Assembly: GCF_000340215.1 (NCBI RefSeq)
Contig: NW_006921553.1
Location: 1 to 64,000, forward strand
From: Pseudocercospora fijiensis CIRAD86
Taxonomy: Eukaryota > Ascomycota > Dothideomycetes > Mycosphaerellales > Mycosphaerellaceae
Length of the DNA stretch: 64,000 nt
Direction of reading: 5' to 3'
The first letter of the stretch is position 1, and each line of letters begins with the position of its first letter. Of this stretch, positions 1 to 64,000 are shown in pieces. The notes beneath the pieces were generated by a model that worked only from the letters and a program-made list of their open reading frames with translations, was not told the origin of the DNA and ran no database searches. The position numbers were made by a program, and so were the translations under genes.

Positions 1-1022
1 ATAATAGTAGGCCTAGTACGATAGTATAATTATTAGCTATATTTAGACCGCTATATAGTCTCGGGAATAACCTTTACCTATACGATAGAGAACGTAGTTA
101 AAGGAGGCTCGACGAATATATTAACTTAAGCTCGGAGAGTATACTAAGGTAGTAGTCGCGATCTATATATAACTAATTACTATTCGTTAAGTACCTAGTA
201 GACAACCTCTACTTAAGTTATTATAATACATTCTTCGGATATTATAGCTCGGCGTTAGTACCTCTACGACTCTACGACGTCGCCCTCGTATATTTCCGGT
301 TTATATAGACCTTACGTTCTAGACTTTAGGATATACGAGATAAGGATCGGCGGTAGTTAAAAGACGTATAGTAAAGTGCGGATAGATTAGCGGTATATAC
401 TAGATTTTGCTTAATATCGGTCGTACTCGTATACGGCGGTTTTATATATAATATTCTAGTTTCTCGCGCGGCGTAGCTACGGTCGCCGGATTATAGGAAG
501 CACTAGTATATATATTAGATTATTACCGATCTAGGTAATAAGAATAAAGGTATATTTAGCCTTAAGCGTTATACTCGGTATAGACTCGATAAGAAAACTT
601 AGCTATCGATATAGTATCGCTTCTTAGTTTATTACTATCTACCGGACTTTAATATTACGATAGCGGATATTAAGGCGCTTCGCTATAACCTTAAACTACT
701 ATATAGCGAGATAGAGTATAAGATCGGAATCGGGGTATTTAACCTTAAAAGTAACGTTAAAGTCTTAGGAACGATTATATATTAGTAGCGCTATAGTATC
801 GCCTATCTAGCGAACGATATAGTAGATATAACTCTAATCGAACTTCTAAAGGGGGAGGAGGCGTACGATAACGATATTACGCTCGTCGTACTATAGCGAC
901 TAAGTATAGCGAAGGAACGCGAGCTACTAGTAATAGAAGAGGATACGGCTACTCTATATAAAGTATCGATAGAGGAAGAGAACCCGACGCTACTTAAAGG
1001 TAATATTCTTAGATTAGGTATA
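1..1022 (+). pseudogene. Relic gene P1, C-terminal part (copy A)
   Basis: A plus-strand frame can be followed through about 340 codons if in-frame TAG/TAA are read as former Gln codons. It matches the same frame in copy B at 52194-53215, where the 5' part is also present. The product is not recognised. Near the end it is acidic, with a Glu-Glu-Glu-Asn-Pro-Thr-Leu-Leu stretch. The 5' end lies outside the window. It is followed by about 1 kb without a convincing frame, then relic P2 on the same strand. It is broken by many RIP stops and is not functional as read. Confidence 0.55.
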
Positions 1023-2090
1023 TAATACTACGATTATAGAAACAGTCTCCGTAATATTAAATTATATAAATAATTATATAAGCATATAAATAAGTAATAA
1101 CGTCTTTATTTAATCAATTATAGTCCTTCTAGCTTATATAACTATATAATAATTTCGTTACTTAAGTAGTTAACTATATAAAGAATTTAGGGCCTATTAA
1201 GTGAAGTTAGTCTACCTCGTTATCGTCCTCGATAACCCTATAGTATATATAAGGGTTAAGAGCTATAGTAATCTATATATTAAGTAGATAGTATAATAGA
1301 ATATCTAGCGGTATTCTATAGCTCCGAGTAAATATAGATCGCTATATATAGTAGTAGAGAACGCCTCTTCCGAGATACTAATTTCCGACTTTATAGGTCG
1401 AGATTTCTACCTATACTACGAGACTCTATCTCTAATAGTATAGTATAGCTTCCGAATAAAGAGAGGTTAGTACTATATAGCAATTTTGTTATTCTAAGCA
1501 TATAGAACAATAATAGTATAATAGAATCCTACTATTCTCGACGCTAGTCTAGCAAAGTCGACAAAGTAATAAACCTAGATTATACGCTATTATATATAAT
1601 AGGCTATCTATTTATTTAGTGCTACGCTAGTCGCTCGCTATTTAATCTTATTTAAGCGCTATCTACTTAGTTAACCGGCCTATATCTACTTATTTAACTA
1701 TACGATTAAATATTATAGAGACTATACGTAAATAAAGGAACTTTAAGTATATACCTATTCTATATATTAAATAGGTACGTACCTAAAGTTTCTTTATTTA
1801 TATACACTTATTATATAACTACGGTTTTAGGCGTACGCCCGAAGTTTTTGCTATTGTCGGCGCTATCTAGTAGCCGTATTAAGCGGTAGCTATACCTAGT
1901 ATTCGGCTAGCCTTACCTTACTATTTCGCGACGGAATCTACTCGTCGTTATCGTCGTCGTCGGTAGACGTAGAGTTACTATTATCTAGCCCTCTTAGTCG
2001 CTAAATCTATCGCATCGCTATAAAGTAGTTAATAAGATCTTCGCTAATCCTCTACTATCCTTAATTACGGAGTAGATTAGGAGTATAGCG
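1023..2090. other. Non-coding spacer between P1 and P2 (copy A)
   Basis: No frame reads convincingly as protein here: translation gives a Gln/Arg-rich string typical of RIP-mutated non-coding DNA. The only clear structure is the palindromic element at 1737-1795. The same spacer is present at 53216-54289 in copy B with its own palindrome. Confidence 0.5.
1737..1795. repeat. Palindromic element, AACTTTAGGT family (copy A)
   Basis: Two arms of the form AACTTTA(A/G)GTATATACCT and AGGTACGTACCTAAAGTT flank a short AT-rich centre, so each half is close to self-complementary and the two halves pair with each other. The same element recurs at 6991-7060, 50464-50665, 51296-51325, 51543-51575, 53930-53995 and 59155-59220, always inside or beside the 10-kb repeat. 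Confidence 0.8.
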
Positions 2091-2094
2091 GTAT

Positions 2095-5000
2095 ATTATA
2101 TAAAGTTAGTTCTTCTTGTTTACGGTACTAACGAGCGACTAATGCTATAGGATAGTGCTATTCTAGATAAGGTTACTTGCGCTAACTAGGACGGCGGCTA
2201 CCTACTTTACCTAGTATTAACTAGTAGTACCGGGTATTTTCTTCTATCGAACGGCTTAATAGATTTTGCTTTTATTATATACTAGGAGGATGCGTATCTA
2301 ATTCATTATATAACGCCCTATACTACGCTTAAACTATTGCGTAATGTTTAGGTAATCCCGACTAAGTAAGGCGAGTACGTCGAAATAGTACCTCGCCTAC
2401 CTACGCTATAGTCGGCGTTCCTAGCTATCGCGGCGAAAACCGTCGTCCTAGTTAAAGAGTAGCTAAAGGCGGGTTTGCTAGATAGCGGTAAATAAGGTAA
2501 AGCCGCCTTCTATAGCGTTACTACTACTACCCCGGGCGACGATAATATTAGGTCTCCCGCCCGTTATCTAATATACGAGGTCGTACGAAAAGCTATAGAG
2601 ACCGGCTCTCTCTTTATCGGTAACTTCCTCTAAGAAGAAGTAGCGTAACCGTACCTAATCCCCTAGACGCTTATTAGGCTTTAAGAGTATACGGAGTATA
2701 TAGCTAGTATAGCGGTATCTATATACCTAGCTTAATCGCTAAAGCGCCCGTTTAACGATACCTACGTACTAATCCGAGTTGTTATCCTCTTCCGAATCGT
2801 TATCCTTACGCTCCCTATACGCTACTCGATACGTTTAGTAGGTAGTAACGAGTTAGTCGATCGTCTTCTTTACGTAGCTATAGAAAGCTTACTCTAGCCT
2901 TCCCGAACCGGTAGCTTAGAGCTAGCTATAGAGGAAGTTAGTAGTATAGGCGGTCTACTAGAGCGTAGTAGTATAGAAGCGTAGTTAAACCTAGTTAAAG
3001 AGATCGGCTAGGAGCTAGGCGGCGTACGTAGTACGGAGGCTTACTATAATATTTAAACCCCGACGACTTCCTTCCTACTCTCTATCGCCCGCGCCTAACT
3101 AGTCGTAACGATTACGAGAGAGTCTATACTTTATACTAAAGGAACTACTATTATAGGTCGTAGTTAGTAAGTCGAATAGTATATTAAGCATTGCCGATAT
3201 AGAGGCTTCCTTAACGGCGCGGATTATACGATCGAGTTAGGCGGTATTTACGCCTACGTTAACGGACCTTTATAAAAGGACTATATATATTATAAAGAGC
3301 TAGCGGTTTAACTATAAACGCATAAAGTCGACGATATACTTACTCTCGAGTACGAAGAAAGGCTAGTAAGTACGACGCCCGTCTACTCCCTTAGTTAGGC
3401 TTAGGCGAGTTATAGGTAGATTAGGCTAATAGAGTAGGTCCTAGTAAGTACGAACCTCTCCTCGTACGCTAAAGGGAACGGTACTCGAGGCGTAGCTATC
3501 TAGCGTATTATACGCCTATATAATTTCTGCTTTAAAGGCGTCTAAGATACGAGCTCGGCGAAATATAGTATCTCGGGTAATAAAGGAAGTAACGGCGGCT
3601 ACCTAGTCGATAGTAGACTAGGAGAATATAAGAAGCGGTAGTATTAACTAACTAAAAATAGGTTCTACCGTTCGGTTAATAGACGCGAAGAGATCCTTCG
3701 ATATATTATATCCTTAGAAGAAGCCGATACTACTAAGCCGCTCTACGGACTTACAAAGTAGTTTGCCTTAGATACTATAAGCCTCTTATATACCGAACTA
3801 CTAGTATATTTAAGGATACTCGATATTAAGGCCGCTAGTCTTCGTAATACTATAGGCTATTCGGTAAAGGGCGATAAGCGGAGATACTACTACGTCTTCG
3901 ACTGCTAGTCTAGTAGGGATGTCTTTCTACGCGAGGTCGAACTAAGCGCGGTCTATATTACGATATATAGGGTTAAACTAGCGCTCGAGGGACTAATCGA
4001 GGAGTTTTTTAAGCTCTAGGGGAGTCTATACCTCTAGACGGATTTTAGTCCTATACTATATAATAACTAGTTCTATACGCCGCTAATATATATCTAAGTC
4101 TTAACGTAACCGACGTTCGATACCCTACTATAAACAATGTAGTCGTAGTATAGCTACGTCGACTATAGGGTCTTAATTTACCGGTAGCGGATCTATAATA
4201 TCGTAAGAGATTTTACTAACGTTACGATTGTTGCCTTCTACGCCTTATTTCTATCGAGCGTATACGCGATTATATACTTACTAGAAGGATAGGGGATAAT
4301 ATACGAGTACTCGAGAAGGATAAGTATCGCGAAGCGTAGAAATAAGAATAGTATTAATAAAGTAAGCCTATTTACGCTTGTTTATATAATAGCGACGTTA
4401 CTAGTCGATCTTCCGATTTCGATTCGCTTTAGGGAGTAGAAGGTTAAGGAAGAAGAGGTACGTATTAAATCTAGAAGCATCGAGTCTAGTCGCGATCCGT
4501 ATATACTTATAGCGTTCGGGTCGTATCGGAGAGCGGCCTACTAGTATATACTACTCGTAAGTAATAGTCTTTATAAAGCGAGGTATATAGAATAACCGAA
4601 TACCGGCTTTATAGGTCGTAAGTAAGGTTATAGGAAGGAGAAGTGCGTTAATATCCTAGTATCGAGTAATATAAAATAGCTAATTAGTAGATATAAGGTA
4701 CGACTTCTCGAGTAATAGGACCGTAGAAGGTACCCCGTTAATCTACCCGGTAAGGAGTCTATACTAGTCGACGCCTCGGAGCTACTTATATATATACGTC
4801 GGGAGCTTACTATACTCTACGACGTACGTAAGTATATCTAGGAGCTAGTAAAGTTAACTTTAGGCGAAGGTAGCGGTAGTACCCTTAGCAACAAATTCTA
4901 CGAGTATAACTTTAGGCGGTATCGGCTCCTCTTCTTCTACGTCCGTATCCTAGTCTTAGGAATATTTATAAGAGTAACTATCTACGGCGAGCGCTTAGTA

Positions 5001-5160
5001 AAGTACTATCTAACTATAAGGGGTCGATATAATAGATAGGTTGTCTAGTTCCTCGTTAGAATTAACCCTAGCGTTACTACTCGAAGGACTACTTAAATCC
5101 GATTAGATTAAACTACTAGTTACCGAAGGTACTCGCGAGCTTTCGAGCGTAACGTCGCTA
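2095..5160 (+). pseudogene. Relic gene P2 (copy A)
   Basis: A plus-strand frame of about 1,000 codons runs here with TAG/TAA read as Gln or Trp, and it matches copy B at 54290-57290. An early segment reads SSTGYFLLSNGLIDFAF. The middle is rich in Leu, Tyr and Arg with hydrophobic stretches such as VAFYALFLSSVYAIIYLL, near 4225-4280. The 3' part becomes Gln/Ser/Arg-rich and runs into the 30-bp minisatellite. I do not recognise the family and find no Walker or DDE motif. The opposite strand is also fairly open in places, but the plus frame looks more like protein. Confidence 0.5.
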
Positions 5161-5990
5161 TTATCGTCTCGACCCTACCGACCTCGCGGTAGCGTAGGTC
5201 GTAGTAGTAGTAGGGGTTCTAGTAAGGTAGAGCGCGGGTTACGCCCTCTAGGATTTAGCCGGATACGTAGTAGGAGCCCGCGTTATAGCTATAATAGCTA
5301 AGCTCTAGGACGAGGCCTTTATAAGCTCTCTCTTAAATTAGACCTAGTAATACTATCTCTTAATCTAGACGGGCTTCGCCTTAAGCTAGGGCTAGGAATA
5401 CTATCTCTAAAATTAGACTTAGATATACTCGCGCTTACGATCGGTCGACTACGCCGTACCGAGGCTAGTAGTTAATTCGTCCTATCTCTTAAAGTAGGTA
5501 ATAAGGGGCTCTCTAGAATAGAAGGGAAGGAGAGACTTCTTCGAGAAGTCGGCGAAGTAGGTTAAGTAGCGGACTTCGAAGCTAGTAATAGGGGAGAATA
5601 AGCTACGCTTACTTAGGAGTCTAGCTTAGGTAGCGTCGTAGGCAACGAGGGGCTCTCTAGAATAGGAGGGAAGGAGAGACTTCTTCGAGGAGTCGGCGAA
5701 GTAGGTTAAGTAGCAGACTTCGAAGCTAGTAATAGGGAAGAATAAGCTACGCTTCCTTAGGAGTTAGGCTTAGGCGGCGTCGCTAGTATAGAAGCTAGCG
5801 GGGAAGGCGTCGCTAGTATAGAAGCTAGCTAGGAAGGCGTCGCTAGTATAGAAGCTAGCGCGGGAGGTATCGCTAGTATAGAAGCTAGCGCGGGAGGTAT
5901 CGCTAGTATAGAAGCTAGCGCGGGAGGTATCGCTAGTATAGAAGCTAGCGCGGGAGGTATCGCTAGTATAGAAGCTAGCGCTAGTAGGGA
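5160..5990. other. Low-complexity coding-like region incl. ~115-bp duplicated blocks (copy A)
   Basis: On the plus strand this reads as a Gln/Ser/Arg-rich tail of P2; on the minus strand it reads as a Ser/Thr-rich tail of P3. I cannot decide which was coding. It contains a duplicated block: GGGGCTCTCTAGAATAG starts at about 5505 and recurs at about 5649, each followed by the same GAGACTTCTTCGA stretch. The 30-bp minisatellite follows. Confidence 0.5.
5776..5988. repeat. 30-bp minisatellite, 7 units (copy A)
   Basis: CGCTAGTATAGAAGCTAGC occurs seven times at 30-bp spacing. The unit is ten codons, so it stays in frame: on the minus strand it can read D-T-S-R-A-S-F-Y-T-S. Copy B has nine units. 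Linkers vary between GCGCGGGAG and GCTAGGGAG. Confidence 0.95.
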
Positions 5991-6713
5991 TTATACTATA
6001 GCGGACGAAGGGGGTCTAGTAGCTATCGGAGCGGGGCGGTAAACTATTCTATATAGGGTAAGAGGACCTATATACGAAGGGAGAGTATTAGATAGATATA
6101 CTAGTTAAGTACTATCTATTTTAGGGAGAAGGGGACGTAGAGGAGCCCGCCGAATAGCTAACTAAGGCTAGTCGTAGGTAGGGATAGCCTATACGATCGA
6201 TTATTAAACGATAGACGTAGAAGTACTATCCCTTAGAGTAGAGCTAGCGGCGTTAGCTTTAGTAAATTAATCGACTACTACGATAATATCGTCGATCTCG
6301 AGCTAGTTAATATAGGTAGCGAGGAGCTATAGCCTATCTCTAGTATTTATACGCGGCGCTATCTATAAAGAGAGCGGTAGTAGTCGTAGTGCTAGGAGAA
6401 GTAGCCGTCCCTAACTAGCCGAATAGTGCTAACTCTAGAGTGTTTAACTACCTACTACGCCTATTTAGCTACGAAGTAGAGGGTTAATATAAGGGATAGG
6501 TTAGGTAGCCGAGGAGATAGACGATATAGCGGCTAGATATAGTAGTAGCGTAGACGAAGAAGATACTACGCCTAGGTCTTACTCGGCTTACTATACTTTC
6601 TTCTAGGCTCGTCGTAAAGCCGTACTCGCTAACTTCCTTATAGTACGTTCGGCCTTCTTCTTCCGCTCTTCCTCTTTAGTACCGAGTAGCTTACGCTATC
6701 CTTTAGGCAGCAT
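5990..6713 (-). pseudogene. Relic gene P3, basic N-terminus (copy A)
   Basis: An ATG on the minus strand at 6713 opens a frame starting MLPKG, followed by a Lys/Glu/Arg-rich stretch (TKEEERKKKAER) that looks like a coiled coil or nuclear basic region, then a Ser/Leu-rich part. Stops at former Gln positions break it. It runs toward the minisatellite, which on this strand stays in frame as a Ser/Thr-rich ten-residue repeat. The start is conserved in copy B at 58877. The family is not recognised; a disordered nuclear protein is one guess. Confidence 0.45.
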
Positions 6714-6819
6714 CGTATTAATTCCGTTAATAGCGGAGGGCAAAGCTTATATATAAGCCGCGCTAATAAGTATAGAATTCGAGGAGGTAGTAGTTCTATC
6801 TCGCGGAAACTACTAATAC

Positions 6820-6843
6820 TAGAAAGGGCTACCCCTTTCTAGC
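6820..6843. repeat. Short inverted repeat CTAGAAAGGG...CCCTTTCTAG
   Basis: TACTAGAAAGGGCTACCCCTTTCTAGC forms a short stem with a loop of about four bases. The same stem is in copy B near 58983-59006. It lies about 110 bp upstream of the P3 ATG, so it could be promoter-proximal, but no function can be shown. Confidence 0.6.
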
Positions 6844-6990
6844 GATGCATTTTATATATAAGAGAGTAAGGAATAGTAGCGTAGTGTATTTTACGTATAA
6901 AGCAGTACGTATAAGCAGGTTCGTATACTACCTACGGGCTTCCCGTAAACGTTATAAAACCCAAAGTCTAGTAATTAAAGGATACCGTAA

Positions 6991-7060
6991 ACAACTTAAA
7001 ACTTTAGGTACGTACCTAAAACTAGGCGTTTTAAGTGCGTACTAAAAGTTTTAAGTTATT
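6991..7060. repeat. Palindromic element, AACTTTAGGT family (copy A, second)
   Basis: A perfect core AACTTTAGGTACG followed by its mirror, then a second, weaker copy (TTTTAAGTGCGTACTAAAA), all inside a larger stem whose outer arms are AACTTAAAAC and GTTTTAAGTT. Copy B has the equivalent at 59155-59220. Confidence 0.8.
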
Positions 7061-7528
7061 CCTCTATCGGACCGTAGGATAAGTAAACCTAAAGAGTATT
7101 ACTAGTAGGTCTATTATTAAAGGTAAAAGTCCTTACTAGGCGATAGGCGGAGTAATACGAGATACGGGGTAAGGTTCGTAGTAGCCTTCCGTAATAGCGA
7201 AGGAAGGCTATTTAATTAGATAGTTAGCTAGGTTCTAATAATGTTTAATTAATATCGGGCAGATAGGTTAGCTAGATTTCGGGAAAGGGTACCTCGTATA
7301 CTTAATATAAGACTAAAAGTATAGCTAAGAAGACAGGTAAATCCCTACTTACGGAACCGGAGGGTAAGGGATAGGGGAATGCGTACCCCGTATATTTCTT
7401 AACCGGAAGCGCTCCGTCGCGTTCTAACGGAGCGAGGGCTATATCGCTAGTTATAGCTAATTAGCTAGACGTAGGCGCGGTCGAGATACGACTTAGAATA
7501 CGAACGCCTTCTTACTTTAATGTTTCTT

Positions 7529-7603
7529 AAGCGCTTCGTCGTATCCTAGCGAAGCGGCTTACTAACTAGAAGCGCTTCGTCGTATCCTAACGAAGCGGCT
7601 TAA
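7529..7603. repeat. 41-bp tandem repeat, 2 units (copy A)
   Basis: AAGCGCTTCGTCGTATCCTA starts at 7529 and 7570. The unit length, 41 bp, is not a multiple of three. It lies at the end of the readable helicase frame, and the helicase motifs expected after motif Ia are not found beyond it. Copy B has three units. Confidence 0.9.
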
Positions 7604-9140
7604 CGATATCCTTATCCTTACTACGACTACCGAGACGTATAAATTCTTCCTCGAATATAGCGATATAACGTAAAAACTAGTCGATAGCGTAGTTAGTCTA
7701 ACAAGCGATAATTATTAGTAGATCTCCCTTATTCTAGTTCTCGAGTATTACTTTAATAGCTTATATAGAGATATAGGTCTTGCTAGTACCGGGTAGGCCT
7801 TAAATAATAGCAAGACGCGCCGTTAGAATACGATAGAGCGCTTCTAGTTAGGAGGCGTCTAGAGCACTATTAGGCTTAGAAGGCTAGTACTTAACTATAT
7901 TAATATTCTCGAAGCTCTCGTTAGAGTTATTAACTAGGACAGAGCTTAGATCTCGCTTCGGCTATACTTTAAAATACTTAGGCGCCGAAATGTAAGGCTA
8001 TATACTAATAAGGTACTCTAATAAGGGGAAACCCTCGCGTATTATACGCTAAAGGCTAAGTAAGGTATACTAATTAGCTTCGAAAAGTCCGCTACGGTCC
8101 TCTACTATAAGATATTCTATAGTAGGATCTAGCTCTAACTCCTCGGGACGGGCAAAGGCGAGATTAAGCTTAGGTAGATTCTACTAAAGTCCCTCTAGTA
8201 GTCGAGCGGTAATAGTAGCGACAATAGCGCGAGATACGAACTTGTTATTTATTAGTATAAGAACGACTAAGCTACCGGCGATAAGGCGCTTTAACTGTTC
8301 CTATAGAACTTTCTTACTAGTACGGAGGAGACTAAAAGTAATACGGACGGCGAAGCTATATATAGATAAAGTCGCGCCGTAGATATAAACCTACTTAGGT
8401 TAGTATATAACGGGCGGCGCGTTAAAGGGGTAAAGGCGAGACTAACCTTCGTATAGATACCGACTTTACTATTAAATACGTCCTTAGCGGTATATAGAGT
8501 ATAGCGAGTTATTAAGACTACTTCGCGAAGGCCGCGGAGGGCATCTTCGCGGTTCCTATAGAACTTTCTTACTAGTACGGAGGAGACTAAAAGTAACGCG
8601 GACGGCGAAGCTATATATAGACAAAGTCGCGCCGTAGATATAAACCTACTTAGGTTAGTATATAACGGGCGGCGCGTTAAAGGGGTAAAGGCGAGACTTA
8701 CCTTAGTATAGATACCGACTTTACTATTAAATGCGTCCTTAGCGGTATATAGAGTATAGCGAGTTATTAAGACTACTTCGCGAAGGCCGCGGAAAGTATC
8801 TTCGCGGTTCCTATAGAACTTTCTTACTAGTATAGAGGAGACTAAAAGTAACGCGGACGGCGAAGCTATATATAGATAAAGTCGCGCCGTAGATATAAAC
8901 CTACTTAGGTTAGTATATAACGGGCGGCGCGTTAAAGGGGTAAAGGCGAGACTTACCTTAGTATAGATACCGACTTTACTATTAAATGCGTCCTTAGCGG
9001 TATATAGAGTATAGCGAGTTATTAAGACTACTTCGCGAAGGCCGCGGAGGGTATCTTCGCGGTATAGCTCGTAGAGAGTACTCTAAGAGAATAGTTCTAT
9101 AAGGGAGGCGATAAATAGTAAATAGGGCTAGTCGACGTCG
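7604..9140 (-). pseudogene. ZNFX1-like SF1 helicase, N-terminal relic (copy A)
   Basis: The minus-strand frame reads as an Upf1-like superfamily 1 helicase of the ZNFX1 (NFX1-type zinc finger protein 1) type. The order is: a repeated N-terminal part; GSLVVLILINNKFVSRAIVA near 8255; ISAPKYFKVQPKRDLSSVL (stop read as Gln) near 7975; LDASQLEALYRILTARLAII near 7840; then Walker A GLPGTSKTY near 7780 (family form GPPGTGKTY); then motif Ia IIIACQTNYAIDQFL. In this family the proteins are long RNA-dependent ATPases tied to RNA silencing. The frame ends at the 41-bp repeats; motifs II-VI and the zinc fingers are missing. Tandem 255-bp units enlarge the N-terminal part. Dead as read. Confidence 0.8.
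8298..9062. repeat. 255-bp in-frame tandem repeat, 3 units (copy A only)
   Basis: TTCCTATAGAACTTTC recurs at 8298, 8553 and 8808, giving an exact 255-bp period, i.e. 85 codons, within the N-terminal part of the helicase relic. Copy B has a single unit at about 60503. Units are nearly identical, so the expansion in A happened after most of the RIP, or in a setting where RIP acted equally on all units. Confidence 0.95.
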
Positions 9141-9780
9141 CGCGCGAGGGCGAGCGTTCCTATCGCTAGTTATAGCTAATTAGCCCGCGGCCCTTACTAT
9201 ATCGCTAGTTATAGCTAATTAGCCCGACGCGGACGCAGTCGAGATACGACTAAGAATACGACCGCCTTCTTATTTAGCTCGCAATATACGTAGGCGGCCT
9301 ACGAGCAGGCGCGAGAATATATTCTTTTATACCTTCGATATTATAATATCGAATAAATAGAGAATAGTTCTATAAGGGAGGCGATAAATAGTAAATAGGG
9401 CTCGTCGACGTCGCGCGCGAGGGCGAGCGTTCCTATCGCTAGTTATAGCTAATTAGCCCGCAGCCCTTACTGTATTACTAGTTATAGCTAATTAGCCTAA
9501 CGCGGGCGCAGTCGAGATACGACTAAGAATGCGACCGCCTTCTTATTTAGCTCGCAATATACGTAGGCGGCCTACGAGCAGGCGCGAGAATATATTCTTT
9601 TATACCTTCGATATTATAATATCGAATAAATAGAGAATAGTTCTATAAGGGAGGCGATAAATAGTAAATAGGGCTCGTCGACGTCGCGCGCGAGAGCGAG
9701 CGTTCCTATCGCTAGTTATAGCTAATTAGCCCGCGGCCCTTGCCGTATCGCTAGTTATAACTAATTAGCCCGACGCCGGC
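9091..9780. repeat. 273-bp tandem array, ~2.5 units (copy A)
   Basis: ATAGTTCTATAAGGGAGGCG recurs at 9091, 9364 and 9637 (period 273). Each full unit holds two copies of GCTAGTTATAGCTAATTAGC, a GCGCGCGAG-rich stretch, and the perfect 18-bp palindrome TCGATATTATAATATCGA (e.g. 9335-9352). It lies between the helicase relic and the telomere-like tract, and its first part continues the helicase frame. Arrays at this position are typical of subtelomeres. Confidence 0.95.
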
Positions 9781-9804
9781 GCCCTACTATACGCCCGCTA
9801 TACG

Positions 9805-9822
9805 CCTAACCCTAACCCTAAA
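9805..9822. repeat. Telomere-like tract (CCTAACCCTAACCCTAAA), copy A
   Basis: Two and a half units of CCCTAA, the fungal telomere repeat complement, sit at the right edge of the 273-bp array. In this orientation the chromosome interior would lie to the right and the telomere to the left, but the 10-kb repeat lies on the left. It is therefore an internal telomere-type seam. Confidence 0.9.
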
Positions 9823-9825
9823 GTG

Positions 9826-9860
9826 CCCTATAGTAGTTCGGAAACCGAACTACTATAGGG
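9826..9860. repeat. Perfect 16-bp inverted repeat at the right junction of copy A
   Basis: CCCTATAGTAGTTCGG and CCGAACTACTATAGGG are separated by AAA. Only the first nine bases are shared with copy B (61521-61529). The palindrome thus straddles the point where A and B diverge and may mark a recombination or insertion junction. Confidence 0.95.
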
Positions 9861-9869
9861 TCTACCTAT

Positions 9870-10900
9870 ATTCGGGTTGTTAGCTATTACTAGGTTGCGG
9901 ATATACTCTATATTAATAAGAAGGGGTCTTTTGCCTTAGCTCGCGAAGTAGTTAGTAACTAGGTTTAGGGGAGTATATTTAACTACGCTAGTAAATCGGT
10001 TACTATATACTAAATAGCCTAGTTCCTATACGAAGAGATCTATTACTAATATAGCTATATAGATAAATTTATTAGAGATAATAGTACTAAGAACCGGAAA
10101 GACACTAAAGACTTACTAGAGCGAATAGCTACCTACTAAGTTCTAATTTCCCTATACTATCTAAAGGCGAATAGTTAAATCGAAACTAGAAATCGGCGTA
10201 TCCTTTCTACCTTTTCTAAACCTACTAATAGTACTATAAAGGGTTAGAGAAAGTACTTCCCTCCTATACTATAGGCTAATAGAATAACGTACTAGTAAAC
10301 GACTAGAAAAACGCCTATAGAAATTATATATAGAGAAGCTAATATAATCCTCTATATCGAGGCTACCTATTAAATCCTTTAAATAGTCTACTAGGATACG
10401 ATATAGGATACTAGTTTACTACTTATATACCGGGCTTAGTAACTTACCTATATACCTAACGATAACGAGAAAGCGGTATTACGGCTAAAAAGGACCTATA
10501 ATAAGAATACTCGTTACTACGACGAAAGAGGGGCTATATTAAACGCCTCTCTTAAGAATAGCTCCCCTATACTTATTACTAGAGACGGGATTAAATACTC
10601 GAGGTCTAGTAAGCTTATATTTTAATAGAAAGGACCCTTTCGTATTACTAGAATTACTAGCTCTAGAACCTTATACTACCTTTCCGAACTCGATAGGGCT
10701 AACCTAGATACTACCTTTCTACGCGATCGTCTAAAGGAGCTACCTCCTTTCCGACCTAACCGGCTTTTATAGAACGACCCTACTATAGTAAATAACGAGC
10801 CTATTAATTAAGAAGTCGAGGTAGATAGAGATAGCTAGTCTAAGTCCTCCGGTTCTAAGGGCGATAGTTAGTCTAATACTAGCTTTAGTAAGGAAAGGGA
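9870..10900 (+). pseudogene. Ty3/gypsy integrase, C-terminal relic
   Basis: The plus strand reads as the end of a gypsy-type integrase. It shows ANRITY(stop)(stop)TTRKTPIEI(I/L) with the family pattern (...T...THRTT..TPFELVYG) near 10280-10340, then RLKRTYNKNTRYYDERG near 10490, then KGPFRITRITSSRTLYYLSELD near 10640. The last part is the GPF/Y module and ends with FLRDRLKEL. The catalytic DDE core is not visible. Orientation is opposite to the larger gypsy relic at 12.1-14.6 kb, so this is another insertion or an inverted piece. Many RIP stops. Confidence 0.75.
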
Positions 10901-12100
10901 TATAGATATCTATACTACTATATCCCTTTCTAGATAGGAGTAACGGCGAGTTTTAAAGCCTATACTATAGCTATATACCGGATCGATCCTAAAGTTAACC
11001 CTATCTCCTAGATTAATAATCTAATATAAGACCTTCTTAGCGTTTCCCTTATCTAGGACTACTAGAATAATTATATCTTCTTTAATAGCTTAGCTAAGCT
11101 AAATAGGTTTCTAGCTTTTAATTACCCTACTCTATTTAGCTAGAATAGAATAACTTAGCCTTTAGTATAATACTACGGGTTCGGCTAAATAGTATCTTAG
11201 TATATTAAACAATTAATAGGGGAACTTTCTAGTACTAACGTACTCCCTAGATACTCTCTTTAGGCTTCCTATATAACCTTTCGATAGAGATCTCTATCGT
11301 CCTAACCTCTACCGTCTTTAAAATTCCTACTCCTACTTTATCGTATTACCGCTCTAGAGAATCTTATTATAATATCGGTTTACTCTATAGGTAGTTCTAA
11401 ATTAGAGATATCTAGCTCTATAGTATTAGCTATTTAGGTTAAGTTCCTTTAGAATTTCCTTAACCTCGTTATAGCTATTAATCTAATCCTTTCTACCTAG
11501 CTATATCTATAACGATAATAAGCCCTTTAACGTACCGCAAAGGATGCCTTTAAGACTAGACTCTAGCGATAGATTATCCTTTTAATACTCTCTTCGTCCT
11601 AGTCTCTCTCGCTACTCGTATAGAATAGTATCTCTTTAGGATTTCCCTATCTATAGAATCCCTTTAAGTTAGTTACCCTCCTAGCTAATTCCGGGCTCTT
11701 AAGGTTCTTACTACTACGCTTCTTCCTTATAACCTTCTAAGTGCCCTTTACGCTATTCTACTTACTCCTATCCTCTACTAGTATCTATCTCTTTACTTAA
11801 TAATATTCTCCTATAGAGGGAATAGAATTAGCGGCTACTAACTCGTTATTAGAGCTAACACTTAAGCTAGTAACTAATTAGCCTACTAGGTACTCTTAAA
11901 AAGTCGTTTTCTATCTCGCTCGCTTTTAGTACTATCTATTACGTACTCGAATACGTATTTCCGCTCGGACTAGAGAGATTCTATATATATAGATAATAGT
12001 CTTCCCCTTAGATACTATATCGTCTATATCTATAAGTACCGTTCTATTAATATTAATACCTCTTACTAATATCTATAACCTTAGACTTCCTTTATATTTC
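10900..12100. other. Unresolved retroelement-like relic
   Basis: Both strands can be read through many RIP stops without a decisive motif. Minus strand near 11300-11900 gives charged, Gln-rich strings that could be RNase H/gag debris of the neighbouring minus-strand gypsy; plus strand could be an extension of the integrase relic. I cannot assign it. Confidence 0.35.
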
Positions 12101-12840
12101 GTAATACTCCCTATATTAGAACGGCTTCGATTTTACCGTAGTCTATTCGGATATTCTCTAAAGAGACGATAAGCCCGAGGCACCTTACCTCTTAGTTAGA
12201 AAACTTATATTTATTAATATCGATATATAGTTTAGCTTCCTTAAGTTTCTAAAGTATTCTTTCGATATACTCGTAGTACTCCGCCTACGTTTTACTATAG
12301 ATTAAGATATTATCTATATAGGCTAAGACGAAGGGGTCTAACGATTGCTTAAGTATATCGTTAATATAGGCTTAAAAAGTACTAGGCCCGTTATAGAGCC
12401 TAAATAGTAAAACAAGATATGCGAAAAGGCCGTACCGAGTTCGGAAGGCTATTAGCTACTCGTCCCCTTAAGTAATACGGATCGCGTTAAAGATAGCAAT
12501 TACGTTAAGCCTAGTAAACTAGCGACCCTTAGAAAGGCGTTTAAGTATTCTCTTTATAAGGGGAATTAGGTATTAGTTATTCTTCGTTAAGACGTTAAGG
12601 CCCTAGTAGTCTATATAGAAGCGGAGGCCTCCTCCGGGCTTCTAGGTAAGTATAACTAGTTTAGCGGCTCCGGAGGAACTAGGACGAATAGAGCCTTTTC
12701 GTAAGTTATCTTATAAGTACTCTTTTAGTATAAAGAGCTCGTCTCGAAATATAGAGTATAGAGGACTATACGGCGGCGGCTTACTATAAATTAGCTCGAT
12801 CTTATAGTTAATATCTAGCTAGTACGATAGTGTAATATCT
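12100..12840 (-). pseudogene. Ty3/gypsy reverse transcriptase relic
   Basis: The minus strand reads clearly as gypsy RT: KIELIYSKPPPYSPLYSIF, then KPGGGLRFYIDYQGLN near 12620, then the FNAIRIT...GDE.LIAFRTRYGLF segment near 12480, and the catalytic box as FVLAYIDNILIYS near 12310. The family form of that box is YxDD, so the second Asp is now Asn. It is followed by the CLGLIVS segment near 12190. The RT transcribes the element RNA in cytoplasmic particles. Stops and the mutated active site show it is dead. Gag lies upstream on the same strand at 13.98-14.6 kb. Confidence 0.9.
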
Positions 12841-13980
12841 ACGTTCTTCTTTAAAAACTAGTAAAGTCGATACTAGTATTCTTTCGGCAGCCCTATTTTC
12901 GGATCCGTCGGTTCTTTACTAAACTTCTAGATAGCCTTTTAGATATTCTATATCGTAGTAGTAAAGATCTAAGTACGTTTCTATAGGCGAGACGCGAGTT
13001 AGTAGCGGCGCTAATTACGAATATAGTATAATCTTAGGAAGTTTTAGAAGTAGGACTAGACTCGCTAGGGTAGTACTCTACGTAGTACTTACTCGTAAAG
13101 GATAGAGATACGGAGGCCTAGTTAATAACTAGGTTATACTTTTTAAGCTAAGGGAGACTAATAAAATAATAAAAATAGGATATATCTTCGGAAGCTTCGT
13201 AAGAAAAAGTATAATATATTTAGTATATAGGCCGATAGTAATAGGTAAGTAGTAGTCTAGGTTACCTTACCGCTAGCCGCGGTCGTACTACTAGATATCT
13301 CTAACTCTCGAGCGTACGTAAGATATTAGAACGTTAAACCGAGCTCTCTCGTATAGTCGCAATCTATAAACTACTAGCCGGTTACGCCTTTACTAGTAAA
13401 GGCTATAGTTTTTCGTAATTTCTTTTAATTTCCTATTAGCGTTTCTACTACAAAAGGCTAGTAAACTAACTCTTTCTCTATTGCCGAGCTAGAGAAAGCG
13501 AAGGTAGTAGTAGACACTTTTAACTTTAGAATAAACGAACCTTATAAGCGACTATCTATAGGGCTTAAACCTTTTACTAGCCGCTTAAAGTAGCGCTAGC
13601 TAGCAAAGGCGTATCTAGAGTCGCTATATTCGGAGTAGCGACTCGCTATATTATTAGCGTATTTAGACGACTAACGAGAGATAGGTAGAGGCGAGTAATA
13701 TATCCCTTTACTCTATAGTAGTTATATTCTCCTATAGTATAACGGCCCTACGTCTCTTTCTTAAGACGCTTGCTATTAGCTAGGGGCGCCTATAGATAGG
13801 TACTAGGCAAGGTAGGGCTTAGGTCTACCGGGTCGGCGGTAGACTAGGTATCTAGCGATATTAGAGCTTAGGCGGTAGTTAGTATAGAAGCCGGCGTCTA
13901 AGGTATACCTAGCTTTAGTAGTAGTATAGAGCGCGGCGACGTAAAGCGGCCGGTATTAGTATAGGCTTCTTCTTAATTAG
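12840..13980 (-). pseudogene. Gypsy relic between gag and RT (gag end / protease region)
   Basis: This lies between recognisable gag and RT of the same minus-strand element. Frames are readable only in pieces, and I do not see a certain protease DSG/DTG or zinc knuckle. Position in the element is the main argument. Confidence 0.5.
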
Positions 13981-14620
13981 AGATAATTTACGCGTAGTTC
14001 TAAGTTATATTATTAATATTTATTATTTAGGCATATAGCTCGGTAATACTTAGAGACTTCGTATCCTTCTTACGGACTTATAATATTATATCTTAGCTAA
14101 GGCTATATACTAAAATCGACTTAGCGATAGCTAGAGGATATTCTATATACCTAATCTCGTACTAAAAGATAGCGTAGTATTCTTAGTATATTTTATCCTC
14201 TTACTTAAGTTTATCTAAGTTTAAACGCGCGGCCTACTTATAATCTAGGTTACCGAAGCTAGCGTCGAAGACGGTCTAGATACGGGTAGTATTAGTATTT
14301 TCTACGTTTTCTAAGAGGCTACGGTAGGTATCGTAGGCTAAGCCGCAAAATAGAGAGGATATAAATCCGGCCTTTAAAGCTTTAGTCGAATAGTAGTCGG
14401 CGTTAGCGAGGAAGCGGATTTTAACCTATATTTTTACTTCTTCGTATACTTTACGCTTACCGGTAAAGCCTTCTAGGTCGCTAAGTTTCTTACTCCTTTT
14501 ATTAGTAGGCGTCGGAGTATACGAAATAGGTATCGCTATATTTAGATAAGTAGAGGCGAGCTATAACTAAAGGTAGCCTACTTCGTCTTCTTTTTCTATA
14601 GTAGAGATATTTGCGTCGTT
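13980..14620 (-). pseudogene. Gypsy-type gag relic
   Basis: A minus-strand frame reads KLSDLEGFTGKRKVYEE, then a segment with KIRFLANADYYSTKALKAG, then FGNLDYK.AARLNLDKLK.ED and later YEIRYIEYPLAIAKS. The pattern (a short 'length of fragment, tested difference, number of residues' capsid-like helical region of about 190 residues) is typical of retrotransposon Gag. It is in the order gag-RT with the relic at 12.1-12.84 kb. Stops fall at former Gln codons. Confidence 0.75.
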
Positions 14621-14867
14621 AAGAGTAGTGCTTAGACTAGTACGAGAGACTAATAGAAAGCAAATAGTATCTTTATAAGCTACGAGTAGGCAAACGAGTA
14701 GTTCTAGCTCGGTAGCGTAGGCGTAATCTAGTTATACGCGCGTAGTAGGAATCTTCTTTTAGACTAAGCTTAAACAATCGGATATATTATCTAGGCTTAT
14801 ATTTTAAATCTACTCCTTAGAAGTATCTATCGTAGAGGAGGCGTATTTATTAGTAGTTCGTAATATA

Positions 14868-15592
14868 GAGGTTAGAGACTAGGTAGTAAGAATATATACT
14901 AAACTTTAAACTAAGCTAAAGGAAATACTAAATTAATATAGCTACTATTTATATAAGACGAACTACGAAGAAAAGAAAGAAGGGAGTATTAGAGGGGGAG
15001 CTTATACCTAAGTATCCCGCCTTATAAGAGTCTAGCGCGTCCGGTATATAAGTATAGGTATATATATCTTATTTAATTACTTCTTAGTAAATTACTATCT
15101 TTAGGTTCTTCTCTACTACTATACTAAGCGCGCGAGCGCGAGCGTAAGCGCGTATATCTTATCTATCCGTTATCTTATAGTAATATTATTTTCTAGCTAC
15201 TATATACGGCGCGGAAGCGCGAACGCTTCTATCTCGTTTAACCGCTCTTAGATAGATATATTTCTCTTAGCTCGTCTATATTCTCTAGTTTCTTCCTACT
15301 ATTTAGATATATTCTCTAGCTCTCCTATATATCTTACCTACTATCGTTTATATATATATATATACGCGTCGCTCAGTCTAGTTCCGTCGTTCGGATATTA
15401 GAATATAACGTATTAATATACTATATACGACCTCTATAGTAGTCTCTAAGATACTACGTAATACGGCTAAATAAAGGGCTAACTAGGCGTCCTACTTCGC
15501 TAGAGGCCCCTACCGCTAAGTTAGCTTAAATTCGATATTATCGTATAGTATAGCGGCTAACCTATAGATATATTCTATATAGCTACTATAAT
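14868..15592 (+). repeat. Left arm of a large inverted repeat (possible gypsy LTR)
   Basis: This arm pairs with 15683-16222 in reverse complement: the outer end (AGTAAGAATATATACTAAAC) matches GTTTAGTATATATTCTTACT at the right arm's outer end, and the inner end CTACTATA matches TATAGTAG. The arm lies immediately upstream of the minus-strand gag, where a 5' LTR and leader would be, so it may include that LTR; no matching 3' LTR was found. Confidence 0.8.
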
Positions 15593-15682
15593 AAGATTAA
15601 GATTAGGATTATAATTAGGCTTAAGGATAAGATTATAATTAAGATTAAGATTAAGATTATAATTAAGATTATAATTAGGATT
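15593..15682. repeat. GATTAA/GATTAG hexamer tract in the centre of the inverted repeat
   Basis: Degenerate (GATTAAGATTATAATTAG)-like hexamers fill the loop between the two arms. The unit differs from a telomere TTAGGG by one or two G-to-A changes, but true telomere origin is not proven. Confidence 0.8.
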
Positions 15683-16222
15683 TGTTATAGTAGCTGCCTA
15701 GAAAGTATCGATAAGTCCTATAAGCTAGCCGCTATACTATAAAGTAATATCGGATTTAAGTTACCTTAGTACTAGGGGCCTCTAGTAAAGTAGGTCGCCT
15801 AGTTAGCCGCCTATTTAGCCGTATAACGTAATATCTTAGGGACTCTCGTAGAGGCCGTACGAAGTAGAATAATACGTTTTACCTTAATATATAAACTACG
15901 GGATTATACTAAACTACGCGTACGCGTATATAAACGATAGTAAGTAAGATATATAGAGTCGTAGGATAGATCCGAGTAGTAGGAAGGACCTAAAAGTAGA
16001 GGTTTACTAAGAAGTAAGTAATTAAGATATCTATACCTACGCTTACGCGTCGGACGCGCTAGACGCCTATAGGATAGGATACTAAAGAAAGGGCTCTCCC
16101 TTTAAGGTACCTTTCTTCCTTTCTTCGTAGTTCGTCTTATATAGATAGTAGCTATATTAATTTAGTGCTCCCTTTAGTTCCGTTTAAAGTTTAGTATATA
16201 TTCTTACTACTTAGCCTCTAAC
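15683..16222 (-). repeat. Right arm of the large inverted repeat
   Basis: Reverse-complement partner of 14868-15592, shorter by about 180 bp through internal deletions. Arms face a centre made of GATTAA/GATTAG hexamers. A head-to-head duplication of the gypsy 5' end would produce this. Confidence 0.8.
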
Positions 16223-16229
16223 CCTTAGA

Positions 16230-16620
16230 GGATTAAGATTAGGATTAGGATTAAGATTAAGATTAGGATTAAGATTAAGATTAGGATTAAGATTAAGATT
16301 AGGATAATAATTAGGATTAAGATTAAGATTGAGATTATAATTATAATTAGGATTAAGATTAAGATTGAGATTATAATTAGGCTTAAGATTAAGATTAGAG
16401 TTAAAATTAGCCTTAAGATTAAGGTTGAAATTAGGGCTAGGATTATAATTATAATTAGGATTAGGATTAGGATAAGGATTAGGATTAGAACTAGAATTAG
16501 AATTAGAATTAGAATTAAGATTAAGATTAAAGTTAAAGATTAAAGTTAAAGATTAAAGTTAAAGATTAAAGTTAAAGATTTAAGATAAAGATAAAAATTA
16601 AAGATAAAGATAAAATAAAT
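16230..16620. repeat. ~390-bp GATTAG/GATTAA hexamer array
   Basis: A run of TTAGGA and TTAAGA hexamers, becoming GAATTA and then AAGTTAAAGATT variants towards 16620. It directly abuts the outer end of the inverted repeat. It might be a decayed telomere-like array or a simple microsatellite. Confidence 0.85.
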
Positions 16621-17878
16621 ATTTAAATTAAGCCGGTATTATTTAATACTTTATACTTTTCTAGATATATCTATCTTCTTTTAATCTCTAAAAACTATAA
16701 TCTTCGTAAATAGTAAATCGCGGACTATTAGAACTCCTTCTACTATTCTTCGATATAATAACCTTAGAAGTAGTTTTAAACTCTAACTATCTTAAATTAA
16801 TATTAATTTTAAAGTATTAAAAATAGGATACTAATTAAGATAATATTTAATATAGGTATAGATATAGTAGTTTAATTTCCCTATATAATAATATCTAAAG
16901 AATTCGAAAAGAGAGAAAGTAAATAAAAACTTCTTATAGTACGCTAAGCCTTAGGAATTAAATATATAGCGCTACCGAGGAGCTTACGAATTACTTCTAA
17001 ATTAGAGTTTCTTAATAGTATTTCCCCCTGCCTTAGTATCCTATCCTAGATTATATAAGGAGTAGTTATTAAAAAAAGATAGTAGCGAAAGATTTCTAGA
17101 TATCTAAGATAGTATCGATAGATATAGATTTAAAGTAGTAGATTAGTATAGGTATAGTCTTAGTCTATATAAGGTAGCTTCGATATAGTAGTAGGAGTAT
17201 TATAGTACGCTTTTATCGGTATTTCTAGACTATAGTTTAAAAGTAATATTACGTCTACTACCTATCGTTATTAGTTCTTATATAAAAAGCCTTAAATCGA
17301 CTATTACTATACTATTACTCGTTACCTACGCCTCTTTACTACTTTACTTTAGTTTTATAGTACGTAGTTATCGTAGATATAAGGCGGTAACTATAGTATA
17401 GTAATTTGCCCTTATAGGCTCTATTATTAAACCTATATTTTCTCCTTTAGCCTGCCTTATTCTTACTAACTATAACAAACCTTTAGAAATATAAGCCTAA
17501 TAGCTAGTTATTAACCTATTCTTTTATATAGAGGTCTTAGTATACTATAATATCTTATACCGTCGCTAGTCCTAGCTAGAGATAGTATCTTTAATTGTCG
17601 TAATTTCGAAGAGCTAAACGGAAACGGTCCTATATATAGTATATCCTAGTAGTATTTCGCTATAGTCCTAGCGGCTAATTAGTTTGAGTTAATCTTTCCT
17701 ATTTAGTTTAGTTGCTCTATTAAATAGTAGCTTAATATCTCCGCTTTCTCTTTAGACTTCTAAGAGTTCTTCTAGTATACTAGGATTTATCGTCTAGTCT
17801 AGGACCTCGATACTATATCTATAGTAGCAAGCCCTATATAGGCTAACTATACTAGTAAAATAGTAATATCTATCTAAC
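16621..17878. other. AT-rich stretch without recognisable gene
   Basis: I find no protein frame here. It contains the left arm of an inverted repeat (16830-17040) and otherwise only RIP-mutated AT-rich sequence. Confidence 0.5.
16830..17040 (+). repeat. Left arm of a ~200-bp inverted repeat bounding a 2.7-kb block
   Basis: The segment with TAGTACGCTAAGCC and TAGCGCTACCGAGGAGCTTA pairs in reverse complement with 19320-19530. The arms also share ATATCTAAAGAA and an adjacent AGAGAAAGTAAATAAA. The block between holds a minisatellite and short elements. It could be the terminal repeat of a DNA transposon; no transposase is visible. Confidence 0.75.
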
Positions 17879-17985
17879 TTAGACCCTATATAGTAGTTTA
17901 GTTTACGAACTATAAAACGTATATAGTTTAGTTTCTTAGCGGTAAACTAGTTCCCTAGTTCCGGTTTGGCTTTTCTAAACTATAT
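17879..17985 (+). mobile_element. Truncated hAT-like short element (left end only)
   Basis: Starts TAGACCCTATATAGTAGTTTAGTTTACGAAC and continues like the left half of the elements at 18094 and 37008, but no right end is found, as minisatellite sequence follows. RIP has altered the terminal repeat. Confidence 0.6.
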
Positions 17986-18860
17986 AGATTCCTAGTTCGA
18001 ACTAGAAACTATAATAGTTTTAGTATAAATATACTCTTATTCGACTACTAGCTTAGATTATAGGCTATAATAGTAATTAGATTATATTAAACCCGCTTAC
18101 GGTTAGACCCCGAAGTAGTTTAGTTTATAAACTATAGACTAGGTATAGTTTAGTTCCTTAGCGGCAAGGTAGCCGCCTAGTTCCGGTTTAGTTTACTATC
18201 TCGCTAGTTCTAAACTAGTTTCCGAGCGAATACTAGAAAATCCGACTAAACTACGACGACGTACGACGATATATAACGATCTTAGATCGACTCTAGAGTA
18301 CGACGGGGGTCTTTTACTATATATACTATATAATCGTATCTATAGTTTAGGCTATTTAGACGTATTTTAGTACGGGGCTTTATTAGTAGCTAGTATAAAG
18401 CCGGTAAACTAGGTCCGTATACTTAGTAGACTAAACTAAACCGAACTTGAATTTTAGCTTAGTTAACTAAACCTAGCTAGACTAACTTACTACGGGATCT
18501 GCCTAAGGTTGCCTTAATATTAGCTATTACCGTTACTAGGCCGTAGTAGCTAGAGACTATTAAAATTTTATTATACGTATATTCCTAGTCGACTACTAGC
18601 TACTATTAATAGCTATAATAGTAACTAGATAACAAATTGCGTTTACGCCGCTCGCGGTTATCCTATTTATAGCTATTACTATTACTAGGTCGTAGTAGCT
18701 AAAGACTATAGAGGCTTTACTATAAGTATACTCTTATTCGACTACCGGTTCGTACTACCGGCTATAATAGTAGCTATATTATTTTTACCCCGCTAGCGGT
18801 TGCCTTAAAAATAGCTATAACCGTTACTAAGTTATAGTTACCGTTACTAGAGCGTAGTTA
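17985..18860. repeat. ~130-140-bp minisatellite, interrupted by a short element
   Basis: Units contain TAGCTATTACCGTTACTAGG, then CTCTTATTCGACTAC and GGCTATAATAGTAACTAGAT, then CCGCT(C/A)GCGGTTGCCTT. A partial unit at 17985-18093, two fuller ones from about 18500 to 18790, and a last fragment to 18860 are seen. The short element at 18094-18500 is inserted in the array. Confidence 0.8.
18094..18500 (+). mobile_element. hAT-like short non-autonomous element
   Basis: About 407 bp, with ends TAGACCCCGAAGTAG and CTTACTACGGGATCT that are near inverse complements. Internal sequence is collinear with the element at 37008-37400 (ACTAAACTACGACGACGTACG, the GGCTATTTAGACGTATTTTAG segment). No coding capacity. 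Flanks CTTACGGT and CCTAAGGT could be a decayed 8-bp target duplication. Confidence 0.8.
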
Positions 18861-19800
18861 CTGTACTTATAAAGCCTTAAATATATAGCGTTATATAGGC
18901 GGTAATAATAATAGCTTCGTAATTCTACTATATCGTTTAGTATCTTCTTCCCTAATAACTATAATAACTACTAGTACTATCGACGCTACTCGCCTTATTC
19001 TTTTTTTTTAAAATAGTAGTAGAGAAGCGCGCCGCGCGCTAAATAGAAGATTTAGCTTAAGGCTACGAGCCTATTTAAAAAAAGTATAAAACTAAGAAGA
19101 AGTTTTCTACGAAGAATAATTCTATAGAAGACTACGAGAGAAAAAAGAAAATATACGAGGATAGAAGATCGAAGGATAAGAGAAAAAAGGCGCGAAAGAA
19201 GGTATTCTATAGATAGCTTACGCCGATATAAAAGAGTTAGAAGAGGGCTTAGAGGAGGAAATATTTACGTGTAGGTTTCGAGCGTAGCTCTCTACTACTA
19301 TAAGTTAATATAGCCTATAGCTATAGTATTAGGGAAACCTAATTCGTAACTAGTTCGTAAGCTCCTCGGTAGCGCTACGTACCCGATTCGTAGGGCTTAG
19401 CGTACTATAAAAACTCTTTATTTACTCTCTCTTCTTTCTAGTTCTTTAGATATCACTATACAGAGAAACTTAACTACTACGTCGTACCTATATATAAGAA
19501 CCTAAGCAAGTAAAGTCTTCTATCCTACCTTAGTAAGCCTATATAACAATTATATAATGTTATTACGTACAATGCGGTACTGTCTCGCTAGCGCAAAGCC
19601 TGCTTAGCGTATACGCGGAAAAGCTCGGTCGCTTATACGGATATACTCGGTTGCCGGCTCGGTATATATACTATCCGTACGTAGCCTAGTTAATAGTAAA
19701 CGCTCTGCCCTATTCTAAGAAAGGCACGGTTTAGTTCTACTATCTACTACTAAGATTAGTAGAGGGTGTTCTATACGTTGCTATATACCTATTTTCTTAT
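18861..19800. other. No recognisable gene
   Basis: Purine-rich low-complexity DNA at 19010-19260, then the right arm of an inverted repeat, then sequence at 19530-19800 with slightly more CA/TG than its neighbours. I see no frame or RNA gene. Confidence 0.45.
19320..19530 (-). repeat. Right arm of the ~200-bp inverted repeat
   Basis: Reverse-complement partner of 16830-17040. Similarity weakens gradually at the outer edge, so the exact boundary and any target-site duplication are unclear. Confidence 0.75.
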
Positions 19801-19809
19801 AGTTCTAAA

Positions 19810-21250
19810 CCGTCTACCCTTCGTAGCGGCCTATAGAACCCCGAAAGATAAACGTAAGCGACCCGAATGCGCCGGGCGCGGAAACCGCGTAAAATAATAT
19901 ACTAGGAGCGCCGGTAGTATTAGAAAATTTTATATTAGTAAAGAATTCGGTTTCGACGTCGGCTAGAGCCTAGCGAGCTTCGTTATCGGCTAGTTTTTAG
20001 TCTCGGGCCTACTCTACGGTATTAAATATCGTAGTACCGGGGACTCCGTATACGATAGGCTCTACGTTAGCCCTACCGTAGAAATCCTTTCTAAATACGT
20101 ACGCTATACCCCCTATATCCTTATTCTTACGAACCTTAGTATACTAGTATTAGACTAGTAATATAAGGCGAAAGAGGACATTTCCGTTAACCTCCTAACC
20201 TTAAATACTCTTAGCTACCTTTCGGTATTCGGAGGGAATCTCCGGAGGCACTTCGAGTACGTATACGTAGTCTTCGTATATCTCGGCGGCTACTCGTACT
20301 AGGTAGGCTATACGTAAGAAATAGACGGCGAGGCGTAGTCTCGGCTTCGAATATAGGAAGCGGATATCGTTAGGTATATCCTCTACTATAAGATCGTCGA
20401 TAGTAAAGGTATTATCGGGTATAGCGAAAATATACTCGAGAACAGTCTTCGTCGGGACTAAATTATTCGAGTTACCCGGTAGCTAGTCTTCCTTAGGTAG
20501 GTCGTCGTTACCTTCGTATAAACTAAATAGGTTCTATATAATAATATTAGCGTTAACTAGAAGGGACATATAACTACGAGGACTAAACCGCTAACTATTT
20601 CGCCGGCTAGCAAAGTCTAACTTTAGTATAGCGGGTTTGCTAGCCGGTAAAATAGTTAGTATATTAGTCTAGGTATATAGTATAGGATAGAACTTACCTA
20701 ATATCTACCGTTATTCTAATACTACCGATCTACCGGCTACGATATAGCCTAAAGGAACCCTTTATATAGATCCTAATAAGGGAAGTTTAGGAATAAGAGA
20801 ATATATCTATTCTTCTCTAGACCGGACCCTAGGAAGCCGAGAAGGTATATACCGCAATCGGCCTAGACGGGAACTCGCGTACTATTTACTAGGAATATTC
20901 TAAGCGCCTCTCTTCTAGCTTTACGTATAGCCTCGTATAGTACCTACTTCTTATCCGTAGTTAGGCTAAACTATAGCGGTATAGTTACTACCTTAGGTAC
21001 CTTAGATACCTTAGGCTTAGGCTTAGGCTAGGTAGGTATACCCGGCGTAGGAGGAGTAGCTAGTATATTCTATATAGCCTTAGTACTCTTACCCTTAGTT
21101 CTCGTAGGGAGAGTTAGCGACGACTCGGTAGCGTTCGCGTTAGTAGTGACTATCTTCTTACGCTTCTTTAGCGTTACTAGGCTAGTCGGTACGAACTTCT
21201 CGTTTAGATTTATAATCGCCGTCGGTATATAGCGTACTAGCCGTTATTTA
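19810..21250 (-). pseudogene. Relic gene A (unrecognised), with one intron
   Basis: On the minus strand a frame runs from about 21250. The N-terminal part is basic and low-complexity (TLKKRKKIVTTNANATESS, PKPKPKVSKVPKVV). After an intron comes LFSLYEGNDDLP, then FTIDDLIVEDIPNDIRFLYS, RLAVYFLRIAYLVRVAAEIY, and a C-terminal part with VFRKDFYGRANVEPIVYGVP and FSNTAGAPSILFYAVSAPG, to about 19810. The intron starts with GTAAGT at 20697, contains the hairpin repeat at 20591-20659 and ends near 20533 or 20583. The product is about 420 residues and unknown to me. Its upstream module lies at 26345-26600, split from it by the LINE. Confidence 0.6.
20591..20659. repeat. Hairpin repeat inside the intron of gene A
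   Basis: Arms CTAACTATTTCGCCGGCTAG and CTAGCCGGTAAAATAGTTAG pair over about 24 bp across a 21-bp loop. Each arm also holds its own small palindrome (TTTGCTAGCCGG...). It sits between a GTAAGT 5' splice site and the likely 3' end of the intron. Confidence 0.85.
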
Positions 21251-21428
21251 CCGTTCGGACTAGCTAGAAGAGTAGCTCGTAGGTATAGATCGGTTTACCG
21301 GATAGAGAAAATAGGAGTATAGACTAGTTTACTAGATAGAGAAACGAGATAGAGGTAGGTAGACGGGGAAGGCGGTAGTAGTAGGAGTAGATTATAAAGT
21401 AGAAGAAGTTAGAGCGATAGTAGAAAGG

Positions 21429-21443
21429 TATATACTAGTATTA
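21429..21443. repeat. Target-site duplication, left of LINE copy 1
   Basis: TATATACTAGTATTA is repeated exactly at 26335-26349. This fixes the LINE boundaries and shows the site before insertion was continuous with the shared upstream module on the right. Confidence 0.9.
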
Positions 21444-21559
21444 TACGTTCTAAACGTAATTGGAAAAAATAGTAGCGAATAATTAGAGACGAAGGGAAGA
21501 CAGTTAAGAAGGAAGGGAGGACGAATAGAAAGCACTATATACTAGGGCAGAGGAGGTAC

Positions 21560-22560
21560 TAAAGGCGGAAGATAGAAGAACCCCTAAGAGGGCATATAGG
21601 ATAATAATCTTAGAACTCCTTAGAGGACTGAAAGCAATCTATAACTAGGCAAGCCACGTAATTACAAAGGTAGCTAATACAGTCGTAGTAAAGATTACGA
21701 AGAAACAATAGGAGACAAGCCTAAACTACCGTACCTAGGTAGCAGTAGCTAGTTAGGAGGCGCTAAAACCCCCGAGGACAGTAGTTAGAGTCTATATTAC
21801 GGACCTATAGGAGCAAAAGGAAATCTAAGGACTTATAGGGAAAGAGATTGTAGAAAGAATTATAGTTAAAGAGGTAATTAGGGCTAGGAACGAAGGTAAA
21901 GGGGTAATTAAGCTGTTTATAGCACAAGAGTAGGATAAAAAGAAGCTAGAAACATAAAAAGAATAGACAACTAAGATAGGGAAAACAGCAAAGGTCTCCT
22001 AATAGCAGTTTATAATTATAGCCTATAGTATAACGAGAAGCTTTAAGGAAGAACGGGATATTAAGAGCCTATAGAGACAAAACCAAGCTATATACCTAGG
22101 CCTAAAGATTATAAAAGTAGCATAGATTAAAAGGAAAATCGAAGAGACTAAGAAGCAGTCTTCCCTAATTATCTAGGTAGGGAGTGTAGAGTAAGCTAAT
22201 ATAGTACTAGACTAGGGGTTGTTCTAGGACTTTAAAAGATTAGAAACAGAGATACACAGAAGCAACTATAGGATAATGCAGTACTTTAAATGTTAACACT
22301 ATAGACACTTAGCAGCTAAGTATACAAAGACAACTAATACTTGCTCCTATTATATAGGGGATTACTAGGTTAAAGAATACAAAGCATATAAGGGAGAAGC
22401 AAGATATATATACTATACTAAAAGATACCCCTCTTAGGCGAAGGAATGCCCGGTAAGAATACAGGTAGCTAGGAAGGCAAAGGAAGCTAGAATCAACACA
22501 CTAAAAAGATATACAACAAGCTAGGGCAGCTAGGTATAGAAGCAACCTAGCTAAGTGCTA
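21560..22560 (+). pseudogene. LINE ORF1 with CCHC zinc knuckles
   Basis: Near 22275-22480 the frame reads QYFKC.HYRHLAAKYTK followed by TCSYYIGDY..KEYKAYKG and YTKRYPS.AKECPV. With RIP reversed in the mind (Tyr for Cys/His), this is a row of Cx2Cx4Hx4C knuckles as in Gag-like ORF1 proteins, which bind element RNA. The N-terminal part is Lys/Glu/Thr-rich. Stops at former Gln/Trp codons. The start is not certain. Confidence 0.75.
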
Positions 22561-22599
22561 CAAAAGAGGTCTAGGTAAGATAATAGGTTTATATTTAGG

Positions 22600-25500
22600 G
22601 CCTTACTAGCACAAGAGAGTTACTAGCAACTAGGGAGACTAAGATACCTTAACATTGTAGGAAAGGAAGCAGGGCAGACAAAGCTTAGTTAAATATTAGT
22701 CTAAAGTAAGGGAAGACTAAAGGAAAACTTATAGGGAAATAATATAGATGAAACCTAATAAACATTGCAACATTACTAAACATTATATAGTACAATGTCA
22801 ATAAGAGCAAAGATAAGGTATAGAGGAGCTTCCTTTAAGCACTAAACCTAAAAGAATATTACATTATTGCAATCTAAGAGCCCTAGCTCAACCTATACAT
22901 AAAGAGACTAGCAACAGTTAAAGACCTAAGATACTACCTAATTATCTACAACTAGGGAGCCTTAAGGACATACATCTATATTAGTAAGGAGATAGATATA
23001 GAAACCTAGTAGGCGATACTATAGGAGGATAGGGACCTAACATTAGTTTAAGTAGAGACATCCTAAGGTACACTCTAAGTCTACTATATATATAACCTAC
23101 TACTAGACTTAAGAAGCAGTACCTAACTAAAAACCTTAGAAAGACTACCTAGAGTTATCTAGAGGAATACCTACTAAATCCTACTTAGGGATTTCAACCT
23201 CTACTACCCCCTCTAGGGCTTAGACTTTACCCTAGCTTACTACTTCCTAGTAGGAAGACTAATTAACATATTAGAGAGGGAAGGAATAGAAATTGTTACC
23301 CTAAAGGGACTAATTACTTAGGAGGCAAGAGGAAGCAGTAGCACACTAGACCTATGCTTTATATTATATTAGATTAGGAATAGGATTATAAGATATAGGG
23401 TCAACTAGGAACTAGAAGAATTATTAGACTACTTCCTAGTACAGATTGAGCTAAATATCTAAGCTAATTAGGAAAGGGAACTAGAGGAGAAGCTTAACTA
23501 GAAAGGTACTAAATAGGGTAGGATTAGGGAGGAACTAGAAAGGGACCTAAAACTAGAGGAACTCTTAACAAAGTACCTACTAAGGCTAAAGGACATTAAC
23601 AAGGCAGTAGAAGAACTAATAGGAATCCTAAAATAGGTAGCTAGAAAGCATACCCTAGCAAAGAAACATTCACTATACTAGCAACTATACTAGACTAGTA
23701 AGTGTATAAGGAAGGTTAAAGTAGTAAGGAAGGCTAGGAGGCAGTAGATACAAACCTATACCTAGGAAGTATAGGACAACTACAATAAAGCCTACTAGGA
23801 AAAGAAGATCTAGATTAAGAAAGATAAGATACAAGAATAGAGATCTATAATAGGAATAATTACAAAGAAACTAGAGGAGATATAGAGGATAGCTAAATAG
23901 GTAAGGAGGCCTAAACAGGAAAAGAACATACTACTACAATTCCTAGACATTATAGACTAATAAGGACAAATGTAGACTATAATAGAAGGGAAAGTAAGAG
24001 CCCTAGGCTAATACTTCTTCTATAGAAAAGTATAAGTAGACCTATTAGATATAAAGGAGGAAGAACAAGAGACTCTACTACTAGGCATACTAAGAGACAT
24101 CTAGGTCAAACCCGAAACCATTAAAAGGATCCTAAAGAAAATTCTAGGCAACAAGGTACTAGGAGAAGACAAGATCTACAATAAACTTCTAAAAGTATAT
24201 AGGAAGGGGCTAGCCCTAGCACTAGCTAATATCTTTTTATAAAGCCTAGTACTAGGACACTACCTAAGACTATTTAGGAAGTCCCTAATAGTAGTGCTAA
24301 GGAAGCCCTAGAAGGAAGACTATACACAGCTTAAGGCCTATAGACTAATAGCCCTACTTAATATAATAGGCAAGGTGCTAGAGAAAATTATCGCTAAAAG
24401 GCTAATAACCTTTACCGAGGAAAGGAACATCCTTCCTAAAGGCTAGATAGGGGGAAGAAAGAAGAGGTTAACACTAACAGCTATAGAACTAATTATAGAA
24501 CAGATCAAGCATATCTAGCACTATAGTCAAAACTAGGTAGCAACCCTCCTCTCCCTTAATATCTTAGGAGCCTTTAACAATGTCTCCTATAAAAGACTCC
24601 TATATATACTTAAATAGAAAGCTATACTAAACTAGATAGTCCAATTTATCTAGTCCTTCCTATAGGAAAGATCGACATAGCTTATTCTAGGCAAATTCAA
24701 ATTAGACTTAATGCTAACTAAAAAGGGAATCCCCTAAGGATTAATACTCTCCCTAATCCTCTTCCTTATCTTTATAGTAGACCTACTCCTACTCCTAGAA
24801 TCAAAAAACACATCAGCATTAGGGTTTATAGATAATACAAACATCCTAGCCTAGTCTAAGACAATAGAAACCAACTACAAGATCCTAGAAGAGAAGTACT
24901 AGGAGTGTAAAAAATAGGTAAAGAGGCATAGAGCAAAATTCGCCCTAGAAAAGTACTAGCTTATCTACTTTAGTAAGGCTAAATCAACCTATAATATAAA
25001 GCAATTAATTACTATCTAAGGCTTTGAAACCCAACTATTAGTAGAGCTTAGGGTACTAGGGATCTAGCTAGATCTAAAACTGAATTAGGGACTATAAGTA
25101 AAGAAGGCAAAGCAGAGGGCAGATACTAATATACAATCTATTAATAGACTTATAGCCTCTATATAGGGGGCTATATTCGAGAAAGCTAAAGTTATATATA
25201 AAGCAATTGTTAAGCTAGCAATGCTATATAGAGCATAGATATAGACAGCCTAGGAGAAAACACTAAAGAGGATTAAGCAACTAGTTAACAGGTCCTAAAC
25301 TTAAAGCCTAAAGAAAATCCTAGGAGCATATAAAACTACACTAACAAGGGTAGTAGAAATAGAATTAGGGATCCTACTAGTTAAACAATACTTTAAGGGA
25401 CTAAGACACTAATATACGGCAAAGACAATAGAATACCTAGTCTAATAGACTATCTAAAAGGCACTAGACAAGATAAAAGCCTAGTATATTAGGACTAGGA

Positions 25501-26200
25501 GGCGAGACAGACTACAAATAACTCCCTAGAAAGTTAAAGACCTAGAGCAATATAGAGTCTTAACAAGAGAAATGCTAGAGAAAGAGCTTTAGGGACTAAA
25601 TATAAGGCTAAAGGAAGACAAGCTAAAGGGAGAGAAACAAAGCCTAGCAGAGTCTATTGCTAGACACCTATAGGAGTAGGAATAGAACAAAACACAAGTT
25701 AGACTAGGAACCCTAAAGGCACTAATTAAATTTGGTTAATACAACTACTAGCTCTATAAGGACCTAAATAGGGCCGAGGCAAGCCTAGCTATCTAAATTA
25801 GATCTAAACATATTAGACTTAGGTCTTACCTGTTTAGAAGAAACGTCCTAGGAATTAAAAGTAGAGCGTGCTAATATAGCTACTAATCTTAGAACCCTAA
25901 GTATATACTACTAGTCTGCCCTTAGTAGTTAGAAGGCAGAAGTAATTAGAGACTAAAAGCAATAGAAAGGGAATACGATAAGCTAATCTAGAGCAAAGAA
26001 GACCTAAAGAGGATAGTAAAGTAGATTATTAAACAGGGATTTATATAACAATTCGCACTAGTAAGGGAAACTAAGGAGTAGATAAGAAGGAGGGAAGAAG
26101 AGGGGGAAAGAAGGGTAGGGTAGTAGGCAAGGTAGTTAGAGGGTAACAACTATAATACTAGTATACCCTAAAGGAAGGAAAACAAGGAAACGAGGAAGAT
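22600..26200 (+). pseudogene. LINE ORF2: endonuclease and reverse transcriptase
   Basis: Endonuclease end: LRDFNLYYPLQG near 23190 (family GDFNxHHxxWG). RT part: KP.KEDYTQLKAYRLIALLN near 24305, then LNILGAFNNVSYKRLLYIL near 24560, KKGIP.GLILSLILFLIF near 24725, and the catalytic box as GFIDNTNILA near 24825 (family FxDDxN, second Asp now Asn). A motif with KFALEKYQLI(Y/H)FSKA follows. A Cys/His cluster near 25880 is the usual C-terminal knuckle. No RNase H seen. The element copies its RNA at nicked target DNA. Several RIP stops; inactive. Confidence 0.88.
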
Positions 26201-26334
26201 TAACACTTATAAATAGGATAGGAGGGAGGTTTTTACTAACTAAGTTAGTTTCCTACCTAAAACAATATATAGAAACAGACCTACATAGGCCGAAAGGTAC
26301 TACAATAGGCGAATGAAATATCTATCTATCTATC

Positions 26335-26349
26335 TATATACTAGTATTA
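26335..26349. repeat. Target-site duplication, right of LINE copy 1
   Basis: Exact copy of 21429-21443, following the ATCT-rich 3' tail of the LINE. Confidence 0.9.
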
Positions 26350-26600
26350 GCGCTTAAACCTCTAACCGTTTATATAGCGGGCCGCGTAGATAGCGTAAAT
26401 ATATAAAGCGGTTTACTTTACTAACGCGTATATAAAAGAGACGTTCCGAGCGATATAGCTAATTTATATAGTAAAGTTAGGACCGCCTTTCGTTCGGTAC
26501 GTTAGTTAAGGCCGATAGGTAAAGTCCGCTAAAACGCGCTAGTATAGGGTTTAGAACCTAATCTACGAGGAAGGAATAAAGTAAAGCCGAAGCGACGCCG
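26350..26600 (-). promoter_or_regulatory. Shared upstream module 1 (for gene A)
   Basis: One of four related modules (others at 33755-33990, 35660-35890, 36825-37440). Shared parts in order on the plus strand: GGTTTACTTTACTAACGCG, GCGATATAGCTAATTTATAT, CTTCGTTC-like (here TTTCGTTCGG), GTAAAGTCCGC and CGCTAGTATA. On the minus strand the second part reads CTATATAAATTAGC, a TATA-like site pointing at the relic gene to the left. The LINE separates this module from gene A. Confidence 0.65.
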
Positions 26601-27715
26601 TTACCTTACTAAGATCCTATACTAGACGGACCGCTTACGTCGCCTATATAATTTTATATAGCATATCGAAGTCGTATATCTTCGTCTACGATATAGGCGA
26701 GGTTGCGCGCAAAGTAGAGCCGTAGAAGATAGCCGAATAACGACGAAGCGGTATATAATAGTAACGTAATATATATATAGACTTTGCGTATACGGTAGAT
26801 ACAAGGCGTAGAAGGAAGTAAAGTAAAGTCTAACTAGAGTAGGCGTAGTAAGACGAAATATAACTAAGGTAATACTAACGACTTTACTAGCCGGAAAAGT
26901 AGTTAACCGTCGCCGCGAGAGTATATCTAGTTAAGACGGGTTAGTAACCGATAGAGTGCTTATTAGAGACGCTACCGTATAAACCCTTTTAACTATTTTT
27001 TCCCTAGCTAGTAAAATAGTTAGCGACTAATAAGAGGGGGTATCGTAGTAGAGATAGACCGATAGTATACTAAATCTAGGGGAGATAATAGCGGAATATA
27101 AGACCTAGCTTAGACGTATATCTATAGACGTGTCTTCTATTATACTCGCTAGTATAATCCTATAGACGGCGTATCTTATAGGCAAGATATAATAACTAGG
27201 TAGCGGGAAATATATAATATTAGTAGAGGCGGAAAGATAGGTAGATAAAATACCTAAGCGGTAAGGAAAGACTCTCTATCGTTACTATAGATACTCGGCG
27301 ATTGCATTACGCGTACGTAAAGTATAACAAAGGTATAGGCGGGTTAGATAATAGCGGTAGGGCCTCGCGGATAATAGTAGTTCGGAGTCGGTTATATAGA
27401 CTCTAAATCTACGCGTAATAGCTACTATAATTCGGTTATATTAATAGTATATATTACAAGTACCGACTAGGTAGACTATATATAGGTAGGAGGAAAAACT
27501 ATAGAAAAGACTAGAGATACGATAGGAAATTGCTCTACTTAATCGGCTAGTATTTAGTATATAGACTAGACTATTTATACGCGCGCCTAGTCGGTAACCT
27601 ATAGAACCTAACGCCTAGGATACGCGTACTTACTAGTCGTTCTATAGAGGCCTACTCGAGGAGATCTATATTACTATCTACTCTCTATATATAGAGCCTA
27701 TACGTATATACCTAC
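26600..27715. other. Coding-like but unresolved region left of the SNF2 relic
   Basis: Two minus-strand frames are partly readable between 27050 and 27650, e.g. RRFRVYITDSELLLSARPY, but I cannot choose between them. It also holds a hairpin-repeat pair at 26883-27018. It may be an extra small gene or the 3' region of the SNF2 relic. A 60-codon minus ATG frame at 26622-26804 looks like chance. Confidence 0.35.
26883..27018. repeat. Hairpin repeat pair, wide spacing
   Basis: GACTTTACTAGCCGGAAAAG near 26890 and CTAGCTAGTAAAATAGTTAG near 27000 are members of the hairpin family, with an unusually long loop of about 80 bp. Confidence 0.6.
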
Positions 27716-29419
27716 GCCTTACTCGGTATCCTCGGCGTCGCTACTCTCGACTAGTACTATAGACGAGGCGCTAGCCGCTAGCTTAACGCGCTTAGTATAA
27801 GCTAATATATCGTCGGCTAGGCGAGAATATAAAGCGACTAGTAGAGTAAGAGATCGCTTAGTTAAGTAACGAGCGCGTAGGGTTAGCTCGTCTATAGCGC
27901 TAGTATCTCTAATAGAGTCGCTAGAGTTAGGGCAAATAGGAGAGCCGGCCTAACTACCTAGTAAGTATAGCTATATACCTATACGGTTAGGTTCGTAGTT
28001 AGACGGCGTTCTAAGGGAGGGAGTAGCAACTCTATAGTTACTATTATTATTATAATTATCGAAGGGACTAGTAAAACTCTAAAATCTTCGAATAAGGGGC
28101 GTAAGAGTAGGAGCGTAGTAGCCGATATTTTATACGGCTCGGGTAAAATCGGCGTCGTAGTTAGAAGTACGCCGCTAAACGTACTTAAAATATACTATAA
28201 AGGGTATTAGCAATTCGACCGGTAACGGAGATAATAACTACTATACTAGATAGCGAAATAGATAATAACGTACGATACGACTTACTATACTAATTAGGAA
28301 TAATAGTAGAGTCGTATTAACCTATAGCGAGGGCCTTAGTAGCGAAATAGTAAAGATACTATATAAGTCGAATTAGACGGGTATCCTCGGTAACGTCGTT
28401 ATAGTATAGATATTACGCTATAGCGTACTTTAGATACTTATAGTCGCATCCTCCTATACGGTCTAGGTTACGCTTATCGGCCTAAAGGAAGTTATCTAGC
28501 GTAGGCTACTAGCGGTCGACGATAGTAGCGACCTCTCCCGCTATCGTACTACTAAGTAATAGGTAAAAGATAGCTTCGACTAGAACGAGATTCTTATAAG
28601 TTAAGTCAGAGATATAGCCCTACATAGTATCTAATATCTAGTAGCGAATGCCGTAGGACTTACGTATATAGGCGTCGGCTATATACTATCTAATATTAGT
28701 ATTAGCGTATTTACGGAATTAGATTATAGGGGGCGTACCGGTAGTACTATAGGCTCGTACGATCTCGTCTAACTAGATATAGTAGATCTCTTTATCTATA
28801 AGCCGGTCGGGTAATAAGACTACTATAGTAAGCCGCTCCTAAATATCGAAATAGAAGGTCTACTAGTAGCGCGAGTCGATAGTATCGACGAGGCTTAATT
28901 CGAATACTATAACGGCGTAAGTCTATTCTATATAAGTATAACGATTAACGATTGAGTTCTTCTTACTAAAGTCGACGATATCTACGATATACTATACGTA
29001 TATACCGTAATATAGATTAATAGACTCCGTATTAGTACGCGAGGATAGGATAATAGCCTAGGTTCGGGGATTATTATTAAAGGCATCCTCGGCGGTAGCG
29101 CGCTCGGCGTATATTATACCGGTATAGATAGTAGAGTATCGGATCTAATATAACTCTAATACGAGGTCGAGGAGTTAGTAATTAAGTAGCTCTTCGACCT
29201 AGAATACTACCTTAGACAAAAGCTAGATAATATATATATAGACGAGCTATAGTATCGCTAGGTACTTCGGAGATAGGCAGACTAGATAGACGAGTCGATC
29301 TATACGACGGCTTAGGGTAAGAAGGGGTATAGAGCCCTTTATATAGAACTAGAAGAAGTCCTATATTATTATCTAATATAAGGCGCTAGAGTTATATTAG
29401 CGAGAAAGTAGCGGCGGAC

Positions 29420-29510
29420 GGTTAGACTATAGACTACTTTACCGGCTAGCGAAATAGTCGTATATATCTACTAGTTTTCGCTAGCCGGTAAAATAGTCTA
29501 TAGCGTAATA
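29420..29510. repeat. Hairpin repeat in a probable intron of the SNF2 relic
   Basis: Arms ACTACTTTACCGGCTAGCGA and TTTCGCTAGCCGGTAAAATAG pair around an AT-rich loop (29436-29493). On the minus strand it lies between a TATAAGT that may be a RIP-mutated TGTAAGT splice site and a CTAAT...AG. Confidence 0.75.
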
Positions 29511-31152
29511 GACTTATAGGGATTAAAGAGTTAGCGTAGAGGAGGTTAGCCTTTAGTCGGCGATAGTAGCGAGGAGAGAATAGGCGGTATAGAGACTAAG
29601 CTAGCGAAATAGTACCTCGTAAGTTAGTATAGTAGAGGGGCGCTTAATACCGCGGTCTAGCTTATCGATATACTTAGCGAAGCGATAGTAAGCGGCGCGG
29701 TATTCTACCTAGGAAATAGGAGTATATTATACTTCGACGTTAACGACTTACTATAGAGGAATATCGTCCTCTAAGGTTATAGTATAGTCGCGGATTTTAA
29801 GTTAGTTTCCCTTAGAGCGTCGGAGGATATAGAGGCTAAAAGCGAATATCGTTAGATATATCTAGTCGTCGTCGTCGAGGGGCCTACATAGGGCTTTAGA
29901 ATTAAGTATTTAGAGGACGATATCGCGAAAGTATATAGCGCTAGTATAGACGCGGCGAGATAGTAGAGCTATACGATAGATTCGTAGGTCTTCGGGAATA
30001 GCGCTCTATTAGAGGCCGTAGTCGCGTTAGAAACGGCTATAGTATATAACGATATCGGTAACGTCCGAAAATCTAAAAATAAGGTCGGTCCGATCTTAGG
30101 CGTCCTATAGTTTAAGGATACGACGGAATAGAAACCGAGTAAGTATAGCGAAGTTATTAAGATTAGTAGCTAATAGAGTCGCTATAGCAAATATAGCTAC
30201 TATATACGCGTTATTAAAGAGATTCTATATAGCGTCTATTTAGAGTAAAAACTTTTAAACTACGCCTAGAAGTAGTATACCTCGTTATATATAACGATAA
30301 ACAGATACGTAGCGTATAAGTTAGCGAGACGAAACGTATTATCGGATCGATACTTATTATACAATTTAGTATTATAGGCAATCTAGAGTTCTCTAATAGT
30401 ATTATTAGTACGGTCTCTACACTCTATTCGATAATCGACTACCTCGAGATTCTATAGTTACAATTCGTCCTTCTACTAATATAGCTATAGCCGATCCTAA
30501 AACTAAGCTAGGCGGTTATATCGCTTATAGTATACTAGGCCGGGTATAAGTATCTCCTAAATAAAGGCCTCGCGAGTAGAGATAATAAGCGTACGAGTAG
30601 TCTATAGATCGTAGTCTGAAAGGGATACGATATATTCGATAAGTCCTAGGCCGTCGGATATATTTAGGTAACGCCGGATAATATAGATAGGATAGCGAGA
30701 CTCGCTATTAAGTGCGACGAGAGTAGCGACGTAGATATAGCGAGTATAGTTAGGATTAGGACTAAAGTACCGGTTATAGGTATCGCGCTAGGTATTAATC
30801 GTCGTAGCGGTTCCGATTTAGTAGATAGGAGCGTAGCGGTAAGGCGTCGTATAAGTCTTATCTAGCTTAGTATATAATTCGGCGATAGTCGACTTCTACG
30901 CGTTAATATCCTCTTTAAGAGGGCCTAGGCAAATACCGTCGGCTTCGTACTCTAGGTAATCGAGTATCCTACGCTAGAGCGTCTAGCGGCTACTAATACC
31001 GAATCGCTAGTCGAGGAAAGTATTAACTACTATTATAAGTAGGTCGCGCGGGTCGTCGTTAGGAATAGTCGATATATTATAGAATAGGACGTAATAGCCG
31101 AAGATAGAGTCTAGTACGATATCTCGCTCTATATAGGCGTAGTTAAGTATAG

Positions 31153-31277
31153 CTACGACGATAGTTAGTAGGAGATAAGTATATATATAGACCGTTTTAC
31201 CGGCTAGTAAATAGATATCTAGACGTATATTTACCGGCTAGTAAAATAATCTATACGTTAGGATTAACATTTCTTAC
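31153..31277 (-). other. Intron in the SNF2 relic carrying a hairpin repeat
   Basis: On the minus strand: GTAAGA at 31277, the hairpin repeat (arms near 31191-31250), then a perfect branch-type TACTAAC at 31169-31163 and an AG at 31154-31153. Reading continues with L-N-Y-A-Y-I-E-R-E-I. Length about 125 bp, normal for fungi apart from the hairpin. Confidence 0.75.
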
Positions 31278-31411
31278 CTTAATATACGATACGCTATTCT
31301 TCGATATACTCGGACTAAGCTATAGCGGCGTAGAGGATAGAGATAGTCTTACTAGTACCGGTATCGTCGGCGAGAATAGCGCCCTATATAGGTAATTTCT
31401 ATATTTCGACG

Positions 31412-31427
31412 ATCTATATAATAGCCT
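31412..31427. repeat. Target-site duplication, left of LINE copy 2
   Basis: ATCTATATAATAGCCT, repeated exactly at 32905-32920. Confidence 0.93.
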
Positions 31428-32904
31428 CTAGTCTAAGACAACAGAAACTAACTGCAAGATCCTAGAAGAGAAGCACTAGGAGTGTAAAAAATAGGCAAGG
31501 AGGTATAGAGCAAAATTCGCCCTAGAAAAGTACTAGCTTATCCACTTTAGCAAGGCTAAATTAACCTACAATATAAAGCAATTAATTACTATCTAAGGCT
31601 TTAAAACCCAACTATTAGCAGAGCTTAGGGTACTAGGGATCTAGCTAGATCTAAAACTAAATTAGGGACTATAAGTAAAGAAGGCAAAGCAGAGGGCAGA
31701 TGCTAATATACAATCCATTAATAGGCTTATAGCCTCTATATAGGGGGCTACATTCGAGAAAGCTAAAGTTATATATAAAGCAATTATTAAGCTAGCAATA
31801 CTATATAGAGCATAGATATAGACAGCCTAGGAGAAAACACTAAAGAGGATTAAGTAACTAGTTAGTAGGTCCTAAACCTAAAGCCTAAAGAAAATCCTAG
31901 GAGTATATAAAACTATACTAATAAGGGTAGTGGAAATGGAATTAGGGATCCTACTAGTCAAACAATACTTTAAGGGACTAAGACACTAATATATAGCAAA
32001 GACAATAGAATACCTAGCCTAACAGACTATCTAAAAGGCACTAGACAAGATAAAAGCCTAGTGTATTAGGACTAGGAGGCGAGACAGACTATAAATAACT
32101 CCCTAGAAAGTTAAAGACCTAGAGCAATATAGAGTCTTAACAAGAGAAATGCTAGAGAAAGAGCTTTAGAGACTAAATACAAGGCTAAAGGAAGATAAGC
32201 TAAAGGGAGAGAAACAAAGCCTAGTAGAATCAATTGCTAGATACCTATAGGAGCAGGAATAGAATAAAACACAAGTTAGACTAGGAACCCTAAAGGCACT
32301 AATCAAATTTAGTTAACACAACTACTAGCTCTATAAGGACCTAAACAGGGCTAAGGCAAGCCTAGCTATCTAAATTAGATCTAAACACATTAGACTTAGA
32401 TCTTACCTATTTAGAAGAAACGTCCTAGGAATTGAAAGCAGAGCTTACTAATATAGCTACCAATCTTAGAACCCTAAGTATATACTACTAGTCTGCCCTT
32501 AATAGTTAGAAGGCAGAAGTAACTAGAGACTAAAAGTAATAGAAAGGGAATACGACAAGCTAATCTAGAGCAAAGAAGACCTAAAGAGGATAGTAAAGTA
32601 GATTATTAAATAGGGATTTGTATAACAATTCGTACTAGTAAGGGAAACCGAGGAGTAGATAAGAAGGAGGGAAGAAGAGGGGGAAAGAAGGGTAGGGTAG
32701 TAGGCAAGGTAGTTAGAGGGTAACAACTATAACACTAGTATACCCTAGAGGAAGGAAAACAAGGAAACGAGGAAGATTAACAATTATAAATAGGACAGGA
32801 GGGAGGTTTTTACTAACTAAGTTAGTTTCCTACCTAAAACAATATATAGAAACAGACCTATATAGGCCGAAAGGCACTACAATAGGCAAATGAAATATCT
32901 ATCT
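31428..32904 (+). mobile_element. 5'-truncated LINE (copy 2)
   Basis: 1,477 bp, collinear with about 24856-26334 of copy 1, beginning just after the RT catalytic box and ending in the same (ATCT)n tail. The exact 16-bp target duplications on both sides prove insertion by target-primed reverse transcription. It splits the SNF2 relic in two, between its N-terminal part and Walker A. Differences to copy 1 are mostly transitions. Not coding. Confidence 0.95.
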
Positions 32905-32920
32905 ATCTATATAATAGCCT
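32905..32920. repeat. Target-site duplication, right of LINE copy 2
   Basis: Exact copy of 31412-31427. Joining the two sides in thought restores the reading frame of the SNF2 relic. Confidence 0.93.
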
Positions 32921-33636
32921 ATAGTTACTATATCGTAAGATAGAGTCCGCGAAACGTAATACGGTATAGGTATTTACTAACTTTATCGATCTCGCCGTCT
33001 AGGAGTACGGTAACGTCGATGTTTATTACTATATAGGCTTCGTTAAATAATAGAGGCGTAGCCGTATACCTAGAGCGATAGTACTATAGGGTATCGAGTA
33101 TACTAGCGTATAATATACGCTAGGCGTCGGTAATAGGGAACGGGGTATTAGGCTAAGGCGTAAGCTATAGCTAGTTAGTATTAGCCTAGATAGTACTCTT
33201 ACGCTTACTCGGGAGATATTTTATATTAGCGGGATTAATAGTATCCGAAGTCGAAAAAGTTATATCGATACCGTTACTAATATCTCGTAGGAAGGCTCGC
33301 TATAGTACCGGATCCTAATCGTTAATCTTATATACGTCGTACGTCTTATACTACTTATAAAGGACATTCGTTAGGTCGTCTATTACGCGAATAGTTCGCT
33401 AGTAGTTATAAGTATTATCTACTCGAGTCGACCTAGCCTCGCTAAGAAAGGCCTTTTCGTCGCGCGCGAATTTATATACGTTACTAGGTATAAGAGGACT
33501 AATAACCGGAGAGGGTAGACGCCTAGACAGACGTAGAGAGCCTAGAGCTAGTACTTCGGGGTCGTCCGCTATATTTAACTTAGAAACGTTCTTAGGTATC
33601 GCCTAGGTAGTACTAATTCGATTACAAACTACTTTA

Positions 33637-33660
33637 CTAGCTAGAAAATAACGACGGACA
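33637..33660. repeat. Single hairpin-family half near the SNF2 start
   Basis: ACTTTACTAGCTAGAAAATA resembles one arm of the hairpin family; the partner arm is not visible. Confidence 0.5.
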
Positions 33661-33715
33661 GTAGAAGTAGTAGTAGTAGTAGTAGTTAAAGTAGTAGTAG
33701 TAGTAGTAGATAGAA
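33660..33715. repeat. GTA trinucleotide microsatellite
   Basis: A (GTA)n stretch, GTAGTAGTAGTAGTAGTAG with interruptions. RIP-type change of a GCA/TGC repeat could have produced it. Confidence 0.9.
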
Positions 33716-33754
33716 AAGTAGGGAAGATACAAAGGAAGAGAAATATAAATAAAT

Positions 33755-33990
33755 AGCGTATAGGCGCTTAGACTAACGTACGGGCTATAGGCGTATACGC
33801 GTTAAATAGTAACGCGGTCGACCTAACTAAAGGCTACGTAAAAGAGTTATCCCGAGCGACGTAGCTAACTTATATAAATAGGCTAGGATTGTATTTCGTT
33901 CGCCGCCTTAGTTAAAGCCGAGAAGTAAAGTCTACCGAAAATAGGGTAGTATACGATTAAACTTAATATAAGTAGGGTAGGAGATAAGGT
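33755..33990 (-). promoter_or_regulatory. Shared upstream module 2 (for the SNF2 relic)
   Basis: Most divergent of the four modules: GAGCGACGTAGCTAACTTAT, TTTCGTTCGCCGCCTTAGTT and GTAAAGTCTACCGAAA are kept. TATA-like site on the minus strand as ATTTATATAAGTTAGC. It lies right upstream of the SNF2 N-terminus. Confidence 0.65.
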
Positions 33991-34089
33991 AAAGTAAAGT
34001 AGTATAAGGTATACTAGGCTAATAGATATAGAATATAGGCGCGTCTATTTTGCTATACGGGATTGCGGTTAGTATTAGTAAAAAATAGT

Positions 34090-35560
34090 AGGTAATAGAG
34101 GGCGAGGCGTTACGAGGACGCGATAATTTCCTAGTAGGTAATACTATCGGTAGCTAAGTACTATAGGCTAGTATATTACGTAGCGTAAGACAAGTATTAA
34201 AGTAGGTTAGTCGAACGAAGGTAGGGAATAGGGTACGTAGGAATTCGTAGATAGTATAGTTAAATATAGTTATTCGCGTAATATACGATATAGTATACTA
34301 TAGGACTAATAATATCTAAGCGTATCGTCTATCTACTAAGAGGAATAGAGGTACGCCGATAAGGAACTTATACGTCGATCTCGCGGAGACTATATTAAAG
34401 CCCGGGACGCGCGAATAGAGCCCTCTAGGATATTAATTAGTGCTTTATTTAGGCCTAGATAGACTATATCTCGGCAGATTACGGTTTAAAGGTACGACCG
34501 CGAATACGCTTAATCTCGTCGTCGCTAAAGATACGCTCTAGTATAAGAGCTATAGATAGACGAGTAGAGAGTAGGTAGGGTAAGTCTAGCTCGAAATAAT
34601 AGTAAGTAGGATCGATACGATATAGATAGTATACTAGACGCTAAGTTCTAGGCGCCGACGGCTAGTTCTATAAGCGTTTCTAGGCGATAGTAGAGATATC
34701 GGTTATAGTAGCAATATAAAATATAGCTAGGCGAGCGTAGCTATAAGAGTAATAGATAATCGCCTTTACGTTCGGATCGTCTTCGAAGGATCTATAGGCG
34801 ACGGTACTCTAATATATAAATATATAGTTTAGGGTAGCGTATAGGATCCGATATATACCTAGTAGTAGATAGAGCGCGTCGTAGGTAAATAGGTCTACGT
34901 CGACGGTAAATCTAACTTTAGAAGACTATAGGATAATATATATATAGATAAGCGATAAGACTACCGTAAACTAATAGGATAGGGCGACTAGTTATATAAG
35001 CTAGTAGACGCGATACTCTAGTATAGGAATAGATATAGTAACTTTAGGGTACCGCTAGATAGAGTTCTACGTATTCGCTAATAATCGAGTACTATACGCT
35101 AGTTAGTCGGATAGTATATAGTTTCGTCGACTATAGACCGCTTTACTAGCTAGTAAAGATAATAGATATCGCTAACCGTTTACTAGCCGGCAAAGTAGTC
35201 TATAGCGTAGCTAACTTATAGTAGGGCACTATCGAAGGGAGGATATACGTAGAGGCGGAATAAGAAATAAATACTATAGAATATATTATATACGGTTCTA
35301 ACGAGCTTATAGCATATAGTAGTATAATAGGGGCGAGCGCTCGCCTAGGATACGAACTAGACTAGGTCGATAAAGTAATTATATATAATATTAAAGTATT
35401 CGTAGTAGCGATTATAGAAGATAGCTACGGCTTATTAATCTACGTAGAATCGGCCTAGCGTACTATCTACGGTATTATCGTCGGCGACCTTTACTATAGT
35501 AGTAATCGGAGGCAACGATATATATAGTTTATAGTATATATACGGATATAGTAGTAGTAT
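34090..35560 (-). pseudogene. Relic gene C (unrecognised)
   Basis: Minus-strand frame in two exons. The first runs from about 35560 to 35210. After an intron holding a hairpin repeat (35142-35205, then branch-type ACTAAC and AG near 35085) the second gives a hydrophobic segment (ALSY.FTVVLSLIYIYIIL, a possible membrane helix), KVRFTVDVDLFTYDALYLLL, then VAYRSFEDDPNVKAIIYYSY and a basic part FSDDEIKRIRGRTFKP. About 430 codons. No motif I can name. It lies between shared modules 2 and 3, so it was probably expressed from module 3. Confidence 0.55.
35142..35205. repeat. Hairpin repeat in the intron of gene C
   Basis: Arms GACCGCTTTACTAGCTAGTA and TTTACTAGCCGGCAAAGTAG. On the minus strand the order is TATAAGT, hairpin, ACTAAC, AG, the same arrangement as in the SNF2 intron. 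Confidence 0.8.
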
Positions 35561-35569
35561 AACTATAGA

Positions 35570-35600
35570 CTAATTTACTAGGCGGAAAAGTTACTAGGCG
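35570..35600. repeat. Single hairpin-family half upstream of gene C
   Basis: ACTAATTTACTAGGCGGAAA, one arm only. Confidence 0.5.
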
Positions 35601-35659
35601 AGTAGAGTAGGTAGTAGTAGAAGTAGGTAGTAAGGTAGAAAAGAAGTCGAGGAGTAGAA

Positions 35660-35890
35660 GGAGATATAAATTAGCGCAATATAGGCGCTCGGGCTAAGAC
35701 CGGTAGACTAGCGGTTTACTTTACTAAGGCGCGTACGAAAAGGTCGTTCTAAGCGATATAGCGAATTTATATAGTAAGGTCGGAATTGCGCTTCGTTCGC
35801 CGCTTTAGTCGAGGCCGAGAGGTAAAGTCTACCGAAATACGCTAGTATAGTATTAAACTTAATCTAAGTAAAGAGTATAAAGTCGGGTAA
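35660..35890 (-). promoter_or_regulatory. Shared upstream module 3 (for gene C)
   Basis: Contains GACTAGCGGTTTACTTTACT, GCGATATAGCGAATTTATAT, CTTCGTTCGCCGC, GTAAAGTCTACCGAAATACG and CGCTAGTATAG, the best-preserved version. The minus-strand TATA-like site is CTATATAAATTCGC near 35765. Confidence 0.65.
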
Positions 35891-35959
35891 CGACTAGCGT
35901 ACTAAGCTAATAGATACCTAAGGCATAGTCGACCGTTCTACCGGCAGAGGCAATAGTAG

Positions 35960-36740
35960 ATATATATAGCTAGATAGGCTATAAGGCAACTATAGTAGCT
36001 ATAGGGACGATAGACTTTACTAGCTAGTAAAATAGTCGACGATTGCGGGAGATATCGGTACGTATAGTATAGGAAAGGATAAGATAGTAGATATATAAAT
36101 TAAATTATTATATAAGGATAAGAGCAATAGAGAGCTAGATAGTATAGAACTATAGTAGTATAAGCTACGGCATAGTCTATAATACTACGTACGTCCGTAT
36201 TAATCCGCCGTCGAGAGTATAGTATAATAGGTAACCTAGGGGCGTACGTAGGCTTCCCTACGCCTAGTTCTATATAGAGTAACTAAATAAATACTAATTA
36301 TCGTAGTAGAGCTATATAGAGACGATTCCGACCTTAACTTCTACGGCTCTATCGCTAGTATACGAGGCTAATATCTCTAAATATACCGAGTATAGTCCCT
36401 TTAAAATCTAGTATAGCCGATACTAACTAGGAAGATCGCGAGCTTACGTAGTCGGAGTTAGTAGAGCTTTTCGGAATAGCCGTCGAGGTCGAGCTAAGAG
36501 AAGCTTAATATTCGACCGTAGTAGTATTTAATCTCTTTATTAATTAAGTAGGCGTAGAAAAACAGCTAGCGGTTTTTATTAATATAAAGACGACGGAGTT
36601 CGGCCTCGAAGGGCGTAATAGCGGCATTATCGGTATAGTCTACTATAGCGATAATCGGACGTAGTAGGGAGCTTAGTAGGTAGTTATAGTATAGTATAGT
36701 ACGGTAGCGTAGGATATACGTATAGGGCTATAGACTAGTT
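35960..36740 (-). pseudogene. Relic gene D (unrecognised, short)
   Basis: A minus-strand frame of roughly 230 codons, readable as SDRAVEVKVGIVSI.LYYDN with a following LYYTLDGGLIRTYVVL. A second frame is nearly as open, so the reading is uncertain. It sits between modules 3 and 4 with a single hairpin-family copy at its 3' side (36012-36033) and another at its 5' side (36733-36760). Its existence rests mostly on being flanked by the modules. Confidence 0.4.
36012..36033. repeat. Self-complementary hairpin-family core
   Basis: GACTTTACTAGCTAGTAAAA, nearly perfect palindrome. Confidence 0.7.
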
Positions 36741-36824
36741 TACCGGCCGGAGGAATAAATAGACGAGTATAGGTCGCTAGTAGTAGAAGTAGATTATAAA
36801 GTAGAGAGAGTTAGCGGCCGAGAA

Positions 36825-37440
36825 GAGACCTATATTAGTACGTTAATAGCGCTCGGGGCAAGACCGGTAGACTAGCGGTTTACTCTACTAATATACGTAT
36901 AAAAGAGTCCTCCTAGGCGACGTAGCTAATTTATATAGTAAGGTCGGGACTACGCTTCGTTCGCCGCCTTAGTTAATACTATAAAGTAAAGTCCGCCGAA
37001 ATACGCTTAGACCCCGTAGTAGTTCGGTTTACGAACTATAGAACGTATATAGTTTGGTTTCTTAGCGGTACCTCTCCGGTTTAGTTCTAATTTAGTTTTT
37101 TACCCTGCTAGTCTAAGCTAGTTTCTAAGAAAATCCGACTAAACTACGACAATATACGACGATATACGACGACCTTAGATTTAGTCCCGGACGCGATAGG
37201 GGCCCTATATTGTACACGCTACACAATTGCATCTATGTTTCGGGCTATTTGGACGTATTTTAGAATAGGTTTTTATCCGTAGCTAGTACGTAGCTAGCAA
37301 ACTAGTCCGTATACTAGTTGCTTAGCAAACTAAACTAAACTAAACTAGAATTTCGGCTTAGCAAACTAAACCAACCTAACCCGGACTACTACGGGGTCTA
37401 AACACGCTAATATACGGTTAAACGTAGCCTAAGTAAAGAA
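36825..37440 (-). promoter_or_regulatory. Shared upstream module 4 (for gene D), interrupted by a short element
   Basis: GACTAGCGGTTTACTCTACT, GCGACGTAGCTAATTTATAT, CTTCGTTCGCCGCCTTAGTT and GTAAAGTCCGCCGAAATACG match the other modules up to 37007. A short TIR element follows, after which the module resumes at 37401 with CACGCTAATATACGGTTAAA. Confidence 0.65.
37008..37400 (+). mobile_element. hAT-like short non-autonomous element in module 4
   Basis: 393 bp, ends TAGACCCCGTAGTAG and CTACTACGGGGTCTA are perfect inverse complements. The flanks AATACGCT (left) and AACACGCT (right) look like an 8-bp target duplication with one transition, as for hAT elements. Other copies of the target (35.84 kb) carry this sequence once. 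No coding capacity. It resembles 18094-18500. Confidence 0.88.
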
Positions 37441-38740
37441 TAGACGTAAAGGCGATATTAAGCTACGTAGGCGCGGTAGCGGATACCTAAGGCAATACTC
37501 GCCGTTTTGCTAGATAGAATAATAGTTAGTATTATTAATTACGAGATTATAGGGCGCGTTAGTAGGTATAGGGCGGTCGGCGTAATAGTACGTAATAGTA
37601 CCGGCCGTATTATTAGTTAATATATACGATAAGCTATAGGAGATATACTATATAGAAACGGGCGAGATAGGATAAAGATAGGAGAGAGAGTCGAGTCTTC
37701 GACCGAGTATTAGATACGCGAGATAGATATACGTATAGGATATAGTAATCTCCTATAATAGGTAGTTTAGGTAAGGATATATCTATTAGGGCGGATAGTA
37801 GCGTAGATATATAGATACGGTATAAGTTATACGCTATAGAAGAGGAAGGGGATATAACTAGTCTTTAAGTTTAATAGCGAGGCTAATTCCGTTTATAGGA
37901 GGGGATAGAGTTTCCCCTTAGCCGAGTAAGTATTAGATACGGTAGTATAGATCGTCTATACCGCGTAGTAGTTATACGCGACAATCGGGCAGTTACGCTA
38001 GAAGCGATAATAAGTCTATCGTAGTTCCTATTATAGAGTATAACCGACGACTACTTTACGCTACTCGATATCGAATACGCTGTTCGCGAATAGGATTGTT
38101 AGCGCTTAGGCGGAGGCGTAAGAGGGCGAGAGAAGTTATTAGGGGAGATATATCGCGAGAGGAGCGCCGCTATCTAGCGATATCTAATAATTGCAAGATT
38201 TCCTAGCGCTCTAGTACGAGTTCGCGGTAAGGATAGTAGATCGTCTATACTGCGTAGTAGTTATACGCGACAATCGGGCAGTTACGCTAGAAGCGATAAT
38301 AAGTCTATCGTAGTTCCTATTATAGAGTATAACCGACGACTACTTTACGCTACTCGATATCGAATACGCCGTTCGCGAATAGGATTGTTAGCGCTTAGGC
38401 GGAGGCGTAAGAGGGCGAGAGAAGTTATTAGGGGAGATATATCGCGAGAGGAGCGCCGCTATCTAGCGATATCTAATAATTGCAAGATTTCCTAGCGCTC
38501 TAGTACGAGTTCGCGGTAAGGATAGTAGGATAGATAATACTAGGGCGCGATACGAGCGTCTAATAGGGGCGTATAGGCTACTAGATCGAATCTACGGACA
38601 TTAATTCCCGTTATTCTAGGCGGCCGAATAGTTTATATATAGATAGGCGAAGTAGAGGGGATTTAGTATTATAAAAAGCAAATGCGATATTAATATATTA
38701 GGTTAATAAACTTGTATAACGTACTAGTACGGCGACGGTA
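37441..38740. other. Divergent intergenic zone with a tandem duplication
   Basis: Between the minus-strand arm (gene D) and the plus-strand arm (gene E). Apart from the 289-bp duplication at 37948-38527 I find no gene. By position it would be the divergent control region of the island. Confidence 0.45.
37948..38527. repeat. 289-bp tandem duplication, near-identical
   Basis: ATCGTCTATA starts at 37951 and 38240, and all 289 bases are repeated with only two differences seen by eye (CCGCG/TGCG and GCTGTTCG/GCCGTTCG), both transitions. The rest of the region is saturated with RIP changes. Confidence 0.95.
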
Positions 38741-40095
38741 GAGATAGAGAAGATACGTATCTATAGCGAGGGATTATAGAGATAATAGGGGCCGAGAGGA
38801 GGTATAAATAGATCCTAGGCAAGTAGATAATAGACTAATCTAATACGCGTTATAACTACGGCGAGAGCGACTAAGTAGACCTAGAGTAGTATAGTACGCG
38901 GAAGGCGTACTAGCGAATTAGGATATAGTTTATAATAATATATACCTAGGGTCGTTCGATAGAAGTATATAAAGTAGTAGCTAGGTTAGTATATCGGTAC
39001 GCGGGGTTAAATAAAAAACAAGCGGATAAGGTTATCGAGGATATCTTATAGCTACCGGAGATAAAGAAAATTAAACGGCCGGACTATTCGACCGTAGGCA
39101 TAGAACTAAATATACTAAGATACGCGGGCTTTTATATATAGCCGGAGACAGTAAAGGATAGATTTAAGTACCTAGTCGTCGCCTGTCCCGAGCTTTTAGA
39201 GCTATATACTAAGGGCGATAGGACGTTAATTATAGATAATATATTCGTAAAACCGGATAGTAGTAGGCACTATATATATCTAGTAGGCTTTGTTATCGAT
39301 AGGATAGCGGTTACGATAGCGGTAATACGAATAGACTACCCGACTATAAATAGGTATTATCTAGCCGCGTAGTATATAAAGTTAATACTACTAGATACGT
39401 ATCTAGACGATTTGCTATTAATACTCTATACGACGACGACAACATTAATTAAAAGCGTATAGTAGGAGTACTTTTCCGACGCGATCCTATACTAGGCGAA
39501 ATAGTACCTAGACTACTTATTAATAGTAAATAGTATCCGATTACTACGCTAAGTAGTAGGGCTACCTATATAATAGGATTTAGTAGATCTTACCGTTAAG
39601 GTAATTCCGGTTCTAGAGGCGGCATACTATAAGCTACTAGACGCATATAGTATAGCTAACCTCGATAAAGTATTAGAGGAGGTAAAGGAGGTCCTAGAAC
39701 TTAAGTTTAGGAATAAAGATTTAATCGACTATATTCGCGACGAGTATATACCTTTGTTATTAGACGGGATATCTAACGCTAATCGAATAGTAAGTATAGT
39801 ATAGGAGGAAGGCTAGAGAATACGAGATAGTATACGTATCGGAGTAGCCGTATAGCTCGAGGCTATACGGGGCGGTATCTTAGAAATATTAGAGACGATA
39901 GATCTATTCTAGGCGGGGCAACTATAATATATCGATAGGCTCGAGTATATATAAGCCTATACTAAGCATGTTATACGTAATGCATTCGATGTATATATAC
40001 TACCGTCTCTAAGTAGATATAGTAGTTAAGTAATATAGACCGCCTCGTATTTCTCTAACCCGTTAAACTATAGGATAATAAATGCGACTATATAA
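38740..40095 (+). pseudogene. Relic gene E (unrecognised)
   Basis: A plus-strand frame of about 450 codons. It contains EVYKVVARLVYRYAGLNKKQ near 38965, RYAGFYI.PETVKDRFKYLV near 39130, TLIIDNIFVKPDSSRHYIYL near 39235, and a helical, Leu/Glu-rich part (ANLDKVLEEVKEVLELKFRN) near 39670, ending before the hairpin repeat at 40106. Most stops are at former Gln or Trp codons. No known motif; a helical scaffold or structural protein is possible. It is first in the plus-strand arm. Confidence 0.6.
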
Positions 40096-40105
40096 GAGTC
40101 CTAAC

Positions 40106-40165
40106 CGTTTTACTAGCTAGGAAAATAGACAATAGCCCGGTAGTTTGCTAGGCGGCAAAATAGTT
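40106..40165. repeat. Hairpin repeat after gene E
   Basis: Arms CCGTTTTACTAGCTAGGAAA and TTTGCTAGGCGGCAAAATAG. This copy lies between genes, not in a visible intron. Confidence 0.75.
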
Positions 40166-41089
40166 AGCATTATACTATTAATAATTTACTATATAATATA
40201 CGGTAGTAGAAGGAGGTAACCTATAAAACCTGCCCTAGAAAACGCCGTTAGTATATAGAGCGTAATACGTAAGTAAGCTAGACCCGAGGGTTAGTAACGA
40301 TTAGGGTAAATCTTAGCGGCGGTAAGGTTACTAATTTGCTCGGACTATCTCGGTTATAGTAGGTTTATATTCGAGTAGATAAATAATAAAAGATATCGTT
40401 AGATTAGGGCGTTATTGTCTAATCGATCGGGGAAGAAATTAGTTTTCGAGAATTGTAGTTATTCGAAAATATACTATAATTTCGGACGTATATCCCGGGT
40501 AGACGAACTAACTACTATCTATTCTACGATATTACGAGTTAATAGTTTTAAGAACCGAATACTAACCGAGTTAATCGTAGTATTTTATTACGTATATAAT
40601 AACTATATATAAACTAGTATATAGCCTAATAAGTCCGTATACGGGTCCGTTAGTATTATAAGGTAAGGATATATCGGATTGCCTCGATAATAGCCGGATT
40701 AGATAATAGTAGACTACTAGGTAAGTAAGAATATACTAGACTAAGATAGCTAAGGCGACGATAACGGCATAGATAGTATACCGGACGTCCTAATAGACGA
40801 TATGCGATAAAATCTAGTCGGCGAGGTATAATAGTCGAGCTATATCTAGGGATAGATAGCGCAATTAGGGTTCGAGCCTTAGTAGCGTTACTATACTACG
40901 ACCTATAGCTAGTAGACGTATCTACTATAACCGCAATTACAATACTAGAGTACTAACTATTTTACTAGCTAGCAAAAGTAATATAGATAATATAGTTTGC
41001 TACCTAGCAAACCGGTTCGTATCTAATCGTCGTTTAGTAGATTAGCCCTAGGTTATATAACGCCTAAGTCTCGTACGATAGAAGTACTA
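40166..41089. other. Intergenic region between genes E and F
   Basis: No gene I can support. A 65-codon ATG frame at 40415-40612 has no support from repeats or motifs. It contains a hairpin pair at 40955-41012 just upstream of gene F. Confidence 0.4.
40955..41012. repeat. Hairpin repeat upstream of gene F
   Basis: Arms CTAACTATTTTACTAGCTAG and GTTTGCTACCTAGCAAACCG. It may lie in a 5'-untranslated intron or in the promoter of gene F. Confidence 0.75.
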
Positions 41090-42880
41090 GATATAGAAAT
41101 TCCGGTAGCTCTATAACTATATACATTTACCTCCTATACGTAGCTAGCGATATTTAGTAGTACTACGGCGTAGTATCGACTATACTATATATATAAGCAG
41201 GTTAACGTATAAGATCTCTATAAATAGCTTATATCTAATAATACTCGATCTAGCCGACTCCTTTACTAATAGGTTCTAGTATTTTAATACAAGTATCGCG
41301 AGATAGGGAAAAACCGGTAGATTGTCTAGTAAGTATACCTACGTTAAGTTATATAGGGTATAATCCGACTTAACCGAGTATGTCCTCTACTAGCGAGATC
41401 TAACCTAACTACTAGAGGAGGCCTATAGTTAGTGCGATAGTATAGAAACTAAGCTAGTACGTCGATCGGTCGGGGTATTAGCGTACTCGCTAGAATAATA
41501 GATATAAAGCAGATACCGGTAGTAAGAAATAACCCGGGTAAGTAGTACTTTATTAGCTACCGTCGATAGTACGTATAAATACGAGGCGAGAGAGCTATAG
41601 TATTAGCGCTCGACCCCTAAGTAATAGTAGGGGCTAGAGGGAATATAAGAGATTACAATAGATAATATACGACGACGTACGAGAAGAGATTAAATTAAAC
41701 CTAACTTATATACGCGGATTTCAAATACGACGCCTAGATCGAAATATAGTATAGTATAACCGCGCTATTCGAGTATACTAGAGAGAGTACGTAGGCGAGT
41801 AGTATATTACAAAAGAAATAGTATACGATAAGTAGAGGCAAACGCGTAGGTACGGGCGGTACGGTAAAATTTAATCGAGTTTGTATACGGTTCTAGGAGG
41901 ACGTAAGATAGGATCGGCTATAATAATAGATAAAGTAGCAATATAGTAGGTAGTCTAATATATATAGCGAGGAAAGATATAAAAGGACGTCGGTTCTAGA
42001 GGTTGTCTATATTCTACCTTTATCCGATTTCGCCTACTAAACTACTCGAGCACGTCGCTATTCCGAAACTTCTCTCTACGGCTAGCCGTCGCGTAGATAC
42101 GAGTAAGACTACCGAGATAGCTAACTACTAAATGTTAGCGAGTTATACCGAGCCGGCGCTAGCGACCGGTAATATAGCCGAGTATTACGATAGAATATTA
42201 ATACGACGATAGTTATACGAGCGACCGCTACTACTACTATAGTATAACTAGGCGAGCTTCTTAGCAGAGAAGAAATAGTTATATTACGTAGAATATATAG
42301 CGTTTTTATTTATATAGGAAATATACTATTATAGGATAGAAATAGGGGAATAGCGACTAGATAAGTTAGCGACGTAGGCGCGGGTTAATAGGCCTAGCGA
42401 TTAGGTAGATAGTATACTAGTAGGTAGTAATATAATAGTAGATAAGAGTATAATAGAAGTTAACGAGAGAGTAATAGGTAGATTAAGTAAGGGTATAATA
42501 GAGGTTAATAAGAGAGGAATAGGCGGACTAGGCGAAGGCTACGATAAATAGGGAGTAAGCGGGAGGAGGAGTATAGATAAAGATTTATCGGCCGGCTAGG
42601 TAGTATAAGGGCGGATAATAAATAAGGAGTAGCTAAGTATAGAGGTACTAGAGGAATAGATCGTAGAGATAGTAGTAGAGATAATAAGTCTATAGGTAGA
42701 AGTACTCCGACGAAGAGCGACGATACTATTAGTATATTATCGTTAGTAGGTAAATATACGACGTAGGCGAAAGGCGACGAGAAGGCAGTTAGAGTAAGAA
42801 TAGAGAGAGTAGAATATATCGAGTAATAGTAGTTCGGTAGATAGATAGTTTATATTTTAGATCTCGACTAACTACGCTCT
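41090..42880 (+). pseudogene. Relic gene F (unrecognised)
   Basis: A plus-strand frame of nearly 600 codons. It reads LTYKISINSLYLIILDLADS near 41200, then TGRLSSKYTYVKLYRV.SDL near 41310, Arg/Gln-rich segments in the middle (LERVRRRVVYYKRNSIR near 41770), IFYLYPISPTKLLEHVAIPK near 42010, and an acidic/Met-Val-Glu-rich end (EE.IVEIVVEIISL.VEVLR, a possible coiled coil) near 42650. No recognisable domain. It is the second gene of the plus-strand arm; hairpin copies flank it. Confidence 0.55.
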
Positions 42881-43490
42881 ATCCGTATTTAACTTAAACG
42901 GTCTACCGATATAGGTAAATACTAGCTATAACTGTTTAGTTATATACTCTACTTCTAACGTCGGTAGATATCTTATACTATAGCGTACGAGCGTAGCGAC
43001 GCTATAGCGTTATTAATTTAATAAGGATACTAGTATAATAATATCGTTAGTAGATTAGAGACTATTACTCCCGCCTAACTACCGAGTTAATATAGCGATA
43101 ATATAGCTACGTGCTAACTATTTCGCTAAACGGAAAAGTAAATAGCACGACCGGTATATTATTGTTTTTTTTCTAGCTAGCGAAATAGTTAGCGTCTAGA
43201 ATTCCTACTCTATATAGTTGTTAGCGGGTACCGGATCTAGTTTAACGTTCCTAGCTAGAACGTACTCGATAGCGATAGCGTAGAGACGAACACCTTAGAT
43301 AGCCTTTTCTCTATCCTATATAGTACTCTAAGTTATCTACCCGAGGTATTCCTCTAGCGTTTAAAATTAGTGCTAGAATTTATCCTAGATCTAAGTAGGA
43401 CCTATCTATAGCGACTAGAACACGCCGATAGCGACTAGCTATATAATGTCTAGCCGTTAACAACTCCGTATTTGCTTGCTATATTCCTAG
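42881..43490. other. Intergenic region between genes F and G
   Basis: No gene seen. It holds the hairpin pair at 43113-43191, about 300 bp upstream of gene G. Confidence 0.45.
43113..43191. repeat. Hairpin repeat upstream of gene G
   Basis: Arms CTAACTATTTCGCTAAACGG and CTAGCTAGCGAAATAGTTAG with a loop of about 35 bp. Confidence 0.75.
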
Positions 43491-43494
43491 TATA

Positions 43495-46400
43495 TAGTAA
43501 AAGGGAAATAGTAGTAGAAGTAGGCATAGTATCTCTCGATCGGCTTAGCCTAAAGCGCTTGCCTCTTCTTCGTAACTACGAAGTTAGCGCGTAGGTATAA
43601 AGAGAATTAGTATATAGAGAGGCGGGGATTAACGAAGCGGTAGATAGTATATAGTTATTAGATAACGGCGAGGTTACAGTCGAACTGTATTATACTACTA
43701 GCTTCGTTTTACTAGATACGCTAGAAATAGGCGGTCTACCGACGGATCGCCTAAGCCTACGGCGTTTCGGGCTAGGTTAGAGGCGGTACTAGTCGGTATA
43801 TATATCGTTAGTAGAGCTCGTTACTATCGTCTAGGTTAGATATATATATTAGGCGGAATTAGGGACTATTAAGGTAATTAGATATAATTAGACGCAAACA
43901 TTTACCTACGCGAGTATATTGCTATATAGCTTGCCTCTCGCGCTACTATATATAACTAACGTTATCTACGTAAGGGTATTAATCGAAGCTAAGCTTACTC
44001 TAGTCGACTATTACTAGTATAGTTAGTTTAGTTAGTAGTAGGAGGTAAGATAGTACTAGCTTTCTATCTCGCCTAGCGCGACTAGACTATTATACGAATA
44101 ATATTAGTAAGGGTAGGAGGCCGACGTAGATAATAACCTAGATATATAGTATATCGAATCCTTTACCGAGTATAGGAGTAGCGACGAGAAATAGATTATT
44201 AGTACTATTAAGCTAGGCGTCGAGTAGCTATTCTTTCTCGCTAGCAGTTCTACTAGCGGTAGTAAAGTATAGGCAATCAATTTCCCTCGCTAGCTACTTA
44301 GCGTAGTCGAGACTATATACGAATACTAGGACGCGATCGCTAGGTATAAATATACTCGCCCTAGGCTACTTCCTAATAAGTCGTATAGCTATAAGTAGTA
44401 ACTATACCTACTAGTATAAGGAAATACGATATGTAATATTAGCGCGATTAGTACTCCGCCGTACTATTATAGGCTAGGCGATAACGTTACGCTATAGGAA
44501 TTTAGGTTCTATCGATAGTAGTAGAGTAGCGGTTAGGTAGACGACCTAGGTACTAATCGACCCGAGATAGCTAAATTAGCGAAAGATAGAGCGGTATAGT
44601 AACGCAGTTACGGCTAAATAGTACTCGTCGACGAAGATACAATCGAGCTAGTTCTAGACGCCGAGACGCCGTATATATATAATAAATTAGATAGAGTAGG
44701 CGGCCTTAGCGCTAACTAGGATAAGGGAAGCGAGGCGCTCTATTTCTAGTTACTATACTATATAGGACACTTTAGCGGCTTTAAGTCGGATAAGTATATT
44801 AACTCGTAGAGCAACTAGAGGAAGGATAAGTATAGTAGTCCGTATACCTTTTATATAGTAAGGAACTATAAAGAGGAGACTCTTACTAGCGCTAGTACCG
44901 AGGACGATAAGTAGTTAGGCCTCGAGGGAGAGGATCTATCGTATAGTAGTCGCTTAACCCTCGCTCTTCTACTATAGCTACGGGTTTTATATAATTTCGC
45001 GCGCGTACTATAGGGCTTTATCGAGAGTAAAAACAGGGGCGAGACTACTATTCTCGAGTACTAAGAGGTTGCTAATAGAGCTACCTAGCGACGGCTAGGT
45101 CCCCTAGTAGCGAGTAATAGCGGTAGGAAGCTAGAGGAAGTTCGACTAGATATAAGACGCGCGGTACCCGCCTTAGATTAAGCTATCCTATAAGTTAGAT
45201 AACGCGGCGAATAGATTAGCGTTAGTATATAAAATATTAGTAGTATAGAGACTATAGTTGCGCTACCTAGCTATAGCTACCTCTATATCGTTAACCTCGT
45301 TGTCTTCGTCGTCCGCGTCTAATTAATTAAAGCCTACGAACTTACTAAAGAATTTCTTAATAATAGCGACGGAGAAGTAACGCTACTCGCTAATACCGAA
45401 GGCAGGCAGGCTAGCGGCTATAGTCTGTCGATAAACGTATCGGATTATAGTATTATCCGACTAGACGAGGTTGTCCTTAGACTAGAGAAAAGGACTAAGT
45501 ACCTATCCGGGGTTAGATTAATACTAGTAGAGCTCGCGAAATAGTTAAATATATATAAGGTAATCGACAAGTAGGCGGCCGAGCTTTAATAGAAAGCGGA
45601 CGTTTTGTTTATTATTTAGCTTCTAGTAGAGCTTAGTATAGGTTAGGTAAATTATAACGCATCTATCTCGGATAGTAATAGAGCGGACCGACTAAGTATT
45701 ACGCTATATCGCCGAGAAGAATTCGGGTTCGCGGGCGGGCTAACCGCTACTAATAAATATAAGGACGCTAAGTAGCTAAAGGAACTCTTAGATATAATAC
45801 TTATACGCGCCGACTACCGAGCTAAGGTAGAGTGTATCTAAACCGGCCTCTAAGTATAAATACAATAGAGCCGGATTACTAGCGATAGCGTTAATAACGA
45901 ACGTCCGAGCTAGGTTAACGATAGTAGTATTACGCTTATTCTAGAGAAAGCTAAAGTAGACGGTAGTTTCTTCAAAGCAGTTATAAAGGTCGGTAAGGGG
46001 CATAGAGTTATACGGGAGTCCGAAAAGGAGGTCGCGCCGTAGGATCTTATACGCCTATCGATAGCAATACTCGAGTAGGGTAGTTAGGTCTATAACTCGT
46101 AGTACGACGTCCCTAAATTAAACAGATTTACCGTCGGCGGCCTAGATAGCCTAATTAGTCGATATATAGTTACTAGTAAAGGCGAAGAGGGCACTACGCT
46201 AGCGGACAATTTCTTAGATAGCGGTCTCTCGCGTAAAGAGTAACTCTATCTTATACTTAATAGCCTCTAAAACTTCGTCGTCGTAGTCGAAGCCCTAGTT
46301 ATAATACCGGGAATAGTTAAATACGAGGAGTTGCCCTATTTAAATAATAGCGGAGAGATAGTAATTAAAGTCGTTCGGTTCCCGCTATACGCCTAAATGC

Positions 46401-47825
46401 GGTTATACTATATAAAGGGCGAGGTAGCTAAGGAATAGGGAGTAGAACTAACGACTACTAATTAGGTACTAGAATAGAGAGAGTAATAACTAGGAAATAA
46501 GAGGATATAGTTCTAGTTCTTCTATCTTAGTAATACCGCTTCGGACGTAGTCGCTAAGTTTATTCTAGAGTTCGCGCTATTTGTCGGTCGGCGTTACTTA
46601 GGTAGAGCTATAGTCGACTTTTTCGTCGACTTTATCGCTTACTTAACTAGCGACTTTAGCGTCGACGTCGTCGTTAAGTTTATCGATAGGCGATATTATA
46701 GAAGGGAAAAATAGAACATTAGGGGAAATATAACGAATAAAATATACTAGCGCGTATAGTATAGCGTCGGCGTATTTAAGTTCGCTTAAGCGGGTCTTAT
46801 AGCGCCGAAAGCGAAAATGTTTATAATAGTCGGACTTCTATATTATATTATAAAAGTTAGCAAGGGCTTACTTACGGGAATTAGTAAGGTTAAAATAGAA
46901 GCTACTTTCGCTATAATGCCTTATCGTATAAGAGAACGCTCGGCGAGCGATAGCGATAACTTCTATAGTATAGGGCTTATTATCTTCTTTAGGGAGGTAG
47001 ATAGTAGCTTATATTTCGTCTTTATAGAGTAAGACGACGTAAAGGTCGATAAAGAGTTACTAAATCTAGAGAGGGAGGGTAGATACGTAGGCTAAGCTAT
47101 TATAAACGATATTTCGATCCTCGTCTAGTTTCTTCTAGATATCGGCCTAGGCTTTAATTAGGGCAGACGCAAATTAGTTATTATACGATAAGAAGGGAAT
47201 AGGTACTATACGAGCGCGACGATAGACCTAGAATAGGCGATTCTATCTAGGTTCGTACCTAGCTTTAGGGCAGAAGAATTACTATATATAGACATTGCTC
47301 TCCTATAGGCGATTAGGTATCTCTTATAGGTAGGCTTTTCTACTACTACCTCGAGTCTAGGTATTAGTCTACTTATATCGCGTTTTATAATACTCTTATA
47401 TTAAGGTACGCGAGTAAAAGACAGCTATATATTGTTCGCCCTATTCGTCGACGGTAGTATATTAGAAACAATCGAAGTAGAGCGGGAACTCTAGGGCTTA
47501 ATCGTCGGTCGGCTAGGGCTAAATTACCTAGTTAGGTATTATAGCAATATCGGGGAACGGCTTAAATTCTTCGATAAGAAGGCGACGGATAGTAATAGAA
47601 ATAGTATATTAGTATTAGCGGCTAAGGTAAGCGTAAAAATAGTAAGGGAGTACGGCGTATCGGCAAGTTTACGTACTTAATAATGCGATATTAAGGAAGA
47701 TAATAGAAGTAATCCTCGAAACGGTGTCTTTCCGGTATATAAGTCCCTAGGTATTAGGAGTAGTTCTTATAACCCTAATAATCTCGATCGTAATAATATA
47801 TTAATCGCGAGAGCGCGTTAACGGA
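43495..47825 (+). pseudogene. Relic gene G, giant single-frame protein (~1,440 codons)
   Basis: A single plus-strand frame runs the whole length, broken only by TAG/TAA at former Gln/Trp sites and without frameshift. A 71-codon piece at 46817-47032 is still free of stops. Segments in order: VEVGIVSLDRLSLKRLPLLR, VELYYTTSFVLLDTLEIGGL, a hydrophobic SILLYSLPLALLYITNVIYV, QVQLIKAYELTKEFLNN-like part near 45340, EEFGFAGGLTATNKYKDAK near 45715, then KVGKGHRVIRESEKEVAP near 45990, and GRLGLNYLVRYYSNIGERLK near 47505. I do not recognise it and see no catalytic signature. It may be a structural or scaffold protein. It is the last gene of the plus-strand arm. Confidence 0.7.
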
Positions 47826-48900
47826 CGTATATCTATCGCCTCCTTTATAGACTAAAGTAGTTAAGGCGCGGATTGTCTAACCTAAACCTTAATAGTATCT
47901 CTATAGAGGCCGTATCTACTATAAATAGTATATAGGAAAATAATAAGGCGAAGGTCGTATAGAATATAACTTAGTATAGCGTAGGTATAAACTAGTTAGA
48001 GATCCGGGTAGGCGGTTAGAATAGATAGTATATAGCTACGAGCTAATCGGCCTCGGGATAGTAGGGAGCTATATACGTATATATTACGGGCTTCTAAGCG
48101 AGGCGGTCGTAAGATTAAGTAAAAGGTATAAGATACAGACTACTTTACTAGCTAGAAAACGGGTTGATCTTTCGCTATATAGCAAAATAGTTAGTATTTA
48201 TATATATTAGGTATAGGGACGGTACGTAGTAGGAACGGAGTAATTAAAGTTTATATATATAGTAGCTAGCCTAACGTAGCGAGACGCTCTCTAATATTCG
48301 GTAGCAAAGTATAGGTAAAGTCTATCTACTATTTGCGGTAGTAGGCATAGTAGGCTTCTATCCCTTCTCTACGGCTAAGCCGGCGACATTATAAACGGAG
48401 CTCTAATCCTTCGTATATATTAAGAAAATTGGAAGCCGTATCTCCGTTTACGTTAAGAGGATTGTCCTAGGTACCTTTCCCTCCTTTGTCGTCTAATACC
48501 GGCAGATTAGGTTCTACGCTATCGTCTTCTAGCTATAAATCTAGTACTAGTGTATTACTACCCGCTTTAACCCTAGGTTTTCTTAGATGTTTTTTACGTA
48601 AGGCGCGTAATAGGTGTTTTTTCGGCGCTAGTAAATTGCGCCCCGTCTTAAAGCCTTAGAGAACGATATAGTCTTTAGGAATGTTAGGTAGGTAGGCCTA
48701 TATCGTACGTTCCTTACTAGGTTTCGGTTTATAAGCGTCTCTTATAGCGGTAATATTACTACCGGTAATAAAATTGTAAAGAGCGCTCTTCCTCTTATTA
48801 ACGCGACTATTCTAGGCTTCCGCGAGCCTCTTCCGTTTGCCTTATATCTAGAAGCGATAGGCTTCTTCGAGACTAAGTCTAATCCGAGTAGTAGCTATAA
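47826..48900. other. No convincing gene; end of island
   Basis: Frames become unreadable after gene G. A hairpin-family pair lies at 48140-48195. Beyond 48.25 kb CA/TG are slightly more frequent. The boundary between the island and the left part of the 10-kb repeat should be here. Confidence 0.4.
48140..48195. repeat. Hairpin repeat, last copy before the 10-kb repeat
   Basis: Arms GACTACTTTACTAGCTAGAA and TTCGCTATATAGCAAAATAG. No hairpin-family member is seen to the right of it, which supports the island ending near here. Confidence 0.7.
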
Positions 48901-49850
48901 TATCGGCGAGAATACGTTTAGGTACTAAAAGTAGAGCGCTAAACGGAAGCCGGACAAGCTCCGAGGCTTAAGTAAACTAATCTTCGCCCTAGGCGGCTTC
49001 GATAATACGGTTACTTACTCGGCGGGAGGCGTCTATAGATGTTCCGAGGACGACGGCGTAATAGATTAGGCCGTACTAGTCGAGGCTTCGAACGAAGGCT
49101 TAGGATATACGGAGTAAAGGATTAGTACTAGTTTCCTAGATCTTATACTATAGAGCGTACCGCTAGAGTATAGTCGCTCTAACCGAGTTACTCTCGATAG
49201 AATTACCGATCTGTTCGAATATACGCCTAAGTATATCTGCCTTCGTAGTTCTAGGTTCGTTAGGTCCGCGTAGGACTTTAAGAGCTATTACGTTCTCGTC
49301 GGTTAGTTTCTATACTACGAGGAAATCTTTATACTACGCGGGGGTAATAAGATTAAGTTAGGTCGAGACATCTCTATTAGACGCGCGTTATACTTATAAA
49401 GAAGAAACCTATACTTATATATAATAAAGGGGCTAGTAATCTGCTATAATAGTAAGGTAATAGTATAAAGTAATAAGCTACTAATAAAGAGAGTAGATTA
49501 TCTAGTAGCTATGTTTACGCTAGGATAGATTAGCGAGACTTAGGACGCGAAGGTAGATTGTCTAAACTTTGCGTATGAGCGACGTAAAGGGAGTCGTATA
49601 TAAACAATACGTAGGCATATAACCGACTCTTAGGGGCAACGAGAAGAAACGGCTACGGGCGAATTCTACGGCCGTAGGCGAGGTCTACTAATAGAAAGCA
49701 AACGTTTTAGTATAAACATTCTAATATCCCTATTTAGTATTTAAAGGACGTATAGCCGCGCCTACGCTATATACTCGAATATTATAATACTAGAATGTTT
49801 AGCTCTAGGATCTAGGTATAAGAGTAGTAGTCCTCGATAGAGGTCTTCTT
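48900..49850 (+). pseudogene. Relic gene P0 (unrecognised), left part of the 10-kb repeat locus
   Basis: A plus-strand frame of about 300 codons: FLDLILQSVPLEYSRSNRVT near 49130, then YYVLVGQFLYYEEIFILRGG near 49290, DISIRRALYL near 49370, and GEFYGRRRGLLIESKRFSIN near 49660. Stops fit former Gln. A vague likeness to the segment preceding the helicase in fungal telomere-linked helicases was considered, but it is too weak to use. The next relic on the right is on the opposite strand and converges with it. Confidence 0.5.
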
Positions 49851-50430
49851 CGTATATATCTAGGTCTAGGACTAGGTAGACTAGCTAGAGAGTAGGTCTA
49901 TAAAGCGTAGTAGGAGTACCTACGAAGAACGTAGGAATATACGCTAGATCTAGCCGATCGATTATAGGATCGAGGGAGTCTAGAATAACCTTTATCTTCT
50001 ATACGGCGCAGATATAGATAAAGGCTATACGCTTTAGATTGCTCTTAACGGTATCGGGATAGCGCGGGCCGGAAAGGGCGCAATCTACGACGTCGTCGTC
50101 CTCCGCGATTATACTCTTAACCTTAATCTAGCCTTTAGTAAAGCTAGAGATAGTCTTAAGGATCTTATTCGGCGTAAGCTAGAGTCGGTAGCTCTACTAG
50201 TTACCGTCCTCTTTCTCGTCGATATCTATCTTATCGACGTTATTATTAGGGTATTACTCTACTATATCGTCTAAACCTTAGGCGTCTTCGCTATCGCTAA
50301 CGTATTCTAATAAAACGGGCTGTTTGCCCTTACGCTTAGTCGGTCTAGCCTTACGGCGAATGCCCGCTAGGGGTCTAGCGTACTTAGCCGACGCGCTCTC
50401 GTATTTACTAAATGTTTGCTATAATAACTT
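49850..50430 (-). pseudogene. Relic gene P0b, basic/acidic protein (minus strand)
   Basis: A minus-strand frame from about 50430: RKARPTKRKGKQPVLLEYVS, then the acidic DSEDA and DKIDIDEKEDGN stretches, then LTPNKILKTISSFTKGQIKV, RIAFIYICAVQKIKVILDSL and PIIDRLDLAYIPTFFVGTPT. It looks like a nuclear protein with a basic N-terminus. Length about 190 codons. Not recognised. Palindromic repeats lie directly upstream. Confidence 0.55.
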
Positions 50431-50463
50431 AGTACTATTCTAAAGAGGAGAATTAAGAATATA

Positions 50464-50670
50464 GAAACTTTAGGCGTATACCTAAATTATAAACCTTCGA
50501 AGAAACTTTAGGTACGTACTTATTTAATACGTAGAATAGATATATACCTAAAGTTTTATCTTTAGAGTTAACTTAAGGCGTATACCTAAATCGTAGTATT
50601 TTAAGGAAACTTTAGGTACGCACCTATTTAACGCGTAGAATAGGTATATACCTAAAGTTTTATCTTTTAA
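50464..50670. repeat. Tandem pair of palindromic elements (AACTTTAGGT family)
   Basis: Two units of about 104 bp, each with AACTT(T/A)AGGCGTATACCTAA followed by AAACTTTAGGTACG and the mirrored TATATACCTAAAGTTTTATC. They lie between two divergently placed minus/plus relic genes and upstream of P0b. Confidence 0.85.
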
Positions 50671-50739
50671 GTAGAATCGATATAACGGTAAAGGAAAAAA
50701 AGAATAAAAAAAAGGGGGTATACTTAGGCCTATTATACT

Positions 50740-51235
50740 TACGACGCGATATAAGTAGAAATACTTAAACGCTAGCTCGAGCTTCGTTATTATACGTACG
50801 AACTAGTCGCCGACTAGGATCTCTATAGCTCCTACGGTAGTCTCGTTCTTAATAGATCTAGAGGAGTAGGCGGCTATATAGATACCTTAACTATAGGATA
50901 GGGCTATTACTACGCCGCGGGTCTTATCTATAATAGCCTTAAAGCTATTAACGCGACCTTCCTTAAACCTCTACTCGGCTAGGTTAAGCTTATCTTAGTC
51001 TATCTCTATACCGATAGTCTTGTCCTACTTAGCTTTAGTTAACTTCTTAGGCTTATTAGCGGTCTTAGCCTTCTTTACTAGCGATTCTTTCGGGGAAGGA
51101 TCGCCGAGGCTAAGTAGTAGGATATACTACTTCTTAGTAGTAGACGTCGGGGTTTATAGCGGGTCGCTTAGCGGACTAGTGCCTAATTTGCGCTTACGCG
51201 CGCTAGGGATAAGTAGGGAACTTATAGCTATAGTT
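50740..51235 (-). pseudogene. Small basic relic gene (minus strand)
   Basis: A minus-strand frame of about 160 codons: PSARKRKLGTSPLSDPL, then SLVKKAKTANKPKKLTKAK, then KLNLAE.RFKEGRVNSFKAI, RGVVIALSYS.GIYIAAYSS and FVRIITKLELAFKYF. The N-terminus is Lys/Arg-rich and disordered; the second half looks folded. Only about six stops, all at former Gln. Not recognised. The plus-strand ATG frame at 51020-51250 is its shadow. Confidence 0.6.
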
Positions 51236-51626
51236 TTTTCGCGATTATAGTAATATATTTCTTCCGAAAACGGTTTAACTATTAGTGTTTTTAAAGAAAC
51301 TTTAGGTGTGTACCTATTCTAGTACTAGTAATAGTAAGTGCTACGGAAGGTCGAGGTTAATATTTAGGTTAAGAAGAGGGAGCAGGTTTATAGAAGAAGA
51401 AAAGTTGCGTTGCGTACGGACTATATATTCCCCGCTAGCGGTATACTCCGCGTCTAATAGCGTTGTTTGCTTTAAACGCTTACCCGCACTAGTATTAGGT
51501 AATAGCCTATAAGGTTATATAAGGTTATATAAGGTATAATATAAGGAAATTTTAGGTGCGTACCTAAAGTTCTATTAAACGCTTATTATTGCTACTTACT
51601 ATAACAACCTTATACTACTATCTAAC
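51236..51626. other. Spacer with two palindromic elements, upstream of P1
   Basis: Palindrome family members at 51296-51325 (half) and 51543-51575 (full), and a threefold AAGGTTATAT repeat at 51510-51540. A 68-codon ATG frame at 51306-51512 overlaps these and is not credible. Confidence 0.5.
51543..51575. repeat. Palindromic element, AACTTTAGGT family (upstream of P1)
   Basis: GAAATTTTAGGTGCG followed by TACCTAAAGTTC. About 60 bp upstream of the visible start of P1, so a role in expression is conceivable. Confidence 0.75.
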
Positions 51627-53215
51627 TAAGGCGAGGATATTATTCTCCGAACTATCGATCGAGCTAAAGGATTAAATCCTACGCTACCTAGTAAACGTTA
51701 GGTATAGAGACTGTAAAGTCTAGGTTACTTATAACTATAGTATAGATAGGGAGTAGTAGATATAATATAAGCGCTAGCCGGCGGGGTTCGGTATCGATAG
51801 TTAGACTCGAACTATCGTATAGGATTAGATATATATAGCGGTCCTAGTCGCTCTCTATATTAACGGTAGTCCCGAATTGCGACCCTTATTATATATACCT
51901 ATACTTACTAACTATAGCGACGAAGCGGTTCGGATAGCAATAGCGAGTATACGGCCTAGTCTACGGTTTAGCGAGGTCGTAATTAAAACGAAGTCGGATC
52001 CTCCTTTACCTATCGAGAAGCGTAAACGCTACTTTTCGTTATTGCCGATACGGAGTTTAACGATATATATCCGTATACTCTCGATTATATAGGGTAGTTA
52101 CTTACTACCTTATTGTCCTAAGCGGCTAGCGCCGACGCCCGAGAATATACTATAGGAGACGTCTTATAAGGTATTAATCGATACGAGTAGCTATAATAAT
52201 AGTAGGCCTAGTACGATAGCACAATTATTAGCCGTATTTAGACCGCTATATAGTCTCGGGAATAACCTTTATCTATACGATAGAGAACGTAGTTAAAGAA
52301 GGCTCGACGAATATATTAACTTAAGCTCGGAGAGTATACTAAGGCAGTAGTCGCGATCTATATACGGCTAATTGCTATTCGTTAAGTATATCGTAGACAA
52401 CCTCTACTTAAGTTATTATAATACATTCTTTAGGTATCGTAGCTCGGCGTTAGTACCTCTACGACTCTACGACGTCGCCCTCGTATATTTCCGGTTTGTA
52501 TAGACCTTACGTTCTAGACTCTAGTATATACGAGGTAAGGATCGGCGGTAGTTAAAAGACGTATAGTAAAGTATAGATAGATTAGCGGTATATACTAGAT
52601 TTTGCTTAATGTCGGTTGCACTCGTATACGGCGGTTTTATATATAATGTTCTAGTTTCTCGCGCAGCGTAGCTACGGTCGCCGGATTATAGGAAGTACTA
52701 GTGTTTATATTAGATTGTTACCGATCTAGGTAATAATACTAAAGGTATATTTAGCCTTAAGCGTTATACTCGGTATAGACTCGATAAGAAAACTTAGCTA
52801 TTAATACAGTATCGCTTCTTAGTTTATTACTATCTACCGGACTTTAACGTTACTATAGCGGATATTAAGGCGCTTCGCTATAACCTTAAACTACTACGTA
52901 GCGAGATAGAGTACGAGATCGGAATCGGGGCATTTAACCTCGAAGGTAACGTTAAAGTCTTAGGAACGATTATATAGTAGTAGCGTTATAGCATCGCCTA
53001 CCTAGCGAACGATATAGCAGATATACCTCTAATCGAACTTCTAAAGGGGGAGGAGGCGTACGATAACGATATTACGCTCGTCGTACTATAGCGACTAAGT
53101 ATAGCGAAGGAACGCGAGCTGCTAGTAATAGATAAGGGTACGGCTACTCTACGTAAAGTGTTAATAGAGGAAGAGAACCCGACGCTACTTAAAGGTAATC
53201 TTCTTAGATTAGGTA
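51627..53215 (+). pseudogene. Relic gene P1 (copy B, most complete version)
   Basis: A plus-strand frame of about 530 codons begins near ILFSELSIELKD and continues to an acidic end before 53.2 kb. The piece at 51877-52092 is still free of stops for 71 codons, and the rest needs TAG/TAA read as Gln. It contains a basic segment (KSDPPLPIEKRKRYF) near residue 120 and a Ser-rich stretch near residue 180. I see no catalytic motif and do not recognise the family. Upstream lies a small minus-strand relic gene and copies of a palindromic repeat. The frame is well supported by conservation with copy A; the function is unknown. Confidence 0.6.
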
Positions 53216-54289
53216 TATAATACTACGATTATAGAAACAGTCTCCGCAATATTAAATTACATAAATAATTATATAAGTATATAAATAAGTAACAACGTCT
53301 TTATTTAATTAATTATAGTCCTTCTAGCTTATACAACTACGTAATAATTTCGTTACTTAAGTAGTCGACTATATAAAGAATTTAGGGCCTATTAAGTAAA
53401 GTTAGTCTACCTCGTTATCGTCCTCGATAACCCTATAGTATATATTAAGGGTTAAGAGCTATAGTAATCTATATATTAAGTAGACAGTATAATAGAATAT
53501 CTAGCGGTATTCTATAGCTCCGAGTGAATATAGATCGCTATATATAGTAGTAGAGAACGCCTCTTCCGAGAAGCTAATTTCCGACTTTATAGGTCGAGAT
53601 TTCTACCTATACTACGAGGCTCTACCTCTAATAGTATAGTACAGCTTCCGGATAAAGAGAGGTTAGTACTATATAGCAATTTTGTTATTCTAAGCATATA
53701 GAATAATAATAGTATAATAGAATTATATTATTCTCGACGCTAGTCTAGCAAAGTCGACAAAGTAATAAACCTAGATTATACGCTATTATATATAATAGGC
53801 TATCTATTTATTTAGTAGTGCGCTAGTCGCTCGCTATTTAATCTCATTTAAGCGCTATCTACTTAGTTAACCGGCCTATATCTACTTATTTAACTATACG
53901 ATTAAATGTTATAGAGACTATACGTAGATAAAGAAACTTTAGGTACGTACCTATTTAATACGTAGAATAGGTATATACCTAAAGTTTCTTTATTTATATA
54001 TACTTATTATATAACTACGGTTTTAGGCGTACGCCCGAAGTTTTTGCTATTATCGGCGCTATCTAGTAGCTATATTAAGTAGCAGCTATAACTAGTATTC
54101 GGCTAGCCTTACCTTACTATTTTGCGACGGAATCTACTCGTCGTTATCGTCGTTGTCGGCAGACGTAGAGTTACTATTATCTAGCCCTCTTAGTCGCTAA
54201 ATCTATTACATCGCTATAAAGCAGTTAATAAGATCTTCGCTAATTATCTACTATCCTTAATTACGGAGTAGATTAGGAGTATAGCGGTA
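53216..54289. other. Non-coding spacer between P1 and P2 (copy B)
   Basis: This is the counterpart of 1023-2090. It holds the palindromic element at 53930-53995 and nothing else that I can support. Confidence 0.5.
53930..53995. repeat. Palindromic element, AACTTTAGGT family (copy B)
   Basis: Equivalent of 1737-1795, better preserved: AAACTTTAGGTACGTACC, an AT-rich centre with ATACGTAGAAT, then GGTATATACCTAAAGTTT. Confidence 0.85.
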
Positions 54290-57200
54290 TATTATATAAA
54301 GTTAGTTCTTCTTTTTTACGGTACTAACGAGCGACTAATGCTACGGAATAGTGCTATTCTAGATAAGGTTACTCGCGCTAACTAGGACGGCGGCTATCTA
54401 CTTTACCTAGTATTAAGCGGTAGTACCGGGTATTTTCTTCTATCGAATAGCTTAATAGATTTTGCTTTTATCGTATACTAGGAGGATACGTATCTAATTT
54501 ATTATATAACGCCCTATATTACGCTTAAACTATTACGTAATATCTAGGTAATCCCGACTAAGTAAGGCAAGTACGTCGAAATAGTACCTCGCCTACCTAC
54601 GCTATAGTCGGCGTTCCTAGCTATCGCGGCGAAAACCGTCGTCCTAGTTAAAGAGTAGCTAAAGGCGGGTTTGCTAGATAGCGGTAAATAAGGTAAAGCT
54701 GCCTTCTATAGCGTTACTACTACCGCCCCGGGCGACGATAATATTAGGTCTCTCGCCTATTATCCGATATACAAGGTCGTACAAAAAGCTATAGAGACCG
54801 GCTCTCTCTTTATTAGTAACTTCCTCCGAGAAGAAGTAGCGTAACTATATCTAATCCCCTAGGCGCTTATCGGGCTTTAAGAGTATATAGAGTATATAGC
54901 TAGTATAGTAGTATCTATATACCTAGCTTAATCGCTAAAGCGCCTATTTAACGATGCCTACGTACTAATCTAAGTTATTATCCTCTTCTAAGTCGTTACC
55001 CTTATACTCCCTATATACTACTCGATACGTTTAGTAGGTAGTAACGAATTAGTCGATCGTCTCCTTTATATAGTTATAGAAAGCTTACTCTAGCCTTCCC
55101 GAACTAGTAGCTTAGAGCTAGCTACGGAGGAAGTCGGTAGTATAGGCGGTCTACTAGAGCGCGGTAGTATAGAAGCGTAGTTAAACCTAGTTTAAAGAGA
55201 TCGGGTAGGAGCTAGGCGGCGTACGTAGTACGGAGGCTTACTATAATATTTAAACCCCGACGACTTCCTTCCTACTCTCTATCGCCCGCGCCTAACCGGT
55301 CGTAANNNNNNNNNNNNNNNNNNNNNNNNNNNNNNNNNNNNNNNNNNNNNNNNNNNNNNNNNNNNNNNNNNNNNNNNNNNNNNNNNNNNNNNNNNNNNNN
55401 NNNNNNNNNNNNNNNNNNNNNNNNNNNNNNNNNNNNNNNNNNNNNNNNNNNNNNNNNNNNNNNNNNNNNNNNNNNNNNNNNNNNNNNNNNNNNNNNNNNN
55501 NNNNNNNNNNAGTTATAGGCAGATTCCGGAAGATAGAGTAGGTCCTAGTAAGTACGAACCTCTCCTCGTACGCTAAAGGGAACGGTACTTAAGGCGTAGC
55601 TATCTAGCGTATTATACGCCTATATAATTTCCGCTTTAAAAGCGTCTAAGATACGAGCTCGGCGAAATATAGTATCTTAGGTAATAAGGGAAGTAACGGC
55701 GGCTACCTAGTCGATAGTAGACTAGGAGAATATAAGAAGCGGTAGTATTAACTAACTAAAAATAGGTTCTACTATTCGGTTAATAGACGCGAAGAGATCC
55801 TTCGATATATTATATCCTTAGAAGAAGCCGATACTACTAAGCCGCTCTACGGACTTACGGAGTAGTTTACCTCGGATACTATAAGCCTCTTATATACCGA
55901 ACTACTAGTATACTTAAGGATACTCGATATTAAGGCCGCTAGTCTTCGTAATACTATAGGCTATCCGGTAAAGGGCGATAAGCGGAGATACTACTACGTC
56001 TTCGACTACTAGTCTAGTAGGGATATCTTCCTACGCGAGGTCGAACTAAGCGCGGTCTATATTACGATATATAGGGTTAAACTAGCGCTCGAGGGACTAA
56101 TCGAGGAGTTCTTTAAGCTCTAGGGGAGTCTATACCTCTAGACGGATTTTAGTCTTATACTATATAATAACTAGTTCTATACGTCGCTAATATATATCTA
56201 AGTCTCGACGTAACCGACGTTCGATACCCTACTATAAATAATATAGTCGTAGTATAGCTACGTCGACTATAGGGTCTTAATTTACTAGTAGCGGATCTAT
56301 AATATCGTAAGAGATTTTACTAACGTTACGATTATTACCTTCTACGCCTTATTTCTATCGAGCGTATACGCGATTATATACTTACTAGAAGGATAGGGGA
56401 TAATATACGAGTACTCGAGAAGGATAAGTATCGCGAAGCGTAGGAATAAGGATAGTATTAACAAAGTAAGCCTATTTACGCTTATTTATATAATAGCGAC
56501 GTTACCGGTCGATCTTCCGATTTCGATTCGCTTTAGAGAGTAGAAGGTTAGGGAAGAAGAGGTACGTATTAAATCTAGAAGTATCGAGTCTAGTCGCGAT
56601 CCGTATATACTTATAGCGTTCGGGTCGTATCGGAGAGCGGCCTACTAGTATATACTACTCGTAAGTAATAGTCTTTATAAAGCGAGGCATATAGAATAAC
56701 CGAATACCGGCTCTATAGGTCGTAAGTAAGGTTATAGGGAGGAGAAGTGCGTTAATATCCTAGTATCGAGTAATATAAAATAGCTAATTAGTAGATATAA
56801 GGCACGACTTCTCGAGTAATAGGACCGTAGAAGGTATCCTATTAACCTATCTAGCGAGGAGTCTACGCTAGTCGACGCCTCGGAGCTACTCGTATATATA
56901 CGTCGGGAGCTTGCTATACTCTACGACGTACGTAAGTATATCCGGGAGCTAGTAAGGTTAACTTTAGGCGAAGGTAGCGGTAGTACCCTTAGTAACAAAT
57001 TCTACGAGTATAACTTTAGGCGGTATCGGCTCCTCTTCTTCCGCGTCTATATCCTAGTCTTAGGAATACTTATAAGAGTAACTATCTATAGCGAGCGCTT
57101 AGTAAAGTACTATCCGACTATAAGGGGTCGATATAATAGGTAGGTTATCTAGTTCCTCGTCGGAATTAACCCTAGCGTCGCTACTCGAAGGACTACTTAA

Positions 57201-57290
57201 ATCCGATTAGATTAAACTACTAGTTACCGAAGGTACTCGCGAGCTTTCGAGCGTAACGTTACTATTATCGTCTCGATCCTACCGACCTCG
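54290..57290 (+). pseudogene. Relic gene P2 (copy B, with assembly gap)
   Basis: This is the copy of the relic at 2095-5160, in the same frame and order, interrupted by 205 N. It keeps the SSTGYFLL-type early segment and the Leu/Tyr-rich middle part. Comparison with copy A shows the N run replaces sequence that is 299 bp long in A. The product is not recognised. It is broken by RIP stops. Confidence 0.5.
55306..55510. other. Assembly gap (205 N)
   Basis: A run of 205 N lies inside copy B of P2. The homologous stretch in copy A, 3109-3407, is 299 bp, so the gap length does not match its paralogue and may be an estimate. Confidence 0.99.
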
Positions 57291-57881
57291 CGGTAGCGTA
57301 GGTCGTAGCGGTAGTAGGGGTTCTAGTAAGGTAGGGCACGGGTTACGCCGTCTAGGATTTAGCCGAATATATAGTAGGAGCCCGCGTTATAGCTACGATA
57401 GCTAAGCTCTAGGACGAGGCCTTTATAAGCTCTCTCTTAAATTAGATCTAGTAATACTATCTCTTAATCTAGACGGGCTTCGCCTTAAGCTAGGGCTAGG
57501 AATACTATCTCTAGAATTAGACTTAGATATACTCGCGCTTGCGATCGGTCGACTACGCCGTACTAAGGCTAGTAGTTAATTCGTCCTATCTCTTAAAGTA
57601 GATAACGAGGGGCTCTCTAGAATAGAAGGGAAGGAGAGACTTCTTTAAGAAGTCGGCGAAGTAGGTTAAGTAGCGGACTTCGAAGCTAGTAATAGGGGAA
57701 AATAAGCTATACTTACTTAGGAGTCTAGCTTAGGCGGCGTCGTAGGCAACGAGGGGCTCTTTAGAATAGGAGGGAAGGAGAGACTTCTTCGAGGAGTCGG
57801 CGAAGTAGGTTAAGTAGCGGACTTCGAAGCTAGTAATAGGGAAGAATAAGCTACGCTTCCTTAGGAGTTAGGCTTAGGCGG

Positions 57882-58150
57882 CGTCGCTAGTATAGAAGCT
57901 AGCGGGGAAGGCGTCGCTAGTATAGAAGCTAGCTAGGAAGGCGTCGCTAGTATAGAAGCTAGCGCGGGAGGTATCGCTAGTATAGAAGCTAGCTAGGGAG
58001 ATATCGCTAGTATAGAAGCTAGCTAGGGAGGTATCGCTAGTATAGAAGCTAGCTAGGGAGGTATCGCTAGTATAGAAGCTAGCTAGGGAGGTATCGCTAG
58101 TATAGAAGCTAGCTAGGGAGGTATCGCTAGTATAGAAGCTAGCGCTAGTA
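57882..58150. repeat. 30-bp minisatellite, 9 units (copy B)
   Basis: Same array as 5776-5988 but with nine occurrences of CGCTAGTATAGAAGCTAGC. Most linkers here are GCTAGGGAG rather than GCGCGGGAG, so units have spread within the locus since duplication. Confidence 0.95.
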
Positions 58151-58877
58151 GGGATTATACTATAGCGGACGAAGGGGGTCTAGTAGCTATCGGAGTAGGG
58201 CGGTAAACTATTCTACGTAGGGTAAGAGGACCTATATACGAAGGGAGAGTATTAGATAGATATACTAGTTAAGTACTATCTGTTTTAGGGAGAAGGGGAC
58301 GTAGAGGAGCCCGCCGAATAGCTAACCGAGGCTAGTCGTAAGTAGGGATAGCCTATACGATCGATTATTAAACAATAGACGTAGAAGTAGTGTCCCTTAG
58401 AGTAGAGCTAGCGGCGTTAGCTCTAGCGAATTAATCGACTACTACGATAACATCGTCGATCTCGAGCTAGTTAATATAGGTAGCGAGGAGCTATAGCCTA
58501 TCTCTAGTATTTATACGCGGCGCTATCTATAAAGAGAGCGGTAGTAGTCGTAGTACTAGGAGAAGTAGCTATCCCTAACTAGCCGAATAGTACTAACTCT
58601 AGAGTATTTAACTACCTACTACGGCTATTTAGCTACGAAGTAGAGGGTTAATATAGGGGATAGGTTAGGTAGCCGAGAAGGTAGACGATATAGCGGCTAG
58701 ATATAGTAGTAGCGTAGACGAAGAAGATACTACGCCTAGGTCTTACTCGGCTTGCTATACTTTCTTCTAGGCTCGTCGTAGAGCCGTACTTACTAACTTC
58801 CTCGCGGTACGTTCGGCCTTCTTCTTCCGCTCTTCCTCTTTAGTACCGAGTAGCTTACGCTATCCTTTAGGCAGCAT
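58150..58877 (-). pseudogene. Relic gene P3, basic N-terminus (copy B)
   Basis: This is the counterpart of 5990-6713, with the same ATG and Lys/Glu/Arg-rich start on the minus strand. Conservation of both ATG and frame in the two copies is the main support. The product is unknown. Confidence 0.45.
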
Positions 58878-59154
58878 CGTATTAATTCTGTTAATAGCGG
58901 AGAGCAAAGCTTATATATAAGCCGCGCTAATAAGTATAGAATTCGAGGAGGTAGTAGTTCTATCTCGCGGAAACTACTAATACTAGAAAGGGCTACCCCT
59001 TTCTAGCGATGTATTTTATATATAAGAGAGCAAGGAATAGTAGCGTAGTGTATTTTGCGTATAAAGCAGTATATATAAGCAGGTTCGTATACTGCCTACG
59101 GCCTTCCTATAGACGTTATAAAACCTAAAGTCTAGCAATTAAAGGATACCGTAA

Positions 59155-59220
59155 ACAACTTAAAACTTTAGGTATATACCTAAAACTAGGCGTTTTAGGT
59201 ATATACTAAAAGTTTTAAGT
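59155..59220. repeat. Palindromic element, AACTTTAGGT family (copy B)
   Basis: Equivalent of 6991-7060, with GTATATACC instead of GTACGTACC in the core. The outer arms AACTTAAAAC/GTTTTAAGTT are kept. Confidence 0.8.
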
Positions 59221-59692
59221 TGTTCCTCTATCGGACCGTAGGATAAGTAAACCTAAAGAGTATTATAGGTAGGTCTATTATTAAAGGTAAAAGTCCTTAC
59301 TAGGCGATAGGCGGAGTAATACGAGATATAGGGTAAGGTTCGTAGTAGCCTTCCGTAATAGCGAAGAAAGGCTATTTAATTAGATAGTTAGCTAGGTTCT
59401 AATAATATTTAATTAATATCGAGCAGATAGGTTAGCTAGATTTCGGGAAAGGGTACCTCGTATACTTAATATAAGACTAAAAGTATAGCTAAGAAGATAG
59501 GTAAATCCCTACTTACGGAACCGGAGGGTAAGGGATAGAGGAATACGTACCCCGTATATTTCTTAACCGGAAGCGCTCCGTCGCGTTCTAATAGAGCGAG
59601 GGCCGTATCGCTAGTTATAGCTAATTAGCTAGACGCGGGCGCGGTCGAGATACGACTTAGAATACGAACGCCTTTTTACTTTAATGTTTCTT

Positions 59693-59808
59693 AAGCGCTT
59701 TATCGTATCCTAGCGAAGCGGCTTACTAACTAGAAGCGCTTCGTCGTATTCTAACGAAGCGGCTTGCTAACTAGAAGCGCTTCGTTACATTCTAACGAAG
59801 CGGCTTAA
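59693..59808. repeat. 41-bp tandem repeat, 3 units (copy B)
   Basis: Starts at 59693, 59734 and 59775. One unit more than copy A; the extra unit would shift any reading frame passing through. Confidence 0.9.
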
Positions 59809-60860
59809 CGACATCCTTGTCCTTACTACGACTACCGAGACGTATAAATTCTTCCTCGAATATAGCGATATAACGTAAAAACTAGTCGATAGCGTAGTTA
59901 GTCTAACAAGCGATAATTATTAGTAGATCTCCCTTATTCTAGTTCTCGAGTATTACTTTAATAGCTTATATAGAGATATAGGTCTTACTAGTACCGGGTA
60001 GGCCTTAAATAATAGCAAGACGCGCCGTTAGAATATAACGGAGCACTTCTAGTTAGGAGGCGTCTAGAGTACTATTAGGCTTAGAAGGCTAGTACTTAAC
60101 TATATTAATATTCTCGAAGCTCTCGTTAGAGTTATTAACTAGGACAGAGCTTAGATCTCGCTTCGGCTATACTTTAATATACTTAGGCGCCGAAATATAA
60201 GGCTATATACTAACGAGGTACTCTAATAAGGGGAAACCCTCGCGTATTATACGCTAAAGGCTAAGTAAGGTATACCGATTAGCTTCGAAAAGTCCGCTAC
60301 GGTCCTCTACTATAAGATATTCTATAGTAGGATCTAGCTCTAACTCCTCGGGACGGGTAAAGGCGAGATTAAGCTTAGGTAGATTCTACTAAAGTCCCTC
60401 TAGTAGTCGAGCGGTAATAGTAGTAATAATAGCGCGAGATACGAACTTGTTATTTATTAGTATAAGAACGACTAAGCTACCGGCGATAAGGCGCTTTAAC
60501 TATTCCTATAGAACTTTCTTACTAGTACGGAGGAGACTAAAAGTAACGCGGACGGCGAAGCTATATATAGACAAAGTCGCGCCGTAGATATAAACCTACT
60601 TAGGTTAGTATATAACGGGCGGCGCGTTAAAGGGATAAAGGCGAGACTAATCTTAGTATAGATACCGACTTTGCTATTAAATACGTCCTTAGCGGTATAT
60701 AGAGTATAGCGAGTTATTAAGACTACTTCGCGAAGGCCGTAGAGGGTATCTTCGCGGTATAGCTTATAGAGAGTACTCTAAGAGAATAGTTCTATAAGGG
60801 AGGCGATAAATAGTAAATAGAGCTCGTCGACGTCGCGCGCGAGGGCGAGCGTTCCTATCG
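59809..60860 (-). pseudogene. ZNFX1-like SF1 helicase, N-terminal relic (copy B)
   Basis: Same frame and motifs as copy A: the APKY segment, the LDASQLEAL segment (here partly altered) and Walker A GLPGTSKTY near 59980. It has only one 255-bp N-terminal unit, probably the ancestral state. It also stops at the 41-bp repeats, so the truncation predates duplication. Orientation is minus, pointing away from the telomere-like tract. Confidence 0.8.
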
Positions 60861-61475
60861 CTAGTTATAGCTAATTAGCCCGCGGCCCTTACTATATCGC
60901 TAGTTATAGCTAATTAGCCCGACGCGGGCGTAGTCGAGATACAACTTAGAATGCGACCGCCTTCTTATTTAGCTCGTAATATACGTAGGTAGCCTACGAG
61001 TAGGCGCGAGAATATATTCTTTTATACCTTCGATATTATAATATCGAATAAATAGAGAATAGTTCTATAAGGGAGGCGATAAATAGTAAATAGGGCTCGT
61101 CGACGTCGCGCGCGAGGGCGAGCGTTCCTATCGCTAGTTATAACTAATTAGCCCGCGGCCCTTACTATATCGCTAGTTATAGCTAATTAGCCTAACGTAG
61201 GCGTAGTCGAGATACGACTTAGAATGCGACTGCCTTCTTATTTAGCTCGTAATATACGTAGGCGGCCTACGAGCAGGCGCGAGAATATATTCTTTTATAC
61301 CTTCGATATTATAATATCGAATAAATAGAGAATAGTTCTATAAGGGAGGCGATAAATAGTAAATAGGGCTCGTCGACGTCGCGCGCGAGGGCGAGCGTTC
61401 CTATCGCTAGTTATAGCTAATTAGCCCGCGGCCCTTACCGTATCGCTAGTTATAGCTAATTAGCCCGACGCCGGC
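60786..61475. repeat. 273-bp tandem array, ~2.5 units (copy B)
   Basis: Same array as 9091-9780, with units at 60786, 61059 and 61332. Unit number and end point are the same in both copies, unlike the other tandem repeats of the element. Confidence 0.95.
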
Positions 61476-61499
61476 GCCCTACTATACGCCCGCTATACG

Positions 61500-61517
61500 C
61501 CTAACCCTAACCCTAAA
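61500..61517. repeat. Telomere-like tract, copy B
   Basis: Identical to 9805-9822 and followed by the same AGTGCCCTATAGT before the two loci diverge. Confidence 0.9.
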
Positions 61518-61784
61518 GTGCCCTATAGTGCTATCGTAGATAGTTAGTAGAAATTTACTATAATTAATTTACTTACTTAGATATTTTATTCTAGTTCCCT
61601 TGAATTTTTAGCTAACTTTTATTAGTACTTACGACTAAAATCATTAGTAGAACTATTTTATACTACTTATTCGATAGATAGAACGTTAGAATTAATCGAT
61701 AGTATTTAATATAATTTATTTACTTACTCAGAGATTTAATTTAAATTCCTTTAAATTTCTACCTACCTTTTATAGGACCCTATA

Positions 61785-62110
61785 CTTTTAACCCTTATTA
61801 TTACTAGTATACTACTTCTAAGTCGTAGTTCTAGGCCTAATATATCGAGTATAATACGTATAAACCGCCCTAGTATTTTTATTAATTTATTAAAAATACT
61901 TCTAGGTAAGTGTAACGCTTAGTAGCCCGAGTATAACGCTTAGCTACCCTCTATAGTACTAGGACCCTTATAACCCCTATTACTACTAGTAGAATACTTC
62001 TAAGTCGTAGTTCTAGGCTTAATATATCGAGTATAATATATAGAAGTCGCCCTAGTATTTTTATTAATTTATTAAAAATCCTTCTAGGCAAGTATAACGC
62101 TTAGCAACCC
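61785..62110. repeat. ~190-bp tandem duplication
   Basis: CTTCTAAGTCGTAGTTCTAG with following AATATATCGAGTATAAT and CCCTAGTATTTTTATTAATT occurs twice, starting at about 61810 and 61995. Confidence 0.9.
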
Positions 62111-62180
62111 TAGTATAACGCTTAGTAGCCCTAGTATAACGCTTAGCAGCCCTAGTATAACGCTTAGCAACCCTAGCCCG
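62086..62180. repeat. 21-bp tandem repeat
   Basis: CCCTAGTATAACGCTTAGCA repeated four to five times with A/G alternation at the end of the unit. Confidence 0.9.
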
Positions 62181-62539
62181 AGAAACCTAAAAACAAATAA
62201 TAGCGACGACGACGTAGCGAGGCCCTATTAAATACTAGACTATTCTAGCCGTCGTTTAGGACCTATAACCCTTCTAGAACTATACTAATTACTTAAATTT
62301 AGTTACTTTTTATACTAGCCCTAAGCCCGATTTTTACTAGTAGAATTTTCGAAGACTTCTATTCCGTACGGCTAATAAAGTATACTATACTATATATATA
62401 TACTTAGAGAGTATTTAGAGCGCGGTATATAGCGCCGTATAATAGCGGCTTATTTCGTATATAGAAAAACTTATAGACAATACTACGAATATCCTTCCTA
62501 CTAGAATATCTATCCTACCTAGTACTATCTCGAATATAG

Positions 62540-63235
62540 ATATTCTAGCCTTTAAGAATCTAATCGAGTGCTTTAAAATCCTTATCTATAATCGTAATAC
62601 GCTTCGCGTAGATAGCTATAAGGTTAATTACTAAAATAGTATTAGTATAGTTCGAAAAGAGGTAGAAGAGAAATGTATTTTCGAAGATACGAACTAGATA
62701 GGCTTCTATAGCCTCTTAAAGGGCGTCTAGCGCGGAGACTTAGAAGCGAAGGTCTAGTATATAATACTAGGCAATTTCGCGAATAAGTCGTTAGAAAGGA
62801 GCTTTACGGAGTAGGAGACTCTAGTCCTTCTAATACTTCCGAATCTTACGAAGGACTACGGCTAAAGAAGGATTAGTAAAAAGACAGTAAGAATACCGGC
62901 TACGCTACCGGCTACGCTACCGGCTACGCTACCGGCTACGCTACCGGCTAAGCTACCGGCTATAAAGACTTACTTCCTAAGCGCTATCGACGCTTCGTAC
63001 GATTATTACTACTAGTAGTAGAAGCGCTAGTTGTCGTCTTATATAGAGCCTTACCTGCCGTCGTCTTATACGGAGCCTTACTCGCGACGCCCTTTCTAGT
63101 ACTAGAGCTAGCGGTAGTAGTAGCAGCCTTCTTACGTTAATATACTATACTCGTTCTACTATTTCCGGCCTTATTACGACCCGTAGAAGTAGTAGGTCCC
63201 TTCTTACGAGGCGTCGTAACTTAGTTAAGTAGACT
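62540..63235 (+). pseudogene. Relic gene with an LPAT repeat (unrecognised)
   Basis: A plus-strand frame of about 230 codons: FKILIYNRNTLRVDSYKVNY near 62570, then GFYSLLKGV.RGDLEAKV near 62700, RSFTE.ETLVLLILPNLTKD near 62800, then LPAT repeated four times plus LPAK (62895-62955), then a Tyr/Gln/Ser-rich tail. It looks like a helical domain followed by a disordered tail, perhaps a retroelement Gag, but no zinc knuckle is visible. Confidence 0.45.
62893..62960. repeat. 12-bp repeat CTACCGGCTACG
   Basis: Five units in frame, giving LPAT. Clean repeat with little RIP change. Confidence 0.95.
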
Positions 63236-64000
63236 CGATATTATAAAAGTCGTCGAATTAAGGAAAAAAGTATATTATAAAGGTATACGAAGGCGCGCGC
63301 GGAGCGAGGGTATTATAGAGGTAGTAGATATAGAGCGTAGAGATATAGGTATTAATACGAAGGTTAAATATAGCGAGAGAGGTAGTATCGCGGTATCGCT
63401 AGATAATAGAGTAAGCGTCGCGTAAGCCTATATTATAGTAACGTTAGAGTAAGGAAAGAAAGTAGGTACGGCTAAAAAAGGCAGGTACGGCAAACTTTGA
63501 AATATAGCCGGTATATATAGCTGGTATAGTAATAGGCGAAAGCCTCCTTTTAGTAAATAGCCGGCGTAATAATAGTATCCTACTATAGTATAGATATTGT
63601 TTAGTAATGCCTTTACTAGCTATAGTAATCTTATAAGTAACCTAGGCCTATTGCTAGTAAACATAAGAAATATTAGGTAGGCTATACTAAACAAGCTAGT
63701 TATTTAGTAGGAAAAGGCCTACTACCGTCTCTATATACCGGCTACGAGTGCCGGCTATCGCTCTAAATTCAACTCCGCCCTATCTCGGAGGCTAAGGTAC
63801 CGAGCGGAAAGCCTATAGCTTATATTTACTCGGTTGTCGCGGAGCGCTTATAGGTAAGGTATTAAAAAAGAGTATAAAAAGTACGAGAAGAGTATCCTAG
63901 GATATAGGTCGTAAGTAAATAAGAGTAGCACGCCTAGCTATTTATATAGTACGTTACTCTAAATAACTAGGAGCCTATATTATCTCGTACTTTGCTTATA
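63236..64000. other. No recognisable gene
   Basis: Mixed sequence; CA/TG a little more frequent at 63480-63900, which may be a piece of a younger element. Three further GCCGGTA/GCCGGCT motifs near 63505-63760. I can support no feature. Confidence 0.4.

What the first reader, a model, noticed from the sequence alone, without database searches (positions are those of the whole stretch)
19800..48100. Two-armed island of large relic genes, possibly a degraded giant mobile element or virus-like insertion
At least seven long relic frames lie in two divergent arms (minus: A, SNF2, C, D; plus: E, F, G). They share repeated upstream modules and a hairpin repeat family that stops at about 48.2 kb. Except for the SNF2 ATPase none is recognisable to me, and gene G is a single frame of about 1,440 codons. 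Such a compact set of large unknown proteins with one SNF2 enzyme suits a giant transposable element, an integrated large DNA virus (some nucleocytoviruses carry SNF2-like helicases) or a lineage-specific subtelomeric cluster. Introns speak somewhat against a virus. I cannot choose.
Basis: partly seen in the sequence, partly recalled or inferred. Interest (0 to 1): 0.85.

Follow-up and report, generated by a model that had tools for sequence, protein, structure and literature searches.

The report
RIP-killed subtelomeric helicase gene repeat
The stretch is part of a very large block of helicase-type genes that a fungus copied, facing the same way, onto many of its chromosome ends, and whose copies it then destroyed with its own mutation machinery against repeats; it resembles the helicase repeats known from other fungal chromosome ends but is larger and carries more kinds of helicase.

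Summary
The island is most of one copy of a RIP-mutated subtelomeric repeat; not a virus, probably no transposon. The core (window 19921-49815) recurs in about 50 copies (51 long matches). Of 38 on contigs of at least 0.8 Mb, 33 lie within 200 kb of a contig end, all 33 facing the same way; 37 of 51 keep the full gene order tested. A 12-kb tail follows, ending in CCCTAACCCTAA (99 such ends). 'Gene G' was read on the wrong strand: its minus strand is a RecQ-type helicase relic (RECQ5, E 1.9e-5 in the C7 copy), so the repeat belongs with telomere-linked helicase repeats. The tail holds a ZNFX1-type helicase relic (E 2.9e-21); the minus arm holds two SNF2-like paralogues (Walker A strong, whole-domain score nil). 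Gene A is most likely the 5' part of the second. Two LINEs interrupt the arm. In 17 sampled copies (700 bp) 166 of 168 variable columns are transitions, none gapped: nearly identical copies were hit by RIP. Inferred mechanism: recombination between chromosome ends, as for yeast Y', then RIP. Novel point: three helicase types in one unit.

The parts
1..9838 (+). tail module of the neighbouring, telomere-ward unit (same as 52196-61529)
   Evidence: pieces 93.6-96.4% identical; same terminus at 9798-9830
9839..19920 (.). RIP-mutated DNA not matching the unit copies; holds GATTAG/GATTAA hexamer tracts; stands where the first ~9.4 kb of the core would be
19921..49815 (+). core of the subtelomeric unit (first ~9.4 kb missing here), with two LINE insertions; the finding's island lies inside it
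   Evidence: matches the C5a, C5b, C7 and C4 copies at 92-96%; common end at GGATCTAG within two bases in the four other copies read
   Evidence: equals C4 10498-12013, which continues in C4 into the paralogue of the first SNF2-like gene
21443..26336 (+). LINE insertion, not part of the unit
   Evidence: RVT_1 E 1.7e-17; absent from C5a; TATC tail
26358..26540 (-). repeated upstream module before the second SNF2-like gene
   Evidence: families D2/D4
28221..33838 (-). first SNF2-like relic gene, with a LINE copy inside
   Evidence: Walker A near 31386, best of 59692 windows, 17.3 against a null maximum of 8.2; only structure matched by the C part is HELLS, E 0.95; 42 of 65 scored own-genome matches at 77% identity or more, all with stops
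31428..32913 (+). 5'-truncated LINE insertion
   Evidence: same 3' end as 21443-26336, absent from C5a
   Evidence: modules; 34746-34970 against the RIP-adapted host RecQ piece E 0.001, reversed control 0.11; E 2.7e-6 against the SNF2-like gene, but unrelated frame pairs reach 6e-6
38920..39999 (.). relic frame E, family and strand open
   Evidence: 49 own-genome matches; stop counts
43900..46339 (-).
   Evidence: Helicase_C E 8.7e-4, 20 bits, below the cut-off of 23.5; RECQ5 E 1.9e-5 over the equivalent of 44060-44938 in the C7 copy; all 12 structures matched by the window copy are helicases, RecQ and BLM first, E 0.11 and more; host RecQ, RIP-adapted, E 2e-4 at 44417-44914
   Evidence: 79 own-genome matches; stop counts
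49810..61532 (+). tail module following the core
   Evidence: joined at 49810/49815 in the window, C7 and C4 (in the last two with an insertion between); lacking at C5a
59738..60601 (-). ZNFX1-type helicase relic in the tail (matched stretch)
   Evidence: PF25396 E 5.6e-15 at 60302-60601; ZNFX1 structure E 2.9e-21 at 59738-60529
61493..61525 (+). terminus of the tail with CCCTAACCCTAA
   Evidence: 99 matches genome-wide with up to 3 mismatches, control 0

Best explanation
A giant telomere-linked helicase repeat of a filamentous ascomycete, working like the yeast Y' element. A block with a RecQ-type gene, two SNF2-like genes and further large genes (core, about 32 kb in the C4 copy without its insertion), often followed by a tail with a ZNFX1-type gene, lies next to telomeres. 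Ectopic recombination or break-induced replication between chromosome ends copied it from end to end; uniform orientation, head-to-tail joins and telomere-type motifs at the tail terminus are the traces (shown). RIP then hit the repeated DNA in sexual cycles and left stops in every copy examined (shown). LINEs and a histone-bearing hAT-like element inserted as well. Copying primed in telomere repeats, and any help from the encoded helicases, are inferred.
For: Copies. Of 51 long G copies, 38 lie on contigs of at least 0.8 Mb; 33 are within 200 kb of an end and 33 of 33 face the same way; at 250 kb 34 of 34, at 300 kb 35 of 35, on 23 of 36 ends at 250 kb. Tail termini: 99; 84 on such contigs, 77 within 250 kb of an end, 76 of 77 the same way, on 28 of 36 ends. 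Real telomeres at the starts of C4, C1 and C15; in C15 the telomere sits inside the first SNF2-like relic, in C4 inside the unit's start. Head-to-tail joins read in C7 and C6; in C5 core joins core directly. RIP: 166 of 168 variable columns are two-letter transitions, no gap column, in 17 copies over 700 bp; 17-23 stops in 233 codons of the RecQ frame in each of the 17. RecQ-type relic, ZNFX1-type relic, two SNF2-like paralogues, E 7e-61, with SNF2-type Walker A.
Against: Three long core copies are internal (C1 7.82 Mb; C6 2.89 and 2.93 Mb), as are 7 tail termini; one near-end tail terminus (C18) faces the other way. Core and tail are not always together (99 termini against 51 long core copies; C5a lacks the tail). 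Only two tail-to-core joins were read. Of 21 contig ends looked at (14, six by their first 60-300 bases, and the window start), only three show telomere arrays and two begin with N, so contig end is not always chromosome end. The genome-wide RecQ profile search put none of its 35 matches in a unit, although only 36 of 120 candidates were scored. The SNF2-like genes score nothing with a whole-domain profile, while artificially RIP-mutated host SNF2 genes keep 217-463 bits.
Confidence: 0.88

Rival explanations
1. A giant transposable element (Starship-like or other) that targets chromosome ends and moves as a unit with its own enzyme.
For: The core has a fixed end at GGATCTAG that joins different neighbours; large gene set; three internal copies.
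Against: No DUF3435 in any unit though a RIP-mutated one elsewhere is found at E 5.7e-32; no duplication seen at the core end in five copies read; one orientation and tandem arrays; helicases rather than a recombinase are what was identified.
Confidence: 0.09
2. An integrated large DNA virus that multiplied in the genome.
For: Several large genes without a recognised family (searches found no relative).
Against: No viral hallmark in the frames scanned; subtelomeric tandem copies facing one way; RecQ- and ZNFX1-type genes fit fungal chromosome ends; missing relatives are expected for RIP-mutated, masked queries.
Confidence: 0.02
3. Membership of its SNF2-like part in the Stagonospora nodorum repeat X3X3R8: an endogenous cluster of tandem Rad5/SNF2-like helicases with a reversed arm holding a ubiquitin-conjugating enzyme, RIP-mutated in a related fungus; here fused with a telomere-linked RecQ repeat such as S. 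nodorum X26.
For: Tandem SNF2-like genes, RIP-mutated (PMC3017866 passages and part of section 6).
Against: No ubiquitin-conjugating domain: best 8.4 bits among 594 chunks with a RIP-adapted profile (reversed control 5.0), against 46-89 bits for artificially RIP-mutated host pieces; none of 32 genome matches lies in a unit. The reversed arm is in doubt, since G is on the minus strand too. No X3 sequence was at hand.
Confidence: 0.3

Closest known systems
Telomere-linked RecQ helicase (TLH) repeats of fungi, e.g. S. nodorum X26 (PMC3017866 passages), Z. tritici subtelomeric RecQ genes (PMC4522978 passages)
   Same: RecQ-type gene at many chromosome ends; RIP-mutated in S. nodorum X26.
   Different: Here a core of about 32 kb with two SNF2-like genes and more, and a tail with a ZNFX1-type gene.
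Y' element of Saccharomyces cerevisiae (recalled; mentioned in PMC4522978 passages)
   Same: Subtelomeric, tandem, one orientation, helicase gene, telomere-type repeats at joins (recalled).
   Different: Y' is about 5-7 kb (recalled); here no sequence comparison was made and all copies examined carry stops.
X3X3R8 of Stagonospora nodorum (PMC3017866)
   Same: RIP-mutated tandem SNF2-like helicase genes.
   Different: No ubiquitin-conjugating enzyme found here; reversed arm doubtful; in S. nodorum genes in six of nine copies are held to be possibly functional, here no intact copy was found.
Subtelomeric amplification and RIP of a DNA methyltransferase gene in Zymoseptoria tritici (PMC4522978 passage, PMC6710886 abstract)
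   Same: Gene copied among chromosome ends, then all copies killed by RIP.
   Different: Here a multi-gene unit of tens of kilobases.
hAT element with captured histone H3 of Pseudocercospora fijiensis and relatives (PMC6710886 abstract and passages)
   Same: The 9.9-kb insertion in the C4 copy and the repeat at 64393 onward have a core-histone hit, inverted repeats and an apparent 8-bp duplication.
   Different: An insertion and neighbour, not part of the unit; it is a clue to the clade.

Membership tests
RIP-mutated repeat | C-to-T transitions preferring CpA, in repeated DNA | tested here: met
   CA and TG almost absent outside the LINE stretches; 166 of 168 variable columns transitions
Telomere-linked RecQ helicase repeat (TLH) | RecQ-type helicase gene in the unit | tested here: met
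   C7 copy RECQ5 E 1.9e-5, window copy best E 0.11, Helicase_C 20 bits below cut-off 23.5, host RecQ RIP-adapted E 2e-4 against 0.11 reversed. Against: none of the 35 matches is in a unit, but 84 of 120 candidates were not scored
Telomere-linked RecQ helicase repeat (TLH) | Linked to telomeres | tested here: met
   33 of 33 near-end G copies in one orientation; real telomere arrays at three unit-bearing contig starts
Y'-like subtelomeric element | Head-to-tail tandems with telomere-type repeats between units | tested here: met
   joins in C7 and C6; motif at 99 tail termini; only two tail-to-core joins read; in C5 core joins core without it
Y' element proper | Sequence homology to the Y' helicase | not tested
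   no Y' sequence compared
Starship | DUF3435 captain at one end | tested here: not met
   DUF3435 at two places only, none in a unit
Starship / DNA transposon | Target-site duplication at the element ends | tested here: inconclusive
   none seen at the core end in five copies read; no empty site available
X3X3R8 | Tandem SNF2-like helicase genes | tested here: met
X3X3R8 | Reversed arm | tested here: inconclusive
   G is on the same strand as the SNF2-like genes; strand of E and H open
X3X3R8 | Ubiquitin-conjugating enzyme | tested here: not met
X3X3R8 | Protein homology to the S. nodorum genes | not testable with these tools
   no such sequence at hand; protein searches found no relative
SNF2 family ATPase | SNF2-type Walker A | tested here: met
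   17.3 and 16.6, next 10.8 in the unit, null maximum 8.2 in 202184 windows
SNF2 family ATPase | Whole SNF2 domain by profile | tested here: not met
   no domain above zero bits with native or RIP-adapted profile; Pfam 12.3 bits against 24.9; motifs II, III, V, VI do not stand out at the expected places
ZNFX1-type helicase | ZNFX1 domain and helicase core | tested here: met
   55.7 bits, cut-off 27; ZNFX1 structure E 2.9e-21
Nucleocytoplasmic large DNA virus | Hallmark genes (major capsid, B-family polymerase, packaging ATPase) | tested here: inconclusive
   none in the Pfam scans made; RIP lowers sensitivity

The most novel reading that the evidence does not exclude
A giant, multi-helicase, telomere-associated selfish unit: RecQ-, SNF2-like and ZNFX1-type enzymes encoded by one unit promoted its own spread between chromosome ends by telomere-primed recombination, a filamentous-fungal counterpart of Y' assembled from parts known singly elsewhere, with RIP as the force that ended it.
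Probability: 0.25. Interest if true: 0.75.

Novelty: new variant of a known kind. Interest (0 to 1): 0.45.

Why it matters
It shows a gene block of tens of kilobases copied to many chromosome ends and killed wholesale by RIP. Because sampled copies differ almost only by RIP transitions, they record RIP's preferences (CpA saturated, CpG partial) and set a limit on how long ago copying went on. It joins RecQ-, SNF2-like and ZNFX1-type genes in one telomere-linked unit, where other fungi are reported with RecQ or SNF2-like repeats apart, which makes the question why helicase genes sit at fungal chromosome ends easier to test.

Tried and rejected
Virus and Starship readings: see rivals. Ubiquitin-conjugating domain: not found. 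Introner-like elements for the hairpins: considered because one hairpin lies within the SNF2-like C part; the palindrome was found only with unit copies; role open. Rfam: no match in 19900-61600. SNF2 by whole-domain profile, also RIP-adapted: no score. SNF2 by blast against eight RIP-adapted host genes: best E 0.001 lies in the LINE, next 0.003 in the second SNF2-like gene, reversed control 0.15; against five more, best 0.028 while the reversed control reached 0.009. A first motif-chain script lacked the motif V block and used a wrong spacing for motif VI; only the per-motif result is relied on. Searches among 5.8 billion proteins: nothing for the SNF2-like C part, plus-frame G or minus-frame G (about 8000 candidates scored each). 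Structures by sequence: plus-frame G and a second minus frame none up to E 10, the long minus frame none up to E 1. Frame H: E 1.2e-4 to a designed protein (Kelch-type by recall) with no stretch passing alone and DUF7289 below cut-off; not taken as identification. Pfam STAR_dimer E 0.02, below cut-off, ignored. Structure prediction was not run: it would have needed stops read as amino acids.


Full report
What was asked. A two-armed island of relic genes at 19.8-48.1 kb, thought to be a giant element, a virus or a subtelomeric cluster.

The island is a repeat. The window is the start of contig C22 (365,469 bp) of a 73.9-Mb assembly in 30 contigs. BLAST against fetched stretches of C5 and C7 and C4 shows collinear copies, 92-96% identical. 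The core ends at GGATCTAG in the window and in four other copies read; the next bases differ in all five, though those of C4 and C7 lead into the same inserted repeat. In the window the tail follows at once; in C7 and C4 it follows after that insertion; at C5a the minisatellite start of another core follows, at C5b the inside of one. The tail ends at window 9838 and 61532 with CCCTAACCCTAA. In C7 the next core start follows within a few bases, in the internal C6 pair after some 250 bp. C4 begins with a real telomere; from there come the core start (about 1.1 kb), the second SNF2-like gene (6.7-12.0 kb), the first (13.9-18.5 kb) and the core end (43132, with a 9.9-kb insertion).

Where the copies lie. 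The masked C part of the first SNF2-like relic gave 65 matches from 65 scored of 175 candidates: 42 at 77% identity or more, 23 at 28-44%, all with stops. The G stretch gave 63 matches, E 49, H 79, all with stops in the frame searched; no intact relative was found. Of the 63 G matches, the 12 shorter ones were dropped before counting positions; of 51, 38 lie on contigs of at least 0.8 Mb and 33 of these within 200 kb of an end, all 33 in one orientation; two more lie at 202 and 265 kb in that orientation, three are internal. Gene order: of 51, 51 have H, 45 E, 37 the first SNF2-like gene in the expected order and strand, 37 all three. Tail termini: 99 matches, 0 in the reversed control; 84 on large contigs, 77 within 250 kb of an end, 76 of 77 in one orientation, on 28 of 36 ends, 7 internal. 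Telomere arrays were seen at three of 21 contig ends looked at.

RIP and age. CpA and TpG are nearly gone in the window outside the LINE stretches. Seventeen copies of 700 bp (five in hand, 12 fetched, of 51) align without a gap; 168 columns vary, 166 by a two-letter transition, 102 of 165 with counted context at CpG; pairwise identity 0.887-0.973. In the RecQ frame each of the 17 has 17-23 stops in 233 codons, and 17 of 26 stop columns are shared by all. So at most about two of 700 columns hold a non-RIP change over the whole set: the copies were close to identical when RIP acted, and no sampled pair looks newly made. Shared stops do not show RIP before copying, because CpA sites are saturated.

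What it encoded. (a) RecQ-type. Completing the six-frame Pfam scan gave Helicase_C on the minus strand of the G stretch (E 8.7e-4, 20 bits, below the cut-off of 23.5). The masked stretch 43900-45079 of the window matches 12 structures up to E 10, all helicases, RecQ and BLM first, none below E 0.11. The C7 copy matches RECQ5 at E 1.9e-5 over residues 48-340, then BLM and RecQ. A host RecQ piece, artificially RIP-mutated, hits 44417-44914 minus best among all frames of 26337-61532 (E 2e-4; reversed control 0.11; unmutated 2.3 elsewhere). Controls: the plus frame of G and another minus frame match no structure. (b) ZNFX1-type, in the tail: Pfam 55.7 bits, ZNFX1 structure E 2.9e-21. (c) SNF2-like: two genes are paralogues (E 7e-61; shuffled controls not below 9e-5), with Walker A stretches GAILADDTGTSKTISILYA and GAILADNVGTSKTITVLYA, the two best of 59,692 windows (17.3, 16.6; third 10.8), against 8.2 at best in 202,184 windows of other RIP-mutated DNA. 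The C part matches one structure only, the SNF2 enzyme HELLS, at E 0.95. Against: a SNF2 profile gives no score while artificially RIP-mutated host SNF2 genes keep 217-463 bits, and the other motifs do not stand out at the expected places. I call them SNF2-like, probable but not proven. E, F, H and D are unidentified. Pfam saw all six frames of 26337-31427, 32914-37400, 37001-43200 and 43000-48200, both strands of 50000-61532, but only minus frames of 19500-21442 and one frame of H per copy.

All three identified kinds run on the minus strand, that is toward the telomere; the picture of two divergent arms is not supported for G and open for E and H.

Insertions. 21443-26336 and 31428-32913 are LINE copies with a common 3' end, TATC tails and duplicated target sites, RT E 1.7e-17. 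The 9.9-kb insertion in C4, with a copy at 64393 onward, has a core-histone hit (E 2.1e-19), inverted repeats and an apparent 8-bp duplication, as published for P. fijiensis and relatives (PMC6710886: abstract and passages).

How it works, and the literature. Shown: location, orientation, joins, RIP. Inferred: copying by recombination between ends. RIP-mutated subtelomeric RecQ (X26) and tandem SNF2-like repeats (X3X3R8) are reported from S. nodorum (PMC3017866: passages and part 2 of section 6), subtelomeric RecQ genes and a RIP-killed methyltransferase family from Z. tritici (PMC4522978: passages). The main text of the P. fijiensis genome paper has no 'telomer', 'subtelomer', 'helicase' or 'SNF2' (PMC4981457, term counts only). 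My ten paper searches listed no description of this unit; the library lacks most subscription papers. PMC9453070, PMC8381367 and PMC4739733 were seen as passages.

Verdict. A large RIP-killed, telomere-linked helicase repeat with three kinds of helicase gene; a new variant of a known kind. The species is inferred, not given.

Noticed in passing
window 21443-26336 and 31428-32913; C7 4565986-4567758: The LINE copies are short of CpG and TpG but keep CpA on the coding strand (three copies share this; differences among them are mostly C/T before A), a strand-biased pattern unlike the rest of the window; one-strand RIP of the source element or editing of first-strand cDNA are both open.
   Followed up: partly
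C22 64393-71842 (L024) and C4 31004-40922: 9.9-kb element with inverted repeats and a core-histone relic (E 2.1e-19), like the published histone-H3 hAT of Pseudocercospora; a clue to the genome's identity.
   Followed up: partly
window 15587-15682 and 16231-16611: Hexamer arrays GATTAG/GATTAA that could be decayed telomere repeats, beside an inverted self-similar stretch 15286-15992.
   Followed up: no
genome-wide, e.g. C8:3265251, C2:5560123, C11:406552: Fifteen RecQ-profile matches with four or more stops at internal sites, possibly Helitron or old helicase copies.
   Followed up: no
C15:1-420 and C4:1-330: Telomere repeats sit directly inside the unit (in C15 inside the first SNF2-like relic, close to a hairpin), as after breakage and healing.
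   Followed up: partly
window 61493-61525 and 98 other places: The tail terminus is little mutated: 42 of 99 are identical and TG is kept in most, unlike its surroundings.
   Followed up: no
C17:423076-424444 and C3:5543119-5544141: One RIP-mutated and one stop-free DUF3435 (Starship captain) gene in the genome.
   Followed up: no
20594-48191, e.g. 29433-29497: Palindromic hairpins (two arms around a loop) repeated within the core and found only with it; function unknown.
   Followed up: partly
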